From the NCBI RefSeq assembly GCF_041080625.1, contig NZ_CP163518.1:8797501-8861500 (forward strand): a DNA stretch of 64,000 nt. Direction: 5' to 3'. Shown here in pieces: positions 1 through 64,000 of the stretch (position 1 is the first letter of the stretch; every line of letters begins with the position of its first letter). The DNA comes from Streptomyces sp. CG1 (GTDB lineage: Bacteria > Actinomycetota > Actinomycetes > Streptomycetales > Streptomycetaceae). The notes beneath the pieces are model-generated. The model saw only the letters and a program-made list of their open reading frames with translations, did not search any database and was not told the origin of the DNA. Both the position numbers and the translations under genes were made by a program.

Positions 1-215
1 TGGCGAAGGCCGACGACGTGCAGATGGAACTGTCGGAGCGGCCGCTGGGCGTTTTCTCCCGCCAGATCGTGCTGGCCGACACGCTGGACACCGAGCACAT
101 CACGGCCGACTACGACGCCGGGGTGCTCACCCTGCGCATCCCGATCGCCGAACGCGCCAAGCCCCGCAAGATCGCCATCGGCGGGGGATCCGACCGCAAG
201 GAGATCTCCGGCTGA
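1..215 (+). CDS. Hsp20/alpha-crystallin small heat shock protein, C-terminal part
   Basis: Partial gene whose 5' end lies outside the window. The visible roughly 70 residues end an alpha-crystallin domain: a beta-rich stretch ([20 protein letters not shown]) is followed by the signature [11 protein letters not shown], which is the conserved G-x-L strand of Hsp20 proteins, and a short charged tail. Members are ATP-independent holdase chaperones that bind unfolding proteins in the cytoplasm. A strong hairpin follows 25 bases after the stop, so this is the end of its transcript. The family assignment is confident for a fragment; oligomeric state and regulation cannot be seen. Confidence 0.85.
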
Positions 216-240
216 GCCGGGCGATGACGGCCGGACAGCG

Positions 241-283
241 GCGGAGGACGGGCACCTGTTCTCCCCCTCAACCCGTCCTCCGC
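241..283 (+). terminator. Hairpin terminator after hsp20
   Basis: A perfect 12-base inverted repeat (GCGGAGGACGGG at 241-252, CCCGTCCTCCGC at 272-283) with a 19-base loop lies directly after the heat-shock gene. There is no U-tract, as is common for Streptomyces terminators. Confidence 0.6.
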
Positions 284-302
284 ACCACCGGAGTGAAGCA
301 GG

Positions 303-547
303 GTGGTGGCTGACGTGACCCTGCGACGGGAAGCGTTCCTCGACCAGGTGAAGGAGCGCGGCGAGTACGGAAGCCGGCCGGACTGCTGGGCGCACACCTG
401 GTCGGCGAGGTACGCGCCCAACTGACGGCGCGCCTGCCGGAAGACTTCGACCGCCGTGCCGTGGACCGCATCGAGACCGCCCTGGCGGCGGTGAACGCCT
501 GCCGAGCGGCTGCGACACGGTTGACGGACCCGACGTCCGGCCCCTAA
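303..547 (+). pseudogene. Frameshifted DUF2267-like remnant
   Basis: Two adjacent frames give pieces that read as one family. First comes REAFLDQVKERGEYGS in a frame that soon stops. The other frame then gives LLGAHLVGEVRAQLTARLPEDF and runs to a stop at 545-547. The second piece resembles the helix of DUF2267 proteins (leucine-rich, then an acidic LPxEF-type segment), which often sit beside heat-shock and stress genes in Streptomyces. The middle of the domain is missing and the frame is shifted, so it is probably not functional. Confidence 0.4.
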
Positions 548-720
548 CTCGCTCATGCCCGTTGCCGTCCGGCGAGCGCCGTGGCCGTGTTGCGCCCAGC
601 CGCCGAGGTGGCCTCCGGCGAATGGGGGCGACGCGTCCTTCCCGAAGAGCGCATCGCCGTCGCCGAGCACGAGAGCCGCAGGATGCCCTTCTGGCCGCGT
701 CACTCGTCGCAGGTCGACCG

Positions 721-1050
721 TCAGCGCAAGGGTGAGTCCGCGTTGGGCGTCAGCAGGGTCTCGTCGAGGCCGACGATCTGGCTGATGTCGAAGCCCTCCA
801 TGTCCGCGCGGAATTCAGGACTCGACAGGTACGCCTCCAGCCGCTCCTGTACGTCGTCGGTGTCCCTGTAGGAAACGAGGGCGTACAGCCGAGGAGTCTC
901 GCTTCCGGGCGCCGCGGGCACCGTCCAGACGCCGTGTGTGGTGATCCGGTGCCTGGCCATACCGGGAACATGCTTGGCCCAGATCTTCTCGTAGGCGGAG
1001 AGCGCGTCGGGGCTGCGCAGGGTGTAGACACGAAGCTGGTACTGGGACAT
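721..1050 (-). CDS. NIPSNAP family protein
   Basis: A 109-residue protein starting at MSQYQLRVYTLR, chosen because AAGGAACG lies just upstream of this ATG. The start pattern (YQLRVYTL, then a helix ending in KIWAKHVPGMARHRI), GVWTVPA and a LYALVSYRD strand match the dimeric alpha/beta-barrel NIPSNAP fold. The function of bacterial members is poorly defined; some sit with oxidoreductases or stress genes. It appears to stand alone here, flanked by remnants on both sides. Confidence 0.75.
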   Translation of the reverse strand: MSQYQLRVYTLRSPDALSAYEKIWAKHVPGMARHRITTHGVWTVPAAPGSETPRLYALVSYRDTDDVQERLEAYLSSPEFRADMEGFDISQIVGLDETLLTPNADSPLR

Positions 1051-1126
1051 GACACTCGTTCCTTTTCTTCTGAGCATGGATGGTCGCCGGTCAGCCTCTG
1101 GAGAGGAGGTGCGTCAGTTCGGTGTC

Positions 1127-1300
1127 CTAGTCGATGTCGTCCGCGTAGCCTGCGGAACCCTCCAGGCCATCAGCCAGAAGATCCCGCCCCAGCACCCACT
1201 CGACCGGCTCGTCACAGTCGACGAAGAAGACCGCACGGACGACATAGGGATCAGTGGGCTCATAACGCAGACGTACGCAAAGGGGCAGCGCGGGCGGAGG
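1127..1300 (-). pseudogene. SsgA-like (SALP) sporulation protein remnant
   Basis: The minus strand encodes LRYEPTDPYVVRAVFF, then DEPVEWVLGRDLLADGLEG, and soon stops. These are two hallmark blocks of SsgA-like proteins, the actinomycete-specific family controlling septum placement and peptidoglycan maintenance in sporulation (consensus YDPADPYAV and EWVFARDLLADGL). The C-terminal half, including the usual GDVxVWP region, is absent. Upstream sequence in frame is low-complexity Arg/Pro-rich and not SALP-like. Only about 50 residues remain, so it is a decayed copy. Confidence 0.55.
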
Positions 1301-1651
1301 CGGTACAGCAGGGCGCGGGCGCCGGACAGCACCGGCGCATCGCACGACGAGTGGCGCGGCACTCGCTCGGCCGGCGGGCGGGGCCGAGGACCCCCGACCG
1401 CGGGTGCGTCCCTGCTGCCGGCAGGGCCCGGGCGCCGGGACGGCATCGGCGGACCGCCGATTGGTGGCGTCGCGGCAGATGGGCGACGCGTGCCTGCGGC
1501 ACGAGGTGGGTGTGGGCAGGCAGGTTCGAGAGGGACAGATCCTCACTCGATCGCCCGCCTGGGCGGCGGTCAGGGGACCGCTCATCGTTGATCAGCGGTC
1601 GCGTCCCTGCCGCCGACAGGCATCAGGGCGAGGGGTACGGCTACGGCCCAC

Positions 1652-2047
1652 TCACCGGTCACCGTAGTTCCGGCCGTAGTGGTCCCAGTCCCGGCCCTCG
1701 TGCTCGTAGCGGTTCCAGGTGTGCCGGTGCGACCTGCCGGACTTCCATCCGCGCCCCTCGTCGTCCCAGCGGTAGCAGCGACCGTCGGGGCTGTGCCAGG
1801 ACGAGTCGGTGACACGGTCGTCGTGGTGCCAGCCACGGTTCTCGTCCCAGCAATAGCCCTGCTCGATCAGGTAGCCGATGCCGTGGTCCCAACGGTAGTC
1901 GGCGGCGTCGACGCCAGCGGCCGGCCGCTGGACGTGCAGGGGGGAGGTAGTCGCGGCCGAAGCGGTGCCCCCGGCACCGATGACGGCAACGCCCGCGACC
2001 GCCACGGAGGAAGCAGCGACAGCGATCCGCTTCGTGAGCTTCTTCAT
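1652..2047 (-). CDS. Small secreted protein, Trp/His/Arg-rich
   Basis: A 131-residue protein starting at MKKLTKRIAVAASS with AAGGAAAG seven bases upstream. It has a classic Sec signal peptide: basic start, a hydrophobic Ala/Val/Gly core, and a cleavage region around GGTASAA. The mature part is rich in Trp, Tyr, His, Asp and Arg with repeated RWD, YCWDE and RCYRWDD elements and a single Cys pair; it has no recognisable enzyme domain. Similar secreted proteins occur widely in Streptomyces without assigned function. The upstream region carries two palindromes that could control it. Confidence 0.7.
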   Translation of the reverse strand: MKKLTKRIAVAASSVAVAGVAVIGAGGTASAATTSPLHVQRPAAGVDAADYRWDHGIGYLIEQGYCWDENRGWHHDDRVTDSSWHSPDGRCYRWDDEGRGWKSGRSHRHTWNRYEHEGRDWDHYGRNYGDR

Positions 2048-2130
2048 GATCTTTCCTTCCGGTTGGCGCGATCTGCGCCAACGGCTGCTTGTGCAGGCGA
2101 TGTGTAGCGCCTGGCGTTGTCCGATCGAGA

Positions 2131-2182
2131 TTTCCATACGTTGTACGGAATCGCCTCTACAGAGTAACCATACGACGTATGG
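2131..2182. promoter_or_regulatory. Two related palindromes, probable operator pair
   Basis: At 2168-2182 there is a perfect palindrome with a one-base centre, CCATACGACGTATGG. At 2132-2150 lies a related imperfect copy (TTCCATACG TT GTACGGAA). Both share the half-site CATACG. The pair sits 85-135 bases upstream of the secreted protein gene start at 2047. TetR-type dimers commonly bind sites of this kind. No adjacent regulator gene is visible. Confidence 0.5.
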
Positions 2183-2189
2183 AAATGTG

Positions 2190-3098
2190 GAGGTGGCGAC
2201 GGTGACACGCACCACAGGCTGGAGAACAGCGTGTGCGGTCGTTCTGACGATCTGGCCAAAGGTCGCACCACCACTTCGGCGAGGCGGCATCCCTTGAACA
2301 GCCCTTCAACCTTCGGCGCGATACTCATCCGCGCTGATCATCTGGGCTTGACTGCCGAGGGGATGGGCCATGCCGATGAACAACTGGGCGTTCGTCCCCG
2401 AGCACTCATCCGTCAAAAGCCTGCGGCCGTCGCCACTCAGTCATACGAGCCCCGCCGTTCCCCGTCGGTGGGCCATTTGGTCATGTCGTGGGACGTCCAC
2501 GCCCGCCTGCTGGACCTCCCAGGGCGGACCGGCCGGAGAAGCATCCCCGCCGCGAGATCGTCGACGCGTGGCTCGCCCACCAGCAGTGGACCTCATGAGT
2601 GTGTGGTCGAGGGTGGTGATCGGGCCACGCCAGGTGCGATCAGCGGCTTCGGCCGGGGGCCTGTCTTGTCTCCGCAAACGCTCGTGATCAGGTGGCAGTT
2701 TCCTCGCGAACGTGCTCTCCGGAAGGCCCCGACCTGCATGAATCCGTGAATGACCAAGAACCGCCCCGTCCCGGAGACGTGCTGGGCCCACAACGGCGGT
2801 TTGCGATTGTCGGAAGGCGGCGCGAGCATTTTTCTAGGGCGCCACGGCCGGGCCAAGCCTTGAATGCGGGCGCCATTGGAGGAGAGACACGCCCTTCGCG
2901 CTGCGACACTCCGACAGACGTCACCGTGACGGCGGCGACGCAGCGAACAAGACCGGGCCCGCTCAGCCGGTGTCCTGGGGTGACGGGTAGGACACCCGCG
3001 GTCGGCTCACCTGGCAGAGGGACTGAGCCCCCATAGCTGCATGACCGTGTCGATGGTCGCCGCCGCGGGGCGAGCGGCAGAGCGGAAGGAGTCTGCCC
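2190..3098. other. About 900 bases with no recognisable gene
   Basis: Open frames exist on both strands but none shows family motifs, a ribosome site with plausible codon use, or coherent domain content. It may be decayed DNA. The last bases hold the ribosome site (CGGAAGGAG) of the ferredoxin gene at 3099. Confidence 0.5.
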
Positions 3099-3317
3099 AT
3101 GCGGATCGTCGTGGACCTGAATCGCTGTCAGGGATACGCACAGTGCGTATATCTGGCGCACGAGGTCTTCAGGTTGAACGGTCAGGAGGCGCTCACCTAT
3201 GAGCCGAACCCCGATGACGAGCGGCGCCTTCAGGTCGAGCGAGCCGCTGCGGCGTGCCCGGTGCAGGCGATCGTGATCGACCGCGTGGACGGAGCGGAGC
3301 GGGGAGAGACGTCATGA
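3099..3317 (+). CDS. 3Fe-4S ferredoxin, P450 redox partner
   Basis: A 72-residue ferredoxin with Cys10, Cys16 and Cys53-Pro (CQGYAQC ... ACPVQA). Tyr13 occupies the position that would be the second ligand in a 4Fe-4S cluster, so a 3Fe-4S cluster is expected, as in many actinobacterial P450 ferredoxins. GGAAGGAG precedes the ATG. Its stop overlaps the reductase start (ATGA), and the P450 gene follows, so its role is to pass single electrons from the reductase to the P450. Confidence 0.92.
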   Translation: MRIVVDLNRCQGYAQCVYLAHEVFRLNGQEALTYEPNPDDERRLQVERAAAACPVQAIVIDRVDGAERGETS

Positions 3318-4717
3318 CCTTGCGGGCAACGGTCGCGGAGCTGGTGCGCGAGTTCCGGGCCAGCGGCCGGATCGTCATCGTGGGCGCTTCTCTGGCCGGG
3401 CTGCGGGCCGCGGAGACTCTGCGCGAGGAGGGCTTCACCGGTTCCCTGACCATCATCGGGGACGAGCCGTACGAGCCGTATGACCGTCCGCCGCTGTCCA
3501 AGCAGGTGCTCAAGGGCTGGGTGCCGGCCGACCACACGAAGCTGCCCCGTATGCGGGAAGTGGATGCGGACTGGCGGCTCGGGGTGGCTGCCACCGGGCT
3601 GGACCGGGCCACCAAGCAGGTGCGCCTGGCGAATGGGGAGCTGGTCCCGTACGACCGGTTGCTGATCGCCACGGGCACCCGCGCACGACAGTGGCCGAAC
3701 CCGGCCGAGGCCGCCCTGCACGGGGTCCATACGATCCGCTCGCGTGACGATGCCGCGCAGCTGCAGAAGGAGCTGGCCGAGCCGCCGTCGCGGGTCCTGG
3801 TCATCGGCGCCGGGTTCATCGGCTCGGAAGTGGCGTCCGTGTGCCGGGAGCTCGACATCCCGGTGACCGTCGTCGAGCGGGGTGCGGCGCCGCTGGTCGG
3901 TGCGCTCGGCGGGGTGATCGGGGAGATCGCCGCGCAGCTGCAGTGCGATCACGGTGTGGACCTGCGCTGCGGGCTGGGCGTGTCGTCGCTGGAGGGCGAC
4001 CCTGGTGGGCACGTGCGGCGTGCGCATCTGTCGGACGGATCCACTGTCGACGCCGATGTGGTGGTGGCTTCGCTGGGGTCGATCCGCAACGTGGAATGGC
4101 TGGAGGGCTCCGGGCTGGCGGCCGGTTTCTGGGGTGTCGGGTGCGATGCCGGTGGCCGGGCCTTCGACATCAACGGCGTGGTCACCGACAGCATCTACGT
4201 GGCAGGGGACGTGGCGCGCGCTCCGCATGTGCTGTACGAATACCAGTTTCTCGCGATGGAGCACTGGGACAACGCCGTACTCGGCGCCGAGGCCGCGGCC
4301 CACAACATGGTGAACCTCGAACCCCACTATCGCCCGCATCTGCTGCTGCCCGGCTTCTGGTCCGGTCAGTTCGGCGTGAACATCAAGTCCGTCGGGGTGC
4401 CGCCTTTCGGCGACGAGATCGTCTTCACCCAGGGATCCGTCGCGGAGCGCCGCTTCGCCGCCGCCTACGGTCGTCGGGGCCGCATCGTCGCCGCCGTCAC
4501 CTTCGATCACGGCAAGTGGCTGGAGTACTACGGGAAGTTGATCGAGCAGTCCGGTCCCTTCCCGCCTCCGCCGCCAGGCTGGGACCAGCCGCCCGACATG
4601 AAGCCGATGCCGGCGGAGTTTCCGGACCCGAGGGTCCCGACGGCGATCCCCGACGTCGTCCTGACCGGCCATGCCCCGAGCGAGCGGACGGCCGAGTTCC
4701 GGCCGCGCCGTCACTGA
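3314..4717 (+). CDS. FAD-dependent ferredoxin reductase
   Basis: A 467-residue protein. The ATG overlaps the ferredoxin stop by four bases. It has an N-terminal FAD Rossmann motif (IVIVGASLAGLRAAE, about residues 19-34), the YEPYDRPPLSK block typical of the BphA4/putidaredoxin-reductase type, a second NAD(P)-binding motif (VLVIGAGFIGSEVAS, about 165-180), and the FAD-contact DSIYVAGDVA. It should move electrons from NAD(P)H to the 3Fe-4S ferredoxin. It is about 50-60 residues longer than usual reductases, with a proline-rich C-terminal tail (FPPPPPGW onward) of unknown role. Confidence in the class is high. Confidence 0.9.
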   Translation: MTLRATVAELVREFRASGRIVIVGASLAGLRAAETLREEGFTGSLTIIGDEPYEPYDRPPLSKQVLKGWVPADHTKLPRMREVDADWRLGVAATGLDRATKQVRLANGELVPYDRLLIATGTRARQWPNPAEAALHGVHTIRSRDDAAQLQKELAEPPSRVLVIGAGFIGSEVASVCRELDIPVTVVERGAAPLVGALGGVIGEIAAQLQCDHGVDLRCGLGVSSLEGDPGGHVRRAHLSDGSTVDADVVVASLGSIRNVEWLEGSGLAAGFWGVGCDAGGRAFDINGVVTDSIYVAGDVARAPHVLYEYQFLAMEHWDNAVLGAEAAAHNMVNLEPHYRPHLLLPGFWSGQFGVNIKSVGVPPFGDEIVFTQGSVAERRFAAAYGRRGRIVAAVTFDHGKWLEYYGKLIEQSGPFPPPPPGWDQPPDMKPMPAEFPDPRVPTAIPDVVLTGHAPSERTAEFRPRRH

Positions 4718-4785
4718 CGCGCCCGCCGCCCGCCAGGTCACGCGTGCAAGCGGACAGCACCGACAGGAAGAAGGAGGGGAGCCCC

Positions 4786-6054
4786 GTGGTCGAGGAAACC
4801 CCCTGGCAGCAGGCCCTGCGTTACGCCAACCGCGCCAACCCGTACCCCTTCTACGAGGAACTGCGCAAGACACCGGTGGCGCGACAGCCGGACGGAACCT
4901 ATGTCGTCAGCACCTACCGGGAGATCGTCACGCTGCTCCACGACCCCCGGGTCAGTTCGGATCCAAGAAAGTGCCCCGTCCTCGGCACGGCCCGGACAGA
5001 GGGCTCGGTGCAGCCGGCGGCTGAGCCGATCAGGGAGGCGCTGACCGAGCCGAACATCATCACCTGCGATCCGCCCGAGCACGATCGGGACCGCCGGACG
5101 ATGATGCCGCATTTCGTCGGCCCGCCTCATGCGCCTCACCTGATCTCCGACCTGGAGCCCGAGATCCGGCGCCTTGTGGACGGTCTGCTGGACGGCATGA
5201 GGGGCAAGAACAGGATCGATGCCGTCGACGACTTCGCCTACCCCCTTCCGGTGACGGTGATCTGCAAGGTTCTGGGCGTGCCGCTGGAGGACGAGCCGCG
5301 CTTCCACCACTGGATCGAGACCGCCCTGGACGCTTTGGACTTCGGCCCCGAGGCCGCCTCTGAAGAGATCCGGAGTCGGCTGGCCGGGGGCCGGCAGGCC
5401 GTGCAGGACTTCGGGCAGTTCGCAGCCGAGTTGCTCGACCGGTACGCTGACCAGCCCGGCCCGGGCATGCTCTCAGCCTTGGTGAACGAGGACGGCCCGG
5501 AGGGACGGATGTCCAAGGGTGTCCTCGCGAGCAATGCCCTGCTTCTGATCTTCGCGGGGCATGAGACCACGGTCAACCTCATCGCCCACAGCGTGCTCAC
5601 CCTGCTGCGCCACCCCGACGCGCTCGAGAAGCTGCGCCGCCGGCCCGAGCTGATCGTGCCGGGGGTGGAGGAGCTGCTGCGCTTCGAGTCGTCGGTGCAG
5701 TTCTGGCACACCCGCTCCGCCCTGGAAGACATCGACATCGCCGGCACCATGATCCCGAAGGGGGCGCCGATCTTCCTGGCGTACGGCTCGGCCAACCGCG
5801 ACCCGGAACGGTTCACCGACCCCGACGCACTCGACCTCGAACGCCGCGACAACCAGCACCTCGGATTCAGCCAGGGCATCCACTTCTGCTTCGGTGCCCC
5901 GCTCGCCCGACTCGAGGTCCAGGTCGCGGTCGGCGAGTTCGTCCGCCGGGTGGAGAACCCCCGGCTCGTCGAGGACCCGCCGCCGTACCGGCACAACCAG
6001 ATTTTCCGCGGGCCGCGACACGTCCTGGTCGACATCGACGGGATCCGCGACTGA
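4786..6054 (+). CDS. Cytochrome P450 monooxygenase
   Basis: A 422-residue soluble P450. The GTG start follows GAAGGAGGGG. The I-helix motif FAGHETTVN (about residue 255) carries the acid/threonine pair used for oxygen activation, the K-helix is EELLR (about 295), and the heme-binding loop is FSQGIHFCFGAP with Cys near 368. The loop has Ser where most P450s have the first Gly. It sits between its ferredoxin/reductase and an alcohol dehydrogenase, which suggests hydroxylation followed by oxidation of the alcohol. The substrate cannot be told from sequence alone. Confidence 0.92.
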   Translation: MVEETPWQQALRYANRANPYPFYEELRKTPVARQPDGTYVVSTYREIVTLLHDPRVSSDPRKCPVLGTARTEGSVQPAAEPIREALTEPNIITCDPPEHDRDRRTMMPHFVGPPHAPHLISDLEPEIRRLVDGLLDGMRGKNRIDAVDDFAYPLPVTVICKVLGVPLEDEPRFHHWIETALDALDFGPEAASEEIRSRLAGGRQAVQDFGQFAAELLDRYADQPGPGMLSALVNEDGPEGRMSKGVLASNALLLIFAGHETTVNLIAHSVLTLLRHPDALEKLRRRPELIVPGVEELLRFESSVQFWHTRSALEDIDIAGTMIPKGAPIFLAYGSANRDPERFTDPDALDLERRDNQHLGFSQGIHFCFGAPLARLEVQVAVGEFVRRVENPRLVEDPPPYRHNQIFRGPRHVLVDIDGIRD

Positions 6055-6077
6055 CCCAATGTGCGTGAGGGATCGCT

Positions 6078-7124
6078 ATGCGGGCTTTTCAACTCGTCGG
6101 GTGGAGGAAACCACCCGAGCTGCGCGAGGTGCCGGTGCCCGAGCCCAGAACGGGGCAGGTCCTGGTGAAGATCGGAGGCGCCGGTGCGTGCCACTCCGAC
6201 CTGCACATCATGGAGGCACCCGGGCCACCACCCGGGCTCGCCACGGAATTGCCCTTCACGCTCGGCCACGAGAACGCGGGATGGGTGGAGAGCCTGGGAC
6301 CGGGCGTCACCGGGTTCACACCCGGGGACCCTGTGATTGTCTACGGCTCCTGGGGCTGTGGCGTGTGCGCCAACTGCCGTCAGGGCAGGGAGAACTACTG
6401 CGAGAACCTCGGCGGTCAGGGCCCGGGCCTTGGAGGCGGTCACGACGGCGGAATGGCCGAGTACCTGCTCGTCCCGGCGCCGCGCTACCTGATTCCGCTG
6501 GGCACCCTCGACCCCCGCCAGGCCGCCCCGCTCAGCGACGCCGGACTGACCAGCTATCACGCCGTCAAACGGTCGCTGCACCTGCTGGGGCCGGGGTCGA
6601 CCGCGGTCGTGATCGGGGCCGGCGGTCTCGGCCAGATGACGATCCAGATTCTGCGCGCGCTCACCACGGCGACCACCATCGTCGCCGTGGACACCGACGC
6701 CGGCAAGCTGCAAACCGCCAAGCACATGGGAGCCGACGAAGCACTTCTCTCGGGTGACGAGGCGATCGCGCGCATCAAGGACCTGACGGGGCAGCAGGGC
6801 GCTGAGCTCGTGTTGGACATGGTCGGCGTCGACCCGACGCTGCGGATGGCGGCTCAGGTGGCCAGGGTGCTCGGCCACCTGACCATCGTCGGCCTCGGCG
6901 GAGGAGCCCTGTCCGTCAACTTCACCAGCCCGCCGCACGAGTGCTCGGTCGCCTCGCCCTACTGGGGCACCCTCCCCGAACTGATGGAAGTGATCACCCT
7001 GGCACAGCAGGAAAAGATCAGGATGCTGGTCGAACCCTTCCCTCTCGAACGCGCTGACGAGGCGTACCAGCTCCTGCACGACGGCAAGATCCAAGGACGC
7101 GCCGTCATCACCCCCCACGCATGA
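6078..7124 (+). CDS. Zinc-dependent alcohol dehydrogenase (MDR family)
   Basis: A 348-residue medium-chain dehydrogenase. The catalytic zinc site is ACHSDLH (Cys38) with GHENAGWV, the structural zinc lobe CGVCANCRQGRENYC holds four Cys, and the coenzyme fold is VVIGAGGLGQM with an acidic residue after the second strand (VAVDTD), pointing to NAD. It lies 23 bases after the P450 stop, so probably in the same transcript, and may oxidise the P450-made alcohol to aldehyde or ketone. A small inverted repeat follows. Confidence 0.9.
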   Translation: MRAFQLVGWRKPPELREVPVPEPRTGQVLVKIGGAGACHSDLHIMEAPGPPPGLATELPFTLGHENAGWVESLGPGVTGFTPGDPVIVYGSWGCGVCANCRQGRENYCENLGGQGPGLGGGHDGGMAEYLLVPAPRYLIPLGTLDPRQAAPLSDAGLTSYHAVKRSLHLLGPGSTAVVIGAGGLGQMTIQILRALTTATTIVAVDTDAGKLQTAKHMGADEALLSGDEAIARIKDLTGQQGAELVLDMVGVDPTLRMAAQVARVLGHLTIVGLGGGALSVNFTSPPHECSVASPYWGTLPELMEVITLAQQEKIRMLVEPFPLERADEAYQLLHDGKIQGRAVITPHA

Positions 7125-7139
7125 GCACCGACGTCAACG

Positions 7140-7166
7140 CGACCAGAACGCACATGAGGCTGGTCG
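7140..7166 (+). terminator. Possible terminator of the P450 operon
   Basis: Inverted repeat CGACCAG (7140-7146) / CTGGTCG (7160-7166) with a 13-base loop, 15 bases after the dehydrogenase stop. The stem is short, so support is moderate. Confidence 0.4.
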
Positions 7167-7223
7167 GGTGACGACGGACATGCACTGACGTGACAACGCT
7201 GCTCCAAGGAGGAGGCAGGCGCC

Positions 7224-7901
7224 ATGACATCTCCCACCGATTCCCCGGGCCCCGTTCCCCCGCGCGGCACCGAACCAGAAGAGAGGCCCCTGGCCGAAGG
7301 CATGGCTGCCCTGGCGAACATGGGCTGGCAGATCCTGCTCACCATGGGCCTCGCCACCATCGCCCTGGGCGTCATAGCCCTGGTGTGGCCGGGCGCGACA
7401 CTCCGCGTCGTCGGCCTGCTCTTCGGCATTTACCTGCTGGTCACCGGTGTCTTCCAAGTCGCCGCCGCATTCGGCACCCACGTCCCCCGGCATCTTCGCG
7501 TACTGCACTTCATCACAGGTGCGGCCTCCATCCTGCTGGGACTGATCTGCTTCCGGGGCCCCCTGGAGTCGATCTTCCTGCTCGCCCTGTGGATCGGCTT
7601 CAGCTGGCTGATGCGAGGCACCCTGGAGACGGTCGCCGCGGCCTCCGATCAGGCCATGCCGGCCCGCGGCTGGCACGTGGCCTTCGGCATCATCGGCACC
7701 ATGGCCGGCATCGTGATGATCATCATGCCGTTCGCCTCCATCGCGACCCTCACCCTGGTCGTGGGCGTCATGGCCATAGTCCTGGGCCTCACCGAAGTGG
7801 TCCGTGCCATCACGACACGCGTCGAGATCGGCCATCTGGCCGCCGGCACCCCCACCCAGCGTCGCCCCCTGTTCCACGCACGTGCACACCCCCAGCACTG
7901 A
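7224..7901 (+). CDS. HdeD-like membrane protein (DUF308)
   Basis: A 225-residue integral membrane protein with AAGGAGGAGG before the ATG. After a Pro/Glu-rich cytoplasmic start there are about six hydrophobic helices in three pairs (for example GWQILLTMGLATIALGVIAL, LLFGIYLLVTGVFQVAAAF, IIGTMAGIVMIIMPFA), the repeated helix-pair pattern with conserved W-P-G of the HdeD/DUF308 family. Escherichia coli HdeD is linked to acid resistance; in actinobacteria the role is unknown. It appears to be transcribed separately from the P450 genes. Confidence 0.8.
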   Translation: MTSPTDSPGPVPPRGTEPEERPLAEGMAALANMGWQILLTMGLATIALGVIALVWPGATLRVVGLLFGIYLLVTGVFQVAAAFGTHVPRHLRVLHFITGAASILLGLICFRGPLESIFLLALWIGFSWLMRGTLETVAAASDQAMPARGWHVAFGIIGTMAGIVMIIMPFASIATLTLVVGVMAIVLGLTEVVRAITTRVEIGHLAAGTPTQRRPLFHARAHPQH

Positions 7902-8062
7902 CCGGCGCAGCCGGATCGACCGCGGCGAGCGACGACTTCGCACAGGTCGCGCCGCCGCGGCGAGTTCCTGGCATCACGCGGCGCCCACGCAGTGGCCGGG
8001 GTGATCTCGGACGTTCGCTGCGACCAACGCCCAGCATCGGCACCCCCGGCGGAGACGGCGAA

Positions 8063-8460
8063 ATGAAACAGCTCCGCACCGACACCGGCACCACCCCAGC
8101 AGCCGAGGCGGCCCGGTATCCGCGCAGCATCTGGCTGTCGCCCGCCGCTGCCTGGGCGACGACCGGCACAGCATTCCTGGCCGCCCAGGCATGGGTGATC
8201 ACCCGATGGCTCACCCACGCCGAACTCACTACGGTGCCCGTCAACGGTCACGGCATCTCGCCGGCGCAGAAGACCGTCTTCGCTATCTGCGAAGCGTTGT
8301 CGTGGTGGCCGTGATCCTGTGCGCCGGATGAATCATCCGCGACGCGCGCAGAAGACACCAAGTCACCATGCACGCCGCACTGTTCCTCGGATACGGCACG
8401 GCGCACTGGATGGACCCGGTGACCGGAGCGGGAGCCACCCCTTGCCTGCCCGTGCTCGCA
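8063..8460 (+). pseudogene. Broken AveC-like spirocyclase-family gene
   Basis: An 83-residue reading frame from ATG 8063 gives a membrane-type start (WATTGTAFLAAQAWVITRWL, then PVNGHGISPAQK) and stops at 8314. The next frame continues the theme with VVAVILCAG, a stop, IIRDARRRHQV and ALFLGYGTAHWMDP. The order (membrane helix, polar loop, helix, then a Gly/Trp-x-DP block) resembles AveC-type proteins, membrane proteins tied to spiroketal formation in polyketides. One frameshift and one in-frame stop make it non-functional. An IS110 element begins about 190 bases later. The family match is by pattern only. Confidence 0.4.
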
Positions 8461-8672
8461 GCCGGTCCGAAAGAGCGCCTCCCCGGCCAACGGTCGTCCG
8501 GCCGTCGGCAGAGCCCGCATGGTGGCGGGAGGTACTCGGCTCCGGCTCTCCGGGGACGCCGAACAGGGTCCGGTCGGTGTACAGGTACCCGATGTACGGG
8601 TGGCGGGACGGAGCCCTGTCGCGTCACGTACGCGCTTCGGAAAGGCGGCTCCGTAAGTTATTGGATGGCCCG

Positions 8673-8740
8673 GAAGGGCGGGGTGTGGCTCAAGGCGGCT
8701 TGTCGAGTGTGGCTCGGAGCGAGTGGCCGCCGCGCCCTTC
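8673..8740 (+). ncRNA. Candidate bridge RNA target-binding loop of IS110 copy 1
   Basis: A perfect 8-base stem (GAAGGGCG 8673-8680 with CGCCCTTC 8733-8740) encloses a loop containing a left guide AAGGCGGCT (8692-8700), identical to the left flank, and a right guide GGAGCGAGT (8716-8724), complementary to the right flank at 10072-10080. This is the arrangement known for IS110-family bridge RNAs (IS621), which lie upstream of the recombinase gene. The full RNA will extend beyond these limits toward 8855. Confidence 0.6.
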
Positions 8741-8855
8741 GGGGCACCTTGGCTGCTGATTGAGATGTGCGCGCCTTGTGCGGTCGCTGTTTACGGAGCA
8801 GACAGCGGGGTGTTCCTCGGGCCGACGGAATGCCGTGCGGTGTGAGGAGGGGCGA

Positions 8856-10058
8856 GTGAGTGAGCCACGGACCCGAGTATGGGCCGGCGTCGATGCAGGC
8901 AAGGGGCACCACTGGGCGGCGGTTGTCGACGAGACCGGCGCGACACTGTGGTCGAAGAAGATCGAAAACGACGAGTCGGCCATCCTGACCGCACTCGGCG
9001 AGATTCTCGACCTGGCGGACAAAGTCCACTGGGCCGTGGACATCTCCGGGACATCCTCCGCGCTGCTGTTGGCCCTGCTTGCGGCCCATGGCCAGCAGGC
9101 TGTCTATGTACCCGGACGCACGGTCAATCGCATGTCCGGCGCCTACCGTGGCGAAGCGAAGACCGACGCCCGTGACGCCTATGTCATCGCCGAGACGGCA
9201 CGCCACCGCAGCGACTTCGCCACCATCGATGTGCCCGCGCAGCTGGCCGCCGATCTCGCGCTGCTGACGGCTTACCGGTCAGATCTGGTCGCCGACCGTG
9301 TGCGGATGACCAATCGGCTTCGTGACGTGCTGACCGGCGTCTTCCCTGCCCTGGAGCGCTCCTTCGACTACTCGAACCACAAGGGCGCGCTGGTACTGCT
9401 GACCGGCCACCAGACGCCGGCCTCCATCCGCCGCCGCGGCCGGGCCCGGCTGACGGCCTGGCTGGCAGGCCGCAGCGTGCGGGGCGCCGACGCAGTGGCG
9501 GCGACCGCGCTGGAGGCCGCTCAGGCCCAGCAGACCGCCCTCCCCAGCGAGGAGGTCGCCGCGCAGCTCGTCGCCGACCTGGCGACCCAGATCCTTGCCC
9601 TGGACGAACGCCTCAAGCGGATCGACCGACAGATCCGCGACACCTTCCGCCGCCACCCGCAAGCCAAGATCATCGAGTCAATGCCCGGCATGGGCCCGAT
9701 ACTTGGCGCCGAATTCGTTGCGGCGGCCGGCGACCTAGCAACCTACGCCGACGCCGGCCATCTCGCTTCCGCGGCCGGACTCGTCCCCGTCCCCCGCGAC
9801 TCGGGCCGCCGAACCGGCAACCTGCACCGCCCCAAGCGCTACAACCGCCGCCTGCGACGTGTCTTCTACATGTCCGCGCAGACGAGCATCATCCGCGAAG
9901 GACCGAACCGGGACTTCTATCTCAAGAAGCGCAGCGAGGGCTGCAAGCACGTCCAGGCCGTCATCGCCCTGGCCCGGCGGCGCGCCAGTGTCCTGTGGGC
10001 CCTGCTGCGCGACAACCGGGTATTCACCTCCGCCCCGCCGGCTGCCCGAACGGCTTGA
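8856..10058 (+). CDS. IS110-family transposase (DEDD recombinase)
   Basis: A 400-residue protein. The GTG start (VSEPRTRVWAGVDAGK) follows GGAGGGG and was preferred over an upstream TTG. The N-terminal RuvC-like DEDD domain shows GVDAGKGHHWAA, AVDISG and KTDARDAYVIAE. The C-terminal Tnp20 domain shows SMPGMGPILGAEF and SAAGLVPVPRDSG, holding the serine thought to act as nucleophile. No stops or frameshifts, so probably active. With the bridge RNA it would join donor and target DNA without a DDE-type mechanism. Confidence 0.93.
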   Translation: MSEPRTRVWAGVDAGKGHHWAAVVDETGATLWSKKIENDESAILTALGEILDLADKVHWAVDISGTSSALLLALLAAHGQQAVYVPGRTVNRMSGAYRGEAKTDARDAYVIAETARHRSDFATIDVPAQLAADLALLTAYRSDLVADRVRMTNRLRDVLTGVFPALERSFDYSNHKGALVLLTGHQTPASIRRRGRARLTAWLAGRSVRGADAVAATALEAAQAQQTALPSEEVAAQLVADLATQILALDERLKRIDRQIRDTFRRHPQAKIIESMPGMGPILGAEFVAAAGDLATYADAGHLASAAGLVPVPRDSGRRTGNLHRPKRYNRRLRRVFYMSAQTSIIREGPNRDFYLKKRSEGCKHVQAVIALARRRASVLWALLRDNRVFTSAPPAARTA

Positions 10059-10098
10059 CTTCGTCATTGAGACTCGCTCCGATGTGACGCACTGCCGG

Positions 10099-10126
10099 GC
10101 CGACCAGGAATTCACCGCTGGTCGGC
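10099..10126 (+). terminator. Hairpin after IS110 copy 1
   Basis: Perfect 9-base inverted repeat GCCGACCAG / CTGGTCGGC with a 10-base loop, just outside the inferred right end of the insertion sequence. It may end transcripts leaving the element, or those of the convergent immunity gene. Confidence 0.45.
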
Positions 10127-10200
10127 ACAGGCGAGGTCAGCGGCAGTTACCCGAGGCCGGGGGCCTGGGTGTTTCACATGTTGCTGTAGAAGCCCCGTAG

Positions 10201-10554
10201 TCAACCGCCGTCAGTCGTCCCAGGGCGTCCATAGAAGTCTTCCCATGCCTGCCGTTGCATCTCCTCGGCGTTCGCGAGGAGCTTTTCCAGGGGCTCTGCG
10301 GCCCCTGAAGGGGGAGGGGGCAGCTGCGTGAGTGTGTCGTAGAGGTACTGGCAGGCTTCGGCTTCGGTGGCGAAACGCCGTATGACACTGTCCTGGGAGC
10401 GTTGGCGCAAGCCTACGGTCCAGGCGTCCGCCTCACGGCGCAGGAAGTAGTAGGCGTCCGGTTGCACGGGCACGTCGTGGACACCGGCGATCTCGTAGAA
10501 CGCCTCGGGAACGCCCGCTCCCCGGAGTCTTTCGACGAGTTCTGCGCTGTCCAT
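10201..10554 (-). CDS. Probable immunity protein for the TNT toxin
   Basis: A 117-residue acidic soluble protein starting MDSAELVERLRGAG, with AGGACGG upstream. It lies 79 bases downstream of the secreted TNT-domain gene on the same strand. It has no signal peptide and ends in an amphipathic, acidic/Gln-rich helix (EKLLANAEEMQRQAWEDFY). I do not recognise a named family. A small acidic cytoplasmic protein directly behind a secreted NADase toxin is the usual position of its inhibitor, and this is the main basis for the call. A lineage-specific co-transcribed protein of other function is possible. Confidence 0.5.
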   Translation of the reverse strand: MDSAELVERLRGAGVPEAFYEIAGVHDVPVQPDAYYFLRREADAWTVGLRQRSQDSVIRRFATEAEACQYLYDTLTQLPPPPSGAAEPLEKLLANAEEMQRQAWEDFYGRPGTTDGG

Positions 10555-10633
10555 CGGGTCCGTCCTATCGCCTGCCGCAGAGGCGGCGTTGCCGGGTAGG
10601 TCCCGGGGCCACGCCACCTTGGGCATGGTTTCG

Positions 10634-11317
10634 TCAGGTGGGCAATTCCTCCAGCTTGTGTTCGTTGGCAAGCGTGGGGATCGTTTGCGCCGTCAGGTAT
10701 TGGAGGCCCAGGCCGGGTTGGCCGAACCAGGGCCGGATCGGTCCGGCCTCGACGGTGAACGGCTGGAGGATCCGGTAGAGGTGGTAGCTGTACGGACAGT
10801 TCTCGACGTACTGGTCGAGGTTGCTCGGCGGGATCGCGCGCTTGGCGTACGGCGTTCCCGCGGGGGCAAGGAAGGTACCGTAGCCGCTGCCGAAGAGGTC
10901 CACCAGCTGGCCCTTGCGGAGCGTCACGGGGTGCTCGACCGGCTTGCCGTTGTTCAGCACGAACCCGTTGTGGTCGGGGTACCACCAGCCCGACTTCCCC
11001 GTCTTGGGGTCCGTCTGCCAGTAGCACGCGAGGAACCGGGCGGCGGAGGTGTGGTCCGTGCGCTGATAGCCCTTCAGCATCTTGCCGAGAGCTCCTGACT
11101 GGGGCAGGTGTTCGGGTCCCAGCCGCCAGTCGTTGCGGTAGTAGGGCATGTACGGCGTTGTCGGTGCGGGGTTGGACCCGCGGTCGCGGTGCGTGGACGG
11201 GCAGTGAGCCTTGTTCCCTGCACGGGCATGGTCGGCGTGAGCCGTGGCCGGTGAGGTGCCGATCAGCAGGAGGAGCGATGCGAGGGCGCTCCCCACGAAG
11301 GCGCGCGGTACGCGCAT
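10634..11317 (-). CDS. Secreted TNT-domain protein (NAD+ glycohydrolase toxin type)
   Basis: A 227-residue protein starting MRVPRAFVGSAL, with AAGGGA seven bases upstream. A Sec signal peptide (SALASLLLLIGTSPATAHA) is followed by a linker and, from about residue 125, a TNT fold: LVDLFGSGYGTFLAPAGTPY, RAIPPSNL, YSYHLYRILQPF, then PIRPWFGQPGLGLQY. The last block is the hallmark Trp-Phe-Gly-Gln-Pro plus Gln of the tuberculosis-necrotizing-toxin domain, which hydrolyses NAD+ and NADP+. A small gene behind it is a candidate immunity gene. The target could be competing microbes or eukaryotic cells. Confidence 0.8.
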   Translation of the reverse strand: MRVPRAFVGSALASLLLLIGTSPATAHADHARAGNKAHCPSTHRDRGSNPAPTTPYMPYYRNDWRLGPEHLPQSGALGKMLKGYQRTDHTSAARFLACYWQTDPKTGKSGWWYPDHNGFVLNNGKPVEHPVTLRKGQLVDLFGSGYGTFLAPAGTPYAKRAIPPSNLDQYVENCPYSYHLYRILQPFTVEAGPIRPWFGQPGLGLQYLTAQTIPTLANEHKLEELPT

Positions 11318-11898
11318 TCGGTGTCCCTTCTCTTCTGGCGCCAACCGGGCGCCGTTTGAGCGGCGGCCAGTCGGTTTCGACGGCCGCCTGCCCGCCTCAT
11401 CGTGTTACAGTGATCATTTCAGGCGTGCGCATGTGCACAAGGGGCGAAGGCGTCGCAGATAGTCACCCAATCCGATGAACACAATTCCTCGGACAGTCGA
11501 AGACGCGAGGCGATGGCCCGGCCCGCGAGGGACTCCTGGTTGGCTTCGCCGCCTCGTCAGACGGGCCCCGCGCCCAAGCCGAGTCGTTGGCGGGCGCCAA
11601 GCGGCCACAGCCGTGGTCGGCAGCCTGAAGCGAGCCTCACTTGGCGCCCCGGGTGAGCCAACCCTACGCATGGCTCCCTCATCCCGTCCCCAGAACGTAG
11701 AATCCTTGGCTAAGCCAGTTCGTTAGGGTCATCGCGCGCTGCCGGTTGCCGATCGTCCGGCGCCGCGGCGAGCTGGTGCGGCTGCGCCGCCGGCGCGCCG
11801 GAGTGCCCGAGAGCCATGCGCACGGCCACTTCCACGAGCTGAGCAGTGCCAACCTGTCCTCGTAGGGGCTCGGCGCGAAGCCTTATCCTAGTCTGTTC
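11318..11898. other. About 580 bases without a recognisable gene
   Basis: Contains the promoter region of the TNT gene (less GC-rich stretch near 11400-11430, GTGTTACAGTGATCATTTC) and no frame with recognisable protein family features. Confidence 0.4.
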
Positions 11899-12276
11899 AT
11901 GCTCACCGGGCTGGCCATCTACGCAGGATCCGCAGTGAGCAAATCGGTCCGCAAGGGCCTGAAGACGCGTCACAAGCGCAAGCTGGCCGTCATCGAGGCA
12001 CGACGCGAGGAGTGGCTGACCCTGGAGACCGCCCGCCAGGAACGGCGCGAGCCGGCCGCCGCGCGGAAGCCGCCGGAGCCGGTGTGCGGCTGCACGCACC
12101 ACCTCGCCAAGCATGACAAGAAGGGCAAGTGCCACGAGCTGGTGCAGGTGCCCGTCGCGTGGGACGCGGACCACAAGCCGGTCCAGTACGAGGCCCGCCA
12201 GTGCACCTGCCAGCAGTACATGGGCCCGCAGCCGCACTCCCAGGTCTACGCCGAGGACCTGACGGACCTGGCCTGA
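11899..12276 (+). CDS. Conserved hypothetical protein with Cys/His cluster
   Basis: A 125-residue protein. It begins with a short hydrophobic stretch (MLTGLAIYAGSAVSK) followed by a strongly basic helix, then a central Arg/Glu/Lys-rich coiled region. A C-terminal set of metal-type residues follows: CGCTHHLAKHD, a Cys nine residues after the second Cys-His block, then CTCQQY. The pattern suggests a small zinc-binding domain on a membrane-proximal basic helix. Proteins of this kind are frequent near phage-like or plasmid genes in Streptomyces, but I do not know their function. Codon use is typical, so it is probably real. Confidence 0.6.
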   Translation: MLTGLAIYAGSAVSKSVRKGLKTRHKRKLAVIEARREEWLTLETARQERREPAAARKPPEPVCGCTHHLAKHDKKGKCHELVQVPVAWDADHKPVQYEARQCTCQQYMGPQPHSQVYAEDLTDLA

Positions 12277-12601
12277 ACGGCCTGAATCATGCGGTGTCCA
12301 CCGCGGAGTCCCCAGCAGCATAGTGGGCGCCCCCGCGCCCCGGGTCAGGAAGGACCGTGCAGGAGTGCGGCCCCGCCGAACATTGGCTTCCTGCGCAGTA
12401 GCTGTGCCTTCTGCCGGTGCGGCGGCAGTGTGTGAGATGGCTTCGTTCATTTCAAATAGCAGCGACTGTTCGTCCGTTCGGGCAGCAGCTGGTGATCTTG
12501 AGGCTCATGGTTGTTCACGAGAAATAGCAGCAGCAGTACGGCGGCCTGCGTTCGTGAGGGCGGGGGGCATGGCGCTGACATGTTTGGATCAGTCGGTCTT
12601 G
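12277..12601. other. Intergenic stretch without a supported gene
   Basis: A region of mixed composition, somewhat AT-richer at 12440-12540, between two convergent genes. Neither strand gives a frame with family motifs. It may be remnant DNA. Confidence 0.35.
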
Positions 12602-13690
12602 TCAGCGAGCCGGTGGGGTGAGGGTGGTGCGGTCGAACGGGCCACCGTGTGAGGCGGCGTACGTGACGGCGTCGTTGACGGCGTTGAGGCCGAACGACCG
12701 GACCCGTTCGGGGGCGAGGTCCAGGGTGCCCGAGGCGAGGAGCCGGATGATGCCGACGTTCGCTGTACGCGGGTACATCCATTGGCCCCGCACGGTGATC
12801 GAGTTGCGCATGATCCATGGGTACGGGAGTGCGAGGTCGTCGCCACCGAGCATGCCGACGCCGCCCATAAGAACGACGCGGCCGTATTCGCGCACGGTCA
12901 TGGCTGCCGTGCGCGCTGCCGAGCTGGGTGCGCTCGGCGGTAGCAGGTCGATCACGATGTCGATCGGACCGTCGGCCGCCGCGGACATCGCCGCGCGGTC
13001 GTCGGCCTCGTCCCCGGTGAGCGGGACCGGGCGCACGAGCGGGCCGAACCGGTCGGCGAGGAGGTCGAGCGCGGCTTGGTTGCGGCCTGGGGCGACCACC
13101 CGGCCCGCCCCCATGGCGAGCGCGACCGCGACCGCACTGCTGCCGAGGTTGCCGGTGGCCCCGTTGACGAGCAGCGTCTCACCGGCTGCGAGCCCGCCGG
13201 CCAGCAGCCCGCCGTAAGGGATGACGTGCACGCCGAGCGCGGCCCAGCGGGCCGGGTCGTCCCCCGCCGCTGCGGGGAGCGGGAAAACGTTCTCCGTCGG
13301 GATGCGCATGAGCTCGGCGAACGATCCGTCGTGCAGGTACCGGGCGAGGCGCGCGCCGCCCTCGCCGCGGGAGCTCCAGCCCTGGAGCGTGATGTCGGGC
13401 GTCAGGGCGTCGTCCCGCGAGCGCACCGTCGAGTCGCACCACACCAGGTCGCCGGGGCGCAGCCGGGTGGCGTCCGGGCCCACGTGGACGATCCGTCCCA
13501 CGCCGCCGATCCCGGGCACGACGGGAGGGACCAGGGGGTAGTTCCGCTCGCCGCTGAAGACCTCGGCCGCGTAGGGCGCCACGCCGGCGGCGAGGACCTC
13601 GACCAGCACCTCGCCGCTGCCGGCCTCGGGGTCGGGAACCTCCCGCACTGTGAGCGGGGCACCGAACTGCGTCAGAACTGCTGCTCGCAC
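12602..13690 (-). CDS. Zinc-type/quinone oxidoreductase-like dehydrogenase
   Basis: A 362-residue medium-chain dehydrogenase. The GTG start (VRAAVLTQFGAPLTV) is preceded by GGAGG at about nine bases. It has a GroES-like N-terminal domain (GEVLVEVLAAGVAPY, GIGGVGRIVHVGPDA) and a nucleotide-binding domain (LLVNGATGNLGSSAVAVA), of the NADPH quinone-reductase subclass. It has no catalytic Cys at the zinc position and no Cys-rich lobe, so it is probably zinc-free. A divergent LysR gene starts about 100 bases away and is the likely regulator. The substrate is unknown. Confidence 0.82.
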   Translation of the reverse strand: MRAAVLTQFGAPLTVREVPDPEAGSGEVLVEVLAAGVAPYAAEVFSGERNYPLVPPVVPGIGGVGRIVHVGPDATRLRPGDLVWCDSTVRSRDDALTPDITLQGWSSRGEGGARLARYLHDGSFAELMRIPTENVFPLPAAAGDDPARWAALGVHVIPYGGLLAGGLAAGETLLVNGATGNLGSSAVAVALAMGAGRVVAPGRNQAALDLLADRFGPLVRPVPLTGDEADDRAAMSAAADGPIDIVIDLLPPSAPSSAARTAAMTVREYGRVVLMGGVGMLGGDDLALPYPWIMRNSITVRGQWMYPRTANVGIIRLLASGTLDLAPERVRSFGLNAVNDAVTYAASHGGPFDRTTLTPPAR

Positions 13691-13779
13691 GTGATGACCT
13701 CCGTGTTCGTCCGGCTTCGTCGGGATCGACACTAGGAACCCGGCGGGCATGCGGGAAGCGACGATCAAGCATCTGTGGT

Positions 13780-13794
13780 ATGCGTATGTCGCAT
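13780..13794. promoter_or_regulatory. LysR-type operator overlapping the regulator start
   Basis: ATGCG-TATGT-CGCAT at 13780-13794 is a perfect 5-base inverted repeat fitting the T-N11-A rule for LysR-type sites. Its right arm overlaps the ATG of the LysR gene at 13793, which suggests autorepression. Confidence 0.55.
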
Positions 13795-14686
13795 GGACAT
13801 CTCCAGCACAGGCCTACGGGTCCTGCGGCAGATCGCCGAGTCCGGCAGCTTCACCGCAGCAGCCACCCGGCTCGGCTACACCCAGTCGGCGGTCTCGCGC
13901 CAGGCCGCCTCCCTCGAACGAAGCGCGGGCACCGCCCTGTTCGAACGCCGCCCCGACGGAGTGCGGCTCACCCCCGCGGGTCTGACTCTGTTGCGCCACG
14001 CTCGCACGATCCTGGACTGTCTGACGGCGGCCGAGCGCGACCTCACCGGCACCGTCTCGCGTACCGAACTGGTGCGGCTCGGGCTGTTCCTGAGCGCGGG
14101 CGCGGCCATCCTGCCTTTCTCACTCACCCGCCTGGCGGCGACCGACCCGCAGATCACGGTCACGACTACCGAGGGCACCACGCCCTCCCTGATCAGGGCA
14201 CTGCGCGCGGGCTCGATCGACCTCGCCGTGCTGACGTCCCGCCCGCCCCACCGGCCGTTGGACGGCGAGTCGCCGCGCCTGCACGTCGAGACCGTTGCGG
14301 ACACCGAACTGGTCGTGGCGGTGCCTTCGACCGGAGAGTTCGCCGGCCGCACCGCGGTGCACGTCGACGAACTGGTCGACGCCCCGTGGATCGACGCCCC
14401 GGCGTCGAACGCCGAGCCACTGCTCGGCGTCTGGCCCGGCCTGCCCGGACGGCCGGACATCGTCCATCGCGCGCGCGACTGGCTGACGAAGCTTCAGCTG
14501 GTCGCCGGTGGCTTCGGGGTGACAACGGTGCCCTCGCGGCTCTCGCCGGTGCTGCCGCCCGGGGTGAGCCTGCTGCACGTCGAAGGCGCACCTCCCGAGA
14601 TCCGCCGGGTTCTCGTGGCGCGACTCCCCGGCCGCCCCACCCCGGCGATCACGGCCGTCACCCGAGCAATTGCCTCGACCACCTGA
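13793..14686 (+). CDS. LysR-family transcriptional regulator
   Basis: A 297-residue regulator. The N-terminal winged helix-turn-helix reads GLRVLRQIAESGSFTAAATRLGYTQSAVSRQAASLER, shown here in short as residues 6 to 42, followed by FERRPDGVRLTPAG. The rest is a periplasmic-binding-like ligand domain. The start MDISS was chosen because the HTH begins at the normal distance from it. It is divergent from the oxidoreductase gene and carries a T-N11-A site over its own start, the usual layout for a ligand-controlled regulator-target pair. Confidence 0.9.
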   Translation: MDISSTGLRVLRQIAESGSFTAAATRLGYTQSAVSRQAASLERSAGTALFERRPDGVRLTPAGLTLLRHARTILDCLTAAERDLTGTVSRTELVRLGLFLSAGAAILPFSLTRLAATDPQITVTTTEGTTPSLIRALRAGSIDLAVLTSRPPHRPLDGESPRLHVETVADTELVVAVPSTGEFAGRTAVHVDELVDAPWIDAPASNAEPLLGVWPGLPGRPDIVHRARDWLTKLQLVAGGFGVTTVPSRLSPVLPPGVSLLHVEGAPPEIRRVLVARLPGRPTPAITAVTRAIASTT

Positions 14687-15909
14687 TACGTGCCGCCGAG
14701 ACCGTCAGATTCGGTGCCGTAGCCCGCCGAGGGCGCACACCATCACGTGTACCTCGGCATTGGCCAGGGTCCTTTCAGCAGGAGCACCCCGCTGCTGCCC
14801 GCGCAAGTACCCCAGTGACGTCAAAACTCGGTTCTGGCACAGATCTTGGGGAGCGGTGGCGGAGGGTCACTGAAGCAGGATCATCTTGCGGAGTAGGGCC
14901 TGTGTGACGTCGTGATCAATCTCGGGTTCTGGTTCCGTGTGGGGGCGGGACCTGGTAGGACGCCGGGTGTGACACGTAGGCAACTCACCGACGAGCAGTG
15001 GGAGTTCATCGAGTCGTACCTGCCGATAGGCGAGTACGGTCCGTACCCCGAGCGGCTGCGGGAGCAGTTCGAGGGGGTGATCTGGCGGTTCCGGTCCAGC
15101 GCCCAGTGGCGCGAGATGCCCTCCGAGTTCGGACCGTGGGCGACCGTTTACGGGCGCTTTCGCGTGTGGCGGGACGCCGGGGTCTTCTCCGCTCTTCTGG
15201 AAGGCGTGATCGCCGAGGCCGTCCGCCGGGGACAGACGGACTTATCCCTGGTCAGCATGGACTCCACCACTGCCCGCGCCCACCACGACGCCGCCGGGAT
15301 GCACCTGGACCAGGACGTCCTCACCGCCCTGGAGAAGGCCGTGGCTGAGGAGGAGAAGGCCCGGTCAAAAGGGGCGGCTCCGAAGAACGAAACGGGCAGG
15401 AAGCCGAAGCAGATCCCGAGCGGGAGGAGCGACGACGCACCCGGCGCCGACGCAGACTCCGACTGAAGGCCGCCCTCCTGGGACGTTCCAGGGGCGGGCA
15501 GACCAGCAAGGTCCACCTCGCCGCCGACCGCAAGTGCCGCCCGCTGGCATTCGTCCTGACCGCGGGCCAGGCCGCGGACAGTCCGAAGTTCATCCCCGTC
15601 CTCAACGAGGTACGGGTCCGCGGGCCCGTCGGTCGCCCCCGCACCCGGCGGGAAGCGGTCGCCGGGGACAAGACTCGTCCCGCGGCAACCGAGCCCACCT
15701 GTGCAAACGCCACATCAAGGCAGTCATCCCCGACAAGAAGGACCAAGCCGCCAACCGAAAGAAGAAGGGCTCCAGGGGCGGTCGGCCCGTCAGCCACGAC
15801 GCCGACCTCTACGAGGAGAGGAACACCGTCGAGCGCCTGATCAACAAGCTCAAGGCCTGGCGAGGCATCGCCCCGATACGACTGTGAGGATGGCGGTGCC
15901 GTCTCGGCG

Positions 15910-15967
15910 GTGGCCTGACCCGCGATACGACTGACTGTCTTGTCCTGAGTCTTGATCTGTCGGCCAC
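15910..15967 (+). ncRNA. Candidate bridge RNA target-binding loop of IS110 copy 2
   Basis: The stem GTGGCC-T-GAC (15910-15919, one bulged base) pairs with GTCGGCCAC (15959-15967). The enclosed loop holds the left guide CGATACGACTG, identical to the left flank, and 16 bases later the right guide GTCTTGAT, complementary to the right junction. Spacing from flank to left guide (49 bases) and from left-guide CT to right guide (18) nearly equals that of copy 1 (50 and 17). Confidence 0.65.
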
Positions 15968-16103
15968 TGTCCGGGACGGCACTTGCTGCCTCCAGGCCGG
16001 CGAGTGTGTCCCGATAGGGGCCTTCGCGACAGGCACCGTCACAGTCCTGACCACTTGCCGGCCCGGCGACGGCCACCAGCTCCGGTTCGATGGCAGGAGA
16101 CCA

Positions 16104-17204
16104 ATGACCAGTGCCGGCATGGCCCAGCCGATCCGTTTTCACCATGGCTGCCGTCGTGAGGTCGTCCTGGGTGTCGACACCCACAAGGACGCCCACGTGG
16201 CAGCCGTGGTCTCGAGCACGGGCAAGCCGATCGACTCCCGGAGCTTTCCTGCCACGGCCGATGGCTACCAGCAACTGCTGGACGGGGCCCGTTCATCAGG
16301 CCTGGTCATCCGCGCTGGAGTCGAGTGCACCGGCTCCTACGAAGCTGCGCTGAGCCGCTTTCTGCGCTCCAACGAGCTGACCGTCATCGAGGTGAACCAG
16401 CCGGACAAAGCAACGCGCCGCCGTCACGGCAAGACCGACACCATCGACGCCGAGGCAGCAGCGCATGCCGTGCTGTCCGGTCGAGCCACCGCGACGGCCA
16501 AGCTCGCTGACGGTCCCGTTGAAGCTCTCCGGCTCTTCAAGATGGCCAAGGTCTCCGCGGTCAAAGCCCGCACCCAGGCCATCAACCAGCTCAGGGCGGT
16601 ACTCGTGACGGCCAGTCCAGAGCTGCGAGAGTCTCTGGACGGGCTGACCATTCCCAAACTGGTCCGAGCCTGCACGACACTGCACAGGTCTGCGGCCGGC
16701 ACGGCCACGGCGGCCGCGGTCTTCACCCTGCGGCTGCTCGCCCGTCGAGTCGAGGAACTCGATGATGAGATCGCCGCTCTCAAGCAACAGATCACCGACG
16801 TGATCATGCAGCACATTCCGCAACTGCTTGACTGCTACGGCGTGGGTCCGGACACCGCCGCGGCGCTACTCATCGCCACAGGCGACAATCCTGAACGACT
16901 CCACAGCGAGGCTTCGTTTGCCTCGCTCTGCGGGGTGAGCCCAGTCGAAGCCTCCTCGGGCAGGACACAGCGCAGAAGGCTCAATCGAGGCGGCGACCGT
17001 CAGGCCAACTCGGCTCTCTACACGATCGTCCTTGCCCGACTCCGCTGGGAGACACGCAACCGCAGCTACGTCGAGCGACGCATCGCCGAAGGCAAGACCC
17101 GACGCGAAGCCATCCGCTGCCTGAAACGCCACGTCGCCCGAGAGCTCTACACGATCACCATTCGAGCCCATGCTCGGCCCCGCGACCAGGCCCTGGCAGC
17201 TTGA
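16104..17204 (+). CDS. IS110-family transposase (DEDD recombinase)
   Basis: A 366-residue protein with GCAGGAGA before the ATG. DEDD domain: VVLGVDTHKDAHVAAVV, then GVECTGSYEAALSRFL and KTDTIDAEAAAHAVLSG. Tnp20 domain: LLDCYGVGPDTAAALLIATG and SLCGVSPVEASSGRTQR. It belongs to a different subgroup from copy 1 (short 'GVSPVEASSG' type). The reading frame is intact, so it is probably active. A C-terminal fragment of a close relative survives at about 60505-60900. Confidence 0.93.
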   Translation: MTSAGMAQPIRFHHGCRREVVLGVDTHKDAHVAAVVSSTGKPIDSRSFPATADGYQQLLDGARSSGLVIRAGVECTGSYEAALSRFLRSNELTVIEVNQPDKATRRRHGKTDTIDAEAAAHAVLSGRATATAKLADGPVEALRLFKMAKVSAVKARTQAINQLRAVLVTASPELRESLDGLTIPKLVRACTTLHRSAAGTATAAAVFTLRLLARRVEELDDEIAALKQQITDVIMQHIPQLLDCYGVGPDTAAALLIATGDNPERLHSEASFASLCGVSPVEASSGRTQRRRLNRGGDRQANSALYTIVLARLRWETRNRSYVERRIAEGKTRREAIRCLKRHVARELYTITIRAHARPRDQALAA

Positions 17205-17432
17205 CATCCATAGGGGCATCAAGACGCCCGAGAGCTACCTCGCCGGCCTCCACCTCCGTGCCTCGATGATCTGGATCAACGACCTCCTGAAGGCAACTAC
17301 CTGATCACAACATCACACAGGCCCTAGTCCAGCGCATCTGCTCCACTGGGAAGCGGACGGCCACCCCGGTCGGTGACCACGGTCCGCTCCCGGTCCCCGA
17401 GAAGAACCCCACTCCTGCGCGGAGCGTTGGCC

Positions 17433-18404
17433 TCAGGCCGCACCGCACGTCTCAAGCAGGGCGTTCGCCACGGGTACGGCGGTCAGGGCAACGGAGGCGG
17501 TGAAGCACTCCCGCCCGTACTGGCGTGCCGTCACCTGGAGCCGCGTCGGGGCCGCGGGGTCCGCGGCAGTCTCGACCCAGCAGGGGGCGTCGAATTCGAC
17601 GTACCGGATGAACTGGGTGGTCATGCCGATGACGTGGGCCAGGCGGGCAGCGGACGCCGCGTGCGCGGCCTGGCGGGCGGCGTCGAGAAGCAGGATCCCG
17701 GGAACGTGGTCGACCGGGTGGTCGAAGAGAAACGGGTGGCCGGTGTCGACGCGCAGTTGATGACGACCGAGGATGTCCGTGGGGGAGAGGACGACGTCGT
17801 GCGGGCGTTCCCGTCCGGCTTCCCGCGCGGACAGCGGCGCGGGCGGGAGCAGGCGGCGCTCCAGCGCGTGGGCGGTGTCGGCGTACTCGGCGCGCAGGCG
17901 CCGGTAGACCGCCGGGCTCTGGATGGTGAACCGCGTGGTCGCGGTGCCTATGAGGGAGTCGCCGAGCAGGGCGCGTACGTGCACGGTGGCGGCGCCCGCC
18001 CGTGCGCCGCGACGGGTGACGTCGGTGCAGCGGGCATACAGGGCGATCTCGCGCGGCGCCGCACGGGGGCCGGGCGGGGTGCGGTCGGCTGGCAGGCCGG
18101 CGGTGAGGGAGTAGTCGTACGTCTCCCACAGCAGATGGTGACCGAGGGGGACCTCGTATGCCGCGTGCGAGAGCATCGGCAGACACTGCCGGACGATCTC
18201 ACTGAACAGCAGCGGATCGATGCCGGCCGCTCCGGTGGTATAGAAGGGGTGATTTCCGGGCCACCGGGCCCTGATCAGGAAGCTGTCGGGGCCGGTCTGT
18301 TGCCAGGCGGTGAGGAGGACCTCGTCGGCGTTGTACTTGTGGACGTGACTGCGCGGCACGGGGATCCATGACGACGGCGTCGGATCCTGGGCGGTCCGGG
18401 GCAC
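17433..18404 (-). CDS. AfsA-family gamma-butyrolactone synthase
   Basis: A 323-residue protein; GTG start with GAGG upstream. It has two AfsA hotdog repeats: SHVHKYNADEVLLTAWQQTG, which opens the first half, and the second-half block HPFLFDHPVDHVPGILLLDA. AfsA enzymes condense a beta-ketoacyl-ACP with dihydroxyacetone phosphate in the first step of A-factor-type signal synthesis. It is divergent from a receptor-type TetR gene with AfsA-receptor-like sites between them. The conserved HKY and DHVPG blocks are both intact, so activity is expected. Confidence 0.88.
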   Translation of the reverse strand: MPRTAQDPTPSSWIPVPRSHVHKYNADEVLLTAWQQTGPDSFLIRARWPGNHPFYTTGAAGIDPLLFSEIVRQCLPMLSHAAYEVPLGHHLLWETYDYSLTAGLPADRTPPGPRAAPREIALYARCTDVTRRGARAGAATVHVRALLGDSLIGTATTRFTIQSPAVYRRLRAEYADTAHALERRLLPPAPLSAREAGRERPHDVVLSPTDILGRHQLRVDTGHPFLFDHPVDHVPGILLLDAARQAAHAASAARLAHVIGMTTQFIRYVEFDAPCWVETAADPAAPTRLQVTARQYGRECFTASVALTAVPVANALLETCGAA

Positions 18405-18458
18405 GGTGATACCTCTTCTCGGACAGGGCGGATCGTACGGGAAAGGGTGGCTGCCCGT

Positions 18459-18515
18459 ACGGCGACCGTCGCGGTTTGATCACGGATACTATAAAGGGCG
18501 ATCGTTTTGTATTTG
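18459..18515. promoter_or_regulatory. Two candidate ARE (butyrolactone receptor) operators
   Basis: In the 170-base gap between the AfsA and receptor genes lie GGCGACCGTCGCGGTTTGAT (18461-18480) and AAGGGCGATCGTTTTGTATT, starting at 18494. Both end in a CGGTTTG / CGTTTTGTA-like half-site typical of AREs; the other halves are weaker. The position suggests receptor control of both divergent genes. Confidence 0.45.
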
Positions 18516-18574
18516 TTGCAGTTGTTTGTCTCTCCCCAGGAACTGTCACTTCTTCAATCACTCGGAGTTGCCCG

Positions 18575-19201
18575 ATGACACGGCCCAGACAGGAACGCGC
18601 CGTCCGTACCCGGGAGGCGATCCTGATGGCGGCGGCGGAGGTGTTCGACGAGTTCGGGTACTCCGCCGCCGGTGTCAGCAAGATCCTGCAGCGGGCAGGG
18701 GTCACCCAGGGCGCGATGTACTTCCACTTCAAGTCCAAGGAGGACCTCGGCCGGGCGGTGCTGGTGGAGCAGGCGGCCGCGCTCGCGCTGCCCGAGGTGG
18801 CGGCCGGCCTGCAACAGCTGATCGACCTGACCCTGTTCCTCGGCTTCGAACTGCAGCGCGACGTGCTGCTGCGGGCGGGGGTGCGGCTCGCCGTCGAGCA
18901 GGGTGAGGCGGGGCTGCGGGACTTCACCGTCTACCGCATGTGGATCGACCGGTTCCGCGCCGAGCTGGACGCCGCGCGCGAGCGCGGCGAGCTGCTGCCC
19001 CAGGTGGACACCGCCGAGTTCGCCCGGGTCCTGGTCGCCTCCTTCACCGGCACACAGCTGATGTCTGACGTGGAGTCCGGGCGGCAGGACCTGCCCTCCC
19101 AGATCGCGGTGCTGTGGAACTACATGCTGCCGGGCATCGCCATCCCCGCGGCCCTGGCGCGGCTGACCGTGGACGTCGAGCGCGGGAGGGCGATGCTGTG
19201 A
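18575..19201 (+). CDS. TetR-family gamma-butyrolactone receptor
   Basis: A 208-residue repressor of the ArpA/ScbR type. HTH: REAILMAAAEVFDEFGYSAA, then SKILQRAGVTQGAMYFHFKSKEDLGRAVL summarised as residues 35-64. The 'GAMYFHFKSKEDLA/G' helix and the Trp in MWIDRFR, at the ligand-pocket region, are hallmarks of butyrolactone receptors. It is divergent from the AfsA gene, forming the standard signal synthase/receptor pair. The stop overlaps the start of the next gene (GTGA), so the two are translationally coupled. It may control the cyclitol or other nearby clusters. Confidence 0.85.
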   Translation: MTRPRQERAVRTREAILMAAAEVFDEFGYSAAGVSKILQRAGVTQGAMYFHFKSKEDLGRAVLVEQAAALALPEVAAGLQQLIDLTLFLGFELQRDVLLRAGVRLAVEQGEAGLRDFTVYRMWIDRFRAELDAARERGELLPQVDTAEFARVLVASFTGTQLMSDVESGRQDLPSQIAVLWNYMLPGIAIPAALARLTVDVERGRAML

Positions 19202-20165
19202 GCGGGGTGCGGGTGCTGCTGACCGGCGCCGGCGGGTTCATCGGGTCCACGGTGCTGCGTGTCCTGTCACGAGCCCGCACCGATGGGGCGGACCTCGCTG
19301 TGCAAGCCGTCGTGCGCACCGCGCCCGCCGGGCAGAGCCGCTGCACGGCGTGCAGTGGCGCCGTGCCGACGTCACGGATCCGGCGGCGCTGCCCGGGCTC
19401 GGCGCAGGCTGCGATGTCGTGCTGCACCTGGCCGCCCGGGTCGACGGAGACGCGGATGTCTGCATGGCTGTGCACGTGGGCGGCGCCTCCGCGCTGCTCG
19501 ACGAGGCGCGCCGGGCGGGTGCCGGGCGGATCCTGCTGCTCTCCACGGTCGCGGTGTACGGCGCCGGACCGCGCTGCGGCATCGCGGTCGACGAGATCGA
19601 GCCCGCTCCGGTCTCCGCCGACAGCCAGGACGAGGCTGGCCGCCGAGCGGCTGGTCGTGGACGCCGGCGGCACAGTGCTGCGGCCGGGGCTGGTCATTGG
19701 TGCCGGGGATCGCTGGGTGGTGCCCGCGCCGGCCGAGTCGGTGGAGCGGGTACCGGCCGGGTGGGCGGCGGGCAGGGCCTGCTGTCCATGGTGGACGCCC
19801 GTGAGCTGGCCCGGCTGATCACGGCTCTCGCCCGCGCCGGACGGTTTCCGGGCGGGACGTAACTTGCGAGCCATCCGGAACCGGTGCGCGTCGCCGACCT
19901 GCTCGCCACGCTGGCCGGACGCGGTGTGCTGCCCGAGGTCGCCGAGCGGGACCGGCCGCTGGAGCGCTGTCTGACGGCGCGGGCCCGTATCCGGGGGCGG
20001 ATCGGCGAGCGCCAGTTGCGGCTCCTGTCCGAGGACCACTGGTACGACAGCCGGGAGATCTGGCGGCTCGCGGAGTGCGCGCCCGGCCTCGGTCCGCTGG
20101 CCGGGCCGGCCGACGCAGCGCACTGGTGCCGCTCGCTGCTCGTCGGCATCGGACGCTCTGGTTCT
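19198..20165 (+). pseudogene. NAD-dependent epimerase/dehydratase, several frameshifts
   Basis: It starts with GTG overlapping the receptor stop. Frame 1 gives VRVLLTGAGGFIGSTVLRVL, the Rossmann motif of short-chain epimerases. Another frame continues WRRADVTDPAALPGLGAGCD, LHLAARVDGD and RILLLSTVAVYGAG. Later frames give AERLVVDAGGTVLRPGLVIG and SMVDARELARLITALARAG. All pieces are in correct family order, so this was one gene of about 320 codons. At least three shifts and an internal stop near 19860 destroy it. In other butyrolactone loci an enzyme of this class completes signal synthesis. Confidence 0.75.
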
Positions 20166-20196
20166 GCTTCTGCCCGCGCGACCAGCAAGTCATTGC

Positions 20197-20220
20197 ATAA
20201 TGAACGTTCTGTTTGTAATC
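20197..20220. promoter_or_regulatory. Candidate ARE upstream of the sulfotransferase gene
   Basis: ATGAACGTTCTGTTTGTAAT (20200-20219) carries the TGTTTGTA half-site and a partial inverted partner (AATGAAC). It sits 70-90 bases before the start at 20289. A butyrolactone receptor gene lies 1 kb upstream, so it may be a target. Confidence 0.35.
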
Positions 20221-20288
20221 TGCCACGTGATCAGTGGCGGCCTGTCCGACTGATGGATTGCTCTCGGCAGAGCCGAGCAAGGAGGGGG

Positions 20289-21503
20289 ATGCGACAGGTG
20301 AGGAGCCGACACGCCACATCCTGCCGGATGGATCAGGAGATCGGCCCGCCCACGGACCAGCCGGGCGCTCCGTTCGGTCTGGACAGCGTCTACGCCGCCG
20401 CTCAGCGGTCCAGGGACGACGCCAGTCCCGTGAAACCCTGCTTCCTTCCCGCGTATCGCCGGCTGATCGAGTCCCTCGCCGAAGAGGCTGATCTGACCCC
20501 GACGGGCGTCGCCGTCACACGCAGTCGGCTCGTCTTCTCGCTCGTCAACCAGTTGAAGGTCCGCGAACTGGTCGAAAGCAGCTGCATCGACCCGGAGCTG
20601 TGGGGCGATGACGCAGTCTTCGTCCTGGGCCTGCCCGGCACGGGACTGCACCGGCTTCAACGGCTGCTCAACGAGCACTCCGCGCTCAACATCCCCACAC
20701 TGTGGGAGATCCTCTCGCCGACCAGCGAGTGGCGCCCCCGGCGCCACCAGGCACTCAGCGACGATCCGTTCGAGCATGCGCTCTGGGCTCATCTCGGCCA
20801 GCACGACAGCTTCCGCGCCCCGGATCTGGGGGCGCCGTACGGGGACCACCTGCTGCTGACCTACGCCTTCCACACGCCGTCGGCCTCGCTGGAGTACCGC
20901 ATCCCGACATACGCGGACTGGCTCCAGGCCCAGGACGCCAGCGAGGCGTACCGGTTCCACCGCTACGCCCTGGCCGCCATCCTGGACCGGGTCCGCGGCG
21001 GCACTCCCCTGCTGGTCAACGAGTTCCACTCGCTGAAGTTGCCTGCCCTGCTCTCCGCGTATCCTCACGCCCGCGTCATCCGCGTGCACCGGGACCCGCT
21101 CGTATCGCTGTCCAACGTGGCCAGCATCAGCACGCTCCGCCGCCAGGCGTGGTCCCACCGGGTGGACCCGCGGGAGGTGACGGCCGAATGGGCGCGGCGC
21201 CTGACCGCGGTGCTGAACGAGCCGGGGGGGTACAGCGAAGCGCTGCCGGGCCACGAGGTGCTCGACGTGACGTATCCCGAGGTCGTGGAGACTCCGCTGC
21301 TCACCGTCCGGCGGATCTGCGACTTCCTGCGGATACCGCTGCCCACCGGTATCGAGCGCCGGGTGCTGGAGCAGTGCGACCAGTTCCCCTGCGAACCGGG
21401 CGCCGTTGACACGTACTTCTGCCTCGACGAGGAGGCGCTGCCGGAGTCCTTCCGGGAGCAGCGTGCCATGTACTGCCAGCGGTGGGGGCTTCCCGGAAGC
21501 TAG
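20289..21503 (+). CDS. Sulfotransferase-family protein
   Basis: A 404-residue protein. The start MRQVRSRHATS was chosen for the adjacent GGAGGGGG; the open frame extends upstream only through the broken epimerase. The PAPS-binding region is FVLGLPGTGLHRLQRLL. Typical enzymes have GLPRSGTT here, so the Arg-Ser-Gly-Thr-Thr phosphate loop is altered to Gly-Thr-Gly-Leu-His. The 3'-phosphate motif RVIRVHRDPLVSLSNVASIS is good. Similar proteins transfer sulfate to alcohols or aglycones; some are divergent and may do something else. No obvious substrate gene is adjacent. Confidence 0.7.
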   Translation: MRQVRSRHATSCRMDQEIGPPTDQPGAPFGLDSVYAAAQRSRDDASPVKPCFLPAYRRLIESLAEEADLTPTGVAVTRSRLVFSLVNQLKVRELVESSCIDPELWGDDAVFVLGLPGTGLHRLQRLLNEHSALNIPTLWEILSPTSEWRPRRHQALSDDPFEHALWAHLGQHDSFRAPDLGAPYGDHLLLTYAFHTPSASLEYRIPTYADWLQAQDASEAYRFHRYALAAILDRVRGGTPLLVNEFHSLKLPALLSAYPHARVIRVHRDPLVSLSNVASISTLRRQAWSHRVDPREVTAEWARRLTAVLNEPGGYSEALPGHEVLDVTYPEVVETPLLTVRRICDFLRIPLPTGIERRVLEQCDQFPCEPGAVDTYFCLDEEALPESFREQRAMYCQRWGLPGS

Positions 21504-21531
21504 CATCTTCATCCTACTTCCTGCATCACTC

Positions 21532-21561
21532 CATGATTAATCATGTGTTAAGCTCTATAGA
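21532..21561 (+). promoter_or_regulatory. MarR operator and promoter
   Basis: CATGATTAATCATG (21532-21545) is a perfect 14-base palindrome in an AT-rich patch, followed by a TATAGA -10 element (21556-21561) just before the MarR gene. Autorepression is the simplest reading. Confidence 0.55.
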
Positions 21562-21573
21562 CGGGGAGTTGCA

Positions 21574-22068
21574 ATGGAGCGGCGGCTTCCCCCTGCGGGG
21601 ATGCGGGATGAGCCTGGAGGTTGGGCCTTGACAACTGTTTCCCGTCAGCATGAAAGCGACGTCGAGCTGTGGTGGCAGCTGTCGCGGCTCTCCGGCTACA
21701 TCTCGCAGGTGGTCGAGCGCAAGCTGCTGCGCTCCCACGGCATCGCACTCACCGACTTCGTCGCCCTGAGCACCATCGGGCAGGCCGGCCAGCGGACCTT
21801 GCAGATGCAGGAACTCGCTGAGGAGATGGGCCTGAACCAGTCGACGCTCAGTCGGGTCGCCGCCCGCCTGGAGCGCAGTGAACTGGTCAAGCGCGGCAAC
21901 AGCGAGCACGACCGGCGCTGCATCGTCATCGAGCTCACGGACACCGGCCGCCAGGAGCTGGACCGCTGCACGGAGACGTTCCGCCGCGAGCTCCACACCG
22001 CTTTCGAGATGGCGGCGCTCTCCCCTGCTATGTCTCCGCTGCTGACCCGGATCCGGGCGGAGCAGTGA
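21574..22068 (+). CDS. MarR-family transcriptional regulator
   Basis: A 164-residue winged-helix regulator; ATG preceded by GGGGAG. The core reads VVERKLLRSHGIALTDFVAL, MQELAEEMGLNQSTLSRVAA and the wing HDRRCIVIELTDTG. It converges with an NADP-dependent quinone oxidoreductase gene across a strong hairpin. A perfect palindrome upstream is a candidate operator. The ligand is unknown. Because the neighbours are a quinone reductase and an MFS pump, quinone- or antibiotic-like ligands are plausible. Confidence 0.88.
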   Translation: MERRLPPAGMRDEPGGWALTTVSRQHESDVELWWQLSRLSGYISQVVERKLLRSHGIALTDFVALSTIGQAGQRTLQMQELAEEMGLNQSTLSRVAARLERSELVKRGNSEHDRRCIVIELTDTGRQELDRCTETFRRELHTAFEMAALSPAMSPLLTRIRAEQ

Positions 22069-22072
22069 GCAT

Positions 22073-22103
22073 GGCGGGTTCCTGCAAGGGGCAGGAACCC
22101 GCC
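22073..22103. terminator. Bidirectional hairpin terminator
   Basis: A perfect 13-base stem GGCGGGTTCCTGC / GCAGGAACCCGCC with a 5-base loop lies between the convergent MarR and oxidoreductase genes. Confidence 0.8.
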
Positions 22104-22119
22104 GGACGTCGGCCCAGGC

Positions 22120-22998
22120 TCAGAAGAGCAGTATGACCTTGCCGGCCAGACCTCCCGCCTCGAACTGCTCGTGGGCCGCTCGGACCTCGGTGAGGGGATG
22201 GTGCGCGGCCACTCGCACCCGCAGCCTGCCGGCGTCGACCAGCCCCACGAGCTCCGCGAGGTCCTTCTTGCTCTCCTGTACATAGCTCTTGGCGGCACCC
22301 GGCACGTGCGGTAGGGGGTCGTCGGAGACCGAGACGTACAGGCCGCCCTCGGCGAGCGCCGCGGAGACGTCGACACCCGCGGTGTCGAACACGGCGTCGT
22401 AGGCCCCTTCGGACAGCTCCGACGCCATGTCCACCACGGTCTCGGCCCCCAGCTCCCGTGCATGCGCCAGGTGCTCGGGCCGGGAGACCAGCGCGTCGAC
22501 CGCTACCCCGGTCGCGCGGGCTAGCTGGACCGCCAGGCCGCCCACCGCGCCCGCGCCCCCGGTGACCAGGAGACGGGTGCGGCTCTCCAGATTGAGCCTG
22601 GCGAGCGCCTGCACCGCGGTCGTGCCGGCGAGCGGCAGCGCCGCGGCCTCGGCCAGGGTGAGGGTGGCCGGGGCACGGGTCAACAGGTGCTCCGGCAGGG
22701 AGACCAGCTCGGCCCAGGTTCCCCGACCGGTGGCTACCTGTGCGGACATGGCGATCACCCGGTCGCCGGCCGCGAACTCCGTGGACGAGCCGCCGACGAC
22801 GATGCCGGCCAGGTCCCACCCCAGCGTCATCGGGAAGGCGGGGCCCACGTCCCAGGCCCGGGTCTTCCAGTCCACCGGGTTGAGGCTGCTCGCAACCGTC
22901 CGCACCAGGACCTCACCGGGGGCCGGCTGCGGGTCGGCGACCTCCCGGACGGTGAGTACCTCGGGTCCTCCGTGGACATCGATCTGTACAGCGCGCAT
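22120..22998 (-). CDS. NADP-dependent quinone oxidoreductase-type enzyme
   Basis: A 292-residue zinc-free medium-chain dehydrogenase: MRAVQIDVHGGPEVLTVREV, GEVLVRTVASSLNPVDWKTR, the LLVTGGAGAVGGLAVQLARA nucleotide fold, and a short C-terminal helix. Such enzymes reduce quinones or enones with NADPH. It lies 30 bases after the MFS gene on the same strand, so both are probably transcribed from the MerR-type promoter near 24240 as one stress or drug-response unit. Confidence 0.85.
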   Translation of the reverse strand: MRAVQIDVHGGPEVLTVREVADPQPAPGEVLVRTVASSLNPVDWKTRAWDVGPAFPMTLGWDLAGIVVGGSSTEFAAGDRVIAMSAQVATGRGTWAELVSLPEHLLTRAPATLTLAEAAALPLAGTTAVQALARLNLESRTRLLVTGGAGAVGGLAVQLARATGVAVDALVSRPEHLAHARELGAETVVDMASELSEGAYDAVFDTAGVDVSAALAEGGLYVSVSDDPLPHVPGAAKSYVQESKKDLAELVGLVDAGRLRVRVAAHHPLTEVRAAHEQFEAGGLAGKVILLF

Positions 22999-23028
22999 GA
23001 CGAGAACTTCCTTGCTTTCGGAGGGTTT

Positions 23029-24219
23029 TCAGGCGGTGGTGGGGGTATGGGTGTCGGCCTGGACCGCCGGGGCGGTCCTGCGCTGCCGCGGCAGCGCGTA
23101 GCAGGAGATGACGAGGCCCAGGGCGCTGAGCGCGGCGCCGGCGAGGCCGGTCCAGCGCAGCGCGCCGGCCGCGACGATGATCCCGCCGATCGCCGACCCC
23201 ATGGCGGTGGCCAGCTGGAAGGCGCCGACGTTGACGGAGACCGCCAGGGTGGGCGCCTCCTGGGCGTGGCGCAGGATGAGGCCCTGTAGCGGGGCGATGG
23301 TGGCCGTGGCGAGCAGGCCGAGGAGAAGCACAGCCAGGACAGCGGTCGGCTTCCAGGTGACGGCGAAGGGCGTGCAGGCGAGCAGCAGCGCCAGGCCTGC
23401 GAAGACCCCGCGCAGGGTGGCCGCCGGGGCCCGGTCCGTCAGGCGCCCCGCGATGATGTTGCCGATGAAGCTGCCGGCACCGTAGGCGAGGAGCAGGACC
23501 GAGACCACGAACGCGGCGAAGCCGGTGATGTCCGTGAGCAGCGGCGCGATGTAGGTGAACACCGTGGCCACGCCCGCGAACCCGACAGCGGTGGTTGCGA
23601 TGGCGAGCAGCACCGGGCGCTGCGCCATGACCTTGATCTCCGCGCGGGCACCCGCCGATTCGGCCGCCTGGCGCGGCAGTACGGCGGCGAGCAGCGCGGT
23701 GCCGAGCAGGGTCAGCGCCGTGAGGACGACGAATGGCGTGCGCCACGTGGTCCGTTCGCCCAGCAGCGCGCCCAGCGGCACGCCGAGCAAGGTGGCCACG
23801 GTCAGGCCGGAGACCACGGCCGCGGTCGCCTGTCCCACCTTCTCTTCGGGTACCACCCGGCTGGCGACCACCAGGGACAAGGCGAAGAAGGCAGCATGGC
23901 TGAGCGAGGACAGGATGCGGCCGACGAGCAGCACCTCGTACGACCCCGCGAACGCGCTCACCGCGCTGCCGACCGCGAACAAAAGCATCAGCGACAGGGC
24001 GAGGCCCTTGCGCGGCATGCGGGCGGTGAGCAGGGTCACCACCGGGCCGCCGATGACCACGCCGAGCCCGTACGCGGTAACGGTCTGCCCGGCCGCGCCC
24101 ACCGACACGCCCAGGTCGTGGGCGACCTGGGGAAGGAGCCCGGCGACGAGGTATTCGGACGTCCCCACCACGAACACGGACACGCACAGGGCCGTGAGAA
24201 TGAGAGAGCTCTTTTTCAT
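23029..24219 (-). CDS. MFS drug efflux transporter (DHA1/AraJ-Cmx type)
   Basis: A 396-residue 12-helix transporter. The first helix carries VFVVGTSEYLVAGLLPQVA, followed by TAYGLGVVIGGPVVTLLTA and the loop after helix 2 (ARMPRKGLALS). This is the proton-coupled efflux subfamily that includes chloramphenicol pumps. The start lies only a few bases from the inferred transcription start, so the mRNA may be nearly leaderless. It is divergent from a MerR gene and paired with a quinone reductase. Confidence 0.88.
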   Translation of the reverse strand: MKKSSLILTALCVSVFVVGTSEYLVAGLLPQVAHDLGVSVGAAGQTVTAYGLGVVIGGPVVTLLTARMPRKGLALSLMLLFAVGSAVSAFAGSYEVLLVGRILSSLSHAAFFALSLVVASRVVPEEKVGQATAAVVSGLTVATLLGVPLGALLGERTTWRTPFVVLTALTLLGTALLAAVLPRQAAESAGARAEIKVMAQRPVLLAIATTAVGFAGVATVFTYIAPLLTDITGFAAFVVSVLLLAYGAGSFIGNIIAGRLTDRAPAATLRGVFAGLALLLACTPFAVTWKPTAVLAVLLLGLLATATIAPLQGLILRHAQEAPTLAVSVNVGAFQLATAMGSAIGGIIVAAGALRWTGLAGAALSALGLVISCYALPRQRRTAPAVQADTHTPTTA

Positions 24220-24228
24220 GGCGTCACG

Positions 24229-24257
24229 CTAAAGTCTGACATCGGTGTGAGAGTCAA
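24229..24257 (-). promoter_or_regulatory. MerR-type promoter for the MFS gene
   Basis: On the minus strand TTGACT (24257-24252) is followed after 17 bases by CTTTAG (24234-24229). The spacer holds a partial dyad (TGACTCTCACACCGATGTCA). It lies in the 54-base gap between the divergent MFS and MerR genes. Confidence 0.5.
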
Positions 24258-24273
24258 GTCGAGGAGGACCACC

Positions 24274-24654
24274 ATGCGTATCGGCGAGATGGTGCGGCGG
24301 ACCGGGGTCAGCGAGCGGCTCCTGCGCTACTACGAGGAGCAGGGCCTGCTGGCGCCGACCCGCCTGCCCAGCGGTTACCGCGTCTACTGCGAGAAGGATG
24401 TCGACACGGTGCGCCGCATCCGGACGCTGCTCACCGCCGGACTGTCCACGGACGCCATCGCGAAGGTGCTGCCTTGCGTGCGGGAGGAGGAAGAGCGGCT
24501 GGTGCCGGTCTGTCCGGACCTGGTGGCGGAACTTCGCCGTGAGCGGGAGCGAATCACCCGCGCCATCAACGACCTCCAGGCCTCGCGCAGCATGCTGGAC
24601 ACCGTCATCAAGGCCTCCCCGAAGCCCGCGACAGCGAGGCTCCAGTCGGCCTGA
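24274..24654 (+). CDS. MerR-family transcriptional regulator
   Basis: A 126-residue regulator; GAGGAGG precedes the ATG. N-terminal HTH: MRIGEMVRRTGVSERLLRYY, then EEQGLLAPTRLPSGYRVY. A coiled dimerisation helix follows (ELRRERERITRAINDLQASR). Two Cys (in VLPCVREEE and VPVCPDLV) flank the effector region. It has no large ligand domain, so it may sense a small oxidant or metal, or be a short SoxR/MerR-like regulator without an Fe-S site. The likely target is the divergent MFS/quinone reductase unit. Confidence 0.88.
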   Translation: MRIGEMVRRTGVSERLLRYYEEQGLLAPTRLPSGYRVYCEKDVDTVRRIRTLLTAGLSTDAIAKVLPCVREEEERLVPVCPDLVAELRRERERITRAINDLQASRSMLDTVIKASPKPATARLQSA

Positions 24655-24704
24655 GGACGTCACCCGAGGACCCACCGAGCCGGTCCACCGTGGCCTACGT
24701 GCCG

Positions 24705-25484
24705 TCAGCCGCCAATGAAGTCTTGGATAAGGCGCACGACTTCGGGGGTGCGCTCGAAGACGGCCATGTGCCCGCAGTCGAGTTCGACGTACCGGCTGTC
24801 GTTGATCGCCCGCTGGGTCTCCCGTGCGTGCCGTACGGGGATCCAGTGATCGTACGCGGCGCCGACGACGAGTGTCGGGGCCTCGACACGGGGCAACCGT
24901 TCGCGGATGTCGACCGCGGCGGCCAGCTCCATCTGGCGCAGCACGCCGGTCTCGGCCGAGATCAGCTTCAGCCCCGCCTCGATGCCGTCGGCACCGAGGG
25001 ACGCGAGATGGGGCGCGGAAAAGACCGACAGGGCGGTGAACTCCTGGTAGGTGCGCTCGTCCAGGCCGGGGAGGCGCTGCCACAGGTTCATAAGGAGGCG
25101 CTGGCGCGGATCGTCGTTGCGCGTCCACGGGCAGATCAGCACCAGCCGCCGTACGCGTCCCGGGAACGCGGCTGCGGCCGTTGCGGCGACAACCGAGCCG
25201 AGGGAGAAACCCACCACGTCGACAGGTTCGTCCGTCACCGCCCCCGCCGCCGTCATGACCTGCTCCGCCAACAGGTCGACAGTCAGGGGGGACGACCCGA
25301 GCGGGGTGTCACCGCTGCCTGCGAAGTCCGGTGTGATGACGGTCCGCCAGCGCCTGAACGCATCCACCATATGGTCGAAGTTGGTCGCGGAGTCGGTTCC
25401 TGTGGCGTGCACGAACAGCAGGCCGGGTCCCTGGCCCCGGGCTCGGTAGTGGACCGGTGAGCCGTGTACGAAGACGGTGGGCAC
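24705..25484 (-). CDS. Alpha/beta hydrolase
   Basis: A 259-residue hydrolase; GTG start with only a weak AGAAAGAA ribosome site. The nucleophile elbow is VVGFSLGSVVAAT (Ser), the acid is in GAAYDHWIPV, and the catalytic His is in LDCGHMAVFE. The oxyanion region is LLFVHATGTDS. It is the last gene of the long minus-strand series, 48 bases after the IPP isomerase gene. Possible roles are release or editing of an acyl or ester intermediate in the neighbouring pathway. The substrate is not evident. Confidence 0.8.
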   Translation of the reverse strand: MPTVFVHGSPVHYRARGQGPGLLFVHATGTDSATNFDHMVDAFRRWRTVITPDFAGSGDTPLGSSPLTVDLLAEQVMTAAGAVTDEPVDVVGFSLGSVVAATAAAAFPGRVRRLVLICPWTRNDDPRQRLLMNLWQRLPGLDERTYQEFTALSVFSAPHLASLGADGIEAGLKLISAETGVLRQMELAAAVDIRERLPRVEAPTLVVGAAYDHWIPVRHARETQRAINDSRYVELDCGHMAVFERTPEVVRLIQDFIGG

Positions 25485-25532
25485 GGTGTTTCTTTCTGTC
25501 TCGGCCGACAGGTTCGGGGCGGGTCGAAGGTG

Positions 25533-26093
25533 TCACCAGCCGCCGGCCGGAGCCGTGCGGCGGATCTCGGGCAGCGCGGCGGCCAGCACGGTGGGGAACC
25601 AGGCGGAGAAGGGCGCTCGTTGACGCAGGGCGCTCAGTTCGGCTGCGTCGACGAAGGCCGTCTCGTGCACCTCGGCCGGATCGGGCCGGGGCTGCCGGTA
25701 CGTCGTACCGACGAAGAGGTGGTTGTACTCGTGCTCCACCAAGCCCGAAGCCTCGTCGGGATGGCGGTAGACGACCGTGCCGGCGGGACGCAGGCCGTCC
25801 GGGGCCAGCCCCAGTTCCTCGCGGGTGCGGCGGGTGGCGGCCGCGGCGGGGTCCTCGCCGGGGTAGGGGTGGCCGCAACAGGTGTTGGACCAGACTCCTG
25901 CGGAGTGATACTTGGTCAGGGCCCGGCGCTGGAGGAGCATCCTGCCGTCGGGCGTGAACAGGAACACCGAGAACGCACGGTGCAACGTGCCCGGTTGCGT
26001 GTGAGCGCTGAGCTTCTCCGCCTGGCCGATGGTCTCTCCCTGTGGGTTCACCAGCTCCAGCGCCACGGGGGCGGGACTGTTCGCGTTGGTCAT
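25533..26093 (-). CDS. idi: Isopentenyl-diphosphate delta-isomerase, type 1
   Basis: A 186-residue Nudix-fold enzyme interconverting IPP and DMAPP. Visible hallmarks: the metal/active-site block WSNTCCGHPYPGE with the catalytic Cys, the Nudix-like AAAATRRTREELGL, and EHEYNHLFVG with the catalytic Glu. Length is normal. Its start overlaps the methyltransferase stop (ATGA), placing it in the operon. Most Streptomyces already have an IPP isomerase, so a copy here may supply prenyl units to a cluster product, although no prenyltransferase is seen in the window. Confidence 0.9.
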   Translation of the reverse strand: MTNANSPAPVALELVNPQGETIGQAEKLSAHTQPGTLHRAFSVFLFTPDGRMLLQRRALTKYHSAGVWSNTCCGHPYPGEDPAAAATRRTREELGLAPDGLRPAGTVVYRHPDEASGLVEHEYNHLFVGTTYRQPRPDPAEVHETAFVDAAELSALRQRAPFSAWFPTVLAAALPEIRRTAPAGGW

Positions 26094-26962
26094 GCGCTCT
26101 CCTGCCCGGCGTCGGCGGCTGGCAGGACGATGCCCACGGCCACGGTGTTGCCCTCGCTGATGTAGCTCTGCGGGTGTCGCAGCGGGTTCGCCTCGCCGTC
26201 CGGGTCCAGGAAGGGCTCCCAGTCACCGGCGAAACCGAGGTCGAGGGCCTGCCGGGCGATACGGGCGCACGCCAGCGCGTAGAACCTCAAGGCGGCAGGG
26301 TGCAGCGGTGCATGGTGCTCGATCAGCATGGTGTGCTGCCGCACGGACACCAGCCCCGCAGCGCTCAGCGCGCGGTGCAGATCCCGGGTGCGCAGCAGCT
26401 GGCGGGCGTATCCCGGAGTGCGGGCCGCGTTCCGGAAGAAGTCCGTGAACAGGAACGGGTCCGCCGGGCGGGCGGTGATCAGGGAGGCGTCCAGGTCCTT
26501 GACGGCGACGATTCCGCCGGGCCGCACGACACGGCGCATTTCCCGCAGTGCGCGCAGGAGTTCGTCGTCGTCGAGGTACTGGGTGGTGTTGGCGCACCAG
26601 ACGGCGTCGAAGGTGCCGTCCTGGTACGGCAGGTCCAGGATGTCGCCCTGCCGGACGTCGAAGGCGCAGGTGGCGCGCATGCGGTGCATCCGCTCGGCGG
26701 CCAGCGCGGCGTTCTCCTCGGCGAGGTCGACGGCGGTGACCCGGCCGTGGGGACCGACCAGGTCGGCCAGCCACGGCAGGAAGGCGCCGCTGCCGCAGCC
26801 TGCGTCAAGGACGTGCCATCCGGCGCGGATGCCGGCCTGGTCGAGGGCCGCCTGGTAATGAGGCGCACATGCGTCGAAGTGGGCCTGGACGATCTCCTCG
26901 TGGGTGAAGCCCAGTCCGGTGGACGCGGCGTAGCCCCACGACGCGTGGTCTTTCGTCAGCAT
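26090..26962 (-). CDS. Class I SAM-dependent methyltransferase
   Basis: A 290-residue protein. Motif I VLDAGCGSGAFLPWL is followed by VTAVDLAEEN, the DILDLPYQDGTFDAVWCANT block, and PGGIVAVKDLD. The N-terminal helix (EEIVQAHFDACAPHYQAALD) is typical of UbiE-like small-molecule methyltransferases. The start MLTKDHAS follows AGGTAAGG and lies five bases from the upstream hydrolase stop; its stop overlaps idi. The product site (O, N or C) cannot be judged. Confidence 0.85.
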   Translation of the reverse strand: MLTKDHASWGYAASTGLGFTHEEIVQAHFDACAPHYQAALDQAGIRAGWHVLDAGCGSGAFLPWLADLVGPHGRVTAVDLAEENAALAAERMHRMRATCAFDVRQGDILDLPYQDGTFDAVWCANTTQYLDDDELLRALREMRRVVRPGGIVAVKDLDASLITARPADPFLFTDFFRNAARTPGYARQLLRTRDLHRALSAAGLVSVRQHTMLIEHHAPLHPAALRFYALACARIARQALDLGFAGDWEPFLDPDGEANPLRHPQSYISEGNTVAVGIVLPAADAGQESA

Positions 26963-26967
26963 GTGCC

Positions 26968-27747
26968 TTACCTGTTCCGATCTGCCGTGGCGGCGTCGTC
27001 GAGCAGTGTGGTGAGAAGGTCGGTGACCGTCTTCGGCGCCTCCAGCGGCTGGAGATGGCCGGTGGCCGGCAGCGTGATCAGCCGCCCGCGGGGCAGGGCA
27101 TAGGCCATGCTGGCTGCCTCCTCCGCGGCGACCAGCTCGTCCTCCGCGCCCGTGACGACGAGGGCGGGGACCTTCGTGGCGTGCAGCAGGCCGAGGGAGT
27201 CGGGGCGGGCGGCGATGGCGCGCTGGGCCCAGGCGACCGCCTCCGGCGGAGCGGCCCTTGCCATCGCCATGACCTGGCCGATCAGGTGCGGGTTGCGGGC
27301 TCGGGTGGTGGCACCCAGCAGCAGGGGCGTGGTCCGGGAAACCACCTGGTCGCGCTGGGTGTCGTCCAGCATCAGGTCGGCGAACCTGTGGCGTTCCCCG
27401 GCCGTCTCGGGACCGTCGGCGCTGGCCCGGGTGGCGAGCAGGGCGAGGGCGCGCACGCGGTGGGCGTGGCGGCGCAGGAAGGCCATCGCCACGTAACCGC
27501 CCATGGAGCAGCCCGCGAGCGCGACCTCGGGCAGGCCGTGGGCGTCGAGGAGTGCGGCGAGGTCGTCGGCGACGGTGTCCAGCGACGGCGGCTCGGCACC
27601 GAGCGGGGTAGAGCCGAAACCGCGCTGGTCGGGGGTGACGACGGTGTGGCCGCGTGCCCGCAGCGCTGTCGCCTGGGCCTGCCACATGGCGGAGCTGAAC
27701 GGCAGGGCGTGCAGCAGGACGACTGGGAGGCTGGTCCGGGCCGTCAC
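26968..27747 (-). CDS. Alpha/beta hydrolase (3-oxoadipate enol-lactonase-like)
   Basis: A 259-residue hydrolase: VVLLHALPFSSAMW (oxyanion), VTPDQRGFGSTPL, the nucleophile elbow LAGCSMGGYVAMAF (Ser), the acid in VTGAEDELVAAEE, and the His in PATGHLQPLEAP. The layout matches lactonase/esterase members such as PcaD. It overlaps the LysR-domain gene by four bases and precedes the methyltransferase by five, so it is translationally coupled. It might open a lactone or cleave an ester in the cluster pathway. Confidence 0.83.
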   Translation of the reverse strand: MTARTSLPVVLLHALPFSSAMWQAQATALRARGHTVVTPDQRGFGSTPLGAEPPSLDTVADDLAALLDAHGLPEVALAGCSMGGYVAMAFLRRHAHRVRALALLATRASADGPETAGERHRFADLMLDDTQRDQVVSRTTPLLLGATTRARNPHLIGQVMAMARAAPPEAVAWAQRAIAARPDSLGLLHATKVPALVVTGAEDELVAAEEAASMAYALPRGRLITLPATGHLQPLEAPKTVTDLLTTLLDDAATADRNR

Positions 27748-28397
27748 CGGGTGCTCCGCTCGGCGCTGCGCTCCGCGTCGGCGACGAGGGCGGCCGCCTT
27801 GGGGTGGAGCTCCGCGTCGCGCAGCCAGGCGAGCGTCACCGGGGCCGGGGGCAGGTCGTGCACCGGCACGGCCCTGATGTACGGCGGCAGGACCGCCTCC
27901 AGCGACTGGAACGACAGATGGACGGCCCGGGTCTTGGAGAGGATCTCCACCATCCCCTTCACGGTGGTCATCGGGTGGACGCGGCGGATCGGCGTGCCGG
28001 CGGGTGTGCGGGGCGGTACGACCTTGTCCCAGACGTACGGGGGGAAGTCGCCGGGGCAGCCGAACGCGTCGTACCGGGCCGCTTCCTCGACGGAGACGGC
28101 GTTGCGGGCCGCGAGGGGGTGGTCCGCGGCGATGATCAGGGCTCGGCCGTCGTGGGCCACGGGGCGGCTGAGTGCGATGTCCGGTTCCCGCAGGGTGTAC
28201 TTGACGATCATGATGTCGGCGGTGCGTTCACGCAGGGGGCGAAACGGTTCGGCGACGTCGTACGGAACGAACTCCACGTCCTCCGGGCCGTGTCCGGCGG
28301 CGGTGACGATGCCGGTGGCCAGGTGAGGCGCGCCGTGGATGCCGAAGCGGACAGGGCGCGCCGCCTCGGGTGCGGCGGTGAGCAGGGGATCGGTCAC
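27744..28397 (-). CDS. Lone LysR-type ligand-binding domain, no HTH
   Basis: A 217-residue protein from GTG 28397, preceded by GAGGAGA. The whole length matches only the periplasmic-binding-like effector domain of LysR regulators (EFVPYDVAEPFRPLRERTAD, RALIIAADHPLAARN, PMTTVKGMVEILSKTRAVHL). The winged helix that should come first is absent and the upstream gene ends two bases before, so it is not a simple truncation visible here. It could be a soluble ligand sensor, a dominant partner of a full LysR protein, or an enzyme recruited from this fold. Confidence 0.65.
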   Translation of the reverse strand: MTDPLLTAAPEAARPVRFGIHGAPHLATGIVTAAGHGPEDVEFVPYDVAEPFRPLRERTADIMIVKYTLREPDIALSRPVAHDGRALIIAADHPLAARNAVSVEEAARYDAFGCPGDFPPYVWDKVVPPRTPAGTPIRRVHPMTTVKGMVEILSKTRAVHLSFQSLEAVLPPYIRAVPVHDLPPAPVTLAWLRDAELHPKAAALVADAERSAERSTR

Positions 28398-28399
28398 CT

Positions 28400-29146
28400 T
28401 CAGGTCTCCTCGGTCAGTCCGGCGTAGGCCCGGAGCTCGTGGCGGTGGGGGTCGGCGTCGACGCGCAGCGCGGCGAACGGGGCGGCTAGGCCGGCCAGGC
28501 GCGGCACGGAGCGAAGGGTCAGCCGGTCCTCGGGAATGATCAGCCCGTCCAGCACCGCCTCGGCGAGGAGGTGGTTGACGTGGATGAGCAGGCGGGAAAC
28601 GGTGACTCCGGCCGTGGCGATGTACAGGTCGCGGTGGACCGGGGGCCGGGCGCCGCGGCCGGCCCCGGGCGGGCCGGGTACGGTGACCGTGACCGGGGCC
28701 CACGCGGACAGCATCCGGTCACCGCTGAACGTCTTGAGCAGGCGCCGCAGTGTGGTGGTCCGTCCGTCCGCGGCCGGGCCGGCCCAGGCCATCGAGCCGT
28801 CGTCGGCCACGTGGTCGAAGGCGAACCGGTGCACAAGGTTGTCCGGCTGACCCGCCAGGTAGACGGTGCGCGTGAAGGAACGCCGCCACGGCTCGGCCCG
28901 CTCGGCCGGCACGGAGAGCGCGAAGCGGCACGTCTCACGTACCCAGTCCGGCAGGCGGAAGCGTCCGACGACCGTCACGACCAACGCTCCGTCGGCGAGG
29001 TCCGCCGCCTCCCCGCCGGCGAGCGCGGTTTTGGCGCCGCGCAGCCCGTCCGGGGTGGACAGGTCCAGGTGCGCGGCCAGCTCGGGTCGGGCCGCGCGCA
29101 GCCGCTCGGCCGCGACGCTGAGCAGGAGTTCGGGGCTGAGCGTCAT
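28400..29146 (-). CDS. Uncharacterised cluster protein
   Basis: A 248-residue soluble protein I do not recognise. It begins MTLSPELLLSVAAERLRAAR, has a central segment with WVRETCRFALSVP, WRRSFTRTVYLAG and FDHVADDGSMAWAG, and ends with DADPHRHELRAYAGLTEE. It has no membrane helix, signal peptide or nucleotide motif. It overlaps the preceding aminoacyl-synthetase-like gene by four bases and the next gene starts two bases after its stop, so it belongs to the operon and may work as a partner of the upstream protein. Confidence 0.55.
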   Translation of the reverse strand: MTLSPELLLSVAAERLRAARPELAAHLDLSTPDGLRGAKTALAGGEAADLADGALVVTVVGRFRLPDWVRETCRFALSVPAERAEPWRRSFTRTVYLAGQPDNLVHRFAFDHVADDGSMAWAGPAADGRTTTLRRLLKTFSGDRMLSAWAPVTVTVPGPPGAGRGARPPVHRDLYIATAGVTVSRLLIHVNHLLAEAVLDGLIIPEDRLTLRSVPRLAGLAAPFAALRVDADPHRHELRAYAGLTEET

Positions 29147-30267
29147 AGGAACACCGTGGTTAGCAGGGAGGGTGCGGGGCGGCGGCCCCGCCCCAGCAGG
29201 GACGAGGTGAGCCGGTAGGGATCGACGTATGTGTGGCCGCGCCGGTGGGGCTCCAGCAGAGCAGGCGGCCCAGCCTCCTGCGCACCCGTGGCCTCCTCGG
29301 CCCGGCGCAGCAACTGCTCGGCGCGGTCCAGGCTCTTGCGGAGCAGGTCGTGCCGGAAGGACTCCTGCTGTCCGGGCCCGAGCGTGGCGATGAAGTACAG
29401 GCGCATGCCGAGCCGCAGCGCTTCGGGGCAGTAGTCGTCACCGACGGAACGCAGCAGGGCATCGACCGTGTGGTCGTGCCAGCCGCCGTGCCGGGCGGAG
29501 GTGATCCTGCCGCCGATGGGCACGCGGCCCACGGGCACGCGGCGCACGGTGGTCCCCCTGTGGCTCAGCACCCGTTCCAGCAGCTGGTAGTCCGGGTCGA
29601 GCTCTCGGTCGTACAGCAGCACGACCTCGTCGTGGCCAGGGACGAGCGGCAGAAGTTCGCGCAGTGCGCAGGCCAGGTAGTTGGGGCGCCCTTCGGCCGT
29701 GACGATCTGGCGAAGCGGCAGCCCGAACCGGGTGGCGTCGAGGTAGACCGGGCCGCCCAGCTCCCGCTGGTCGAATCCCAGGCCTGCCGCGACCAGGTCC
29801 TCGATCATCTCCTCCAGGCCGGATCCGGGGGGCTGGTGCGCCAGCAGGCCCGGGTCGTGGAGGCCGAGCTGCTCATAGTGCCCGGTCCACAGCCGCAGGA
29901 TCCGGGCGCTCGCGGGGTGGACGAAGCCGTTGCTCTCCACGGCCTCGGCGTAGGGGTGCAGAGCCTCGACGGTGGGCTGCGTCCCCTCGGCCCGGTAGCG
30001 GACGTAGAACTCGCCGATCTCCTCCTCCGACAGGGATTCGTAGTCAGTGTCGCCGTAAGTGCGGTCCAGGAACTCCCAGAAGCCCAGTGTCTGTTCGGTC
30101 GGGTGGTAGGTCGTGTGGCTGTAGCGGTACGTCACGTCCGCGAGCGGCGCGGTGGCCCGGTACATCACGTCGGTCCACAGCAGCCCCTTGAGGTGACTCG
30201 GGGTCAGCGGTTTCGACGGCGTGACGGTGATCGGTGCCAGCAGTACCTTGGGGCGGGTTCCCCCCAT
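29143..30267 (-). CDS. Class I aminoacyl-tRNA-synthetase-like protein
   Basis: A 374-residue protein without a clear named family. The N-terminus reads VLLAPITVTPSKPLTPSHLKG, where PSHLKG sits like the HIGH motif after the first Rossmann strand. Later VTAEGRPNYLACALRELLPL resembles the 'GTPTY..RDLA' region of arginyl-type synthetases. Then come RVPVGRVPIGGRITSARHGG, in place of the KMSKS loop, and TVDALLRSVGDDYCPEALRL, like the '..DLL...G.DALR' helix. There is no anticodon domain of normal size. It could activate a substrate as an adenylate or be a degenerate scaffold. It is coupled to both neighbours by ATGA overlaps. Confidence 0.4.
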   Translation of the reverse strand: MGGTRPKVLLAPITVTPSKPLTPSHLKGLLWTDVMYRATAPLADVTYRYSHTTYHPTEQTLGFWEFLDRTYGDTDYESLSEEEIGEFYVRYRAEGTQPTVEALHPYAEAVESNGFVHPASARILRLWTGHYEQLGLHDPGLLAHQPPGSGLEEMIEDLVAAGLGFDQRELGGPVYLDATRFGLPLRQIVTAEGRPNYLACALRELLPLVPGHDEVVLLYDRELDPDYQLLERVLSHRGTTVRRVPVGRVPIGGRITSARHGGWHDHTVDALLRSVGDDYCPEALRLGMRLYFIATLGPGQQESFRHDLLRKSLDRAEQLLRRAEEATGAQEAGPPALLEPHRRGHTYVDPYRLTSSLLGRGRRPAPSLLTTVFL

Positions 30268-31742
30268 CAGTGCGGCACCTCCCTCGGGCTGATGGCAGCG
30301 AGCAGTTCCTCACGGCGCGGCGGGACGCGGCCGGGCGGAACAGGCCGGGCGGCCGCGGCACGGACCCGGTCCCGGAAGGCGGCGGCGTCGAAGACCTCCG
30401 CGGGCGTGTTCAGGCCCATCAGAACGCGGACGAGACCGCGCCAGACGGTCGTGTCGGCCGCCGCTGCGCGCGCCACCTCGGGCAGGGCGGGGCGTCCGGG
30501 CGCGGCGGGCGGCACCGGCGGCGGTGCGCCGCCCTCGGCCTGGGCCCGCCACAGCCGGGCGCGGGTGAAGCTGTCGTGCACGGCCTGCTCGTACCAGGGG
30601 CGGTGGATCTCGTCGGCGAGGCGCACGGCGTGCTCGCTCTGACTCTCCCCCACCTCCGGGTGGGCGTCGAGAAGTTCGACCAGCCGGAAGGCGTGTTGGA
30701 GGGCGAGGGACATGCCCCGTCCGTACAGCGGGTCGGTGACGCAGACGGCGTCCCCGACCGGGAACAGCCCCGCGACCTGCCGCCGACCGGGCCTGGCCGT
30801 GGAGCGGAGGATGTTCGGCGGCATGGTGATGGCCCGTACGTCCGTCAACGGTGCCGAGACCCGCTCGTCGGTCCACTCAGTCACGTAAGGGGAGAGCCGG
30901 GCGGCGGCGGTGAAGGCGGCGGGCTCGCGCAGCCCGGTCGTGGCCGGGTCGGCAGTCGGCGTGCCGACGGCGATGGCGAAGGTGCCGTTGTCGGCGGGGT
31001 GTGCGACGGCCGCGTAGTGGTCCCAGATGCCACCGGCGGCGTTGCCGCGGTTGAGCGGTCCGGGCAGGGCGCCGTCCGATGCAGTCAGCCGGTAGAACCG
31101 GGTGAAGCAGCGTAGCTGCGTGGGGCCGGTGAGGTCCTCGCCGAGGGGGAATCCGGCCTCCGCGAGCCAGGACAGGGCGGCCGCCTTGCGGCCGGTGGCG
31201 TCCACCACGAACCGGGCGGGCACCTGGGCGCCGCTGTCCGTCACCACCCCCGTGACCCGGGACCGGGACCCGTCGAGGAGCAGGCCCCGCACCGCCGTGC
31301 CGTGCTCGACCGTGACACCCGGCAGAGCGCGCACGGCGCGGTGGAGCAGCAGCTCGAGGAAGGTGCGGCGTACGGCCAGAGCGGTCAGCTCGTGGTCGGC
31401 TCCCGCCCAGGGGCCGGCCGCGCCGTGCGGGTCGTCGGCCGCGGGAGCTGCGTCCATGAGGTCCAGCAACCGCGCCCCCTCCTCAAGAGCCGTGTCGAGC
31501 AGGCGGGGGGCCCACCGGCGCAGCACCCGCACGCCGAGCGAGGTGAGGATGTGGGAGTGGTCGCTCTGCGGCACGGTGGGCCGGTGCCACAGCTCCGCGG
31601 CCTTGGCGGCGGGGCCGTCCGGCGGCGGGGCCGAGCGCTCCAGTACCCGCACCGCATGCCCGTGTTCGGCGAGTGCCAGGGCGGTGGCGAGGCCGGTCAC
31701 GCTGCCGCCGACGACGACGGCGGGCGCGGTCAACGGCGCCAC
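30267..31742 (-). CDS. FAD-dependent monooxygenase/reductase-type enzyme
   Basis: A 491-residue flavoprotein; GTG start inside the end of the preceding methyltransferase gene. FAD-binding GxGxxG variant AVVVGGSVTGLATALALAEH with acidic end VLER, the ADP-ribose Arg in VRRTFLELLLHRAV, and the GD motif FPVGDAVCVTDPLYGRGMSL. The C-terminal 120 residues form a helical tail with an Arg/Pro-rich end. It is closest in pattern to halogenase/geranylgeranyl-reductase-like and aromatic hydroxylase enzymes. It lacks the WxWxIP halogenase motif as far as I can see, so hydroxylation or dehydrogenation is more likely than halogenation. Confidence 0.75.
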   Translation of the reverse strand: MAPLTAPAVVVGGSVTGLATALALAEHGHAVRVLERSAPPPDGPAAKAAELWHRPTVPQSDHSHILTSLGVRVLRRWAPRLLDTALEEGARLLDLMDAAPAADDPHGAAGPWAGADHELTALAVRRTFLELLLHRAVRALPGVTVEHGTAVRGLLLDGSRSRVTGVVTDSGAQVPARFVVDATGRKAAALSWLAEAGFPLGEDLTGPTQLRCFTRFYRLTASDGALPGPLNRGNAAGGIWDHYAAVAHPADNGTFAIAVGTPTADPATTGLREPAAFTAAARLSPYVTEWTDERVSAPLTDVRAITMPPNILRSTARPGRRQVAGLFPVGDAVCVTDPLYGRGMSLALQHAFRLVELLDAHPEVGESQSEHAVRLADEIHRPWYEQAVHDSFTRARLWRAQAEGGAPPPVPPAAPGRPALPEVARAAAADTTVWRGLVRVLMGLNTPAEVFDAAAFRDRVRAAAARPVPPGRVPPRREELLAAISPREVPH

Positions 31743-32587
31743 CCGTGGATGAAGAACACCCGGCGTACGTCCTTGATGTGCCGCGGCGGGACCGGGTCGG
31801 GCCAGCGGCCGAAGTCTGCGCCCGGCTCACCGGGCTGGGTGGCCTCGACGCCGAAGCCGTAGCGGTCGAAGAGGGCCTCGGGCTCGTCGCTGCCGAACAA
31901 CCAGGGACAGCCCCAGCCCGCGAAGACGTCCAGCAGCCCCCGCATGTGGGGCAGGGTCAGCGCGGCGGCGTTGACCAGGTCGGCGGCGATGCGGCTGCCG
32001 GGCGCCATGACGGCGGCCACGTGCTCCAGCATGCGATGCGTGTCCGCCTCGGGGATGTAGTACAGCAGCCCTTCGAGCAGCCAGGTGGACGGCAGCGACG
32101 CGTCGTAGCCGGCGTCGACGAGCCGCTGCTCCCAGTCGTCGGCGGTCAGGTCGACGGCGACGGTGCGGTGGGCCACCCGCGGGGTGACGTCCTGGAGCCG
32201 GTCGGCCTTGAACGCCAGTACGGCAGGCCGGTCGACCTCGAAGTAGCGTATGTGGCCCGGCCAGTCGATCCGGTAGGCGCGGGAGTCCATGCCCGAGGGA
32301 GCCAGCACGACCTGGGTCATTGCCGGGTCCTGGGCGGCGTTCTTGAGGAAGTCGTCGAAGAACCTGGTGCGTATGGCGTTGTAGTCGGGTGTGCTGGGCA
32401 GGGAGCGCGGCCGGTCGGGCGGGAAGGTGGCGTCGCGTACCTCGGCCAGGAGTTCGGGGCCGGCCTCGCCGGCGAGGCGGGCTGCGTAGGGGTCCTCGTA
32501 GAGACGGTCGTGGCGCGAGGTCTCGGCGGCGCGCAGGGCGGCGGTGAGCAGGGCGGTGCGCTCCACCGGGTTGAGCAGGTCGGTCAT
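31730..32587 (-). CDS. PPM/LCMT-type SAM-dependent methyltransferase
   Basis: A 285-residue protein of the leucine-carboxyl-methyltransferase-like group frequent in actinobacteria: ERTALLTAALRAAETSRHDR, LYEDPYAARLAG, QVVLAPSGMDSRAYRIDWP (motif I; most members have 'GAGLDTRA', here APSGMDSRA), EVDRPAVLAFKADRL, STWLLEGLLYYIPEAD. These enzymes usually O-methylate carboxylates or hydroxyls of natural products. The 3' end overlaps the FAD gene by 13 bases. The altered SAM loop (Pro-Ser for Gly-Ala) is worth noting but is within family variation. Confidence 0.8.
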   Translation of the reverse strand: MTDLLNPVERTALLTAALRAAETSRHDRLYEDPYAARLAGEAGPELLAEVRDATFPPDRPRSLPSTPDYNAIRTRFFDDFLKNAAQDPAMTQVVLAPSGMDSRAYRIDWPGHIRYFEVDRPAVLAFKADRLQDVTPRVAHRTVAVDLTADDWEQRLVDAGYDASLPSTWLLEGLLYYIPEADTHRMLEHVAAVMAPGSRIAADLVNAAALTLPHMRGLLDVFAGWGCPWLFGSDEPEALFDRYGFGVEATQPGEPGADFGRWPDPVPPRHIKDVRRVFFIHGWRR

Positions 32588-32606
32588 GGCTTCCTCGTGA
32601 CGGGGT

Positions 32607-34292
32607 TCAGGGGGTGGCGGGGCCGGTCAGCCGCTGCCACAGGGCGTCGTCCTGCCGGAACAGACGGTCCTTGACCTGCGTGGGACGGATGCCGCTGCCG
32701 ACGGCGGTGTGCCAGTCCCGGTGGAAGGCCTCCGGGTCGAGCAGCCGCAGTGCGGGGCCGGAGAGCCGGTGCTCGGCCCTGGTGCGCCGGTAGTCGGCGG
32801 ACTCGTCCTGCAGGGCGTTGTCCAGGAGGACCGTGAAGCGCGTGGCCTCGGCTTCCTTCCAGGGGGTGCTCGGGGCGATGGCGAAGACGTAGCGGGGTGC
32901 CTGGGCGTCCGAGGTGTGCTCGACGCGGCAGGCCAAGTTGACCAGTCCTAGGCCGGTGGCGGTCAGTGCGCTACGCAGGGCGCGCACGACCTGCGACTCG
33001 CGCAGCCGCTCGCCGGCCGCGTCGGACCGGTTTGCACGGCCGGCGTACTCCACGCGCGGCACACCGCCCGGAAGGTCGGCGACGCGGACGACGTCGCCGA
33101 CGGCGTACCGGTACAGCCCGCCGACATGGCTGAAGATCACGTGATACTCGCGTCCGGCCTCCAGTTCGTGCGGCTGTAGCGTCGGCGTGTCGGGCGCGAG
33201 GTCGGCGTCGGCGTCGGCGAACTCGTAGACGGAGGCGGTCGGTACGAGACTGCCCGCCGTGCCGTGCCGGTCCAGTGGCACCCCGACCGGGCCTTCGGAC
33301 GCCGCGACCGGAGCCGGCAGCGCTGTGACGCCGCTGCCGAAATGCTCGCGCAGCGTCGGCAGGTACAGGGAGGCCACGCCCGTGGTCCAGCCGAACAGGG
33401 CGCGGATCCGTGGCCACACGTGCGCGGGGGACACGGTGCCGAAGTAGTCGGCGAGCCGTTGGAGTTCGGCGGCGCGGGCCGGGTCGGGGCTGCCGTACGG
33501 GGCGCCGCCGAGAGTGCCGTCGCGGACCTCCCGGACGATGCGCTCCCACCACAGGGTGAGCTGGTAGGGCACGGCCGCGATCATTGCCGGGTTGATGCCA
33601 ATGAGGCAGCGCACGTCGCTCTGCACCGCCACGCGCAGCCGCAGGTACATCTTCTCCAAGTGGTCGTCGGGGGCGACGTCCACCGGCAGGGTGGCCCAGG
33701 GCGCGGCGGTTCCGAGCTCCGCGGAGAGCGGCTCGCCGAACTTCTCGCCGAAATCGACCTGGCTGGCCCCGACATGGGGGCGGCCGTCGGCTGTGGTCGG
33801 GGGCGCGGCCAGCGGGTCGTGCTTGAGGTTCAGTACCGCGTCGGGGCGGTGCGTGACTTCGGGGAAGTTCTCGATGAGGGGCGCCCAGGCCGCGTAGTAG
33901 AACGGGAAGAAGGTGGTGCGCATGAACCGCGGGGTCACTGGGATCTTCTTGTGGGCGCCGGTGCTGCCGCTGCTGGTGAAGTACACGATCGGCTGGTCGG
34001 CGGAGAGCAGGTTGGGCTCACCTGCGGCCATGCGCTCGATCAGCGGTGCGTGCGCGGCGTAGTCCTGGACCGGAACGGCCTTGCGGAAGTCGTCGATGTC
34101 GCGTAGGCGGTCGAAGCCGTGCCGCCTGCCGAACTCGGTGTCCGCATTGAAACCGAGCAGGTCGGCGAGGACTCGCTGCTGCTGACCGCGCAGGTCGGCG
34201 AGCGCCTCGGTGAGCCGGTCGCGCTCGGCGAGCACCCGCCGGCGGTACCGGTCGGCGTGTCCGGGAGCCGCCCATCCCTTGGGTGCGGTCAC
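32607..34292 (-). CDS. GH3-family acyl-adenylate/amide (or ester) synthetase
   Basis: A 561-residue protein; GTG start overlapping the kinase stop (GTGA) with GGAGGTG upstream. Members activate carboxylates with ATP and join them to amines (plant GH3 conjugates jasmonate or auxin with amino acids). Motif 1 is IVYFTSSGSTGAHKKIPVT, motif 2 region VASLYLPTLREHFG with ASEGPVGVP, motif 3 GLYRYAVGDVVRV. All ATP-binding blocks are present and the length is normal. In this operon it could activate the acyl group loaded by, or released to, the KASIII-like enzymes, or form an amide with the cyclitol product. Confidence 0.82.
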   Translation of the reverse strand: MTAPKGWAAPGHADRYRRRVLAERDRLTEALADLRGQQQRVLADLLGFNADTEFGRRHGFDRLRDIDDFRKAVPVQDYAAHAPLIERMAAGEPNLLSADQPIVYFTSSGSTGAHKKIPVTPRFMRTTFFPFYYAAWAPLIENFPEVTHRPDAVLNLKHDPLAAPPTTADGRPHVGASQVDFGEKFGEPLSAELGTAAPWATLPVDVAPDDHLEKMYLRLRVAVQSDVRCLIGINPAMIAAVPYQLTLWWERIVREVRDGTLGGAPYGSPDPARAAELQRLADYFGTVSPAHVWPRIRALFGWTTGVASLYLPTLREHFGSGVTALPAPVAASEGPVGVPLDRHGTAGSLVPTASVYEFADADADLAPDTPTLQPHELEAGREYHVIFSHVGGLYRYAVGDVVRVADLPGGVPRVEYAGRANRSDAAGERLRESQVVRALRSALTATGLGLVNLACRVEHTSDAQAPRYVFAIAPSTPWKEAEATRFTVLLDNALQDESADYRRTRAEHRLSGPALRLLDPEAFHRDWHTAVGSGIRPTQVKDRLFRQDDALWQRLTGPATP

Positions 34293-34918
34293 CGGGTCAG
34301 CACCTCCGCCACGGCGTCGGCGGTCCGGGCCACACTGGGCTGTTCCTCGATGATCGTCACCGGCAGTTCCCGTATCTCTTCTAGCATCAGTTTCCGAAGG
34401 CTCTTCTGGTAGCTCTCGAAGCCCAGCCACCCGGGGCGTTCGCCGAAGTACTCCAGTGGGTTGAGGCGCGCGCCGTCGCCGGAGCGCCGCCAGGCAGAGG
34501 CGGGCGAGACGTCGACGTAGACCACGGCGCGGGGCTGTGGGAAGGAGCGCCACCAGGTGTACATGGGGTTGTGGTCGATGCCGGCGAGCCGGCACTTGGC
34601 GAGGATCTTGTAGTAGTACGAGTCCATCAGCAGCGGCACGTCCGTGTCATGGCGCTCCACCTGGTCCCTGAGGTGGACCACGGCGGTCTGGAGCAGAGTG
34701 GCCAGGAAGTCGGCGGAGTACACGGTGCCGAGGTGCGGCAGTACGTCCTGGACGACTTGCCGTCGCAGCTCGGTGATGAGTGCGTGTCCGGGCCCCACGA
34801 GGCCGTCGTCGGTGGACAGCGTCCGCCACCCGGGCAGCCGGGTCGCGAGCTCCGTCATGGCGGACGACTTGCCGGCGCCGTCCGGGCCGAGGACCACGTA
34901 GAAGGGCCGGTCAGTCAT
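34289..34918 (-). CDS. Thymidylate-kinase-like P-loop kinase
   Basis: A 209-residue kinase. Walker A VVLGPDGAGKSSAMTELA (residues 8-25), an LLMDSYYYKILAK block where TMPKs have the DRY/DRF motif, and the lid region AVVYVDVSPASAWRRSGDGA. True TMPKs have a stricter DR(Y/W/H) motif and a Gln/Arg-rich lid, so the substrate is probably not TMP. Position between the GH3 and KASIII-like genes, with overlaps at both ends, suggests phosphorylation of a pathway intermediate such as a cyclitol. Known C7-cyclitol kinases (AcbM/ValC) belong to other families, so this is only inference. Confidence 0.6.
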   Translation of the reverse strand: MTDRPFYVVLGPDGAGKSSAMTELATRLPGWRTLSTDDGLVGPGHALITELRRQVVQDVLPHLGTVYSADFLATLLQTAVVHLRDQVERHDTDVPLLMDSYYYKILAKCRLAGIDHNPMYTWWRSFPQPRAVVYVDVSPASAWRRSGDGARLNPLEYFGERPGWLGFESYQKSLRKLMLEEIRELPVTIIEEQPSVARTADAVAEVLTR

Positions 34919-35924
34919 GGGCGACCTCCACGACCGCGCACGTCCAGCTGAAGCCGGCGCCGACCCCGACCAGCAGCACCCGGTCCCGGGCCGCGAGGCG
35001 GCCGGTGTCCAGCAGGTGGCTCAGCCCCGCGAACTGGTCGCCCGGGCCGAGGTGACCGACTCCGAGGCCGTAGTCGAGCAGGGTGCGTTCCTCGGGGACA
35101 CCGATCGGGTCGAGGCACTGCTTGTGCGACAGGTCGGCCCCGAAGAAGGGCACCAGGACGAAGGCCATGCCGGCGACATCGTCTTCGGCGTGCTCCAGGC
35201 AGCGCTTGACGGCCGTCAGCATCCCGGCTTCGTTGCGGGCGATGGTCTCGGCCACCGGGACGTCCTGGAGGAAGGACCGCTTGCGCGCCTGCAGGTCCAG
35301 CGGAGCCACCGGGTCGGCGGGCGGGTGGTGGAGGTCGTCGCCGCGATGGAGGCCCTCCAGGGACGGTTCGGAGTACGTCGCCGTCGACACCAGGCGCAGC
35401 CTGCCCGGGGTGCGGGAGACCACCACGGCCGTGCCGCCGTCGCCGAAGACCAGCCCCCGGTCCGCCGACCACCGCGGGAAGCGTGGTTCGCCGAACCGGT
35501 CCGCGGTGGTCAGCAGGGCCGCCGTGAGCGTCGGTACGGCGCTGAGGTGTACTGCGGCCAGCTCCAGCGCCGCCATGCCGCCGTTGGACATCTGCCGTAT
35601 CTCGAACGCCGTCGCGTCGCCGTGGCCCAGTACCTCGCGCTGGACGTACGAGGCGGTGTTCCAGAAGCTGACGCCCTGGTCGTAGCAGTTGGCGTGGATG
35701 AGCAGGCCGATCTCCCGCGGGTCGCGGCCCGCCCGCTTCAGCGCCAGGCGACCGGCGTCAGCCGCCAGGTCGGGGGCGGGACGGTCGCTGACCCGGGCGG
35801 ACCGCTGCCGGGTGCGGGTGACCTCCTCCGCGCTGAACCGCCCCTCGGCGACGGCTCGTGCGCTGTCGGCCGGTTCTCCGAGCACAGCGGACACCGCATC
35901 GATGTACAACCCTGACCATCGCAT
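34911..35924 (-). CDS. KASIII-like acyltransferase with Ser nucleophile (copy A)
   Basis: A 337-residue thiolase-fold protein; AAGGGGG precedes the ATG (MRWSGLYIDAV). The KASIII active-site region reads FEIRQMSNGGMAALELA, placing Ser113 where KASIII has Cys. The C-terminal catalytic region reads VGHLGPGDQFAGL, with His where KASIII has the Asn. The HQAN histidine block is absent (VPFFGADL). Cys replacement is known in acyltransferase relatives such as DpsC, and CerJ-type members esterify sugars. It therefore probably transfers an acyl group to O or N rather than condensing. It pairs with copy B just upstream. Confidence 0.75.
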   Translation of the reverse strand: MRWSGLYIDAVSAVLGEPADSARAVAEGRFSAEEVTRTRQRSARVSDRPAPDLAADAGRLALKRAGRDPREIGLLIHANCYDQGVSFWNTASYVQREVLGHGDATAFEIRQMSNGGMAALELAAVHLSAVPTLTAALLTTADRFGEPRFPRWSADRGLVFGDGGTAVVVSRTPGRLRLVSTATYSEPSLEGLHRGDDLHHPPADPVAPLDLQARKRSFLQDVPVAETIARNEAGMLTAVKRCLEHAEDDVAGMAFVLVPFFGADLSHKQCLDPIGVPEERTLLDYGLGVGHLGPGDQFAGLSHLLDTGRLAARDRVLLVGVGAGFSWTCAVVEVAHD

Positions 35925-36016
35925 GGTCCTTACCCCCTTGCATGCCTGTTCCGTGATGGTCCTGCTGCCGCACGGCGGCACGCGCGCGGGCGCGGTCGCT
36001 GTGCGGCCGAGTGCGA

Positions 36017-37087
36017 TCAGGCGGCGTCGAGCAGGCGCAGCGTGCCGGCGTCCGGGCCGGACCAGTCGGGCACCTCGTCCACGGAGATGACCGCCGTGGT
36101 CCAGCTGAATCCGATGCCGACACCGACGACGAGCACCTGGTCGCCGGGGCGCAGCTGTCCGGACTCCAGCAGGTAGGTCAGGCCGGCGAACTGGTCGCCG
36201 CCGCCGATGTGGCAGGTGCGGCGGCCCCACTCCCACACAGTGCGGTCCACGTCGATCTTGTACGGGGTGAGGAACTCCCACTCCAGCAGTTCGCGCCCGA
36301 CGTTGGGCACCACGACCCGGGCGATGCGGTCCATGGAGGTCTCCGCCTCGGCGAGGGTGCGCTCGGTGTTGGCCAGCAGGCCGGCCACCAACCGGTCGAC
36401 GACGAACTCCTTGCCTACCCGCTTCATGTAGCGGCTCTTGCGGCCACGCAGATCCAGCGGCTTGCCCGTGGGGTGGGGCACCAGCGTGAAGCCGCCTTCC
36501 ACGTCGCGGTAGGCGTCCTCCAGCTCCGGGTCGGAGGTGGAGTTGCTGGCGAGGAGGCGGGCGAAGCCGCTGCCGCGGGAGAGGACCAGGGCGGTCGCAC
36601 CGTCCGCGAAGACCTGCCCGCTGTCGCTGTACCAGCGGTCGAAGCCGGGCAGCGCGTAGCGGTCGCCGGTGGTGAGGAGGGCCGCCTCGGCCTCTGTGCG
36701 GCTGGCGAGCCAGGACGCGCCCAGTTCCAGGGCGGCCATGCCGCCGTTGGAGGCGTGGTCGACGTGGATGGCGGGCGCCGTGCCGGCGACGGTGTGCCTC
36801 TGGACGTAGGAGGCGGGCGTCCAGAAGTCCTCGCCCTGGTGGTACATGGCGGCGTGCAGAACGAGGGCGATGTCCTCTGCCGCCCGGCCGCTGCGGACCA
36901 TGGCCTGACGGCCGGCGACCACGGCCATGTCGACGGCGCTCAGGTCGTCCGACTCGAGGGCGGACAGGAGCTGATTCTCCTCGAACTCGTCCGCCGGGTA
37001 CCGGCCTTCGTCCCTCGCCTGCTCGGCGCTCATGGGTGCAGGCAGGTGGGTGCCGAGTCCGGCGATGTGGATGTCTTCCCAGCGCAT
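36017..37087 (-). CDS. KASIII-like acyltransferase with Ser nucleophile (copy B)
   Basis: A 356-residue paralogue of copy A; GGAAGG precedes the ATG (MRWEDIHIAGLG). Active-site region IHVDHASNGGMAALELG again puts Ser at residue 113, the same number as in copy A. The C-terminal region CHIGGGDQFAGL keeps the His, and the HQAN position is VPNVGREL. Both copies share MRW starts and the GIGFSW/GAGFSW C-terminal block. They may act as a heterodimer or on two acyl sites. A 92-base gap separates the two, the largest inside the operon, and could hold a second promoter. Confidence 0.75.
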   Translation of the reverse strand: MRWEDIHIAGLGTHLPAPMSAEQARDEGRYPADEFEENQLLSALESDDLSAVDMAVVAGRQAMVRSGRAAEDIALVLHAAMYHQGEDFWTPASYVQRHTVAGTAPAIHVDHASNGGMAALELGASWLASRTEAEAALLTTGDRYALPGFDRWYSDSGQVFADGATALVLSRGSGFARLLASNSTSDPELEDAYRDVEGGFTLVPHPTGKPLDLRGRKSRYMKRVGKEFVVDRLVAGLLANTERTLAEAETSMDRIARVVVPNVGRELLEWEFLTPYKIDVDRTVWEWGRRTCHIGGGDQFAGLTYLLESGQLRPGDQVLVVGVGIGFSWTTAVISVDEVPDWSGPDAGTLRLLDAA

Positions 37088-37127
37088 GGGTTTCCTTCCG
37101 GGGTGTGGTGGGGCGTGCCGGCGCTGG

Positions 37128-38195
37128 TCAGCGGTGGTTCCAGGACGGGCTGGGACCGAAGCGGCGCGCACTGGTGTGCTGCTCGTAGGGCATGCCGTCG
37201 GGCATGTTGAGGACCTCCATCTGCAGGCCCCAGGGCGCCCGGAAGTAGACCCAGCGGTCGCCGTGGATGGGGCCGCCGTCCTCGATCAGCTGCGGTTCGC
37301 CGAGCACCTCGACGCCGGGCACGGTGCGCAGATGGGCCACGGCGGCGTCGACGTCGTCCACGTAGAAGGCGAGGTGGTGGCCGCCGACGTCGCTGTTGCG
37401 CGGGAGTTCGGTGCGCTGGTCGGCGACGGTGTACTGGAACAGCTCGATGTTGGTCACCGGTCCGAGGCGGACCATGGCCGCGTCGACCTCGATGTCCTGC
37501 GGCACGTCCAGCTGCCGGCGGCAGTAGTCGGCATCGGCGGCGATGTCGACGCGGTAGAGGAGTTCCCCGCCGAGGACGCCGGTGAAGAAGTCGAGCGCCT
37601 GGTCGAGGTCGGGCACCGTGTAGCAGAGGTGGTCGACGCCCAGGGCGGTGGGCAGGGCCGGGGCGGGAAGGGAGGGGTCCGGGGCCGGCCGGTACAGCCG
37701 CGCGTCGGTCTCCTTCTCGTACGGGAGTTCCTCGCCGACCTGCTGGAGCTCCATTTGCAGGCCCCAGGGCGCGCGGAAGTAGACCCAGCGGTTGCCGGCG
37801 ATCGGGCCGTCGGTGATGGTCTGGATCTCGCCCAGCACGGTGACGTCGGTCCGGTTGCGCAGGAAGGCGACGGCCGCGTCGATGTCGGCGACGCCGATGG
37901 CCAGGTGGTGGCCGCCCACGTCGCTGTTGCCCGGGAGTTCGGTGCGCTGTCCAGGGGCGGTGTACTGGAACAGCTCGATGTTGGTGTCGGCGAGCCGCAG
38001 CATGGCAATGTGCGCGCTGGCGCGCGGGTGGACGGCCAGTTGCCGCTCCATCCAGTCGCCGTCGTCCTGGACGGGGCCCAAGCGGTAGAGCTCTTCGGCG
38101 CCGAGAACTTCGGTGAAGAAGCGGACGGCCTCGTCGAGGTCGGGCACCGTGAAGGCGTGGTGGTCGACGTTGCGGGCGGTGGGTATGGAGGTCAA
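37128..38195 (-). CDS. Tandem VOC-fold protein, CetB-like cyclitol epimerase candidate
   Basis: A 355-residue protein made of two similar halves (about 1-165 and 180-345). Each has the four metal ligands: His in VDHHAFTV / VDHLCYTV, Glu in NIELFQYT, His in GGHHLAIG / GGHHLAFY, Glu in WGLQMEL / WGLQMEV. VOC-superfamily epimerases act on 2-epi-5-epi-valiolone (CetB) or its phosphate (ValD/AcbO). Encoded with a cyclase of that type, epimerisation of the cyclitol ketone is the best guess. The halves also match strongly at DNA level (near 37225-37260 and 37755-37790), so the duplication is fairly recent or is being homogenised. Confidence 0.7.
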   Translation of the reverse strand: MTSIPTARNVDHHAFTVPDLDEAVRFFTEVLGAEELYRLGPVQDDGDWMERQLAVHPRASAHIAMLRLADTNIELFQYTAPGQRTELPGNSDVGGHHLAIGVADIDAAVAFLRNRTDVTVLGEIQTITDGPIAGNRWVYFRAPWGLQMELQQVGEELPYEKETDARLYRPAPDPSLPAPALPTALGVDHLCYTVPDLDQALDFFTGVLGGELLYRVDIAADADYCRRQLDVPQDIEVDAAMVRLGPVTNIELFQYTVADQRTELPRNSDVGGHHLAFYVDDVDAAVAHLRTVPGVEVLGEPQLIEDGGPIHGDRWVYFRAPWGLQMEVLNMPDGMPYEQHTSARRFGPSPSWNHR

Positions 38196-38227
38196 CGGTG
38201 GTTCTTCCTTAGCTGCGAGAGGGGCGT

Positions 38228-39013
38228 TCAGAGACGGCCGGCGTGGGCGGCGTTGGCCTCGGCGGCGACGAGGCTGAGGCCGCCGTCGACCACGACGGAC
38301 GTGCCGGTGGTGTACGCGGCCTCTGCCGAGGCGAGGTGGCGGATGAGTTCGGCCACCTCGTGCGGGCTGCCGGGGCGGCCGGCCGGGATGGCGGGGCGTG
38401 CGATGGCGGTGGCGGGGTGGCCCGCCGGTACGCCGTTCATGGGAGTGGCGGTCTCGCCGGGGGCGACGGCGTTGACGGTGATGCCGTGCGGGGCCAGTTC
38501 CATCGCCATGACCTTGGTGAGCATGCCGAGGCCGCTCTTGGCGGCGCAGTAGGTGCTGCCTCCGGTGATGGGGATGCGCTCGTGGACGCTGGTGACGTTG
38601 ATGATGCGCCCGCCACGGCCCTGGTCGATCATCACGCGCGCCGCTTCCTGGGCCAGCACGAACGGGCTGGTCAGGTTCACGTCCAGGACGCGGCGCCAGG
38701 AGTCGAGGTCCTCCTCGACTGCGGCGGCGCGCCGGTTGATCCCCGCGTTGTTCACCAGCACGTCCAGGCCCCCGGCGGCGCGTACCGCGGAGCGCAGCTG
38801 GTCGGCGGCGTGGGCGGGCCGGGTGAGGTCGAACGCGACGGGGTGGGCCTCGACGCCGTGGCCGGCGGCGAGTTCAGCGGCGAGTTCCTTGGCGGCCCGC
38901 TCGTTGGTGCCGTAGCCGATCACGATGTCGTGGCCGGCGCCGGCCAGGGCTCGGGCCGTTTCGGCGCCGATGCCCGAGCTGGCGCCGGTGATGAGGCTGA
39001 TGGGCCTGGTCAT
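38228..39013 (-). CDS. Short-chain dehydrogenase/reductase
   Basis: A 261-residue classical SDR: LITGASSGIGAETARAL (cofactor), an NNAGIN segment, a Ser-Tyr-Lys triad in GGSTYCAAKSG, and PGETATPM after the active site. The segment after strand 2 (IGYGTNERAAKELA) has no acidic residue at the adenine position, which suggests NADP(H). It probably oxidises or reduces a ring hydroxyl/ketone of the cyclitol. It lies between the epimerase-like gene and the zinc dehydrogenase in the same operon. Confidence 0.85.
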   Translation of the reverse strand: MTRPISLITGASSGIGAETARALAGAGHDIVIGYGTNERAAKELAAELAAGHGVEAHPVAFDLTRPAHAADQLRSAVRAAGGLDVLVNNAGINRRAAAVEEDLDSWRRVLDVNLTSPFVLAQEAARVMIDQGRGGRIINVTSVHERIPITGGSTYCAAKSGLGMLTKVMAMELAPHGITVNAVAPGETATPMNGVPAGHPATAIARPAIPAGRPGSPHEVAELIRHLASAEAAYTTGTSVVVDGGLSLVAAEANAAHAGRL

Positions 39014-39048
39014 GCCTGTCCTTCAGTTCGTGGAGATGGCCGGCGTCG

Positions 39049-40119
39049 TCACGCGGCGCGCGGGTCGAGGGCCACCTTGGGGGCGGTGCGGCCCGTGTCC
39101 TGGAGCAGTGCGAAGGCGTCGCCCACCCGCTCCAGCGGAACGACGTCGGCGATCATCCCGTCCGCGGTGAGCGCTTTGTCCCGGAAGAGCTCGAGGACGC
39201 GGTCGTACTGGTCGAGTCCGTGTCGGATGCCGTGGACGGTGATGCCGCGCAGGACCAGTTCGCCGACGTGGACGCCGTCGACGGGCTCGGTCGCGACGCC
39301 GATGGCGGCGATCCGGCCGCCGACGCCCGTGCAGCGCAGCGCGTCGTGGAACGCGGGGGCCGCGCCGGACGCCTCGACGACGACGTCGTAGTGGCCGGCG
39401 GGGGCCTGGCCGGGGAGGAAGACGCGGCGGGCACCCATGCGGCGTGCCGTGGCGAGGCCGTTGTCCTCGACGCCGACGACGTCGACCGCACCGGCCATGC
39501 GTGCGGTGAGCTGGACCGCCAGCAGGCCGATGGTGCCGGTGCCGATGACGAGCGCCCGGTCGCCGGGGACGCAGCGCACCCGCTCCAGGCCCTCCAGCAC
39601 CGTGACGGCGGGCTCCACCAGCATCGCCTCCGCGTCCTGGACGTCCTCGGGTACGACGCTCAGGGCGCGCGCGGGCATCCGCAGGTACTCGGCGGCGGCG
39701 CCCTGCTGCCCGTACAGGCCGACTTCGCGCAGTGCTCCGCATTCGTTGCGGCGCCCGCGGTGGCAGGCCCGGCAGTCGCCGCAGCTGATCATGGTGTGGC
39801 CGACGACCCGGTCACCGACGGCGATCCGCCGGGTGGCGTCGCGCTCTTTGTCCGCGGCGACGGCGGCCACCCGGCCGACCCACTCGTGGCCGAAGACGTG
39901 CGGGAAGGGTGCCCGGCCGTCGCGTACGTAACTGGCGGTGCCGTGCAGCAGCTCCAGGTCCGTGCCGCACAGGCCGACGCGGAGTGGCTCCACCAGCACC
40001 TCGCCGGGCGCCGGTGCGGGGATGGGCAGGTCGAGGACCTTGGTGACGTTCGGGGCGGCGACAGCGGCCGCGCGCATCGTTCCGGTCGGCCAGGCGTCGG
40101 AGTTGGGCCGGTGGGTCAT
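39049..40119 (-). CDS. Zinc-dependent polyol-type dehydrogenase
   Basis: A 356-residue medium-chain dehydrogenase. Catalytic zinc GLCGTDLELLHG and FGHEWVGRV, structural Cys set CGDCRACHRGRRNEC, and nucleotide fold ALVIGTGTIGLLAVQL followed by VGVEDN, pointing to NAD. The pattern is sorbitol/L-threonine dehydrogenase-like, suited to a polyhydroxylated substrate. The start overlaps the cupin stop (ATGA). In the cetoniacytone, acarbose and validamycin pathways dehydrogenases of this class act on cyclitols, so it fits the cluster. Confidence 0.85.
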   Translation of the reverse strand: MTHRPNSDAWPTGTMRAAAVAAPNVTKVLDLPIPAPAPGEVLVEPLRVGLCGTDLELLHGTASYVRDGRAPFPHVFGHEWVGRVAAVAADKERDATRRIAVGDRVVGHTMISCGDCRACHRGRRNECGALREVGLYGQQGAAAEYLRMPARALSVVPEDVQDAEAMLVEPAVTVLEGLERVRCVPGDRALVIGTGTIGLLAVQLTARMAGAVDVVGVEDNGLATARRMGARRVFLPGQAPAGHYDVVVEASGAAPAFHDALRCTGVGGRIAAIGVATEPVDGVHVGELVLRGITVHGIRHGLDQYDRVLELFRDKALTADGMIADVVPLERVGDAFALLQDTGRTAPKVALDPRAA

Positions 40120-40550
40120 GCGGCGTGCTCCTCGGTCGGGCCGGACGGAACGCCGATGGCGCGTTCGTGCACGGGAAGTTCGGGTACGCGTGGCGGCAGG
40201 GCGGAGCGGGAGGCGCTCGACAGGACGCGCAGCACGAGGAGTTCGGCGCCGTCCGGGCCAGCCTGGACGACGGCGCCGGATGTGGCGCACACGAGCACCA
40301 GGTCGCCGGCCGCGACGGGCCGGGCTTCGTCCCGGGTGACCAGCTCGGCGGAACCGTGGACGAGGTGGACGGCCTGCTCCACGCCGGGGTCGTCGTGCCG
40401 GCTGGAGCTGCCGGGCGGCAGGACGACGTGGTCGAAGGTCTCGCACTCGCTGTGCAGCATGCCGCGGCGGGCCAGGCAGCGCCAGGTAGCGGCGGGGGTG
40501 CCTGTGGGCCGCAATGCGCGGGTGGGCGTGCCGGGCTCGGTGACGATCAT
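40116..40550 (-). CDS. Single-domain cupin protein
   Basis: A 144-residue cupin. The motif-1 region is FDHVVLPPGSSSRHDDPGVE with HLVHGSAELVTRD, and motif 2 is around AGDLVLV. The metal ligands are incomplete compared with classical cupins: one His in motif 1 and no clear second-motif His. It may therefore be a metal-poor binding or isomerase domain. It overlaps genes on both sides by four bases. Its product works next to a second, two-domain cupin. Confidence 0.7.
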   Translation of the reverse strand: MIVTEPGTPTRALRPTGTPAATWRCLARRGMLHSECETFDHVVLPPGSSSRHDDPGVEQAVHLVHGSAELVTRDEARPVAAGDLVLVCATSGAVVQAGPDGAELLVLRVLSSASRSALPPRVPELPVHERAIGVPSGPTEEHAA

Positions 40551-41323
40551 CGGGTCTCCACGGCCTGCAGATGCAGGGAGAGTTCGGCGTGGAACAGGCG
40601 CAGGCCGTCCTCGGCCGCGGTCAGCCGGGCGGAGGTGCCCTTGGGCAGAGTGACCGACACGCCGGTGCGCAGTGGTGCCTCGCTGTCGGCGGTGTGGGCG
40701 GTGCCCGAGCCGGACAGGACGAACACGGTGTGCTCGGTGTCGGTGGAGGCGAGTTCGAGGTGCCCGCCTGCGCCCACGGTCACGGCCTCGACGAGCCGCA
40801 ACGGACCGGTCAGGAACGTGGTGGGATCGATGCGCTGTTCTTCGAGCAGTTGGTGGACCCTTGCGTTCACGTCATCCTCTGTTCGCCTACCGACGGCATC
40901 GGGTGGGGTGGTGATGCGGCCGCGCAGTGCGCGGCTGGTCTGGGGGGAGCGAATCTCGGCCACCAGCCAGTCGAGGCGGCTGGTTCCGGTGTTCCTCAGG
41001 CCGTGGACGGTGCCCAGGCCGGTGAGTATCAGGGAGCCGGCCGACACCGGGTGCGGGGTGCCGTCGAGGTACATCTCGCCCTCGCCGGACAGCAGGAAAT
41101 ACAGCTCCTCGGTGCGGGTGTGCCGGTGCTCCCCGCTGACGCCACCGGGCGGGATGCTGGCCCACTCGACTGCCTCCCACTCACCGGCCAGGTCGTGCTG
41201 GCCTGCCAGGCACTTCCAGTGCGAGAGGCCCTTGGCCCCGTGCACGCCGTGCACGTCGGCCGGGGTGGTGACGTCAGCGACCAGGACGGCGGCGCCGGAA
41301 GAGGCGGTGGCGGACGCGCTCAT
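40547..41323 (-). CDS. Two-domain cupin (bicupin)
   Basis: A 258-residue bicupin. The N-terminal cupin has a full metal set: GEHRHTRTEELYFLLSGEGE (two His, Glu) and LGTVHGLRNTG (His). The C-terminal cupin keeps only the fold (LELASTDTEHTVFVLSGSGT) with fewer ligands. Its ATG overlaps the cyclase stop. Cupins in sugar and cyclitol pathways act as isomerases, epimerases, dehydratases or dioxygenases; here dehydration to an enone is an attractive possibility but not shown by sequence. Confidence 0.75.
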   Translation of the reverse strand: MSASATASSGAAVLVADVTTPADVHGVHGAKGLSHWKCLAGQHDLAGEWEAVEWASIPPGGVSGEHRHTRTEELYFLLSGEGEMYLDGTPHPVSAGSLILTGLGTVHGLRNTGTSRLDWLVAEIRSPQTSRALRGRITTPPDAVGRRTEDDVNARVHQLLEEQRIDPTTFLTGPLRLVEAVTVGAGGHLELASTDTEHTVFVLSGSGTAHTADSEAPLRTGVSVTLPKGTSARLTAAEDGLRLFHAELSLHLQAVETR

Positions 41324-42576
41324 CGGCCCGCCCGCTCGTGCTGGAGGGAGCGCAGGTCGGCCACCGCGTCGGCGAGTTCCTGGGCTGTCACGTCGTTGAC
41401 GAAGGTGGCGCGGCCGATACCGACGGGCAGTGGGAGGCGCTGCTGGCCGTCGCGGTGCCTGACCGTGTCCTGGAGGGCGTCGGCGAGGATCTCCCCGGTC
41501 AGCAGGTCGTTCCAGCTGGGCAGTTCGAGGGCGCGCATGGTGGCGAGCACCCGGCCGCGGTCGGTTTCGCTGACCATGCCGCGATGCTGGGCCAGCACGG
41601 TGGTGAGAGCCATGTCGACGCAGACCGCCTCGCCGTGCAGCAGTTCGGGCAGGGCGCGCATCTCGACGGTGGGGCTGAAGGTGTGCCCGTAGTCGACGAC
41701 GCGCTCCAGCTTGGCCTCCCAGAGGTTGGGCTGGAGTTCTTCGAGCATGCCGTGAATGGCGCGGCGCAGGGTCTCGGCTCCGGCGAGCTCGCCAGTGGAG
41801 GACAGGCCCTGGAACTTCTCCTCCAGCAGGAGCGCGCCGTGCCTTTCGAGGATCTGGAAGAGCCCCTCGTCCTTGATGAGGGCGATCTTGAGGATCTCGG
41901 CGAGTCCGTTGCTGATGTGCCGCCGGTCCAGGGTGTTGAGGAAGCAGCGGTCCAGCAGGGTCAGATCGGCCGGGAAGTAGGTGCCCAGGCGGTTCTTGTG
42001 GCCGTTGAAGTTGACGCCGGTCTTGGCTCCGACACCCGCGTCGACCAGGCCGATGAGTGTGGTGGGGACGCGGACGAACGGGGTGCCGCGCCGGTAGAGG
42101 CTGCTGACCAGGCCGACGATGTCCATGAGGACACCGCCGCCGATGACGATGACGGGCTCGTGGCGACGGGCGATGCCGAAGCTGTCGATTTCCTCCACGA
42201 TGCGAGCGGCGGTGTCGAAGCTCTTCACGGACTCGTCCGCCGGGACCACGCACATGTGGTGGTCCACGCCGTGGTGGTCGAAGTAGGCGCGTATGCGGTC
42301 GCCGTGGAGCAGGTCCACGTTGGCGTCGACGACGACGAACCGACGCACCCCTGCTCTGGTGCTCACGCCGTTCGCCCCAGCCTCCAGGAGGTCAGTCCGG
42401 GCGGGGTTCAGGACATCGTCGGTGAAGCGGATTTCGTAGCTGACCGGCTTGGCGGTCCGGACGACCCAGGAGTCGACCTGCTGGCTGAATGTGTAGAGGC
42501 CGGACGGTTCCTGGGAAGCGCCGGCGCCGGCCTGCGATCCGGCGGCCTGGGGCCGCAGGACGTCGGAAGGGAGCAT
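41320..42576 (-). CDS. Sedoheptulose-7-phosphate cyclase, 2-epi-5-epi-valiolone synthase type
   Basis: A 418-residue member of the dehydroquinate-synthase-like sugar phosphate cyclases. The ATG at 42576 is used because GAGGTG lies seven bases before it; an ATG five codons upstream has no such site. Visible: GGGVLMDIVG (NAD site, about 146-155), PTTLIGLVDAGVGAKTGVN (171-189) with GHKN, the metal ligand Glu227 in LAEILK, DYGHTFSP (295-302) and HGEAVCVDMAL. The FSP after GHT and the Asp in VDMAL separate it from dehydroquinate synthases and match the EEVS group. Whether it makes 2-epi-5-epi-valiolone or the EVS isomer cannot be decided by eye. It is the first gene of the operon. Confidence 0.9.
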   Translation of the reverse strand: MLPSDVLRPQAAGSQAGAGASQEPSGLYTFSQQVDSWVVRTAKPVSYEIRFTDDVLNPARTDLLEAGANGVSTRAGVRRFVVVDANVDLLHGDRIRAYFDHHGVDHHMCVVPADESVKSFDTAARIVEEIDSFGIARRHEPVIVIGGGVLMDIVGLVSSLYRRGTPFVRVPTTLIGLVDAGVGAKTGVNFNGHKNRLGTYFPADLTLLDRCFLNTLDRRHISNGLAEILKIALIKDEGLFQILERHGALLLEEKFQGLSSTGELAGAETLRRAIHGMLEELQPNLWEAKLERVVDYGHTFSPTVEMRALPELLHGEAVCVDMALTTVLAQHRGMVSETDRGRVLATMRALELPSWNDLLTGEILADALQDTVRHRDGQQRLPLPVGIGRATFVNDVTAQELADAVADLRSLQHERAGR

Positions 42577-42833
42577 GGGAGCACACCTCATAGCTGGAGA
42601 GAGCTGCGTTGCGGGCGGGCGGTGGGGGGCCGACGGAACCGGCTCTCCCTCGTCGCGGGATGGCTCAATCCGTCCCGCCAGCGAGACTCTCAATCAAATT
42701 CTATGACTTGTCAAGTATTTTGAAATGCATGCGTGGTGCATTACCGTGAGCGCCTGGCGCTTGGGACAGCCCGGGGACCGCGCACCCGGCACCCTCAACG
42801 CCCCTCCTCCGCAAGCCACTTCGAAGGATCACC
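42577..42833. promoter_or_regulatory. Divergent AT-rich promoter region of the cyclitol cluster
   Basis: A 257-base gap between the cyclase operon and the MFS exporter. AT-rich core at 42690-42745. It contains the palindrome ACTTGTCAAGT (42706-42716), which includes a minus-strand TTGACA -35 candidate, and the inverted repeat AATGCA-N7-TGCATT (42724-42742). These could be a shared operator for both transcripts. Confidence 0.55.
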
Positions 42834-44036
42834 ATGACCTTCCCGCTCTTCGCACTCATGCTGTGCGTCTTCGGCGTCGGGACGTCCGAGTACGTCATCG
42901 CCGGCATCCTGCCGGGACTCTCCAGCGACTTCGGGATCGACATCCCCACCGCCGGACTCCTTGTGACCGCCTACGCATTGGGCGTGGTAATCGGCGGCCC
43001 CCTGGTCACCATCGCCACCGTGCGCATCCAGCGGAAGACCCTGATGCTGCTGCTGATGGCCGTCTTCATCGCGGGCAACGTCCTGGCCGCGGTCGCGCCG
43101 AGCTACGGCGTCATCGTCGTCGCCCGCGTCCTGGCGGCTCTGGTGCACAGCACATTCGTCGCCGTCGGCATCATGCTCGCCGTCAACATGGTCCCCGAGG
43201 GACAGGCGGGCACGGCGGTCGCCAAGGTCTCCCTGGGGCTGAACCTGGCCACCGTCCTGGGCGTCCCGCTCGGCACGTTCATCGGTGAGAGCTACGGCTG
43301 GCGTGCGACGTTCTGGGCGGTCGCAGGCATCACCACCGTGGCCACCCTGCTCGTCGCCGCGGTCGTCCGCCCAGCTGAGGCAACGGGTGGGGGCGCCGCG
43401 TCCGAGCTCAAGGTGCTCGCCAACCGGCGCGTCCAGATCGCCATTGTCATGACCGTTCTCGGCAGCATGGGCTTCGGCACGGTCTTCACCTACATCGCGC
43501 CGCTGCTGACCGACGTGACCCGGTTCTCCACGGGCGCGGTGACGCTGCTGCTCATCGTGTTCGGCGTGGGCTCCGTCTTCGGCACCGTGCTCGGCGGCAA
43601 ACTCGCCGACCGCTCTCTGATGCCGGCGCTGTGCGGACTGCTCGCCGCGCTCACCGTCATCCTGCTGTTGTTCGGGGCGGCCGCACCGGTGCAGGTCATC
43701 GCCGCCGTCCTGGTCTTCGTCTTCGGTGCGGCGTCCTTCTCCATCATTCCCGGGCTCCAGGCCCGCATCCTCAGCGCCGCCGCCGGTGCCCCCACGCTCG
43801 CCCTCGCCGTCAACATCTCGGCGTTCCAGCTCGCCAACGCGGGCGGATCGTGGCTCGGCGGACGCGTCGTGGACGGGGCCGGAGTGCGCTGGACCAGCGT
43901 CGCCGGCGCCGCGGTGACCGTCCTCGGGCTCGCTCTGGGCCTGCTGGAACTGGTGCGTGATCGGCGTGCCGAGGAGGCCGAGCGGCTGGCCGCCGCAGCC
44001 GACGATCCGGGCACGCGCACGGCGACCGCGAACTGA
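42834..44036 (+). CDS. MFS exporter (DHA1/AraJ-Cmx type)
   Basis: A 400-residue 12-helix transporter; GAAGGA precedes the ATG. The first helix reads CVFGVGTSEYVIAGILPGLS, then AYALGVVIGGPLVTIATVRI. It closely resembles the other MFS pump at 23029-24219 in its opening motifs but is a separate gene. It is divergent from the cyclase operon and starts a three-gene unit, so export of the cyclitol product or self-resistance is likely. Confidence 0.85.
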   Translation: MTFPLFALMLCVFGVGTSEYVIAGILPGLSSDFGIDIPTAGLLVTAYALGVVIGGPLVTIATVRIQRKTLMLLLMAVFIAGNVLAAVAPSYGVIVVARVLAALVHSTFVAVGIMLAVNMVPEGQAGTAVAKVSLGLNLATVLGVPLGTFIGESYGWRATFWAVAGITTVATLLVAAVVRPAEATGGGAASELKVLANRRVQIAIVMTVLGSMGFGTVFTYIAPLLTDVTRFSTGAVTLLLIVFGVGSVFGTVLGGKLADRSLMPALCGLLAALTVILLLFGAAAPVQVIAAVLVFVFGAASFSIIPGLQARILSAAAGAPTLALAVNISAFQLANAGGSWLGGRVVDGAGVRWTSVAGAAVTVLGLALGLLELVRDRRAEEAERLAAAADDPGTRTATAN

Positions 44037-44045
44037 GGCTCCCTC

Positions 44046-45227
44046 GTGACCACCAGAAGCGCCCGGCCCGGTACCCGTGCCCGGCTGACGTCCCTCACGG
44101 GTGTCCGCTTCTTCGCAGCGTTCGCCGTGTTCCTCTTCCACATCGCGATCGGCAGACCGTTCGCCGACCAGCCAGTCTCGGATGGCGTGTTCACCGTCTT
44201 CAGCAAGGCCGGCTGGATAGGGGTGTCGTTCTTCTTCGTCCTCAGCGGGTTCATCCTCACCTGGTCGGCCCGGCCGCAGGACTCCACCACGGCCTTTTGG
44301 CGCCGACGGCTGGTCAAGGTGTTCCCCAACCACCTGGTGACCTACACGGCCACCATGGCCCTGTACGCGGGCGCCGCCGTCGCGGGCGCCACGGCGGTCC
44401 TCAACCTCCTGCTGCTGCAGCCGTGGATGCCGGTGGTGGACGTGTACTTCAGCGTCGACAACCCGAGCTGGTCCCTGGGGTGCGAGCTGTTCTTCTACCT
44501 GCTCTTCCCGCTGCTGCACCGGGGCATCGTCCGCATCAGGGCGCACCGTCTGTGGTGGTGGGCCGTGTCCCTGATGGGTGCCGTCATCGTGTTGCCCGCG
44601 GTGGTGAGCGCTGTGGTGCCGGCCGAACCGAGCATGCTCGCCCCGGACAAGCCCGTGCCCGCGCTGGCCTTCTGGCTGGTCTACATCTTCCCAGTGTCCC
44701 GGGTACTCGACTTCGTGCTCGGCATCGTCATGGCGCGGATCGTACTGGAGGGCCGCTGGACCGGTGTCAGGCCGCTTCCGTCGGCTGTGCTGTTCGCGGT
44801 CTGCTACGCCGGGTCGCTGTACCTGCCTGCCGTGTATGCGCTGAACGCGGCGACCATCGTGCCTGTGGCCCTGCTGATCCCGGCCGTGGCGCACCTGGAC
44901 ATCGCGGGCCGGCGGACCTGGCTGCGCGGCCGGTCCCTGCAGTGGCTCGGCGAGGTCTCCTTCGCCTTCTATCTCGTCCACTGGCCGGTGCTCGTGTACG
45001 GACGCCGCCTGCTCGGCGAACAGCGGAAGTACTCCTGGCCGGTGGGCGTCGTCTTGATCGCCACGTGCGCCACGCTCAGCCTGCTGATCGCCGGACTGCT
45101 GTACACGGGGGTGGAAAGGCCCGCCATGCGCCGGTGGGCGTCGTCACGGCGCCGGCCGCGCCCGGTCGCCGCCGTCCCGGCCGACGAACTGTCCGCTCCG
45201 CCCACGGCGGCGGACCCCACTCACTGA
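44046..45227 (+). CDS. Membrane acyltransferase (acyltransferase-3/OafA type)
   Basis: A 393-residue integral membrane protein with about ten helices; GTG start ten bases after the MFS stop. The catalytic start reads VRFFAAFAVFLFHIAIGRPF, with the His-Arg region expected of acyltransferase-3, followed by FFFVLSGFILTW, and later WSLGCELFFYLLFP and FAFYLVHWPVLVYG. The family O-acylates sugars, antibiotics and polymers, using acyl-CoA across the membrane. In this unit it may acylate the exported product, giving the cluster a third possible acyl-transfer activity. Confidence 0.85.
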   Translation: MTTRSARPGTRARLTSLTGVRFFAAFAVFLFHIAIGRPFADQPVSDGVFTVFSKAGWIGVSFFFVLSGFILTWSARPQDSTTAFWRRRLVKVFPNHLVTYTATMALYAGAAVAGATAVLNLLLLQPWMPVVDVYFSVDNPSWSLGCELFFYLLFPLLHRGIVRIRAHRLWWWAVSLMGAVIVLPAVVSAVVPAEPSMLAPDKPVPALAFWLVYIFPVSRVLDFVLGIVMARIVLEGRWTGVRPLPSAVLFAVCYAGSLYLPAVYALNAATIVPVALLIPAVAHLDIAGRRTWLRGRSLQWLGEVSFAFYLVHWPVLVYGRRLLGEQRKYSWPVGVVLIATCATLSLLIAGLLYTGVERPAMRRWASSRRRPRPVAAVPADELSAPPTAADPTH

Positions 45228-45237
45228 AAGGTTCGCC

Positions 45238-46152
45238 GTGCGATTCGGCATCAGTCTCCCGAACTTCGGCGCGCACATCGACGCCGACTCCCTGCGCGGC
45301 TGGGCAACGACCGCCGAGCGACTCGGCTACCACCTGCTCACCGTCTCCGACCACATCGCCCTGACCTCGGACGCACACCGCCGCTCTCCGGTGCCCTTCT
45401 ACGACTCGTTCACCACGCTGGCATGGCTCGCTGGCCAGACGAGCAGCATCGAGCTGGGCACCGCTGTCGCCATCGCCCCGCAGCGCCACCCGCTGCAACT
45501 GGCCCGCATCACCGCGTCCCTGGACCAGCTCTCCGGCGGCCGCCTCGTGCTGGGTGTTGGCGTCGGCTGGGCCCGCCAGGCGTTCGAGGCGCTCGGCGTC
45601 CCCTACGACCGGCGCGGGGCGCTGACCGACGAGTACCTGCGCGCACTGAAGGTGCTGTGGACCGACGCGATCGCCACCTTCCACGGCGACACGGTGCACT
45701 TCGACCGCGTGCACACCGCGCCGCGCCCGGCCCGCGCCCCGCACCCCCCGGTCTGGGTGGGTGGCAACAGCCGCGCAGCCGTCCGCCGGGCCGCCAGGTA
45801 CGGGGACGCCTGGCATCCCATGTGGCCCCAGGGTCCCGAGCTGCCGGCGGCCCTGCGGACGCTGACCGAGGACGCCTCGGCGGCCGGGCGGCCGACGCCG
45901 GCCTTCTGCCCCTCAATACCCCTCGCACTGACGGAGCGTCCCCTGCCCGACCAGTACCGGCGCCTGGGGCAGGGCAGCCTCGAGCAGTTGCACGCCGATC
46001 TGCTCCTGCTGGACGAACTGGGTGCCCGGTACGTCACCCTCAACACGGAGCTCGGAGACCAGCGCCTGCGCCGCCCGGCCGAGCAGGACTGGGAGCTGTT
46101 CGAGCTCCTGGCACGGACGGTCATCGACACCGATGGCGAGACCGTGCGCTGA
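45238..46152 (+). CDS. LLM-class F420-dependent oxidoreductase
   Basis: A 304-residue luciferase-like protein, GTG start ten bases after the acyltransferase. Motifs: MRFGISLPNFGAHID, TVSDHIALTSD, ELGTAVAIAPQRHPLQLARI, the LVLGVGVGWARQAFEALGV loop, PPVWVGGNSRAAVRRAA. These features fit the actinobacterial F420 group more than FMNH2 monooxygenases. A reduction or oxidation of a ring ketone/enone in the cyclitol pathway is possible. Confidence 0.85.
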   Translation: MRFGISLPNFGAHIDADSLRGWATTAERLGYHLLTVSDHIALTSDAHRRSPVPFYDSFTTLAWLAGQTSSIELGTAVAIAPQRHPLQLARITASLDQLSGGRLVLGVGVGWARQAFEALGVPYDRRGALTDEYLRALKVLWTDAIATFHGDTVHFDRVHTAPRPARAPHPPVWVGGNSRAAVRRAARYGDAWHPMWPQGPELPAALRTLTEDASAAGRPTPAFCPSIPLALTERPLPDQYRRLGQGSLEQLHADLLLLDELGARYVTLNTELGDQRLRRPAEQDWELFELLARTVIDTDGETVR

Positions 46153-46229
46153 CGCACCCCCGCTCGCCTTTTCTGCTGTGCACGTCAGCCGATCTGCCCG
46201 GCGAACGCCTGGCACGCGGCTCAGGAGCC

Positions 46230-46387
46230 ACCGGCAACGTGACGGTGCGGCCGCCCAGCTCGTCGGCCACGCGGGCGGCGCGGTGCGCCCGGTGACCCAC
46301 GCCCATGTGCCCCTCGCCCAGGCGCCGCGCGCCCACGACCTGCTGGAACAGCGACAGAGCATGGGCCGCATGATGCCGGCCCCGTGA
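46230..46387 (+). pseudogene. C-terminal scrap of a zinc-type oxidoreductase
   Basis: The frame ending at 46387 gives AVRPVTHAHVPLAQAPRAHD and LLEQRQSMGRMM, the standard end of quinone-oxidoreductase proteins (a helix with A-x-x-AH, then a G-K/R-hydrophobic strand). Nothing upstream continues the fold, so only about 50 residues survive. Confidence 0.4.
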
Positions 46388-46466
46388 ACGGCCCGGCCGG
46401 GCGGGGGCGACGTACGGCGACGCACTCAACGGCGTGATGGAACGGCAGCGACCCAGGAAGGGCTTC

Positions 46467-49094
46467 ATGAACCCCGTACAGGACAGCACCGGTGCACGGA
46501 TGGACCGGCGGCAGGAGGACGTCCCCATCGCGGTCGTCGGCGTGTCCTGCCGGCTGCCCGGGGCGTCCTCGCCGCGGGAGTACTGGGACCTCCTGCGCGA
46601 AGGCGTGGACGCCGTCGGTCCGGCCCCCGCCGAACGCTGGGACGCCGAAGCGCTGTACGGCGACGGGGCTAGACGTCTCGGACGTCGGCCACGCCCTGGC
46701 GACCACCCGTTCGCTGTTCGAGCATCGCGCGGTCGTCGTCGGAACCGGTCGCGAGGAGCGCCTCGCGGGCCTGACCGCCGTGTCCCACGGCCGGTCCGTC
46801 AAGAACGCCGTGGTCGGTACGGGCCGGGCCGCGGCAGGCTGGACCGTCCTGGTGTTCCCGGGGCAGGGCTCGCAATGGCAGGCGATGGGGCGGGCGCTTC
46901 TGGCGGAGAACGACGTCTTCGCCGCACACGTCGCGCACTGTGAGCGAGCCCTCTGCGAGTTCGTCGACTGGTCTCTGACCGACGTGCTGCGCGCCGCCCC
47001 GGGAGCGCCGTTGCTGGACCGGGTCGACGTGGTGCAGCCCGCTCTGTGGGCGGTCATGGTCTCGCTTGCCGAGGTGTGAAGGCCCACGGCGTCGAACCGG
47101 ACGCGGTCGTCGGCCACTCGCAGGGCGAGATCGCTGCCGCGCAGGTGGCCGGGACGCTCTCGCTGCGCGACGCGGCGAAGATCGTCGCCCTGCGTTCGCA
47201 GGCCCTGGCCCGGCTGGCCGGCACCGGCGGCATGATCTCCGTACCCCTCCCGGTCGCCGAGGTGGCCGAGCGGATCGCCCCCTGGCAGGACCATGTCGCC
47301 GTGGCTGCCGTCAACGGGCCCGCCTCCACCGTGCTCGCCGGGGAGACCGCCGTCCTGGACCAGCTGCTCGCCGCCTACGAGGCGGAGAACGCTCGGGCAC
47401 GGCGGATCGACGTCGACTACGCCTCGCACTCACCCGGAATGGATGCCGTACGGGACGAACTCCTCACCGCCCTGGCCGACATCGCCCCGCGAGCTGCCAC
47501 GGACATCGCGTTCTACTCGACGGTGACCGCGGCGCCCGTCGCCGACACGACCCGGCTGGACGCCGCCTACTGGTTCCGCAACCTGCGGCAGACCGTCCGG
47601 TTCGGGGAGACCGTCTGTGCCCTGCTCGCGGACGGACACCGGCTGTTCGTCGAGGCCAGTCCGCATCCGGTTCTCGTCGTGGGTGTCCAGGAGACCGCCG
47701 ACCTCTTCACCACCGACGACGACCCGGCTGTGGTCGTCGGGACGCTACGGCGCGACCAGGGCGACACCGTTCGGCTGCTGACCTCGCAGGCGCAGGCGCA
47801 GGTGAGCGGAGCAGAGGTGGACTGGAGGCCGGCCCTTCCCGGAGCGCGGCCCGTGGACCTGCCCACCTACGCCTTCCAACGCCGGGCGTACTGGCTGCCG
47901 TCCGTCCCGTCCGGCGCCCCTTCCCCGGCCGTCCGGGAGACCGACCGCAGCGCACCGGAGTCCTTCGCCGAGCGGCTGGCCGCCGCACCGGAACCCGATC
48001 GGCTCGCACTGCTCCTTAATCTGGTCCGGACAGAGGCCGCCGCCGTACTGGGCCACCCCTCCGCAGCCATGGTCGACGCGACCCGCGACTTCAAGGCACT
48101 GGGCTTCGACTCCCTCGGCGCGGTCGAGCTGCGCAACCGGCTCAGCACCGCGACCGGCCTGAGACTCCCCACGACCACGGTCTACGCCCGTCCCACTCCC
48201 CAGGCCCTCGCCAGGTACCTGCTGGCCGAACTCCTCGGCGATGCCCGGGCCGACAGTCCGAAGACGACGGCTGCCCCGGTCCTCGCTGCCCCGGCGGACG
48301 AGCCGATCGCGATCGTGGGCATGGCCTGCCGTTTCCCCGGCGGAGTGACCGGCCCCGAGGACCTGTGGCGCCTGGTCGCCGATGGCCGGGACGCCACCTC
48401 CGGGTTCCCGGACAACCGCGGCTGGGACCTCGACTCCCTCTACGACCCGGACGCGTCGAGGCCGGGGACCTCGTACACCCGCCGCGGGGGATTCCTGCAC
48501 GATGCCGATCGCTTCGACGCCGAATTCTTCGGCATGTCCCCACGCGAAGCGCTGGCGACGGACCCGCAGCAGCGGCTGCTCCTGGAGACCTCCTGGGAGG
48601 TGCTGGAGCGGGCGGGGATCGACCCCGAGGCCCTGCGGGGCAGCCCCACCGGCGTCTTCACCGGGCTGATGGCGCCCGACTACGGACCGCGTCCGCACGA
48701 GGCCGGCGGCGGCATGGACGGTCACCTGCTCACCGGCAGCGCGGCGAGCATCGCCTCCGGACGGGTCGCTTACACCTTCGGCTTTGAGGGGCCGGCGGTG
48801 AGTGTGGACACGGCGTGTTCGTCGTCGCTGGTGGCGTTGCATCTGGCGGCGCAGTCGCTGCGGCAGGGGGAGTGCTCGCTGGCGTTGGCCGGCGGTGTGA
48901 CGGTCATGTCCAGCCCCGGCACCTTCGCGGAGTTCTCGCGCCAGCGCGGCCTTGCTGCCGACGGGCGGTGCAAGGCGTTCGCGGCGGCGGCCGACGGCAC
49001 CGGCTGGGCGGAAGGCGTGGGCGTCCTGCTGCTGGAGCGGCTGTCGGATGCGTGTCGCAACGGTCACCAGGTGCTGGCGGTGGTGCGGGGCTCG
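46467..49094 (+). pseudogene. Type I modular PKS remnant (KS start, AT, ACP, partial KS)
   Basis: ATG 46467 follows GGAAGG. It opens with a KS start (PIAVVGVSCRLPGASSPREY) and jumps at about 46670 straight into the AT linker (LDVSDVGHALATTRS), losing most of the first KS. The AT has VFPGQGSQWQAMG, a frameshift near 47078, then [12 protein letters not shown] and [15 protein letters not shown] plus YASH predicts methylmalonyl-CoA. No KR, DH or ER lies between AT and the ACP ([15 protein letters not shown]). A second KS runs through [18 protein letters not shown] and GTGWAEGVG, then is cut inside VVRGSAG by an IS110 fragment. Not functional. Confidence 0.88.
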
Positions 49095-50222
49095 GCTGGG
49101 CGACCGCCTGGTCTGCCAGGGTGTCACCCGGGTGGTGATGGAGGCCACCGGCGCGTACTGGAAGCCGTACTTCTTCCTGCTGGAAGCCCGCGGCCTGGAA
49201 TGCTGGCTGGTCAACGCCCGTGACGTGAAGAACGTTCCGGGACGGCCCAAGACGGACAAGCTGGATGCGGTCTGGCTGGCCAAGCTCACCGAGCGGGGCA
49301 TGCTGCGCCCTTCGCTCGTGCCGCCGAAACCGGTGCGGCAACTGCGTGACCTGACCCGCCTGCGCGCGGTCCTCGACCAAGACCGCTCTCGGCACAAAGC
49401 AGCGGGTGGAGAAGATCCTGGAGGATGCGCAGATCAAGGTGAAGCGTGCTCACCGACCTGTTCGGCGCCTCCGGCCGGGACATGCTCGCCGCCCTCATCG
49501 CCGGCGAACGCAGCCCCTGCGTCCTCGCCGATCTGGCCCGCGGCAATCTGGTCCGCAAGAAGGCCGCCCTGGCCGACGCTCTGACCGGGCAGTTCGAGGA
49601 CCACCACAGCTTCCTCTGCCAGACACTGCTGGACAGCATCGACCACCTCACCGGGCAGATCGCACGGCTGAACGAGCAGATCACCGCCGCTGTTCAGGAC
49701 CTGCCCGGACCGGAGGAACACACACGCCCCGGTCCCTCGCTCGTCGAGCGGCTCGATGCCATTCCCGGTGTCGGACCCACCACCGCCCACATCCTGCTGG
49801 CCGAACTCGGCCCGGACATGGCGGTGTTCCCCACTGCAGATCACCTGGCCAGCTGGGCCAAGCTCACCCCGCGGACCACGCAGTCCGGTGCCAAACGCGG
49901 GTCCAGTCCGACCGGCCGGGGCAACCCCTGGCTCAAGAGTGCCCTCGGTGAAGCAGCCAGCGCCGCTGCCCGAACCGACACCTACCTCGGCGCGCGATAC
50001 AGACGCATCGTCAAACGCCGCGGGCGCAAGAAGGCCCTGGTCGCCGTCGCTCGCTCAATCCTGATCATCGCCTGGCACCTGATCAATGATCCCGACACCA
50101 CCTTCTGCGACCTCGGCTCCGACTACCACCAACGCCTGATCGACCCGAAACGCCGTACTCGCGACCTTGTGTGCCAGCTCAACGCGCTTGGCCACGATGT
50201 CACTCTCACCCCCGCAAGCTGA
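49095..50222 (+). pseudogene. 5'-truncated, frameshifted IS110-family transposase
   Basis: The PKS frame turns directly into transposase sequence: [20 protein letters not shown], then PGRPKTDKLDAVWLAKLTER. Frames change near 49395 and 49440, then continue from LTDLFGASGRDMLAALI through RLDAIPGVGPTTAHILLAEL to the C-terminus. The first about 60 residues, including the first DEDD Asp, and the left end of the element are missing, so this is a deletion junction rather than a clean insertion. It belongs to a third IS110 subgroup in this window. Confidence 0.85.
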
Positions 50223-50305
50223 CCGCCACCTCAAGCTCTGGCCAATGAACGCGTCAGCATGCCCATGACCTGGGGAATTTTCCATTCAGTGCGACTCTAG
50301 GAAAC

Positions 50306-50530
50306 ATGAGTCGTGACCTGCACCTGAACGAGTCGGGGGAGTTCCTCAAGGCACGGCGTGCCGACCTCAACCCGACCTCAACCCGGCGGACGTAAGCCTC
50401 CCCAGCGCCACCGAACAACCACACCGGGTGGCCGGCCTGCGCCGCGAGGAGGTTGCGCTGCTGGCGTCCATCAGTACCGAGTACTACACGCGGATAGAGC
50501 AGGGCCGCCTCCAGGCATCGCCGTTCGAGA
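50306..50530 (+). pseudogene. XRE/MmyB-type regulator fragment, frameshifted
   Basis: ATG 50306 gives MSRDLHLNESGEFLKARRAD and soon stops at about 50395. A second frame continues RVAGLRREEVALLASISTEY and YTRIEQGRLQAS. This is the N-terminal HTH of the MmyB-like actinobacterial regulators (start MSRD..LGEFLKARR, then GLRREEVA..AGVS..YYTRLEQG). The ligand domain is gone and the frame is broken where a small CCTCAACC repeat occurs. Confidence 0.7.
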
Positions 50531-50534
50531 TCCG

Positions 50535-50700
50535 CACGCGGTATCTCGCCATCGTCCTGACGCTGCCCGCGTCGGTCCAGGTTGACGTCTACGGGGCCGC
50601 CGTCCCAGTGGTCTTCAACGCCGTCGTGTCGATCGGAGTCGTCGGGTTGTATCTGGCCTCCGCCATCCCGATCGTCAACTACACCCCGCTGATCGTCGGT
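50535..50700 (+). pseudogene. Amino acid permease (APC family) fragment
   Basis: The same frame runs on into VVFNAVVSIGVVGLYLASAI followed by PIV, a typical transmembrane pair of APC-superfamily amino acid permeases. Only about 50 residues are present, joined to the HTH scrap without a gap. Confidence 0.45.
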
Positions 50701-50814
50701 GACACCTGCTCGCCCTCTGGCTGGCGTGGGACTGCGGATGAAGAACGGCTACTCCGGACCCCGTTCCACCGCCGACCTGCTGGCCGAGGTCGCGGCTCGG
50801 TGATGCTTGTTCGC

Positions 50815-51300
50815 CTCCTTGCTCCGCTCCGATCCCAGGCCGCGCGCATTCTCTTGACGGAGAAGAACAACCAGCCGTCCCTGGCACGACAGTTGAGCCC
50901 GCTGCCCCGAGTCATGTCCCCGTTCTGGACTGTTCCCGCGAACGCGGGAGGGCTGGGAAGAGATCCGCGAAGTCAAGATCGTCACCGTCAGCAGACTGCG
51001 CTTCCTGCCTGCCCGCCAGGTGGTGCGCATCCGCCGCAAGCGCCGCCGCATAGGCGAGAAGGAGCGGCAGGCCGAGACCGCCGACGCTGTCACCGGTCTG
51101 CGCGCCGAGCAGGCCACCGCGACGAAGATCGCGGCCCGGGCACGCGCGCACTGGGTCATCGAGAACACCGTCCACCGGACCAATTACGTCACCTTCAGCG
51201 AGGGCGCCAGTCAGGTCCGCCACCCCAGCCCGGTCGTCGTGAGCGGCTTGCGCGCTCTGGCCCGCGCTACCCTCCACCGGGCCGGTGGGTCAGCATCGCC
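50815..51300 (+). pseudogene. ISAs1-family transposase remnant
   Basis: One frame gives LTEKNNQPSLARQLSPLP, matching the 'VKGNQPTL' block of ISAs1 transposases. Another frame gives a block near ARAHWVIENTVHRTNYVTFS with EGASQVRHPSP, matching the conserved 'HWxIEN.LHW..DVTF.EDASQ.R' end. Pieces are in correct order but in different frames, and the N-terminal half is missing. Confidence 0.7.
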
Positions 51301-51476
51301 GGCGGACGACGTGCTTACGCCCACTCCGAAGCGGTCCCCGCCCTCCGGGGAATCCGGTGATCAAATCGGACGCCCACGCCGCGGCGCCCTGAGGATCTCC
51401 CGTATGCCGTGGCGCTCCCCGCGGATAGGGTGGACGGTGATCGACAGGTACGGGCTGGGCGAGGGCGGCGGACGGC

Positions 51477-52541
51477 GTGGGCGGTGCCGAGGAGAGCAGG
51501 AACACGGGCACCGGGCGCCCGACGTCACGGGACGTCGCCCGGCTCGCCGGCGTGTCGCACACCGCGGTGTCCTTCGTGTTCAACGGCCGAGCCGAGGGCA
51601 ACCTCTCGCCCGCCACCCAGGAACGCATCCGGCAGGCCGCGGCCCGGCTGGGCTACCGCCCCGACCCGGTGGCCCGTGGTCTGCGCCGTCGCCGTACGGC
51701 CGTGATCGGGCTGGTCACCGATGAGATCGCGTCCTCGCCGTTCGCCGGTCGGCTGCTGCGCGGCGCCATGGAGACCGCCTGGGGCAGCGACCATCTCGTC
51801 CTCACCGTCGACTCCGGCGGTGACCCGGCCAAGGAGGACGCGGCCGTCGCGGAACTGCTCGACCGGCGCGTGGACGGCATCATCTACGCGGCCATGTCAC
51901 TGCGCCGGGTCCGTGTCCCCGAGGGCCTGCACCGCACCCACTCCGTGCTGGCCAACTGCCTGCCCGAGGACGACTCCCTGCCCGCCGTGGTCCCTGCCGA
52001 GCGCGCCGGTGGCCGTACCGCGGCCCGGCTGCTGCTCGGTGCGGGCCACCGCCGGCTCGCCGTGATCGGCGGTCTGGACGACATCGCCTCGGTGGAACGT
52101 ACCCGCGGCTTCCGGGACGCGCTGCGCGCCGAGGGTGTCACCGTGCCCGAGGAGTGGATCGTGCGCGGCGGCGGGGAGATCTCCGCGGGATACGCGGGGG
52201 CGCTGCGCCTGCTCGACGGGGTCGGGCCGGGCCGTCGCCCCACTGGCGTCCTGTGCTACAACGACCGGGTCGCGGCGGGTGTCCTGCACGCCGCGACCCG
52301 GCTCGGGATCGACGTGCCCGCCGATCTGTCCGTGGTCGGTTACGACGACCAGGAGCACATGGCCGCGTTCCTCACACCGCCGCTCACCTCGGTCGCGCTG
52401 CCGCACCGGGCGATGGGCGAGGCGGCGGCCCGGCTGCTCCTGGACGCCATCGAAGCCGGCCGTACGCCGCCCGCGACCGTCCGGCGCCTGGCCTGCCCTG
52501 TGGTCAGCCGCGCCTCCGTGGGTCCGGCGCCCACCCGGTGA
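51477..52541 (+). CDS. LacI-family transcriptional regulator of the fructan locus
   Basis: A 354-residue repressor; GTG start. The HTH and hinge begin at about residue 15 (TSRDVARLAGVSHTAVSFVF, then QAAARLGYRPDPVARGL), with the periplasmic-binding-like sugar domain after it. It ends convergently with the GH32 gene: the two coding regions overlap by 38 bases at their 3' ends. CTAACTCGTGTTAG and TAACGAGTTA near 57.1-57.2 kb are candidate operators. The inducer is probably a fructose-containing sugar or derivative. Confidence 0.88.
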   Translation: MGGAEESRNTGTGRPTSRDVARLAGVSHTAVSFVFNGRAEGNLSPATQERIRQAAARLGYRPDPVARGLRRRRTAVIGLVTDEIASSPFAGRLLRGAMETAWGSDHLVLTVDSGGDPAKEDAAVAELLDRRVDGIIYAAMSLRRVRVPEGLHRTHSVLANCLPEDDSLPAVVPAERAGGRTAARLLLGAGHRRLAVIGGLDDIASVERTRGFRDALRAEGVTVPEEWIVRGGGEISAGYAGALRLLDGVGPGRRPTGVLCYNDRVAAGVLHAATRLGIDVPADLSVVGYDDQEHMAAFLTPPLTSVALPHRAMGEAAARLLLDAIEAGRTPPATVRRLACPVVSRASVGPAPTR

Positions 52542-53895
52542 CCCGGGCACCCGGCCCGTCGACGACCAGCTCGGCGATGTCGCCGGGGCGCCGGTAGACG
52601 CGCTCGGTGACCATGGCCCGTTCCGCGACGAAGAGTTCGAGGAGCGAGCCGTCGACGAGCAGCCGGAGCGCGAGTTCCGGCCCCTTCGGCACGTGCACGG
52701 TGATCGGGGCGGAGCCTTCCCTGCCGGTCCGGGGCCAGGCGCTGCGGTCGAGGACGACGGTCCCGGAGGCAGGGTCCGCCCGGACGGTCAGCTCCCGGCC
52801 CGCCGCGCCCCGGAGCAGGCTTACCGTGGCCGGTTCACATGCCGTGACCGTCAGGTCGTACGTGTGGGGAAGCGGAACCCGGCCCGGCGCGGTGACGAAC
52901 GGCTCGGCCGGGCGCAGCAGGTCGAGTTCCGGGGCCGGACTCACCCGCAGTGAACCGTCGGGGTGGATGTCGACGACCCGTGGCGCGGTGAGTACGCCTG
53001 CCCATCCGGCCCGGTGCATCTCCTCTTGCGGGCGGGCCTCCCACGACCAGCCCCACAGCAGTGCGCGGTCCGGCTCCTGGAGCACGGTGGGAGCGTAGAA
53101 GTCCCGCCCCTGGTCGAGCCGGCCGCCGGCGCGCGGCACAAACCTCAACGCGCCCTGACCATCCGCCTGCAGACGGCCGGTCAGGTATCCCGTGGAGCAG
53201 GGATCTCCGTCCCACAGGGACACCAGAAGCACGTGGTCACCGCCTGCTGTCCGGTACAGGTGCGGGCACTCCCAGCCCACCGACTTGTCGCCGAACACGC
53301 CCACGGCCACCGGGTCCTTGCCGTCCAGCAGCACACCGGCGAACCGCCAGTCGGTCAGGTCGTCGCAGTCGTAGAGCAGGACCGACGGCGTGCCGTCGGC
53401 GTGCCCGGCCCCGACGAGGGCCCAGCGCCTGTCCGCGCAGCGGAAGACGAACGGGTCGCGGAACATCACGACGTCCAGTCCCGGCGGCGGCCCTGCCACC
53501 ACCGGCGTCGGCAGCGGCTTCCACTCGGTCAGCCGCTCGTCGTCCGGGTCCGCCGCCCGCGCCAGGCAGATGGTGCCGAGTCCGGCGTGGGCACGGTCGA
53601 CTCCCGTGTATACGGCGGTCGGTGTGCCGGCTTCGTCGATCACGCAGCCCGACCAGCAGCCGGCCTCGTCGGGGCCGCCTGGCGTCGGCGTGAGGGCGAC
53701 CGGGTGGTGTTCCCAGTGGACGAGGTCGCGGCTCGAGGCGTGGCCCCAGTGGATGTCGGCGTGGACCGGGGCGTCCGGGTTGTACTGGTAGAAGAGGTGC
53801 CGGCGGCCGCGCCAACGGAACGGGCCGTTGGGGTCGTTGATCCAGCCCGCGGCCGGACTGATCCGGAACCGAGGTGCGTGGGGGTCGTGGCTCAC
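52504..53895 (-). CDS. Glycoside hydrolase family 32, cytoplasmic beta-fructosidase
   Basis: A 463-residue enzyme; GTG start overlapping the permease stop by four bases. The nucleophile block is AGWINDPNGPFRW near residue 20, the transition-state stabiliser is in MFRDPFVFRCAD, and the acid/base is in VGWECPHLYRTAG. A C-terminal beta-sandwich follows (LLVDGSLLELFV). There is no signal peptide, so it acts on imported sucrose or fructo-oligosaccharides. It is the last gene of the binding protein-permease-permease-hydrolase operon. Confidence 0.92.
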   Translation of the reverse strand: MSHDPHAPRFRISPAAGWINDPNGPFRWRGRRHLFYQYNPDAPVHADIHWGHASSRDLVHWEHHPVALTPTPGGPDEAGCWSGCVIDEAGTPTAVYTGVDRAHAGLGTICLARAADPDDERLTEWKPLPTPVVAGPPPGLDVVMFRDPFVFRCADRRWALVGAGHADGTPSVLLYDCDDLTDWRFAGVLLDGKDPVAVGVFGDKSVGWECPHLYRTAGGDHVLLVSLWDGDPCSTGYLTGRLQADGQGALRFVPRAGGRLDQGRDFYAPTVLQEPDRALLWGWSWEARPQEEMHRAGWAGVLTAPRVVDIHPDGSLRVSPAPELDLLRPAEPFVTAPGRVPLPHTYDLTVTACEPATVSLLRGAAGRELTVRADPASGTVVLDRSAWPRTGREGSAPITVHVPKGPELALRLLVDGSLLELFVAERAMVTERVYRRPGDIAELVVDGPGARVTGWAPDPRRRG

Positions 53896-54746
53896 CGGTT
53901 GACTCCTGCCGAGGTGATGCCCTCGCGCAGAGGGCGCTGGCCGACGACGAACACGGCGACGGCGGGGAGCATCGAGAGCACGACCCCGGCCAGGACCACC
54001 GAGATCGACCCGGTGCCGAGGTTGCCCTGCAGGGAGACCAGACCCAGCGGAAGCGTGTAGTTCTGGCCGGAGGTCTCCAGGATCAGCGGGCGGAAGAACT
54101 CGTTCCAGTGGTAGTTGAAGGCCAGCACGCCGACGATCGCCAGGCCGGGTGTGGCCAGCGGCGCGTACACCGAGCGGAAGATCCGCCAGGGCCCCGCGCC
54201 GTCCAGCATGGCCGCCTCGCCCAGGTCCTTCGGCATACCGAGGAAGTACTGGCGCATCAGGAAGGTGCCGAAGGCGGTCGGGAAGGCCGGGATGATCAGG
54301 CCGAGGAGCGTGTCGGTGAGGCCCATGGACTTCAGTACGAGGAATACCGGCACGATGGTGACCTGCAACGGCACCATCATGGTCGCCAGGACCAGGCCGA
54401 AGAGCGGCTTCTTGAGACGGAACTCCAGGCGCGCGAAGGCGTATCCGGCCAGGCCCGCCGTGATCATCTGGCCGACGGCGATCAGTGCCGTCACCAGCGT
54501 GGAGTTCAGGGCGAGCAGCCACACGTCGATCTGCTGGAAGACCCCGCGGTAGGCAGCAGTCGTCGGGTGCGTCGGGATGATCTGCGGGGGCAGGTCGAAG
54601 GACTGGGCCGGAGTGCGCAGGGAGGTGGCGACGGTCCAGATGACCGGGCCCAGCGTCAGCAGGGCGCACACGGTCAGTCCGGCGATCCGGGCCCAGGGGG
54701 TGAGTGAGTAACGTACGCGGCTCAGGGTCGGGGTTGCTTGGCTCAT
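53892..54746 (-). CDS. ABC sugar permease, MalG type
   Basis: A 284-residue membrane protein with six helices. The cytoplasmic EAA loop reads EAAMLDGAGPWRIFRSVYAP, which contacts the ATPase. A GTG nine bases earlier (54755) is an alternative start; the ATG at 54746 has a better ribosome site (GGTGAG). It partners with the permease at 54760-55710. No ATPase gene is present, so a shared MsiK-type ATPase encoded elsewhere is expected, as usual in Streptomyces. Confidence 0.9.
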   Translation of the reverse strand: MSQATPTLSRVRYSLTPWARIAGLTVCALLTLGPVIWTVATSLRTPAQSFDLPPQIIPTHPTTAAYRGVFQQIDVWLLALNSTLVTALIAVGQMITAGLAGYAFARLEFRLKKPLFGLVLATMMVPLQVTIVPVFLVLKSMGLTDTLLGLIIPAFPTAFGTFLMRQYFLGMPKDLGEAAMLDGAGPWRIFRSVYAPLATPGLAIVGVLAFNYHWNEFFRPLILETSGQNYTLPLGLVSLQGNLGTGSISVVLAGVVLSMLPAVAVFVVGQRPLREGITSAGVNR

Positions 54747-54759
54747 GCGGCTCACCGGC

Positions 54760-55710
54760 TCACTGGTAGTGGACGAAACGCCGGCTGAGCCGGAACTGGA
54801 GGGCGGTGACCGCCATGATCAGCACGAAGAGCAGCACGCCCACCGCGGATGCCTCGCCGAAGTTCAGCTGCTCGAAGGCCCTCTCGTAGATCACCATCAC
54901 CACGGTGCGGGTGGCGTCGCCGGGCCCGCCGTCGGTGAGGACGTAGGGCTGTTCGAAGACCTGCAGGGCATTGATGATGCCGACCACCGACGCGACGAGC
55001 AGTGTCGGCGACAGCAGCGGCAGCGTGATGCCGAGGTGCTTGCGCAGGCCGGTCGCGCCGTCGAGAGCGGCGGCTTCGTGGATCTCCTTGGGGATGTTGT
55101 TCAGACCGCCGACGAACAGCAGGAACGAGAACCCGAACTGCTGCCAGACGTAGACCAGGATCACCGTGGCCATCGCCGCGTGCTCCGAGGTCAGCCACGG
55201 CACGGGCGCGACGCCGACCAGGCCGATCAGCCAGTTCACCACCCCGAAGTCCTGGTTGAACAGGTACTTCATCACCACCGAGATCGACGCGGCGGACAGC
55301 ACCAGCGGGAAGAAGAACGCCGAACGGAACACCGACCGCAGCCACACCGGCATCCGCCCGTTCAGGGCGAGCGCCAGCGCCAGCGCGATCAGCAGTTGCA
55401 GCGCGACCGCGAAGACCATGAACACGAGTGTGTTGCGGAAGGAGACCAGGACGGTCGAATCCGTGAAGGTCGTGCGGTAGTTGGCGCCGCCGGCGAAACG
55501 GGGCGGGTCGATCACGTTCCAGTGGAACAGGCTCAGCACGACGGACCCGATGATCGGCACGACCGTGAAGACGACGATGCCGACGACCGTGGGCGCCAGG
55601 AACAGCGCGGCCAGCAGCCGGGCGCCACGATCGCGGACAGACGGCCGCACGGCGACGGCGGGTGGCGTGGCGGGCCGCGGACGTACGGCCGGGACCTGGG
55701 TGTTCGTCAT
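54760..55710 (-). CDS. ABC sugar permease, MalF type
   Basis: A 316-residue membrane protein with six helices and the EAA loop EAAALDGATGLRKHLGITLP. It has a long cytoplasmic N-terminus rich in Pro and Arg. The start overlaps the binding-protein stop by four bases, so transport subunits are made in a coupled manner. It would form the channel for fructan oligosaccharides with the next permease. Confidence 0.9.
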   Translation of the reverse strand: MTNTQVPAVRPRPATPPAVAVRPSVRDRGARLLAALFLAPTVVGIVVFTVVPIIGSVVLSLFHWNVIDPPRFAGGANYRTTFTDSTVLVSFRNTLVFMVFAVALQLLIALALALALNGRMPVWLRSVFRSAFFFPLVLSAASISVVMKYLFNQDFGVVNWLIGLVGVAPVPWLTSEHAAMATVILVYVWQQFGFSFLLFVGGLNNIPKEIHEAAALDGATGLRKHLGITLPLLSPTLLVASVVGIINALQVFEQPYVLTDGGPGDATRTVVMVIYERAFEQLNFGEASAVGVLLFVLIMAVTALQFRLSRRFVHYQ

Positions 55711-57116
55711 ACCTCACGCTCCATGGCCTGCTCCAGGTCGCCCTGCATCCGGCGCAGCGCGGGACCCACCGCACGCGGCGAGGCCAGCGCGGTGCCGGTG
55801 TACTTGAGCAGGACGTCGGTCACCTCGGCGACCTGCGGCGGCGCGGGGATCGGGCCGGTGTCGGGAAACCGCTCGAGGGTGTCGTAGAAGACCTGCCAGT
55901 GTGCCGGGCCGCTCGCGGCGTAGCGTGCGGCGTTCAGCATCGAACGCCGGGCCGGGGTGGTCTGGTTGCTCTTGAACAGCCGGGTCATGGTGTCCTTGCG
56001 AGCCGCGTATTTGATGAACTCCCAGGCGGCTTCCTGCTTCTTCGAGGTGCGCAGCAGCGCGTAGCCCGCCGCGCCGAACTGGTGGCGCTGGGTATGCCAG
56101 CGCGGGAAGTACTGCACGTCGTAGTCGGCGGCCCGCATGCCGGCCAGATGCAGGCCGCCCGCCCAGAATCCGCCCGCCGGTGTGACGCCGACGCGGCCGG
56201 TGGAGAACACGCCGACCAGATTGCTGCCGTTGCCGCCCTCGGGCCGGGTGCACAGGTTCTCCTGGACGAGGGAAGCGAGATAGTCGTACGCCTCCTCGAC
56301 CCGGTCGGCGGTGGCCTGGGGGGTCGTCCAGCGGAAGCCCCCGCCGCGCCCCTGCCGGTCGGCGGCCGGGTAGAAGGTGTCCCACAGCCAGGACCCGCCG
56401 GGCGCCTTCGACTCCTTCAGCAGGTTCGTGCCGCCCGCGAAGAGCCAGGGCACCACGCCGCCCCACAGCCGGTTGGTCCAGAAGTACGGGGTGAAGTGCG
56501 CATCGCCGGCACGTTTCATCTCCCGCAGCAGCGCGGTGAAGTCGTCGCGGCTCCAGTCGGCCGCCGGGAAACCCGCGCCTGCCCGTTTCAGCACCTGCTT
56601 GTTGAGGTACATGTCGGCGGCGTTGAACTCCATCGGCAGTTGGTAGAGGTTCCCCTCGTACATCATCGATTCCACCAGCGAGGGGTGGACGTCGGCGAAG
56701 TACTCACGCAGCTCCGCCGCGTCCCGCCGCACCCAGCGGTCCAGGGGCACGCCGAGCCGCCGGGCGAACAACTGCACGCCCTCGGTGGCCACATACACCA
56801 GGTCGGGGGCGGTGCCCGCGGCGATCTGGGTGAGGATCTTCGCGAAGAAATCCGACCAGTCGACGGCCTGCACCGCGTTCACCCGCAGCGGGATGTCGGG
56901 GTGGAGCCGGTGGAAGCCCTTGGTGAGGGCGTCGACGGTGGCCGGGTCGAAGGCGGAGCCGAGGGTGGCGACGACGAGGGAGCCGTCGTCACGGCCGGGG
57001 ATGTCGGCTCCCGTGAGCCGGTCCCAGCTCGCGGCGGTCGCGGCCAGGGCGGCTGCTCCGGCCCCGTATGCGCCGTACCGCAGCAGCGTGCGGCGGGGGA
57101 GGTGCGAGTCAGTCAT
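55707..57116 (-). CDS. Sugar ABC transporter substrate-binding protein
   Basis: A 469-residue extracellular solute-binding protein. The N-terminus SHLPRRTLLRYGAYGAGAAA has a twin-Arg-like start and a hydrophobic core, so export by Tat is likely. No lipobox Cys is obvious, so membrane attachment would be atypical. The mature part shows the family-1 fold: TLGSAFDPATVDALTKGFHR, AAGTAPDLVYVATEG, EGNLYQLPMEFNAADMYLNK, AAWEFIKYAARKD. It probably binds fructose oligomers. An ATG at 57116 is used; a TTG is one codon upstream. Confidence 0.85.
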   Translation of the reverse strand: MTDSHLPRRTLLRYGAYGAGAAALAATAASWDRLTGADIPGRDDGSLVVATLGSAFDPATVDALTKGFHRLHPDIPLRVNAVQAVDWSDFFAKILTQIAAGTAPDLVYVATEGVQLFARRLGVPLDRWVRRDAAELREYFADVHPSLVESMMYEGNLYQLPMEFNAADMYLNKQVLKRAGAGFPAADWSRDDFTALLREMKRAGDAHFTPYFWTNRLWGGVVPWLFAGGTNLLKESKAPGGSWLWDTFYPAADRQGRGGGFRWTTPQATADRVEEAYDYLASLVQENLCTRPEGGNGSNLVGVFSTGRVGVTPAGGFWAGGLHLAGMRAADYDVQYFPRWHTQRHQFGAAGYALLRTSKKQEAAWEFIKYAARKDTMTRLFKSNQTTPARRSMLNAARYAASGPAHWQVFYDTLERFPDTGPIPAPPQVAEVTDVLLKYTGTALASPRAVGPALRRMQGDLEQAMEREV

Positions 57117-57125
57117 CAAACGGGC

Positions 57126-57230
57126 CTAACTCGTGTTAGATCAGGGTTGATGCCCCAGATGATGTGAACCGGGCAGTAGACCTGTCAAGGGGTCGGGAAC
57201 GCTTGACCTTTAACGAGTTAGGTCTACAGT
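57126..57230. promoter_or_regulatory. LacI operators and promoter of the fructan locus
   Basis: CTAACTCGTGTTAG (57126-57139) sits just before the binding-protein gene and TAACGAGTTA (57211-57220) before the secreted hydrolase; both share TAAC...GTTA arms. The second lies exactly between TTGACC (-35, 57203-57208) and TACAGT (-10, 57225-57230), so bound repressor would block RNA polymerase. This is a divergent control region for both transcripts. Confidence 0.75.
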
Positions 57231-57340
57231 CCTCGTTCACATGAGCCGATTTTTCACGCCCTCCGCGTCGTGAGCCGCACTCGCGTGCGTGACGAGCCGC
57301 CACGGGCCCTCATGGGCCGCCACGAGAGGAACGATGCGTC

Positions 57341-58930
57341 ATGCCCGGAACATCGGGGATTTCCAGGAGATCACTGTTCGCGGGATCGGCGGCGGGCACC
57401 GCCGCCGCGCTGCTGCCCACCGGAACGGCCACGGCCGCCCCGAAGCCCAAGCCCGGGGCCACGGCCAAGAGCAGGACCAAGTCTGCGGCGAACGGGGCGA
57501 GTTACCGCGCCGCGTACCACTTCACGGTCCCCGAGCAGTGGAAGAACGACCCGCAGCGGCCCGTCTGGATCGACGGCGAGTACCACTACTACTACCTCTA
57601 CAACGCCGACTACTTCACCGGTGTCGTCGGCACCGCGTGGCGCCTGGCCACCACCAAGGACCTGGTCTCCTTCGCCGACCGCGGGGTCGCCGTGCCCAAG
57701 GACACCACGCCCAACGGCGATCTCTGGTCCGGTTCGGCGGTGGTCGACACCGGCAACACGGCCGGATTCGGCGCGGGCGCGGTCGTCGTCATCGTCACCA
57801 TGTCCCCCGGCGGGGGCACCCACCACCAGGAGCAGTTCCTGTACTACTCGACCGACGGCGGCCTCACCTTCGACAACTACGGGACCGACCCCGTCCTGCC
57901 CAACCCCGGCGTCGCCGACTTCCGCGACCCCAAGGTGATCCGCGACGAGGACCGGGGCCGCTGGGTGATGGCCCTCGCCGAGAACGACAAGATCGGTTTC
58001 TACCACTCCGACGACCTCAAGTCCTGGACGTACGTGAACGGTTTCGTCCACGACGGCATCGGCGTCCTGGAGTGCCCCGACCTGTTCCGCATCACCGCCG
58101 ACGACGGCACCGTGAAATGGGTGCTCGGCGCGAGCGCCAACGGGAAGAGCTCGGGGCTGCCCAACACGTACGCCTACTGGACGGGTTCCTTCGACGGCAG
58201 CGCGTTCACCGCTGAGGCGAGTGACCCGCAGTGGCTCGACCACGGCTGGGACTGGTACGCCGCCGTCACCTTCGAGAAGCGGGACGCGAGCGGCGCGGTG
58301 GACGCGGCTGCCCGGTACGCGATCGGATGGGTGAACGACTGGGACTACGCCGACACCACCCCCACCATCGACTGCGACGGCTTCAACGGCACCGACTCCA
58401 TCGTCCGCGAGATCACCCTGAAGAAGGCATCCGACAACACCTACTACCTCGCCTCCCAGCCCGTCGCCGGCCTCGACTCGCATGTCTCCCGCACCGTGAA
58501 CCTGGGCGACGTGACCGTGGACGGCACGAAGGTGCTCGACTACACCGGTATCTCCTACGAGGTGACGACCGAGATCACCTGGTCCCAACTCACCGGCGCC
58601 GGCCTCCAGCTGAGGCGCTCACCCGACGGCGGTCGGCACATCGATGCCGGGATCTACGCCAACTACGCCTTCCTCAACCGACGCAACACGGTGAACGCCG
58701 ACACGTCCGGCAAGTGGCAGGAGAGCCACACCCCGTTCGACCCGTCCGCCGGCACGGTGAAGCTGCGCATGCTGGTGGACCGCACTTCGGTGGAGATGTT
58801 CGTCGACGACGGCCGCTACGTGCACACCAGCCAGGTGTTCCCGTACTTGCTGGACACCCGGCTCGCACTGTTCACGATCGGCGGCAGCGCGGTGTTCCGC
58901 AACACGGTGATACGCGAGTTCTCGGTGTGA
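57341..58930 (+). CDS. Secreted GH32 fructan hydrolase (levanase-type)
   Basis: A 529-residue enzyme with a Tat signal peptide (SRRSLFAGSAAGTAAALLP, ending near TATAA). GH32 catalytic blocks: nucleophile in EQWKNDPQRPVW (the usual N-D-P-N-G is NDPQR here), VADFRDPKVIRDE (stabiliser) and GVLECPDLFRIT (acid/base). A C-terminal sandwich ends in FRNTVIREFSV. It cuts levan- or inulin-type polymers outside the cell; the ABC system then imports products for the cytoplasmic GH32. The ribosome site (GAGAGGAA) is rather far from the ATG. Confidence 0.88.
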   Translation: MPGTSGISRRSLFAGSAAGTAAALLPTGTATAAPKPKPGATAKSRTKSAANGASYRAAYHFTVPEQWKNDPQRPVWIDGEYHYYYLYNADYFTGVVGTAWRLATTKDLVSFADRGVAVPKDTTPNGDLWSGSAVVDTGNTAGFGAGAVVVIVTMSPGGGTHHQEQFLYYSTDGGLTFDNYGTDPVLPNPGVADFRDPKVIRDEDRGRWVMALAENDKIGFYHSDDLKSWTYVNGFVHDGIGVLECPDLFRITADDGTVKWVLGASANGKSSGLPNTYAYWTGSFDGSAFTAEASDPQWLDHGWDWYAAVTFEKRDASGAVDAAARYAIGWVNDWDYADTTPTIDCDGFNGTDSIVREITLKKASDNTYYLASQPVAGLDSHVSRTVNLGDVTVDGTKVLDYTGISYEVTTEITWSQLTGAGLQLRRSPDGGRHIDAGIYANYAFLNRRNTVNADTSGKWQESHTPFDPSAGTVKLRMLVDRTSVEMFVDDGRYVHTSQVFPYLLDTRLALFTIGGSAVFRNTVIREFSV

Positions 58931-59367
58931 GGCCAGCCAGGGGCGCGGGTGCACACCATACGCGTGAACCCGATCGGCAACACCGGAACGGGCCGCCCGG
59001 ACCTGGAAGGATCCGCGCTCCGCCCCGCTGACGCGGCGAAGCCGAACGTCTTCCGCGTCCGGGTCGTATGGCTCATGCCGGCGAGGCTGTCCTGACCTCC
59101 CACCGCATTCCGAGATCAAACCGGGCGAACGTGGCTCTCCCCGGACCTTGCCCCGGCGGAGCCCCTGCGCGTTGGAAGGGGAATCCGCCGCGGGCGAGTA
59201 CGAGCCCCGTTCGCGAGCTGGCGAGATCCTCCCGCGCGGCGCTTGCCTGGCTCCGTGGGGCCTGATCGAGGCCGCGTTGAGGCCGCAAGGACAGGAGCAA
59301 ACCGTGGTGCTGTGGTCGATGACCATGCTCATGAGCGGGCGCCTGGCCGGACGCCGCCCGGCCGGCG
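58931..59367. other. Intergenic DNA, no gene recognised
   Basis: Between the secreted hydrolase and the transposase debris. No frame on either strand gives recognisable protein features, and no clear hairpin terminator for the hydrolase was found. Confidence 0.4.
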
Positions 59368-59840
59368 TCAGACGGCCGGCATCGCGAGCGCGATGAACGC
59401 TCCCGGCCGCACCTGGAGTGCCCGCCCTCGCTCCACCAGTCGTTTCGCCTTCGATCGCAGTCCCTCGACCTCCGCCGGGATGTCCTCCGGTCTCAGCTCG
59501 ACGGCCAGTTGCCAGCAGCGCATGCCCTACCGGTCCGCTTCAGATTCCAGCACCGACAAGATCCGCTGGTGGTCCGGCGCGAGGGCTGTCGCCGCCATGC
59601 CTGTCTCCCGCCGGGGCACCGTCGAACCCGTCACCACGCTTCCCGTCGGCTCCGTGACCATCGAAGGCGGCCCGGCCGGCACCTCGTCACTGTCACCCGG
59701 GCATCCACCAACCGCTGAAGCTCGCGTTCGGCCTCACCGAGCGCGGCCTGCACCCGCTGGGCCTCCTCCTGCAACCGCGCGACGATCTCCTCCCGGACCC
59801 TCTTCTCCCTGGCCTCCAGCAGACCGAGCACCGACGCCAC
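59368..59840 (-). pseudogene. Broken IS-associated coiled-coil/HTH protein
   Basis: The minus strand starts MASVLGLLEAREKRVREEIV, then AQRVQAALGEAERELQRLVD. A frame shift after DARVTV leads to pieces such as RILSVLESEAD, a stop, WQLAVELRPEDIPAEVEGLR, SKAKRLVERGRALQVRPGAF. This matches a protein often found beside insertion sequences in Streptomyces, with an N-terminal coiled coil and a C-terminal winged region. At least one frameshift and one stop are present. Confidence 0.55.
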
Positions 59841-59904
59841 CAGCCACCTCCACGAGCCAAACGAGCGGACGAATCATGCCCATCTCTCCCGCCACCGACC
59901 GGAG

Positions 59905-60146
59905 TTCATGTCCTTGACCAGGCGCACGTTCAGGTTGTCCCAGCACCACACCACCGGGGTGCCGAGCTGGATGTGGGTCATGACGATCAGGTCGTGGTAC
60001 TGGCGCCAGGAGAACGCCTTCGGCTCGCCCCGGCGGCCGCGTCAGATGTGCAGCTTGAAGAAGAAGCGGGGCCGGTGTCCGGCGCGGTATCAGACCACTC
60101 CGGCGATGCTGACCCGGTCGCGGTTGCGGCCGCCGTCACGCTCCAT
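59905..60146 (-). pseudogene. IS630-family transposase fragment
   Basis: Read on the minus strand: MERDGGRNRDRVSIAGVV, stop, HRPRFFFKLHI, stop, RGEPKAFSWRQYHDLIVMTH, IQLGTPVVWCWDNLNVRLVK. The order and the WDN block fit the DDE_3 domain of IS630 transposases (second catalytic Asp in WDN). Two in-frame stops and missing ends make it a relic. Confidence 0.65.
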
Positions 60147-60164
60147 GGCCAGCTCCTTGTTGTC

Positions 60165-60389
60165 CTACTTCAGCCGCGCGTTCTCCCGCCGCAGCCGCGC
60201 GAGTTCCTCGCTCTCGCCGGCCGTCCCGGCGCCGTCTGCCCTGCTGGCCCGGGACACCCAGCTGGCCAGCGTGGTCTCGTGGATCCCGAGGTCCTTCGCG
60301 ACCTGCGCGATAGACTTGCCGGTCTCGGTGACGATCCGCACAGCCCCCTCGCGGAAATCCGCGTCGGACTTCCGTCTCTTGGCTGCCAT
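60165..60389 (-). pseudogene. IS3-type OrfA (transposase_8), truncated
   Basis: A 74-residue piece: MAAKRRKSDADFREGAVRIV, TETGKSIAQVAKDLGIHETT, LASWVSRA, then a leucine-zipper-like RLRRENARLK and a stop. This is the helix-turn-helix OrfA of IS3-type elements. OrfB with the DDE domain is not present downstream, so it is an orphan. Confidence 0.75.
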
Positions 60390-60504
60390 GACTCCCGACT
60401 TCCCCTGCAGTCATGGTCTCTACGCTACGAGGGGAAGTTCACGCTATGGGCTGCCGGCCCACCGGATAGGCCAGCTCTCCGAGCAGGTCCGGAATGTGAC
60501 GCTC

Positions 60505-60900
60505 GTCTGACCCGCCTCGTCAAGTGTCATGCCCCCCAGCTGCTCGACGTGGTGGGGATCGGTCCGGACACGGCCGTCGCTTTGCTGATCACGGTGGGGG
60601 ACAACCCGGAACGCCTGGACAGTGAGGCGTCCTTCGCTGCGCTGTGCGGGGTCAGTCCTGTCGAGCGTTCCTCGGGACGCCGGCAGTTCCGTCGCCTCAA
60701 CCGTGGTGGCGACCGCCAGGCAAATGCCGCGCTCCATCGCATCGTGTTCACCCGTCTGCGGGGCGACCCGCGCACCCAGGACTGCTACGAGCGCCGCATC
60801 AAGGAGGGCAAGACCCGATGCGAAATCGTCCGATGCCTCAAGCGCTATGGGGCCCGGGTGGTCTTCCACCTGGTCAGACAGCTACAGCCAGGAGACGCCC
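60505..60900 (+). pseudogene. C-terminal fragment of an IS110 transposase
   Basis: The plus strand gives LLDVVGIGPDTAVALLITVG, DSEASFAALCGVSPVERSSG, FRRLNRGGDRQANAALHRIV and ERRIKEGKTRCEIVRCLKRY. This is the Tnp20 half of an element closely related to IS110 copy 2. The DEDD half and left end are missing. Confidence 0.85.
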
Positions 60901-60909
60901 TTGAACGAG

Positions 60910-60951
60910 CACTGGTGGGCCGCACGCTGTTCTGTGTGCGGCCCACCAGTG
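60910..60951. terminator. Strong hairpin terminator
   Basis: A perfect 16-base stem CACTGGTGGGCCGCAC / GTGCGGCCCACCAGTG with a 10-base loop lies 23 bases beyond the stop of the minus-strand phosphatase gene. It probably ends that transcript. Confidence 0.8.
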
Positions 60952-60974
60952 CCGGGGCCATAGGTTGCCGAGGG

Positions 60975-62639
60975 TCAGCGGACCGGCAGGACCTGGGTGT
61001 GGTCCTTCTGGACGGCCTGCAGGTTGTGGGGGTCCAGGCCCAGGAGGGACAGGATCGTCGGGGCGATCTGGGTGGTCGCGACCTGAGCGGACTTGGTCAC
61101 GCCTGCGGGGGTGCCTGCGCCGGAGATGACGAGCGGGACGTTCAGGTCGTCAGCGTGGGCGCCGCCGTGCTCGGCGATCTTCTTGGTGCCGCCCGTGTAG
61201 ACCACGCCGTACTTGGCGATGCCGAACAGGTCCGGGACCCGGGCGTCACCGGGCTTGACGCCGAAGTACGCGGCCGCCTCCTTGCCCGCGTAGACCCTGC
61301 CGAGCCCGCCGTTCGTGAAGGACTTGGTGGGCTTGCCGTTGATGTCGGTGCCCTTGCCGCTCTGTGACAACAGGTACTGCTTGGCGAACGAGGTGGCCTC
61401 GGCGGAGCGGTCGTTCAGCCACAGCAGCATGCCGTCGTCGTCCACGGAGTGCGCGACGAGGTCGCCGGCGCCCGGGTGCTTCTTCTTCCAGGCGGCGTTG
61501 AGCCCGTCGAGCAGCGGACCGTCGTCGATGCGGGTCAGGGCGTTGGGGTCGGTGGGCGACTGGCCGTGCTTGGCGGACAGGATGATGTCCGTGCTGGAGG
61601 CCAGGCCCTTGGCCTGGATCTCCTTGACCATCGCGCCGACTTCGGTGTTGACGTAGTCGAGGTTCTTCTGCAGCAGGGGGCCGGGGACGCCCTTGGAGGC
61701 GTAGCCGCCCTTGAGGCCCTCGGAGGAGGGCAGCTTCTGCGCGGTGGAGACCGACTGGAAGTTCATGCCGAAGACCGCAGGGGTGCCGACCTTCTGGCTG
61801 CCGCTGTGGTCGTAGCCGTCGATCTCGTTGAGGACGGCCTTGACCTTGTAGCCGTCGTACTGCTCGGTCGCCTTGTTGTCGGTGGTCCAGTCGTTCCCGG
61901 CCGGGTAGCCGCCTGCGTCGCTGTTGATCTCCGGGGAGAACTGGTCCTGGATGCCCGTGCCCGAGGGGCCGTTGAGGATGTCGTAGGCGATGTGCTTGTC
62001 CGACCAGGCGGTGCGCAGGCCGGCCTTGCGGGCCACGTTGAAGACGGTGTTCACCTGCAGGTACGAGTGCGGGTAGACCGGCTTGCAGGTTGTGGGGTCG
62101 ACGGGCAGCTTGCTCGGGTCGAGCAGGCTCTGCGGCCGGCCAGTCATCTGCAGGATGCTGCCGGGCAGGTTCTTCAGGCCCTGGCCGGCATCGAGGGAAG
62201 CCTTGTTCTTGTCCATGTCCTCGGTCATGTCCACCTCGACGCCGGGCTTGACGCCCTTACAGTTCGTGGTGCCTGCCGGGAGCAAGGCGTGGTTGTACAC
62301 GTCGTCGTAGTAGATGCCGGTCGTACCCGGGCCACCGCCGGTGACCTGGGCGGTCATGCCGGGGAAGGAGTCCGAGGGGTTGGTGGTGTGCGCGTTGGTG
62401 TAGTGCACGCCGCCGTTCACCAGCCGGGCCAGCGCGGAGCCGGGGTGGCGGGCGATGTACCAGGCCAGATCCGACTGGTGCAGACCGTCGACGGACAGCA
62501 GGAGGACGTGCTTGGCGGCTGCGGGCTTCTGCGGCGCGGCGGAGGGGCCGGTGAGCTCCGACGCCGCGGCGAGCGAGCCTCCGGCGAGGGTCGCGGCGAC
62601 ACCGAGGGCGGCGGCCAGTCGTATGGATCGGCGGGTCAC
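60975..62639 (-). CDS. Secreted type I phosphodiesterase / alkaline phosphatase superfamily protein
   Basis: A 554-residue exported protein; signal peptide RLAAALGVAATLAGGSLAAA. Metal and active-site blocks: LLLSVDGLHQSDLAW (Asp), TTNPSDSFPGMTAQV (Ser/Thr nucleophile region), TAWSDKHIAYDIL, IILSAKHGQSPTD and KIAEHGGAHADDLNVPLVIS (Asp/His ligands). It belongs to the nucleotide pyrophosphatase/phosphodiesterase branch and would release phosphate or act on nucleotides or phosphonates outside the cell. It is single, with a strong terminator. Repeats upstream could be PhoP sites. Confidence 0.85.
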   Translation of the reverse strand: MTRRSIRLAAALGVAATLAGGSLAAASELTGPSAAPQKPAAAKHVLLLSVDGLHQSDLAWYIARHPGSALARLVNGGVHYTNAHTTNPSDSFPGMTAQVTGGGPGTTGIYYDDVYNHALLPAGTTNCKGVKPGVEVDMTEDMDKNKASLDAGQGLKNLPGSILQMTGRPQSLLDPSKLPVDPTTCKPVYPHSYLQVNTVFNVARKAGLRTAWSDKHIAYDILNGPSGTGIQDQFSPEINSDAGGYPAGNDWTTDNKATEQYDGYKVKAVLNEIDGYDHSGSQKVGTPAVFGMNFQSVSTAQKLPSSEGLKGGYASKGVPGPLLQKNLDYVNTEVGAMVKEIQAKGLASSTDIILSAKHGQSPTDPNALTRIDDGPLLDGLNAAWKKKHPGAGDLVAHSVDDDGMLLWLNDRSAEATSFAKQYLLSQSGKGTDINGKPTKSFTNGGLGRVYAGKEAAAYFGVKPGDARVPDLFGIAKYGVVYTGGTKKIAEHGGAHADDLNVPLVISGAGTPAGVTKSAQVATTQIAPTILSLLGLDPHNLQAVQKDHTQVLPVR

Positions 62640-62845
62640 AACTAACTCCAGTTGCTACTGATGACGCGGGCAGCGATGCGGGATATGGGTAATCGACAGT
62701 CCTGTCCCGACGACGGCCGGAATCTGAACATTTGACAAACCCGCCGTGTTTGCCCCTCCGCGTAAGACCGTGGGCCCGTGACGCCGGAGCGATGGAAGTG
62801 AAGCAGGCGCTGGCCTGGACCAGCCTGCACGAGGCGTCGGCCGAA

Positions 62846-62881
62846 GACGTTGAGAAGAGGTTGAGAAGTCGTTGAGCGGGG
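62846..62881. promoter_or_regulatory. Three 11-base direct repeats, possible PhoP site
   Basis: GTTGAG recurs at 62849, 62860 and 62871, an exact 11-base period; on the minus strand the units read CTCAACNNCTT. Spacing matches Streptomyces PHO-box direct repeats, but the unit differs from GTTCACC. It lies about 210 bases upstream of the phosphatase gene. Confidence 0.35.
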
Positions 62882-63113
62882 CGGACGGCGACCCTGTCAG
62901 CGCAGGCGCAACGGTGCCGTCGGCAGGCTCGGGCGGCGAAGAGGGGCCGCACGCCGAGGAGCTCGGGCTCGGGCGATCACCTTCCTCGCCGAGCCCGCCG
63001 CTGTTCGATTCTCGCTGGTGACGGCAGGGCCTCCTTCTTCGAACTGGAGGTCCCGGGGATCAGGCTCAGTGGAACCTTGGTTGGGGCCGAGTCGCTGAGG
63101 CGCGGGTGCACTG

Positions 63114-63508
63114 TCAGGGCGTGAGGGGGATGGCACGGGCCAGGGGTTCGAGGTGGCCGTAGAGGGCGGTGTGCAGGGCGGCGGCCAGTTCGCGGGCCCG
63201 GGCCTCGCTGGCCACGTCGTGCAGCACGAAGTAGACGGGGCCGGCGGAGGAGTCGGGGCGGATCCGCCGGGGGCGGATCAGGCGGAGGACGGCCTCTCGT
63301 ACGGCGTCGTACGCCGATGCATCGATGGTGTGGGGGGACTGAGCACGTCGGCTTTGACCGCCCACCGCGGGCCTTGGCGTTCGACGGCGATGAACACGGC
63401 TCGCTGCTGTTCGGCTGCCCTGCACACGGTGTTGAAGGCGTCCAGACCGGTAGCGTCCGTGATCAGGTCGGCGGGGCAGGGAATCGGCAGCGGCTGCACG
63501 GTGGGCAT
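63114..63508 (-). pseudogene. Small hypothetical gene with one frameshift
   Basis: ATG 63508 opens MPTVQPLPIPCPADLITDAT, then AFNTVCRAAEQQRAVFIAVE and GPRWAVKADVLS. A shift in a run of six C (minus strand, near 63333) is needed to continue as HTIDASAYDAVREAVLRLIR, RIRPDSSAGPVYFVLHDVAS and ARELAAALHTALYG to a stop at 63114. The joined product is about 131 residues and reads as one fold. It could be a true pseudogene or a sequencing slip in the C run. Function unknown. Confidence 0.5.
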
Positions 63509-63738
63509 CCCCCAGGGCGGGAGGCGCTTCCGCGTTGGCGCGGGGCGTGTCCTTGATGGGCACCTCCGGCCGGTGCACCGAAACCGTCACGGCCTGGGCC
63601 AGGTCGGCCGGCCGGGTTCGAAGATCCGTCGCGCGGGCACCCGCCATGACGTGGGCAGAGTCCTTGTCACTGGCGCGACTTTCCCAGTCAACGATGCGGT
63701 AGTTACAGAGCCTGTGCCCGGGCTCGCGTCAGTCAGGC

Positions 63739-64000
63739 TCAGTGATGCACGAAGGGCCTGCTCGCTTCCTCGCCGACCGAGTGGGCGACCCACGGGTCTC
63801 GGGGAGGAAGTCGGAGGCCGCCGGCGCCGGCCTTGCTCGGTTTCGGCGCGACGCACCAGTCCCGTGGAGCCAGCAGGACGCTGAGGGACACCGCTAGGAC
63901 CAGCCAGAGTCGGAGGTCGCCCAGGACCTGCGCGTCGTTGGTCAGCCTAGGGGCGAGGTAGAGCGCGCCGAAGGAGACCAGCGACCAGACGGGCACGGGC
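63739..64000 (-). CDS. Small membrane protein, partial
   Basis: The frame enters from the right edge and shows hydrophobic segments (VWSLVSFGALYLAPRL, LRLWLVLAVSLSVLLAPR) and a polar C-terminus ending at 63739. The N-terminal part may lie outside the window. The family is not recognised, and the long polar tail after the last helix is unusual. Confidence 0.3.
   Translation of the reverse strand, partial: PVPVWSLVSFGALYLAPRLTNDAQVLGDLRLWLVLAVSLSVLLAPRDWCVAPKPSKAGAGGLRLPPRDPWVAHSVGEEASRPFVHH

What the first reader, a model, noticed from the sequence alone, without database searches (positions are those of the whole stretch)
24705..46152. Unusual C7-cyclitol (carbasugar) gene cluster with acyl-transfer enzymes and no aminotransferase
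A sedoheptulose-7-phosphate cyclase (41320-42576) leads a long coupled minus-strand series with a CetB-like VOC protein, SDR, zinc dehydrogenase, cupins, two Ser-type KASIII proteins, a GH3 synthetase, a kinase and methyltransferases; a divergent exporter, membrane acyltransferase and F420-type enzyme complete it. Known EEVS clusters (acarbose, validamycin, cetoniacytone, pyralomicin) make aminated or glycosylated products. This set suggests a neutral, acylated cyclitol, chemically near gabosines/COTC (a crotonyl ester of a C7 enone). Product identity is inference.
Basis: partly seen in the sequence, partly recalled or inferred. Interest (0 to 1): 0.88.

Follow-up and report, generated by a model that had tools for sequence, protein, structure and literature searches.

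The report
Acylated cyclitol cluster with roaming cassette
A Streptomyces gene cluster that probably builds a small carbon-ring sugar mimic and attaches acyl groups to it has, in the same operon, a nine-gene cassette of unknown function that also sits beside quite different genes in other bacteria.

Summary
The genes are real: 19 consecutive minus-strand genes (42576 to 24705; [quoted passage not shown] No aminotransferase, nucleotidyltransferase or glycosyltransferase family was hit among 27 genes scanned (20.3-46.2 kb). Both KASIII proteins show the Ser-His-Asp pattern of CerJ/Pau29-type acyltransferases and lack DpsC's first catalytic His, so ester transfer is likely. The cluster reaches further left (sulfotransferase, MarR, quinone-oxidoreductase-like gene).

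GH3, kinase, two methyltransferases, flavoenzyme, two unknown proteins, LysR-domain protein and a hydrolase form a nine-gene cassette, already noted without function in the rubiginone cluster (PMC8487521), complete in 13 of 19 loci compared here, few of them near a cyclitol cyclase. It adjoins KAS-type cyclitol clusters in the window and SID486, in Actinosynnema pretiosum, and at least partly in S. melanogenes. These cassettes are not one clade (AU p 0.002 with directly read junctions only), so separate recruitment is likely; horizontal exchange is not excluded. A COTC/gabosine-like product is untested.

The parts
41320..42576 (-). [quoted passage not shown]
   Evidence: PF01761/PF24621; 4p53 ValA 458 bits; 55% to ValA, 67% to AcbC (P0056, Actinoplanes sp. 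SE50), 39% to 5tpr (DDGS by recall), 30% to DHQS 3okf; tree
40547..41323 (-). g18: double cupin; role in the cyclitol pathway inferred from its linkage to EEVS
   Evidence: PF07883; beside EEVS in many other EEVS loci
39049..40119 (-). g16: zinc-dependent medium-chain dehydrogenase
   Evidence: PF08240/PF00107
38228..39013 (-). g15: short-chain dehydrogenase/reductase
   Evidence: PF13561
37128..38195 (-). g14: two-domain VOC protein, probable cyclitol epimerase (CetB-like; CetB recalled)
   Evidence: PF13669/PF00903, two stretches; only weak PDB relatives, best methylmalonyl-CoA epimerase at 33 bits
36017..37087 (-). g13 KASa: KASIII-like O-acyltransferase (Ser nucleophile, Asn in place of DpsC's first catalytic His); a close ortholog was seen only in SID486 (93%)
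   Evidence: a 61% relative beside NRPS/PKS-like genes in another genome; more distant relatives are common (87 of 297 genomes)
34911..35924 (-). g12 KASb: KASIII-like O-acyltransferase (Ser nucleophile, Phe in place of DpsC's first catalytic His); conserved in this cyclitol cluster type
34289..34918 (-). cassette gene 1 (g11): P-loop kinase-like protein, RubP4 counterpart
   Evidence: weak Thymidylate_kin, below cut-off; no PDB hit
32607..34292 (-). cassette gene 2 (g10): GH3 acyl-adenylating synthetase, RubP3 counterpart
   Evidence: PF03321; plant GH3 amido synthetases in PDB
31730..32587 (-). cassette gene 3 (g09): LCM/TIGR00027-type methyltransferase, RubM3 counterpart
   Evidence: PF04072, TIGR00027
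30267..31742 (-). cassette gene 4 (g08): FAD-dependent oxidoreductase/monooxygenase, RubB4 counterpart
   Evidence: PF01494
29143..30267 (-). cassette gene 5 (g07): 374-aa protein of no known family (HYP374), RubP2 counterpart
   Evidence: no Pfam or NCBIfam hit; 407 relatives among the 8000 candidates scored
28400..29146 (-). cassette gene 6 (g06): DUF6182 protein, RubP1 counterpart
   Evidence: PF19680 343 bits
27744..28397 (-). cassette gene 7 (g05): LysR substrate-binding domain protein without a DNA-binding hit, RubA3 counterpart
   Evidence: PF03466 (scanned in the longer open frame)
26968..27747 (-). cassette gene 8 (g04): alpha/beta hydrolase, PcaD-like, RubO counterpart
   Evidence: PF00561, TIGR02427 below cut-off
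26090..26962 (-). cassette gene 9 (g03): class I methyltransferase, RubM2 counterpart
   Evidence: PF13649/PF08241
25533..26093 (-). g02: isopentenyl-diphosphate isomerase; among the loci compared seen only in window and SID486
   Evidence: NF002995 and TIGR02150 above cut-off
24705..25484 (-). g01: alpha/beta hydrolase, relatives near other cyclitol clusters
   Evidence: PF00561
24247..24654 (+). MerR-family regulator
   Evidence: PF13411; 87% in SID486, 45% near L029 and L009
23029..24219 (-). second MFS transporter
   Evidence: PF07690; 95% in SID486
22120..22998 (-). quinone-oxidoreductase-like dehydrogenase, conserved around this cyclitol cluster type
   Evidence: PF08240/PF13602; 42-48% counterparts in six related clusters, 91% in SID486
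21628..22068 (+). MarR-family regulator; counterparts in four related clusters and SID486
   Evidence: PF01047
20328..21503 (+). sulfotransferase; counterparts in three related clusters (ERV7, S. melanogenes, JHA26) and SID486
   Evidence: PF13469 86 bits
42834..44036 (+). g20: MFS exporter, divergent from the cyclase
   Evidence: PF07690
44046..45227 (+). g21: membrane acyltransferase (Acyl_transf_3)
   Evidence: PF01757
45238..46152 (+). g22: F420-type luciferase-like oxidoreductase; membership uncertain
   Evidence: PF00296, TIGR03619; no counterpart in the closest clusters; 33-49% relatives near four other EEVS loci

Best explanation
The region is two joined units. Unit A (20.3-25.5 and 34.9-45.2 kb) turns sedoheptulose 7-phosphate into 2-epi-5-epi-valiolone (g19), epimerises it (VOC g14), adjusts its oxidation state (SDR, Zn dehydrogenase, cupins), and esterifies the neutral cyclitol with acyl groups carried on Ser of two KASIII-like acyltransferases (g12, g13); a membrane acyltransferase and a sulfotransferase may decorate it and MFS proteins export it. 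Unit B (26090-34918) is a portable nine-gene cassette (the rubM2-rubP4 block) with its own chemistry around a GH3 acyl-adenylating ligase, a kinase-like protein, methyltransferases, a flavoenzyme and two unknown proteins. Its repeated joining to KAS-type cyclitol clusters suggests that its product, an activated carboxylic acid or its conjugate, ends up on the cyclitol. Shown: gene content, order, residue patterns, conservation of both units, cassette phylogeny. Inferred: every reaction, and the coupling of A with B.
For: Cyclase. KAS residues: the His of DpsC in 'LPHMG' is Phe in g12 and its seven aligned orthologs and Asn in g13 and its SID486 ortholog; Ser, the later His and Asp are kept, the pattern described for the ester-forming Pau29 and CerJ (passages of PMC4425429). 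Unit A without B: JHA26 (L008), Micromonospora qiuiae (L009), G158 (L083) and, with a 44% KAS, G335 (L116) have EEVS, cupins, Zn dehydrogenase, SDR, VOC and KAS and no match to the 374-aa cassette protein in their genomes. Unit B without A: G134, G071 and G062 have the full cassette and only distant cyclases at 29% identity. Nine genes in 13 of 19 cassette loci (order), matching the nine rub genes in order and size. At least one cassette gene lies beside 5 of 12 KAS-bearing EEVS loci but 0 of 37 KAS-free ones (Fisher p 4e-4 by locus, 0.007 by lineage; 0.042 if only the two lineages with a fully read junction count). Window and SID486 cassettes group with those of G247, G239 and G358, where no EEVS was found in the DNA fetched; holding window, SID486 and A. 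pretiosum together is rejected (AU p 0.0018).
Against: No metabolite is known. No carrier-protein motif was found at 17-50 kb except in a PKS fragment at 48102, so the acyl donor is unexplained. The cassette stands alone in many genomes, so it needs no cyclitol; its presence here could be chance neighbourhood. The association test is post hoc and rests on few lineages. In S. melanogenes the junction runs into a contig end inside GH3, which is itself in two overlapping pieces. In ERV7 only the kinase is seen at the cyclitol contig's edge, and the cassette found elsewhere in that genome lies inside a long contig, without kinase or GH3 start and without EEVS in the 20 kb fetched, so joining in ERV7 is not shown. 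Horizontal exchange of cassettes between cyclitol clusters could mimic separate recruitments; A. pretiosum is a long branch. 2-Epi-valiolone synthases (EVS) could not be compared.
Confidence: 0.5

Rival explanations
1. Passenger cassette: unit A alone makes the acylated (perhaps sulfated) cyclitol; the nine-gene cassette is an independent locus with its own product that happens to lie in the same operon.
For: Cassette complete with no EEVS in the fetched DNA in G134, G071, G062, G239, G302 and others (genome-wide for the first three); in the rubiginone paper the block is taken for an insertion, and the six of its nine gene names that I searched occur only in that section.
Against: Cassette genes beside 5 of 12 KAS-bearing and 0 of 37 KAS-free EEVS loci; g12 and g11 overlap by 8 bp; the joined cassettes are not one clade.
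Confidence: 0.35
2. One reading: one pathway in which GH3, kinase and methyltransferases build a COTC/gabosine-like crotonyl ester of a C7 enone.
For: EEVS, VOC, redox enzymes and acyltransferases are present; no amination family hit.
Against: GH3, kinase and methyltransferases are conserved as a block without EEVS elsewhere; crotonyl specificity cannot be read from sequence.
Confidence: 0.1
3. Isoprenoid-linked cyclitol: the IPP isomerase (g02) feeds a prenyl group onto the cyclitol, as in BE-40644 (described in PMC5133447, passages).
For: IPP isomerase above curated cut-offs inside the operon; more distant cassette-like loci lie beside HMG-CoA-reductase-like and UbiA-like genes (identified by reading the sequence, not by a family search).
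Against: No prenyltransferase or terpene synthase family was hit in the 27 genes; g02 was found in no compared cluster except SID486.
Confidence: 0.08

Closest known systems
Nine-gene block rubM2-rubO-rubA3-rubP1-rubP2-rubB4-rubM3-rubP3-rubP4 of the rubiginone cluster, Streptomyces sp. CB02414, and DWB77_01891-01899 of S. hundungensis (PMC8487521)
   Same: Same nine kinds of genes in the same order, with sizes 288, 260, 212, 254, 373, 488, 291, 567, 209 aa against 290, 259, 217, 248, 374, 491, 285, 561, 209 aa here
   Different: There it sits in an angucycline cluster or outside any recognised cluster; here it shares an operon with C7-cyclitol genes. The rub sequences themselves were not compared
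EEVS-type C7-cyclitol clusters (acarbose acb, validamycin val)
   Same: Cyclase of the EEVS clade; a VOC protein is a plausible epimerase
   Different: No nucleotidyltransferase, pseudoglycosyltransferase or aminotransferase family hit in the 27 genes
Cetoniacytone A cluster (Wu et al. 2009; paper not held; gene content recalled)
   Same: EEVS with a CetB-like VOC protein and oxidoreductases
   Different: No amination family hit; acyl transfer by two KASIII-like enzymes
KASIII-like acyltransferases CerJ, ChlB3 and Pau29; DpsC as the nearest solved relative
   Same: Nucleophile-His-Asp pattern, first condensing His replaced
   Different: Ser nucleophile as in Pau29, not Cys as in CerJ and ChlB3; the presumed acceptor is a cyclitol
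(+)-Streptol of Candidatus Burkholderia kirkii and vertebrate gadusol
   Same: Products linked to EEVS without pseudo-oligosaccharide formation (passages; streptol's structure recalled)
   Different: No KASIII acyl transfer is mentioned in the passages read

Membership tests
[quoted passage not shown]
   quick tree, and the DDGS and DHQS rows have long branches
[quoted passage not shown]
   no named EVS sequence was at hand; one search listed one paper
[quoted passage not shown]
   the window was only compared with ValA along the aligned segments
[quoted passage not shown]
   enzyme assay needed
C7N aminocyclitol pathway (validamycin, acarbose, cetoniacytone) | Aminotransferase, or nucleotidyltransferase with pseudoglycosyltransferase, in the cluster | tested here: not met
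   27 genes from 20.3 to 46.2 kb scanned, no such family hit; 2 of 27 have no Pfam hit
DpsC/CosE-type condensing KASIII | Cys/Ser-His-His triad | tested here: not met
   the aligned first His is Phe in g12 and Asn in g13
CerJ/Pau29-type KASIII-like acyltransferase | Cys/Ser-His-Asp triad with the first His lost | tested here: met
   activity not tested
rubM2-rubP4 nine-gene cassette | Nine genes in the stated order with matching sizes | tested here: met
   rub sequences themselves were not compared
COTC/gabosine pathway | Crotonyl (or no) ester on a C7 enone | not testable with these tools
   no gene cluster reference found in the held library
BE-40644-like isoprenoid cyclitol | Prenyltransferase in the cluster | tested here: not met

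The most novel reading that the evidence does not exclude
A portable nine-gene cassette makes a so far unknown activated building block that several kinds of biosynthetic clusters can use, and it has been recruited at least twice independently by the same kind of C7-cyclitol cluster, whose KASIII-like acyltransferases attach that building block to a neutral cyclitol: a new class of acylated carbasugar and a new kind of exchangeable biosynthetic module with two enzyme families of unknown function.
Probability: 0.25. Interest if true: 0.75.

Novelty: new variant of a known kind. Interest (0 to 1): 0.5.

Why it matters
If the units act together, this is a route to neutral, acylated carbasugars unlike acarbose- or validamycin-type products, and it offers a way to learn what a widespread cassette of unknown function does: HYP374 relatives (E <= 1e-60) occur in 28 of 392 Streptomyces genomes examined. 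The cyclitol side has a predictable first intermediate, so comparing clusters with and without the cassette makes its contribution directly testable. Even if the cassette is a passenger, separating it corrects which genes belong to the cyclitol pathway.

Tried and rejected
(1) HYP374 as an aminoacyl-tRNA-synthetase-like ligase: a profile search of PDB sequences gave ArgRS at E = 1 on residues 6-43, and I noticed a HIGH-like stretch by eye. Profile comparison with ArgRS and MshC alignments gave probabilities of 0.2%, no better than the 14 unrelated controls (0.1-1.0%). Rejected at sequence level; a fold comparison was not possible.

No model, no fold search.

(3) 'Unit A alone' for ERV7 (L005) and S. 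melanogenes (L006), as first classed, was dropped when a kinase gene (ERV7, S. melanogenes) and a GH3 gene (S. melanogenes) were found beyond the first stretches.

(4) 'Cassettes at cyclitol clusters share one origin' was rejected by the trees and AU tests. In one search the A. pretiosum row lacked one of three proteins; one search has all three.

(5) Paper searches that returned nothing: EEVS with GH3 and DUF6182; one search listed nothing on this type of cluster that I recognised.

(6) Plasmid search: one 43% relative of HYP374 on a Streptomyces plasmid record, no evidence of a common plasmid carrier.

Full report
What is there. The window lies in an 11.1-Mb genome. From 42576 down to 24705, 19 genes follow one another on the minus strand with gaps from -13 to +92 bp; seven of the 18 junctions are 4-bp overlaps. 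The cyclase has ValA (4p53) as its best solved relative (458 bits against 254 for 5tpr, a DDGS by recall, and 131 for the DHQS 3okf). [quoted passage not shown] SE50), 39% to 5tpr and 30% to 3okf. It sits among EEVS sequences in a tree of 78 rows (quick method, long outgroup branches; seven rows were dropped before building: four duplicates, two truncated gene calls and one divergent A. pretiosum cyclase, and L031 gave no row). EVS could not be compared.

No amination or pseudoglycosylation gene. The 27 genes scanned between 20.3 and 46.2 kb hit no PLP aminotransferase, nucleotidyltransferase, glycosyltransferase, prenyltransferase or terpene synthase family at E <= 0.001. Two of the 27 (g07, g17) have no Pfam hit.

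The acyltransferases. g12 and g13 are closest to DpsC (240 and 272 bits), then ChlB3, CerJ and relatives. In the printed alignments the nucleophile is Ser in both, and the His of the 'GHLG' region (CHIG in g13) and the following Asp are kept. The His of DpsC in 'LPHMG', which aligns with Val in CerJ, is Phe in g12 and Asn in g13; Phe is shared by all eight KASb sequences aligned, Asn by g13 and its SID486 counterpart. [quoted passage not shown] Passages of PMC9573744 give Cys-His-Asp for ChlB3 and CerJ. So O-acyl transfer is the likely function; acceptor and donor are inference. One carrier-protein motif was found by a simple pattern scan at 17-50 kb, in the PKS fragment at 48102.

The cluster reaches further left. 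A quinone-oxidoreductase-like gene has counterparts around six other cyclitol clusters of this type, a MarR regulator around four and a sulfotransferase (20328-21503) around three, and all are kept in Streptomyces sp. SID486 at 80-91% (families). Related clusters also have a transaldolase (L005, L083) or a berberine-bridge-type oxidase (L006, L009, L029) for which the window has no counterpart among its annotated genes. The F420-type protein g22 has no counterpart in the closest clusters but relatives of 33-49% near four other EEVS loci.

Two units. Unit A (EEVS, double cupin, cupin-like protein, Zn dehydrogenase, SDR, VOC, KASb, with MFS nearby) exists without unit B in Streptomyces sp. JHA26 (L008), Micromonospora qiuiae (L009), G158 and, with a more distant KAS (44%), G335; these four genomes have no match to the 374-aa cassette protein, and a GH3 search found nothing in three of them and a 32% match far away in G158. 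Unit B (kinase, GH3, LCM methyltransferase, FMO, HYP374, DUF6182, LysR-domain, hydrolase, methyltransferase) is complete in 13 of the 19 cassette loci compared; three others break in GH3 and lack the kinase, one lacks the hydrolase and last methyltransferase, two lack four genes (gene order). EEVS was hit in 2 of the 19 fetched stretches (window and A. pretiosum); in SID486 it lies further along the same contig. Genomes G134, G071, G062 and G028 (the last seen only on a short contig and not among the 19) hold cassette genes and only distant cyclases at 29% identity. Outside four groups of related loci the flanks share little: {G134, G071, G062, G250}, {S. melanogenes C12, ERV7}, {S. melanogenes C46, G300} and {own second copy, G247}, the last through PKS-rich flanks (window and SID486 were not in that comparison).

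The cassette has been seen before. Section 7 of PMC8487521 (read whole; outline and abstract; passages) lists nine consecutive rubiginone-cluster genes, rubM2 to rubP4, in the same order and of nearly the same sizes, found also in S. hundungensis outside any recognised cluster. The authors suggest insertion by horizontal transfer or transposition and, in what I read, give no function. I matched names, order and sizes, not the rub sequences themselves. So the cassette is known as an oddity; what I add is its range of contexts and its repeated place beside C7-cyclitol clusters.

Is the joining more than chance? Among the 49 distinct EEVS loci inspected (window included, duplicates merged, flanks of up to about 10 kb), at least one cassette gene lies beside 5 of 12 that also carry a KAS relative and 0 of 37 that do not (Fisher p 4.2e-4, or 0.0074 if sister strains count once; 0.042 if only the two lineages with a fully read junction are counted). 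This test was framed after seeing the data, flanks are limited, and some contigs are short (L007, L019). The five are the window, SID486, S. melanogenes, ERV7 and Actinosynnema pretiosum. In the window, SID486 and A. pretiosum the junction is read directly; in A. pretiosum a berberine-bridge-type oxidase lies between KAS and kinase. In S. melanogenes kinase and GH3 (two overlapping pieces, residues 3-386 and 350-455 of 561) follow the acyltransferase and MFS genes and then the contig ends, while two other contigs begin or end inside GH3 and carry the rest of the cassette; which of the two continues it is inferred. In ERV7 only the kinase is seen at the contig edge; the cassette in that genome lies within a 1.77-Mb contig with only the end of GH3 and no EEVS in the fetched stretch, so there the joining is not shown.

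Separate recruitments. With four cassette proteins concatenated in 11 loci, holding the cassettes of the joined (or presumed joined) loci together is rejected (AU p 1.3e-88 for the four Streptomyces rows, 1.9e-11 with A. pretiosum, tree). With three proteins in 20 loci the result is the same (p 4.9e-50 and 4.1e-7): window and SID486 group with G247, G239 and G358, S. melanogenes C12 and ERV7 with G304 and G302. These tests take S. melanogenes C12 and ERV7 as joined, which is inferred. With only the directly read junctions, holding window, SID486 and A. pretiosum together is rejected at p 0.0018 (A. pretiosum with all three proteins, still a long branch). Exchange of cassettes between cyclitol clusters would also break up the clade, so 'recruited more than once' is likely, not proven.

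How common. EEVS relatives (E <= 1e-80) occur in 38 of 392 Streptomyces genomes, HYP374 relatives (E <= 1e-60) in 28 of 392. G250 and G300 hold both at clearly different places; G337 holds both on different contigs, the cassette ending near a contig end, so linkage there is undetermined. So the two units are not generally linked.

What the cassette makes remains open. Its GH3 relatives in the PDB are plant amido synthetases, so an acid-conjugating step is the best guess.

Literature limits. Only the held open-access library was searched; the cetoniacytone paper is not held, and CetB is named from recall. MIBiG and antiSMASH were not available.

Noticed in passing
window 17433-18404 (-) and 18575-19201 (+): AfsA-type gamma-butyrolactone synthesis gene next to a TetR regulator left of the cluster, a possible signalling control.
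   Followed up: partly
window 47046-50222 (+): A type I PKS fragment (AT without its start, ACP, start of KS) followed by an IS110-family transposase: looks like a remnant.
   Followed up: no
window 51477-58930: LacI regulator, two glycoside hydrolase family 32 proteins and a solute-binding protein: a likely fructan-use locus, unrelated to the finding.
   Followed up: no
own genome G000:C1:9662690-9663799 (L076, L139): A second, shortened copy of the nine-gene cassette (71% for HYP374) beside a type I PKS-like gene in the same genome.
   Followed up: partly
L079, L080, L081, L078: More distant HYP374 and DUF6182 pairs, mostly with a kinase, lie beside UbiA-like, phosphoenolpyruvate-synthase-like and AfsA-like genes, an HMG-CoA-reductase-like gene, or an NRPS (names by reading the sequences).
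   Followed up: partly
own genome G000:C1:7020724-7021710: A 375-aa open frame matching the start and end of the arginyl-tRNA synthetase model but not its middle; similar forms appear in several of the 15 relatives searched.
   Followed up: no
L116-L135: 15 of 20 further Streptomyces EEVS loci pair the cyclase with double-cupin and VOC relatives, 13 of them without a KAS relative: a broad cluster family.
   Followed up: partly
G394:C10:339394-341035 (L148): S. melanogenes has another kinase and partial GH3 beside SbcCD-like genes (named by reading), the same place as the cassette in G300; probably an assembly break.
   Followed up: partly
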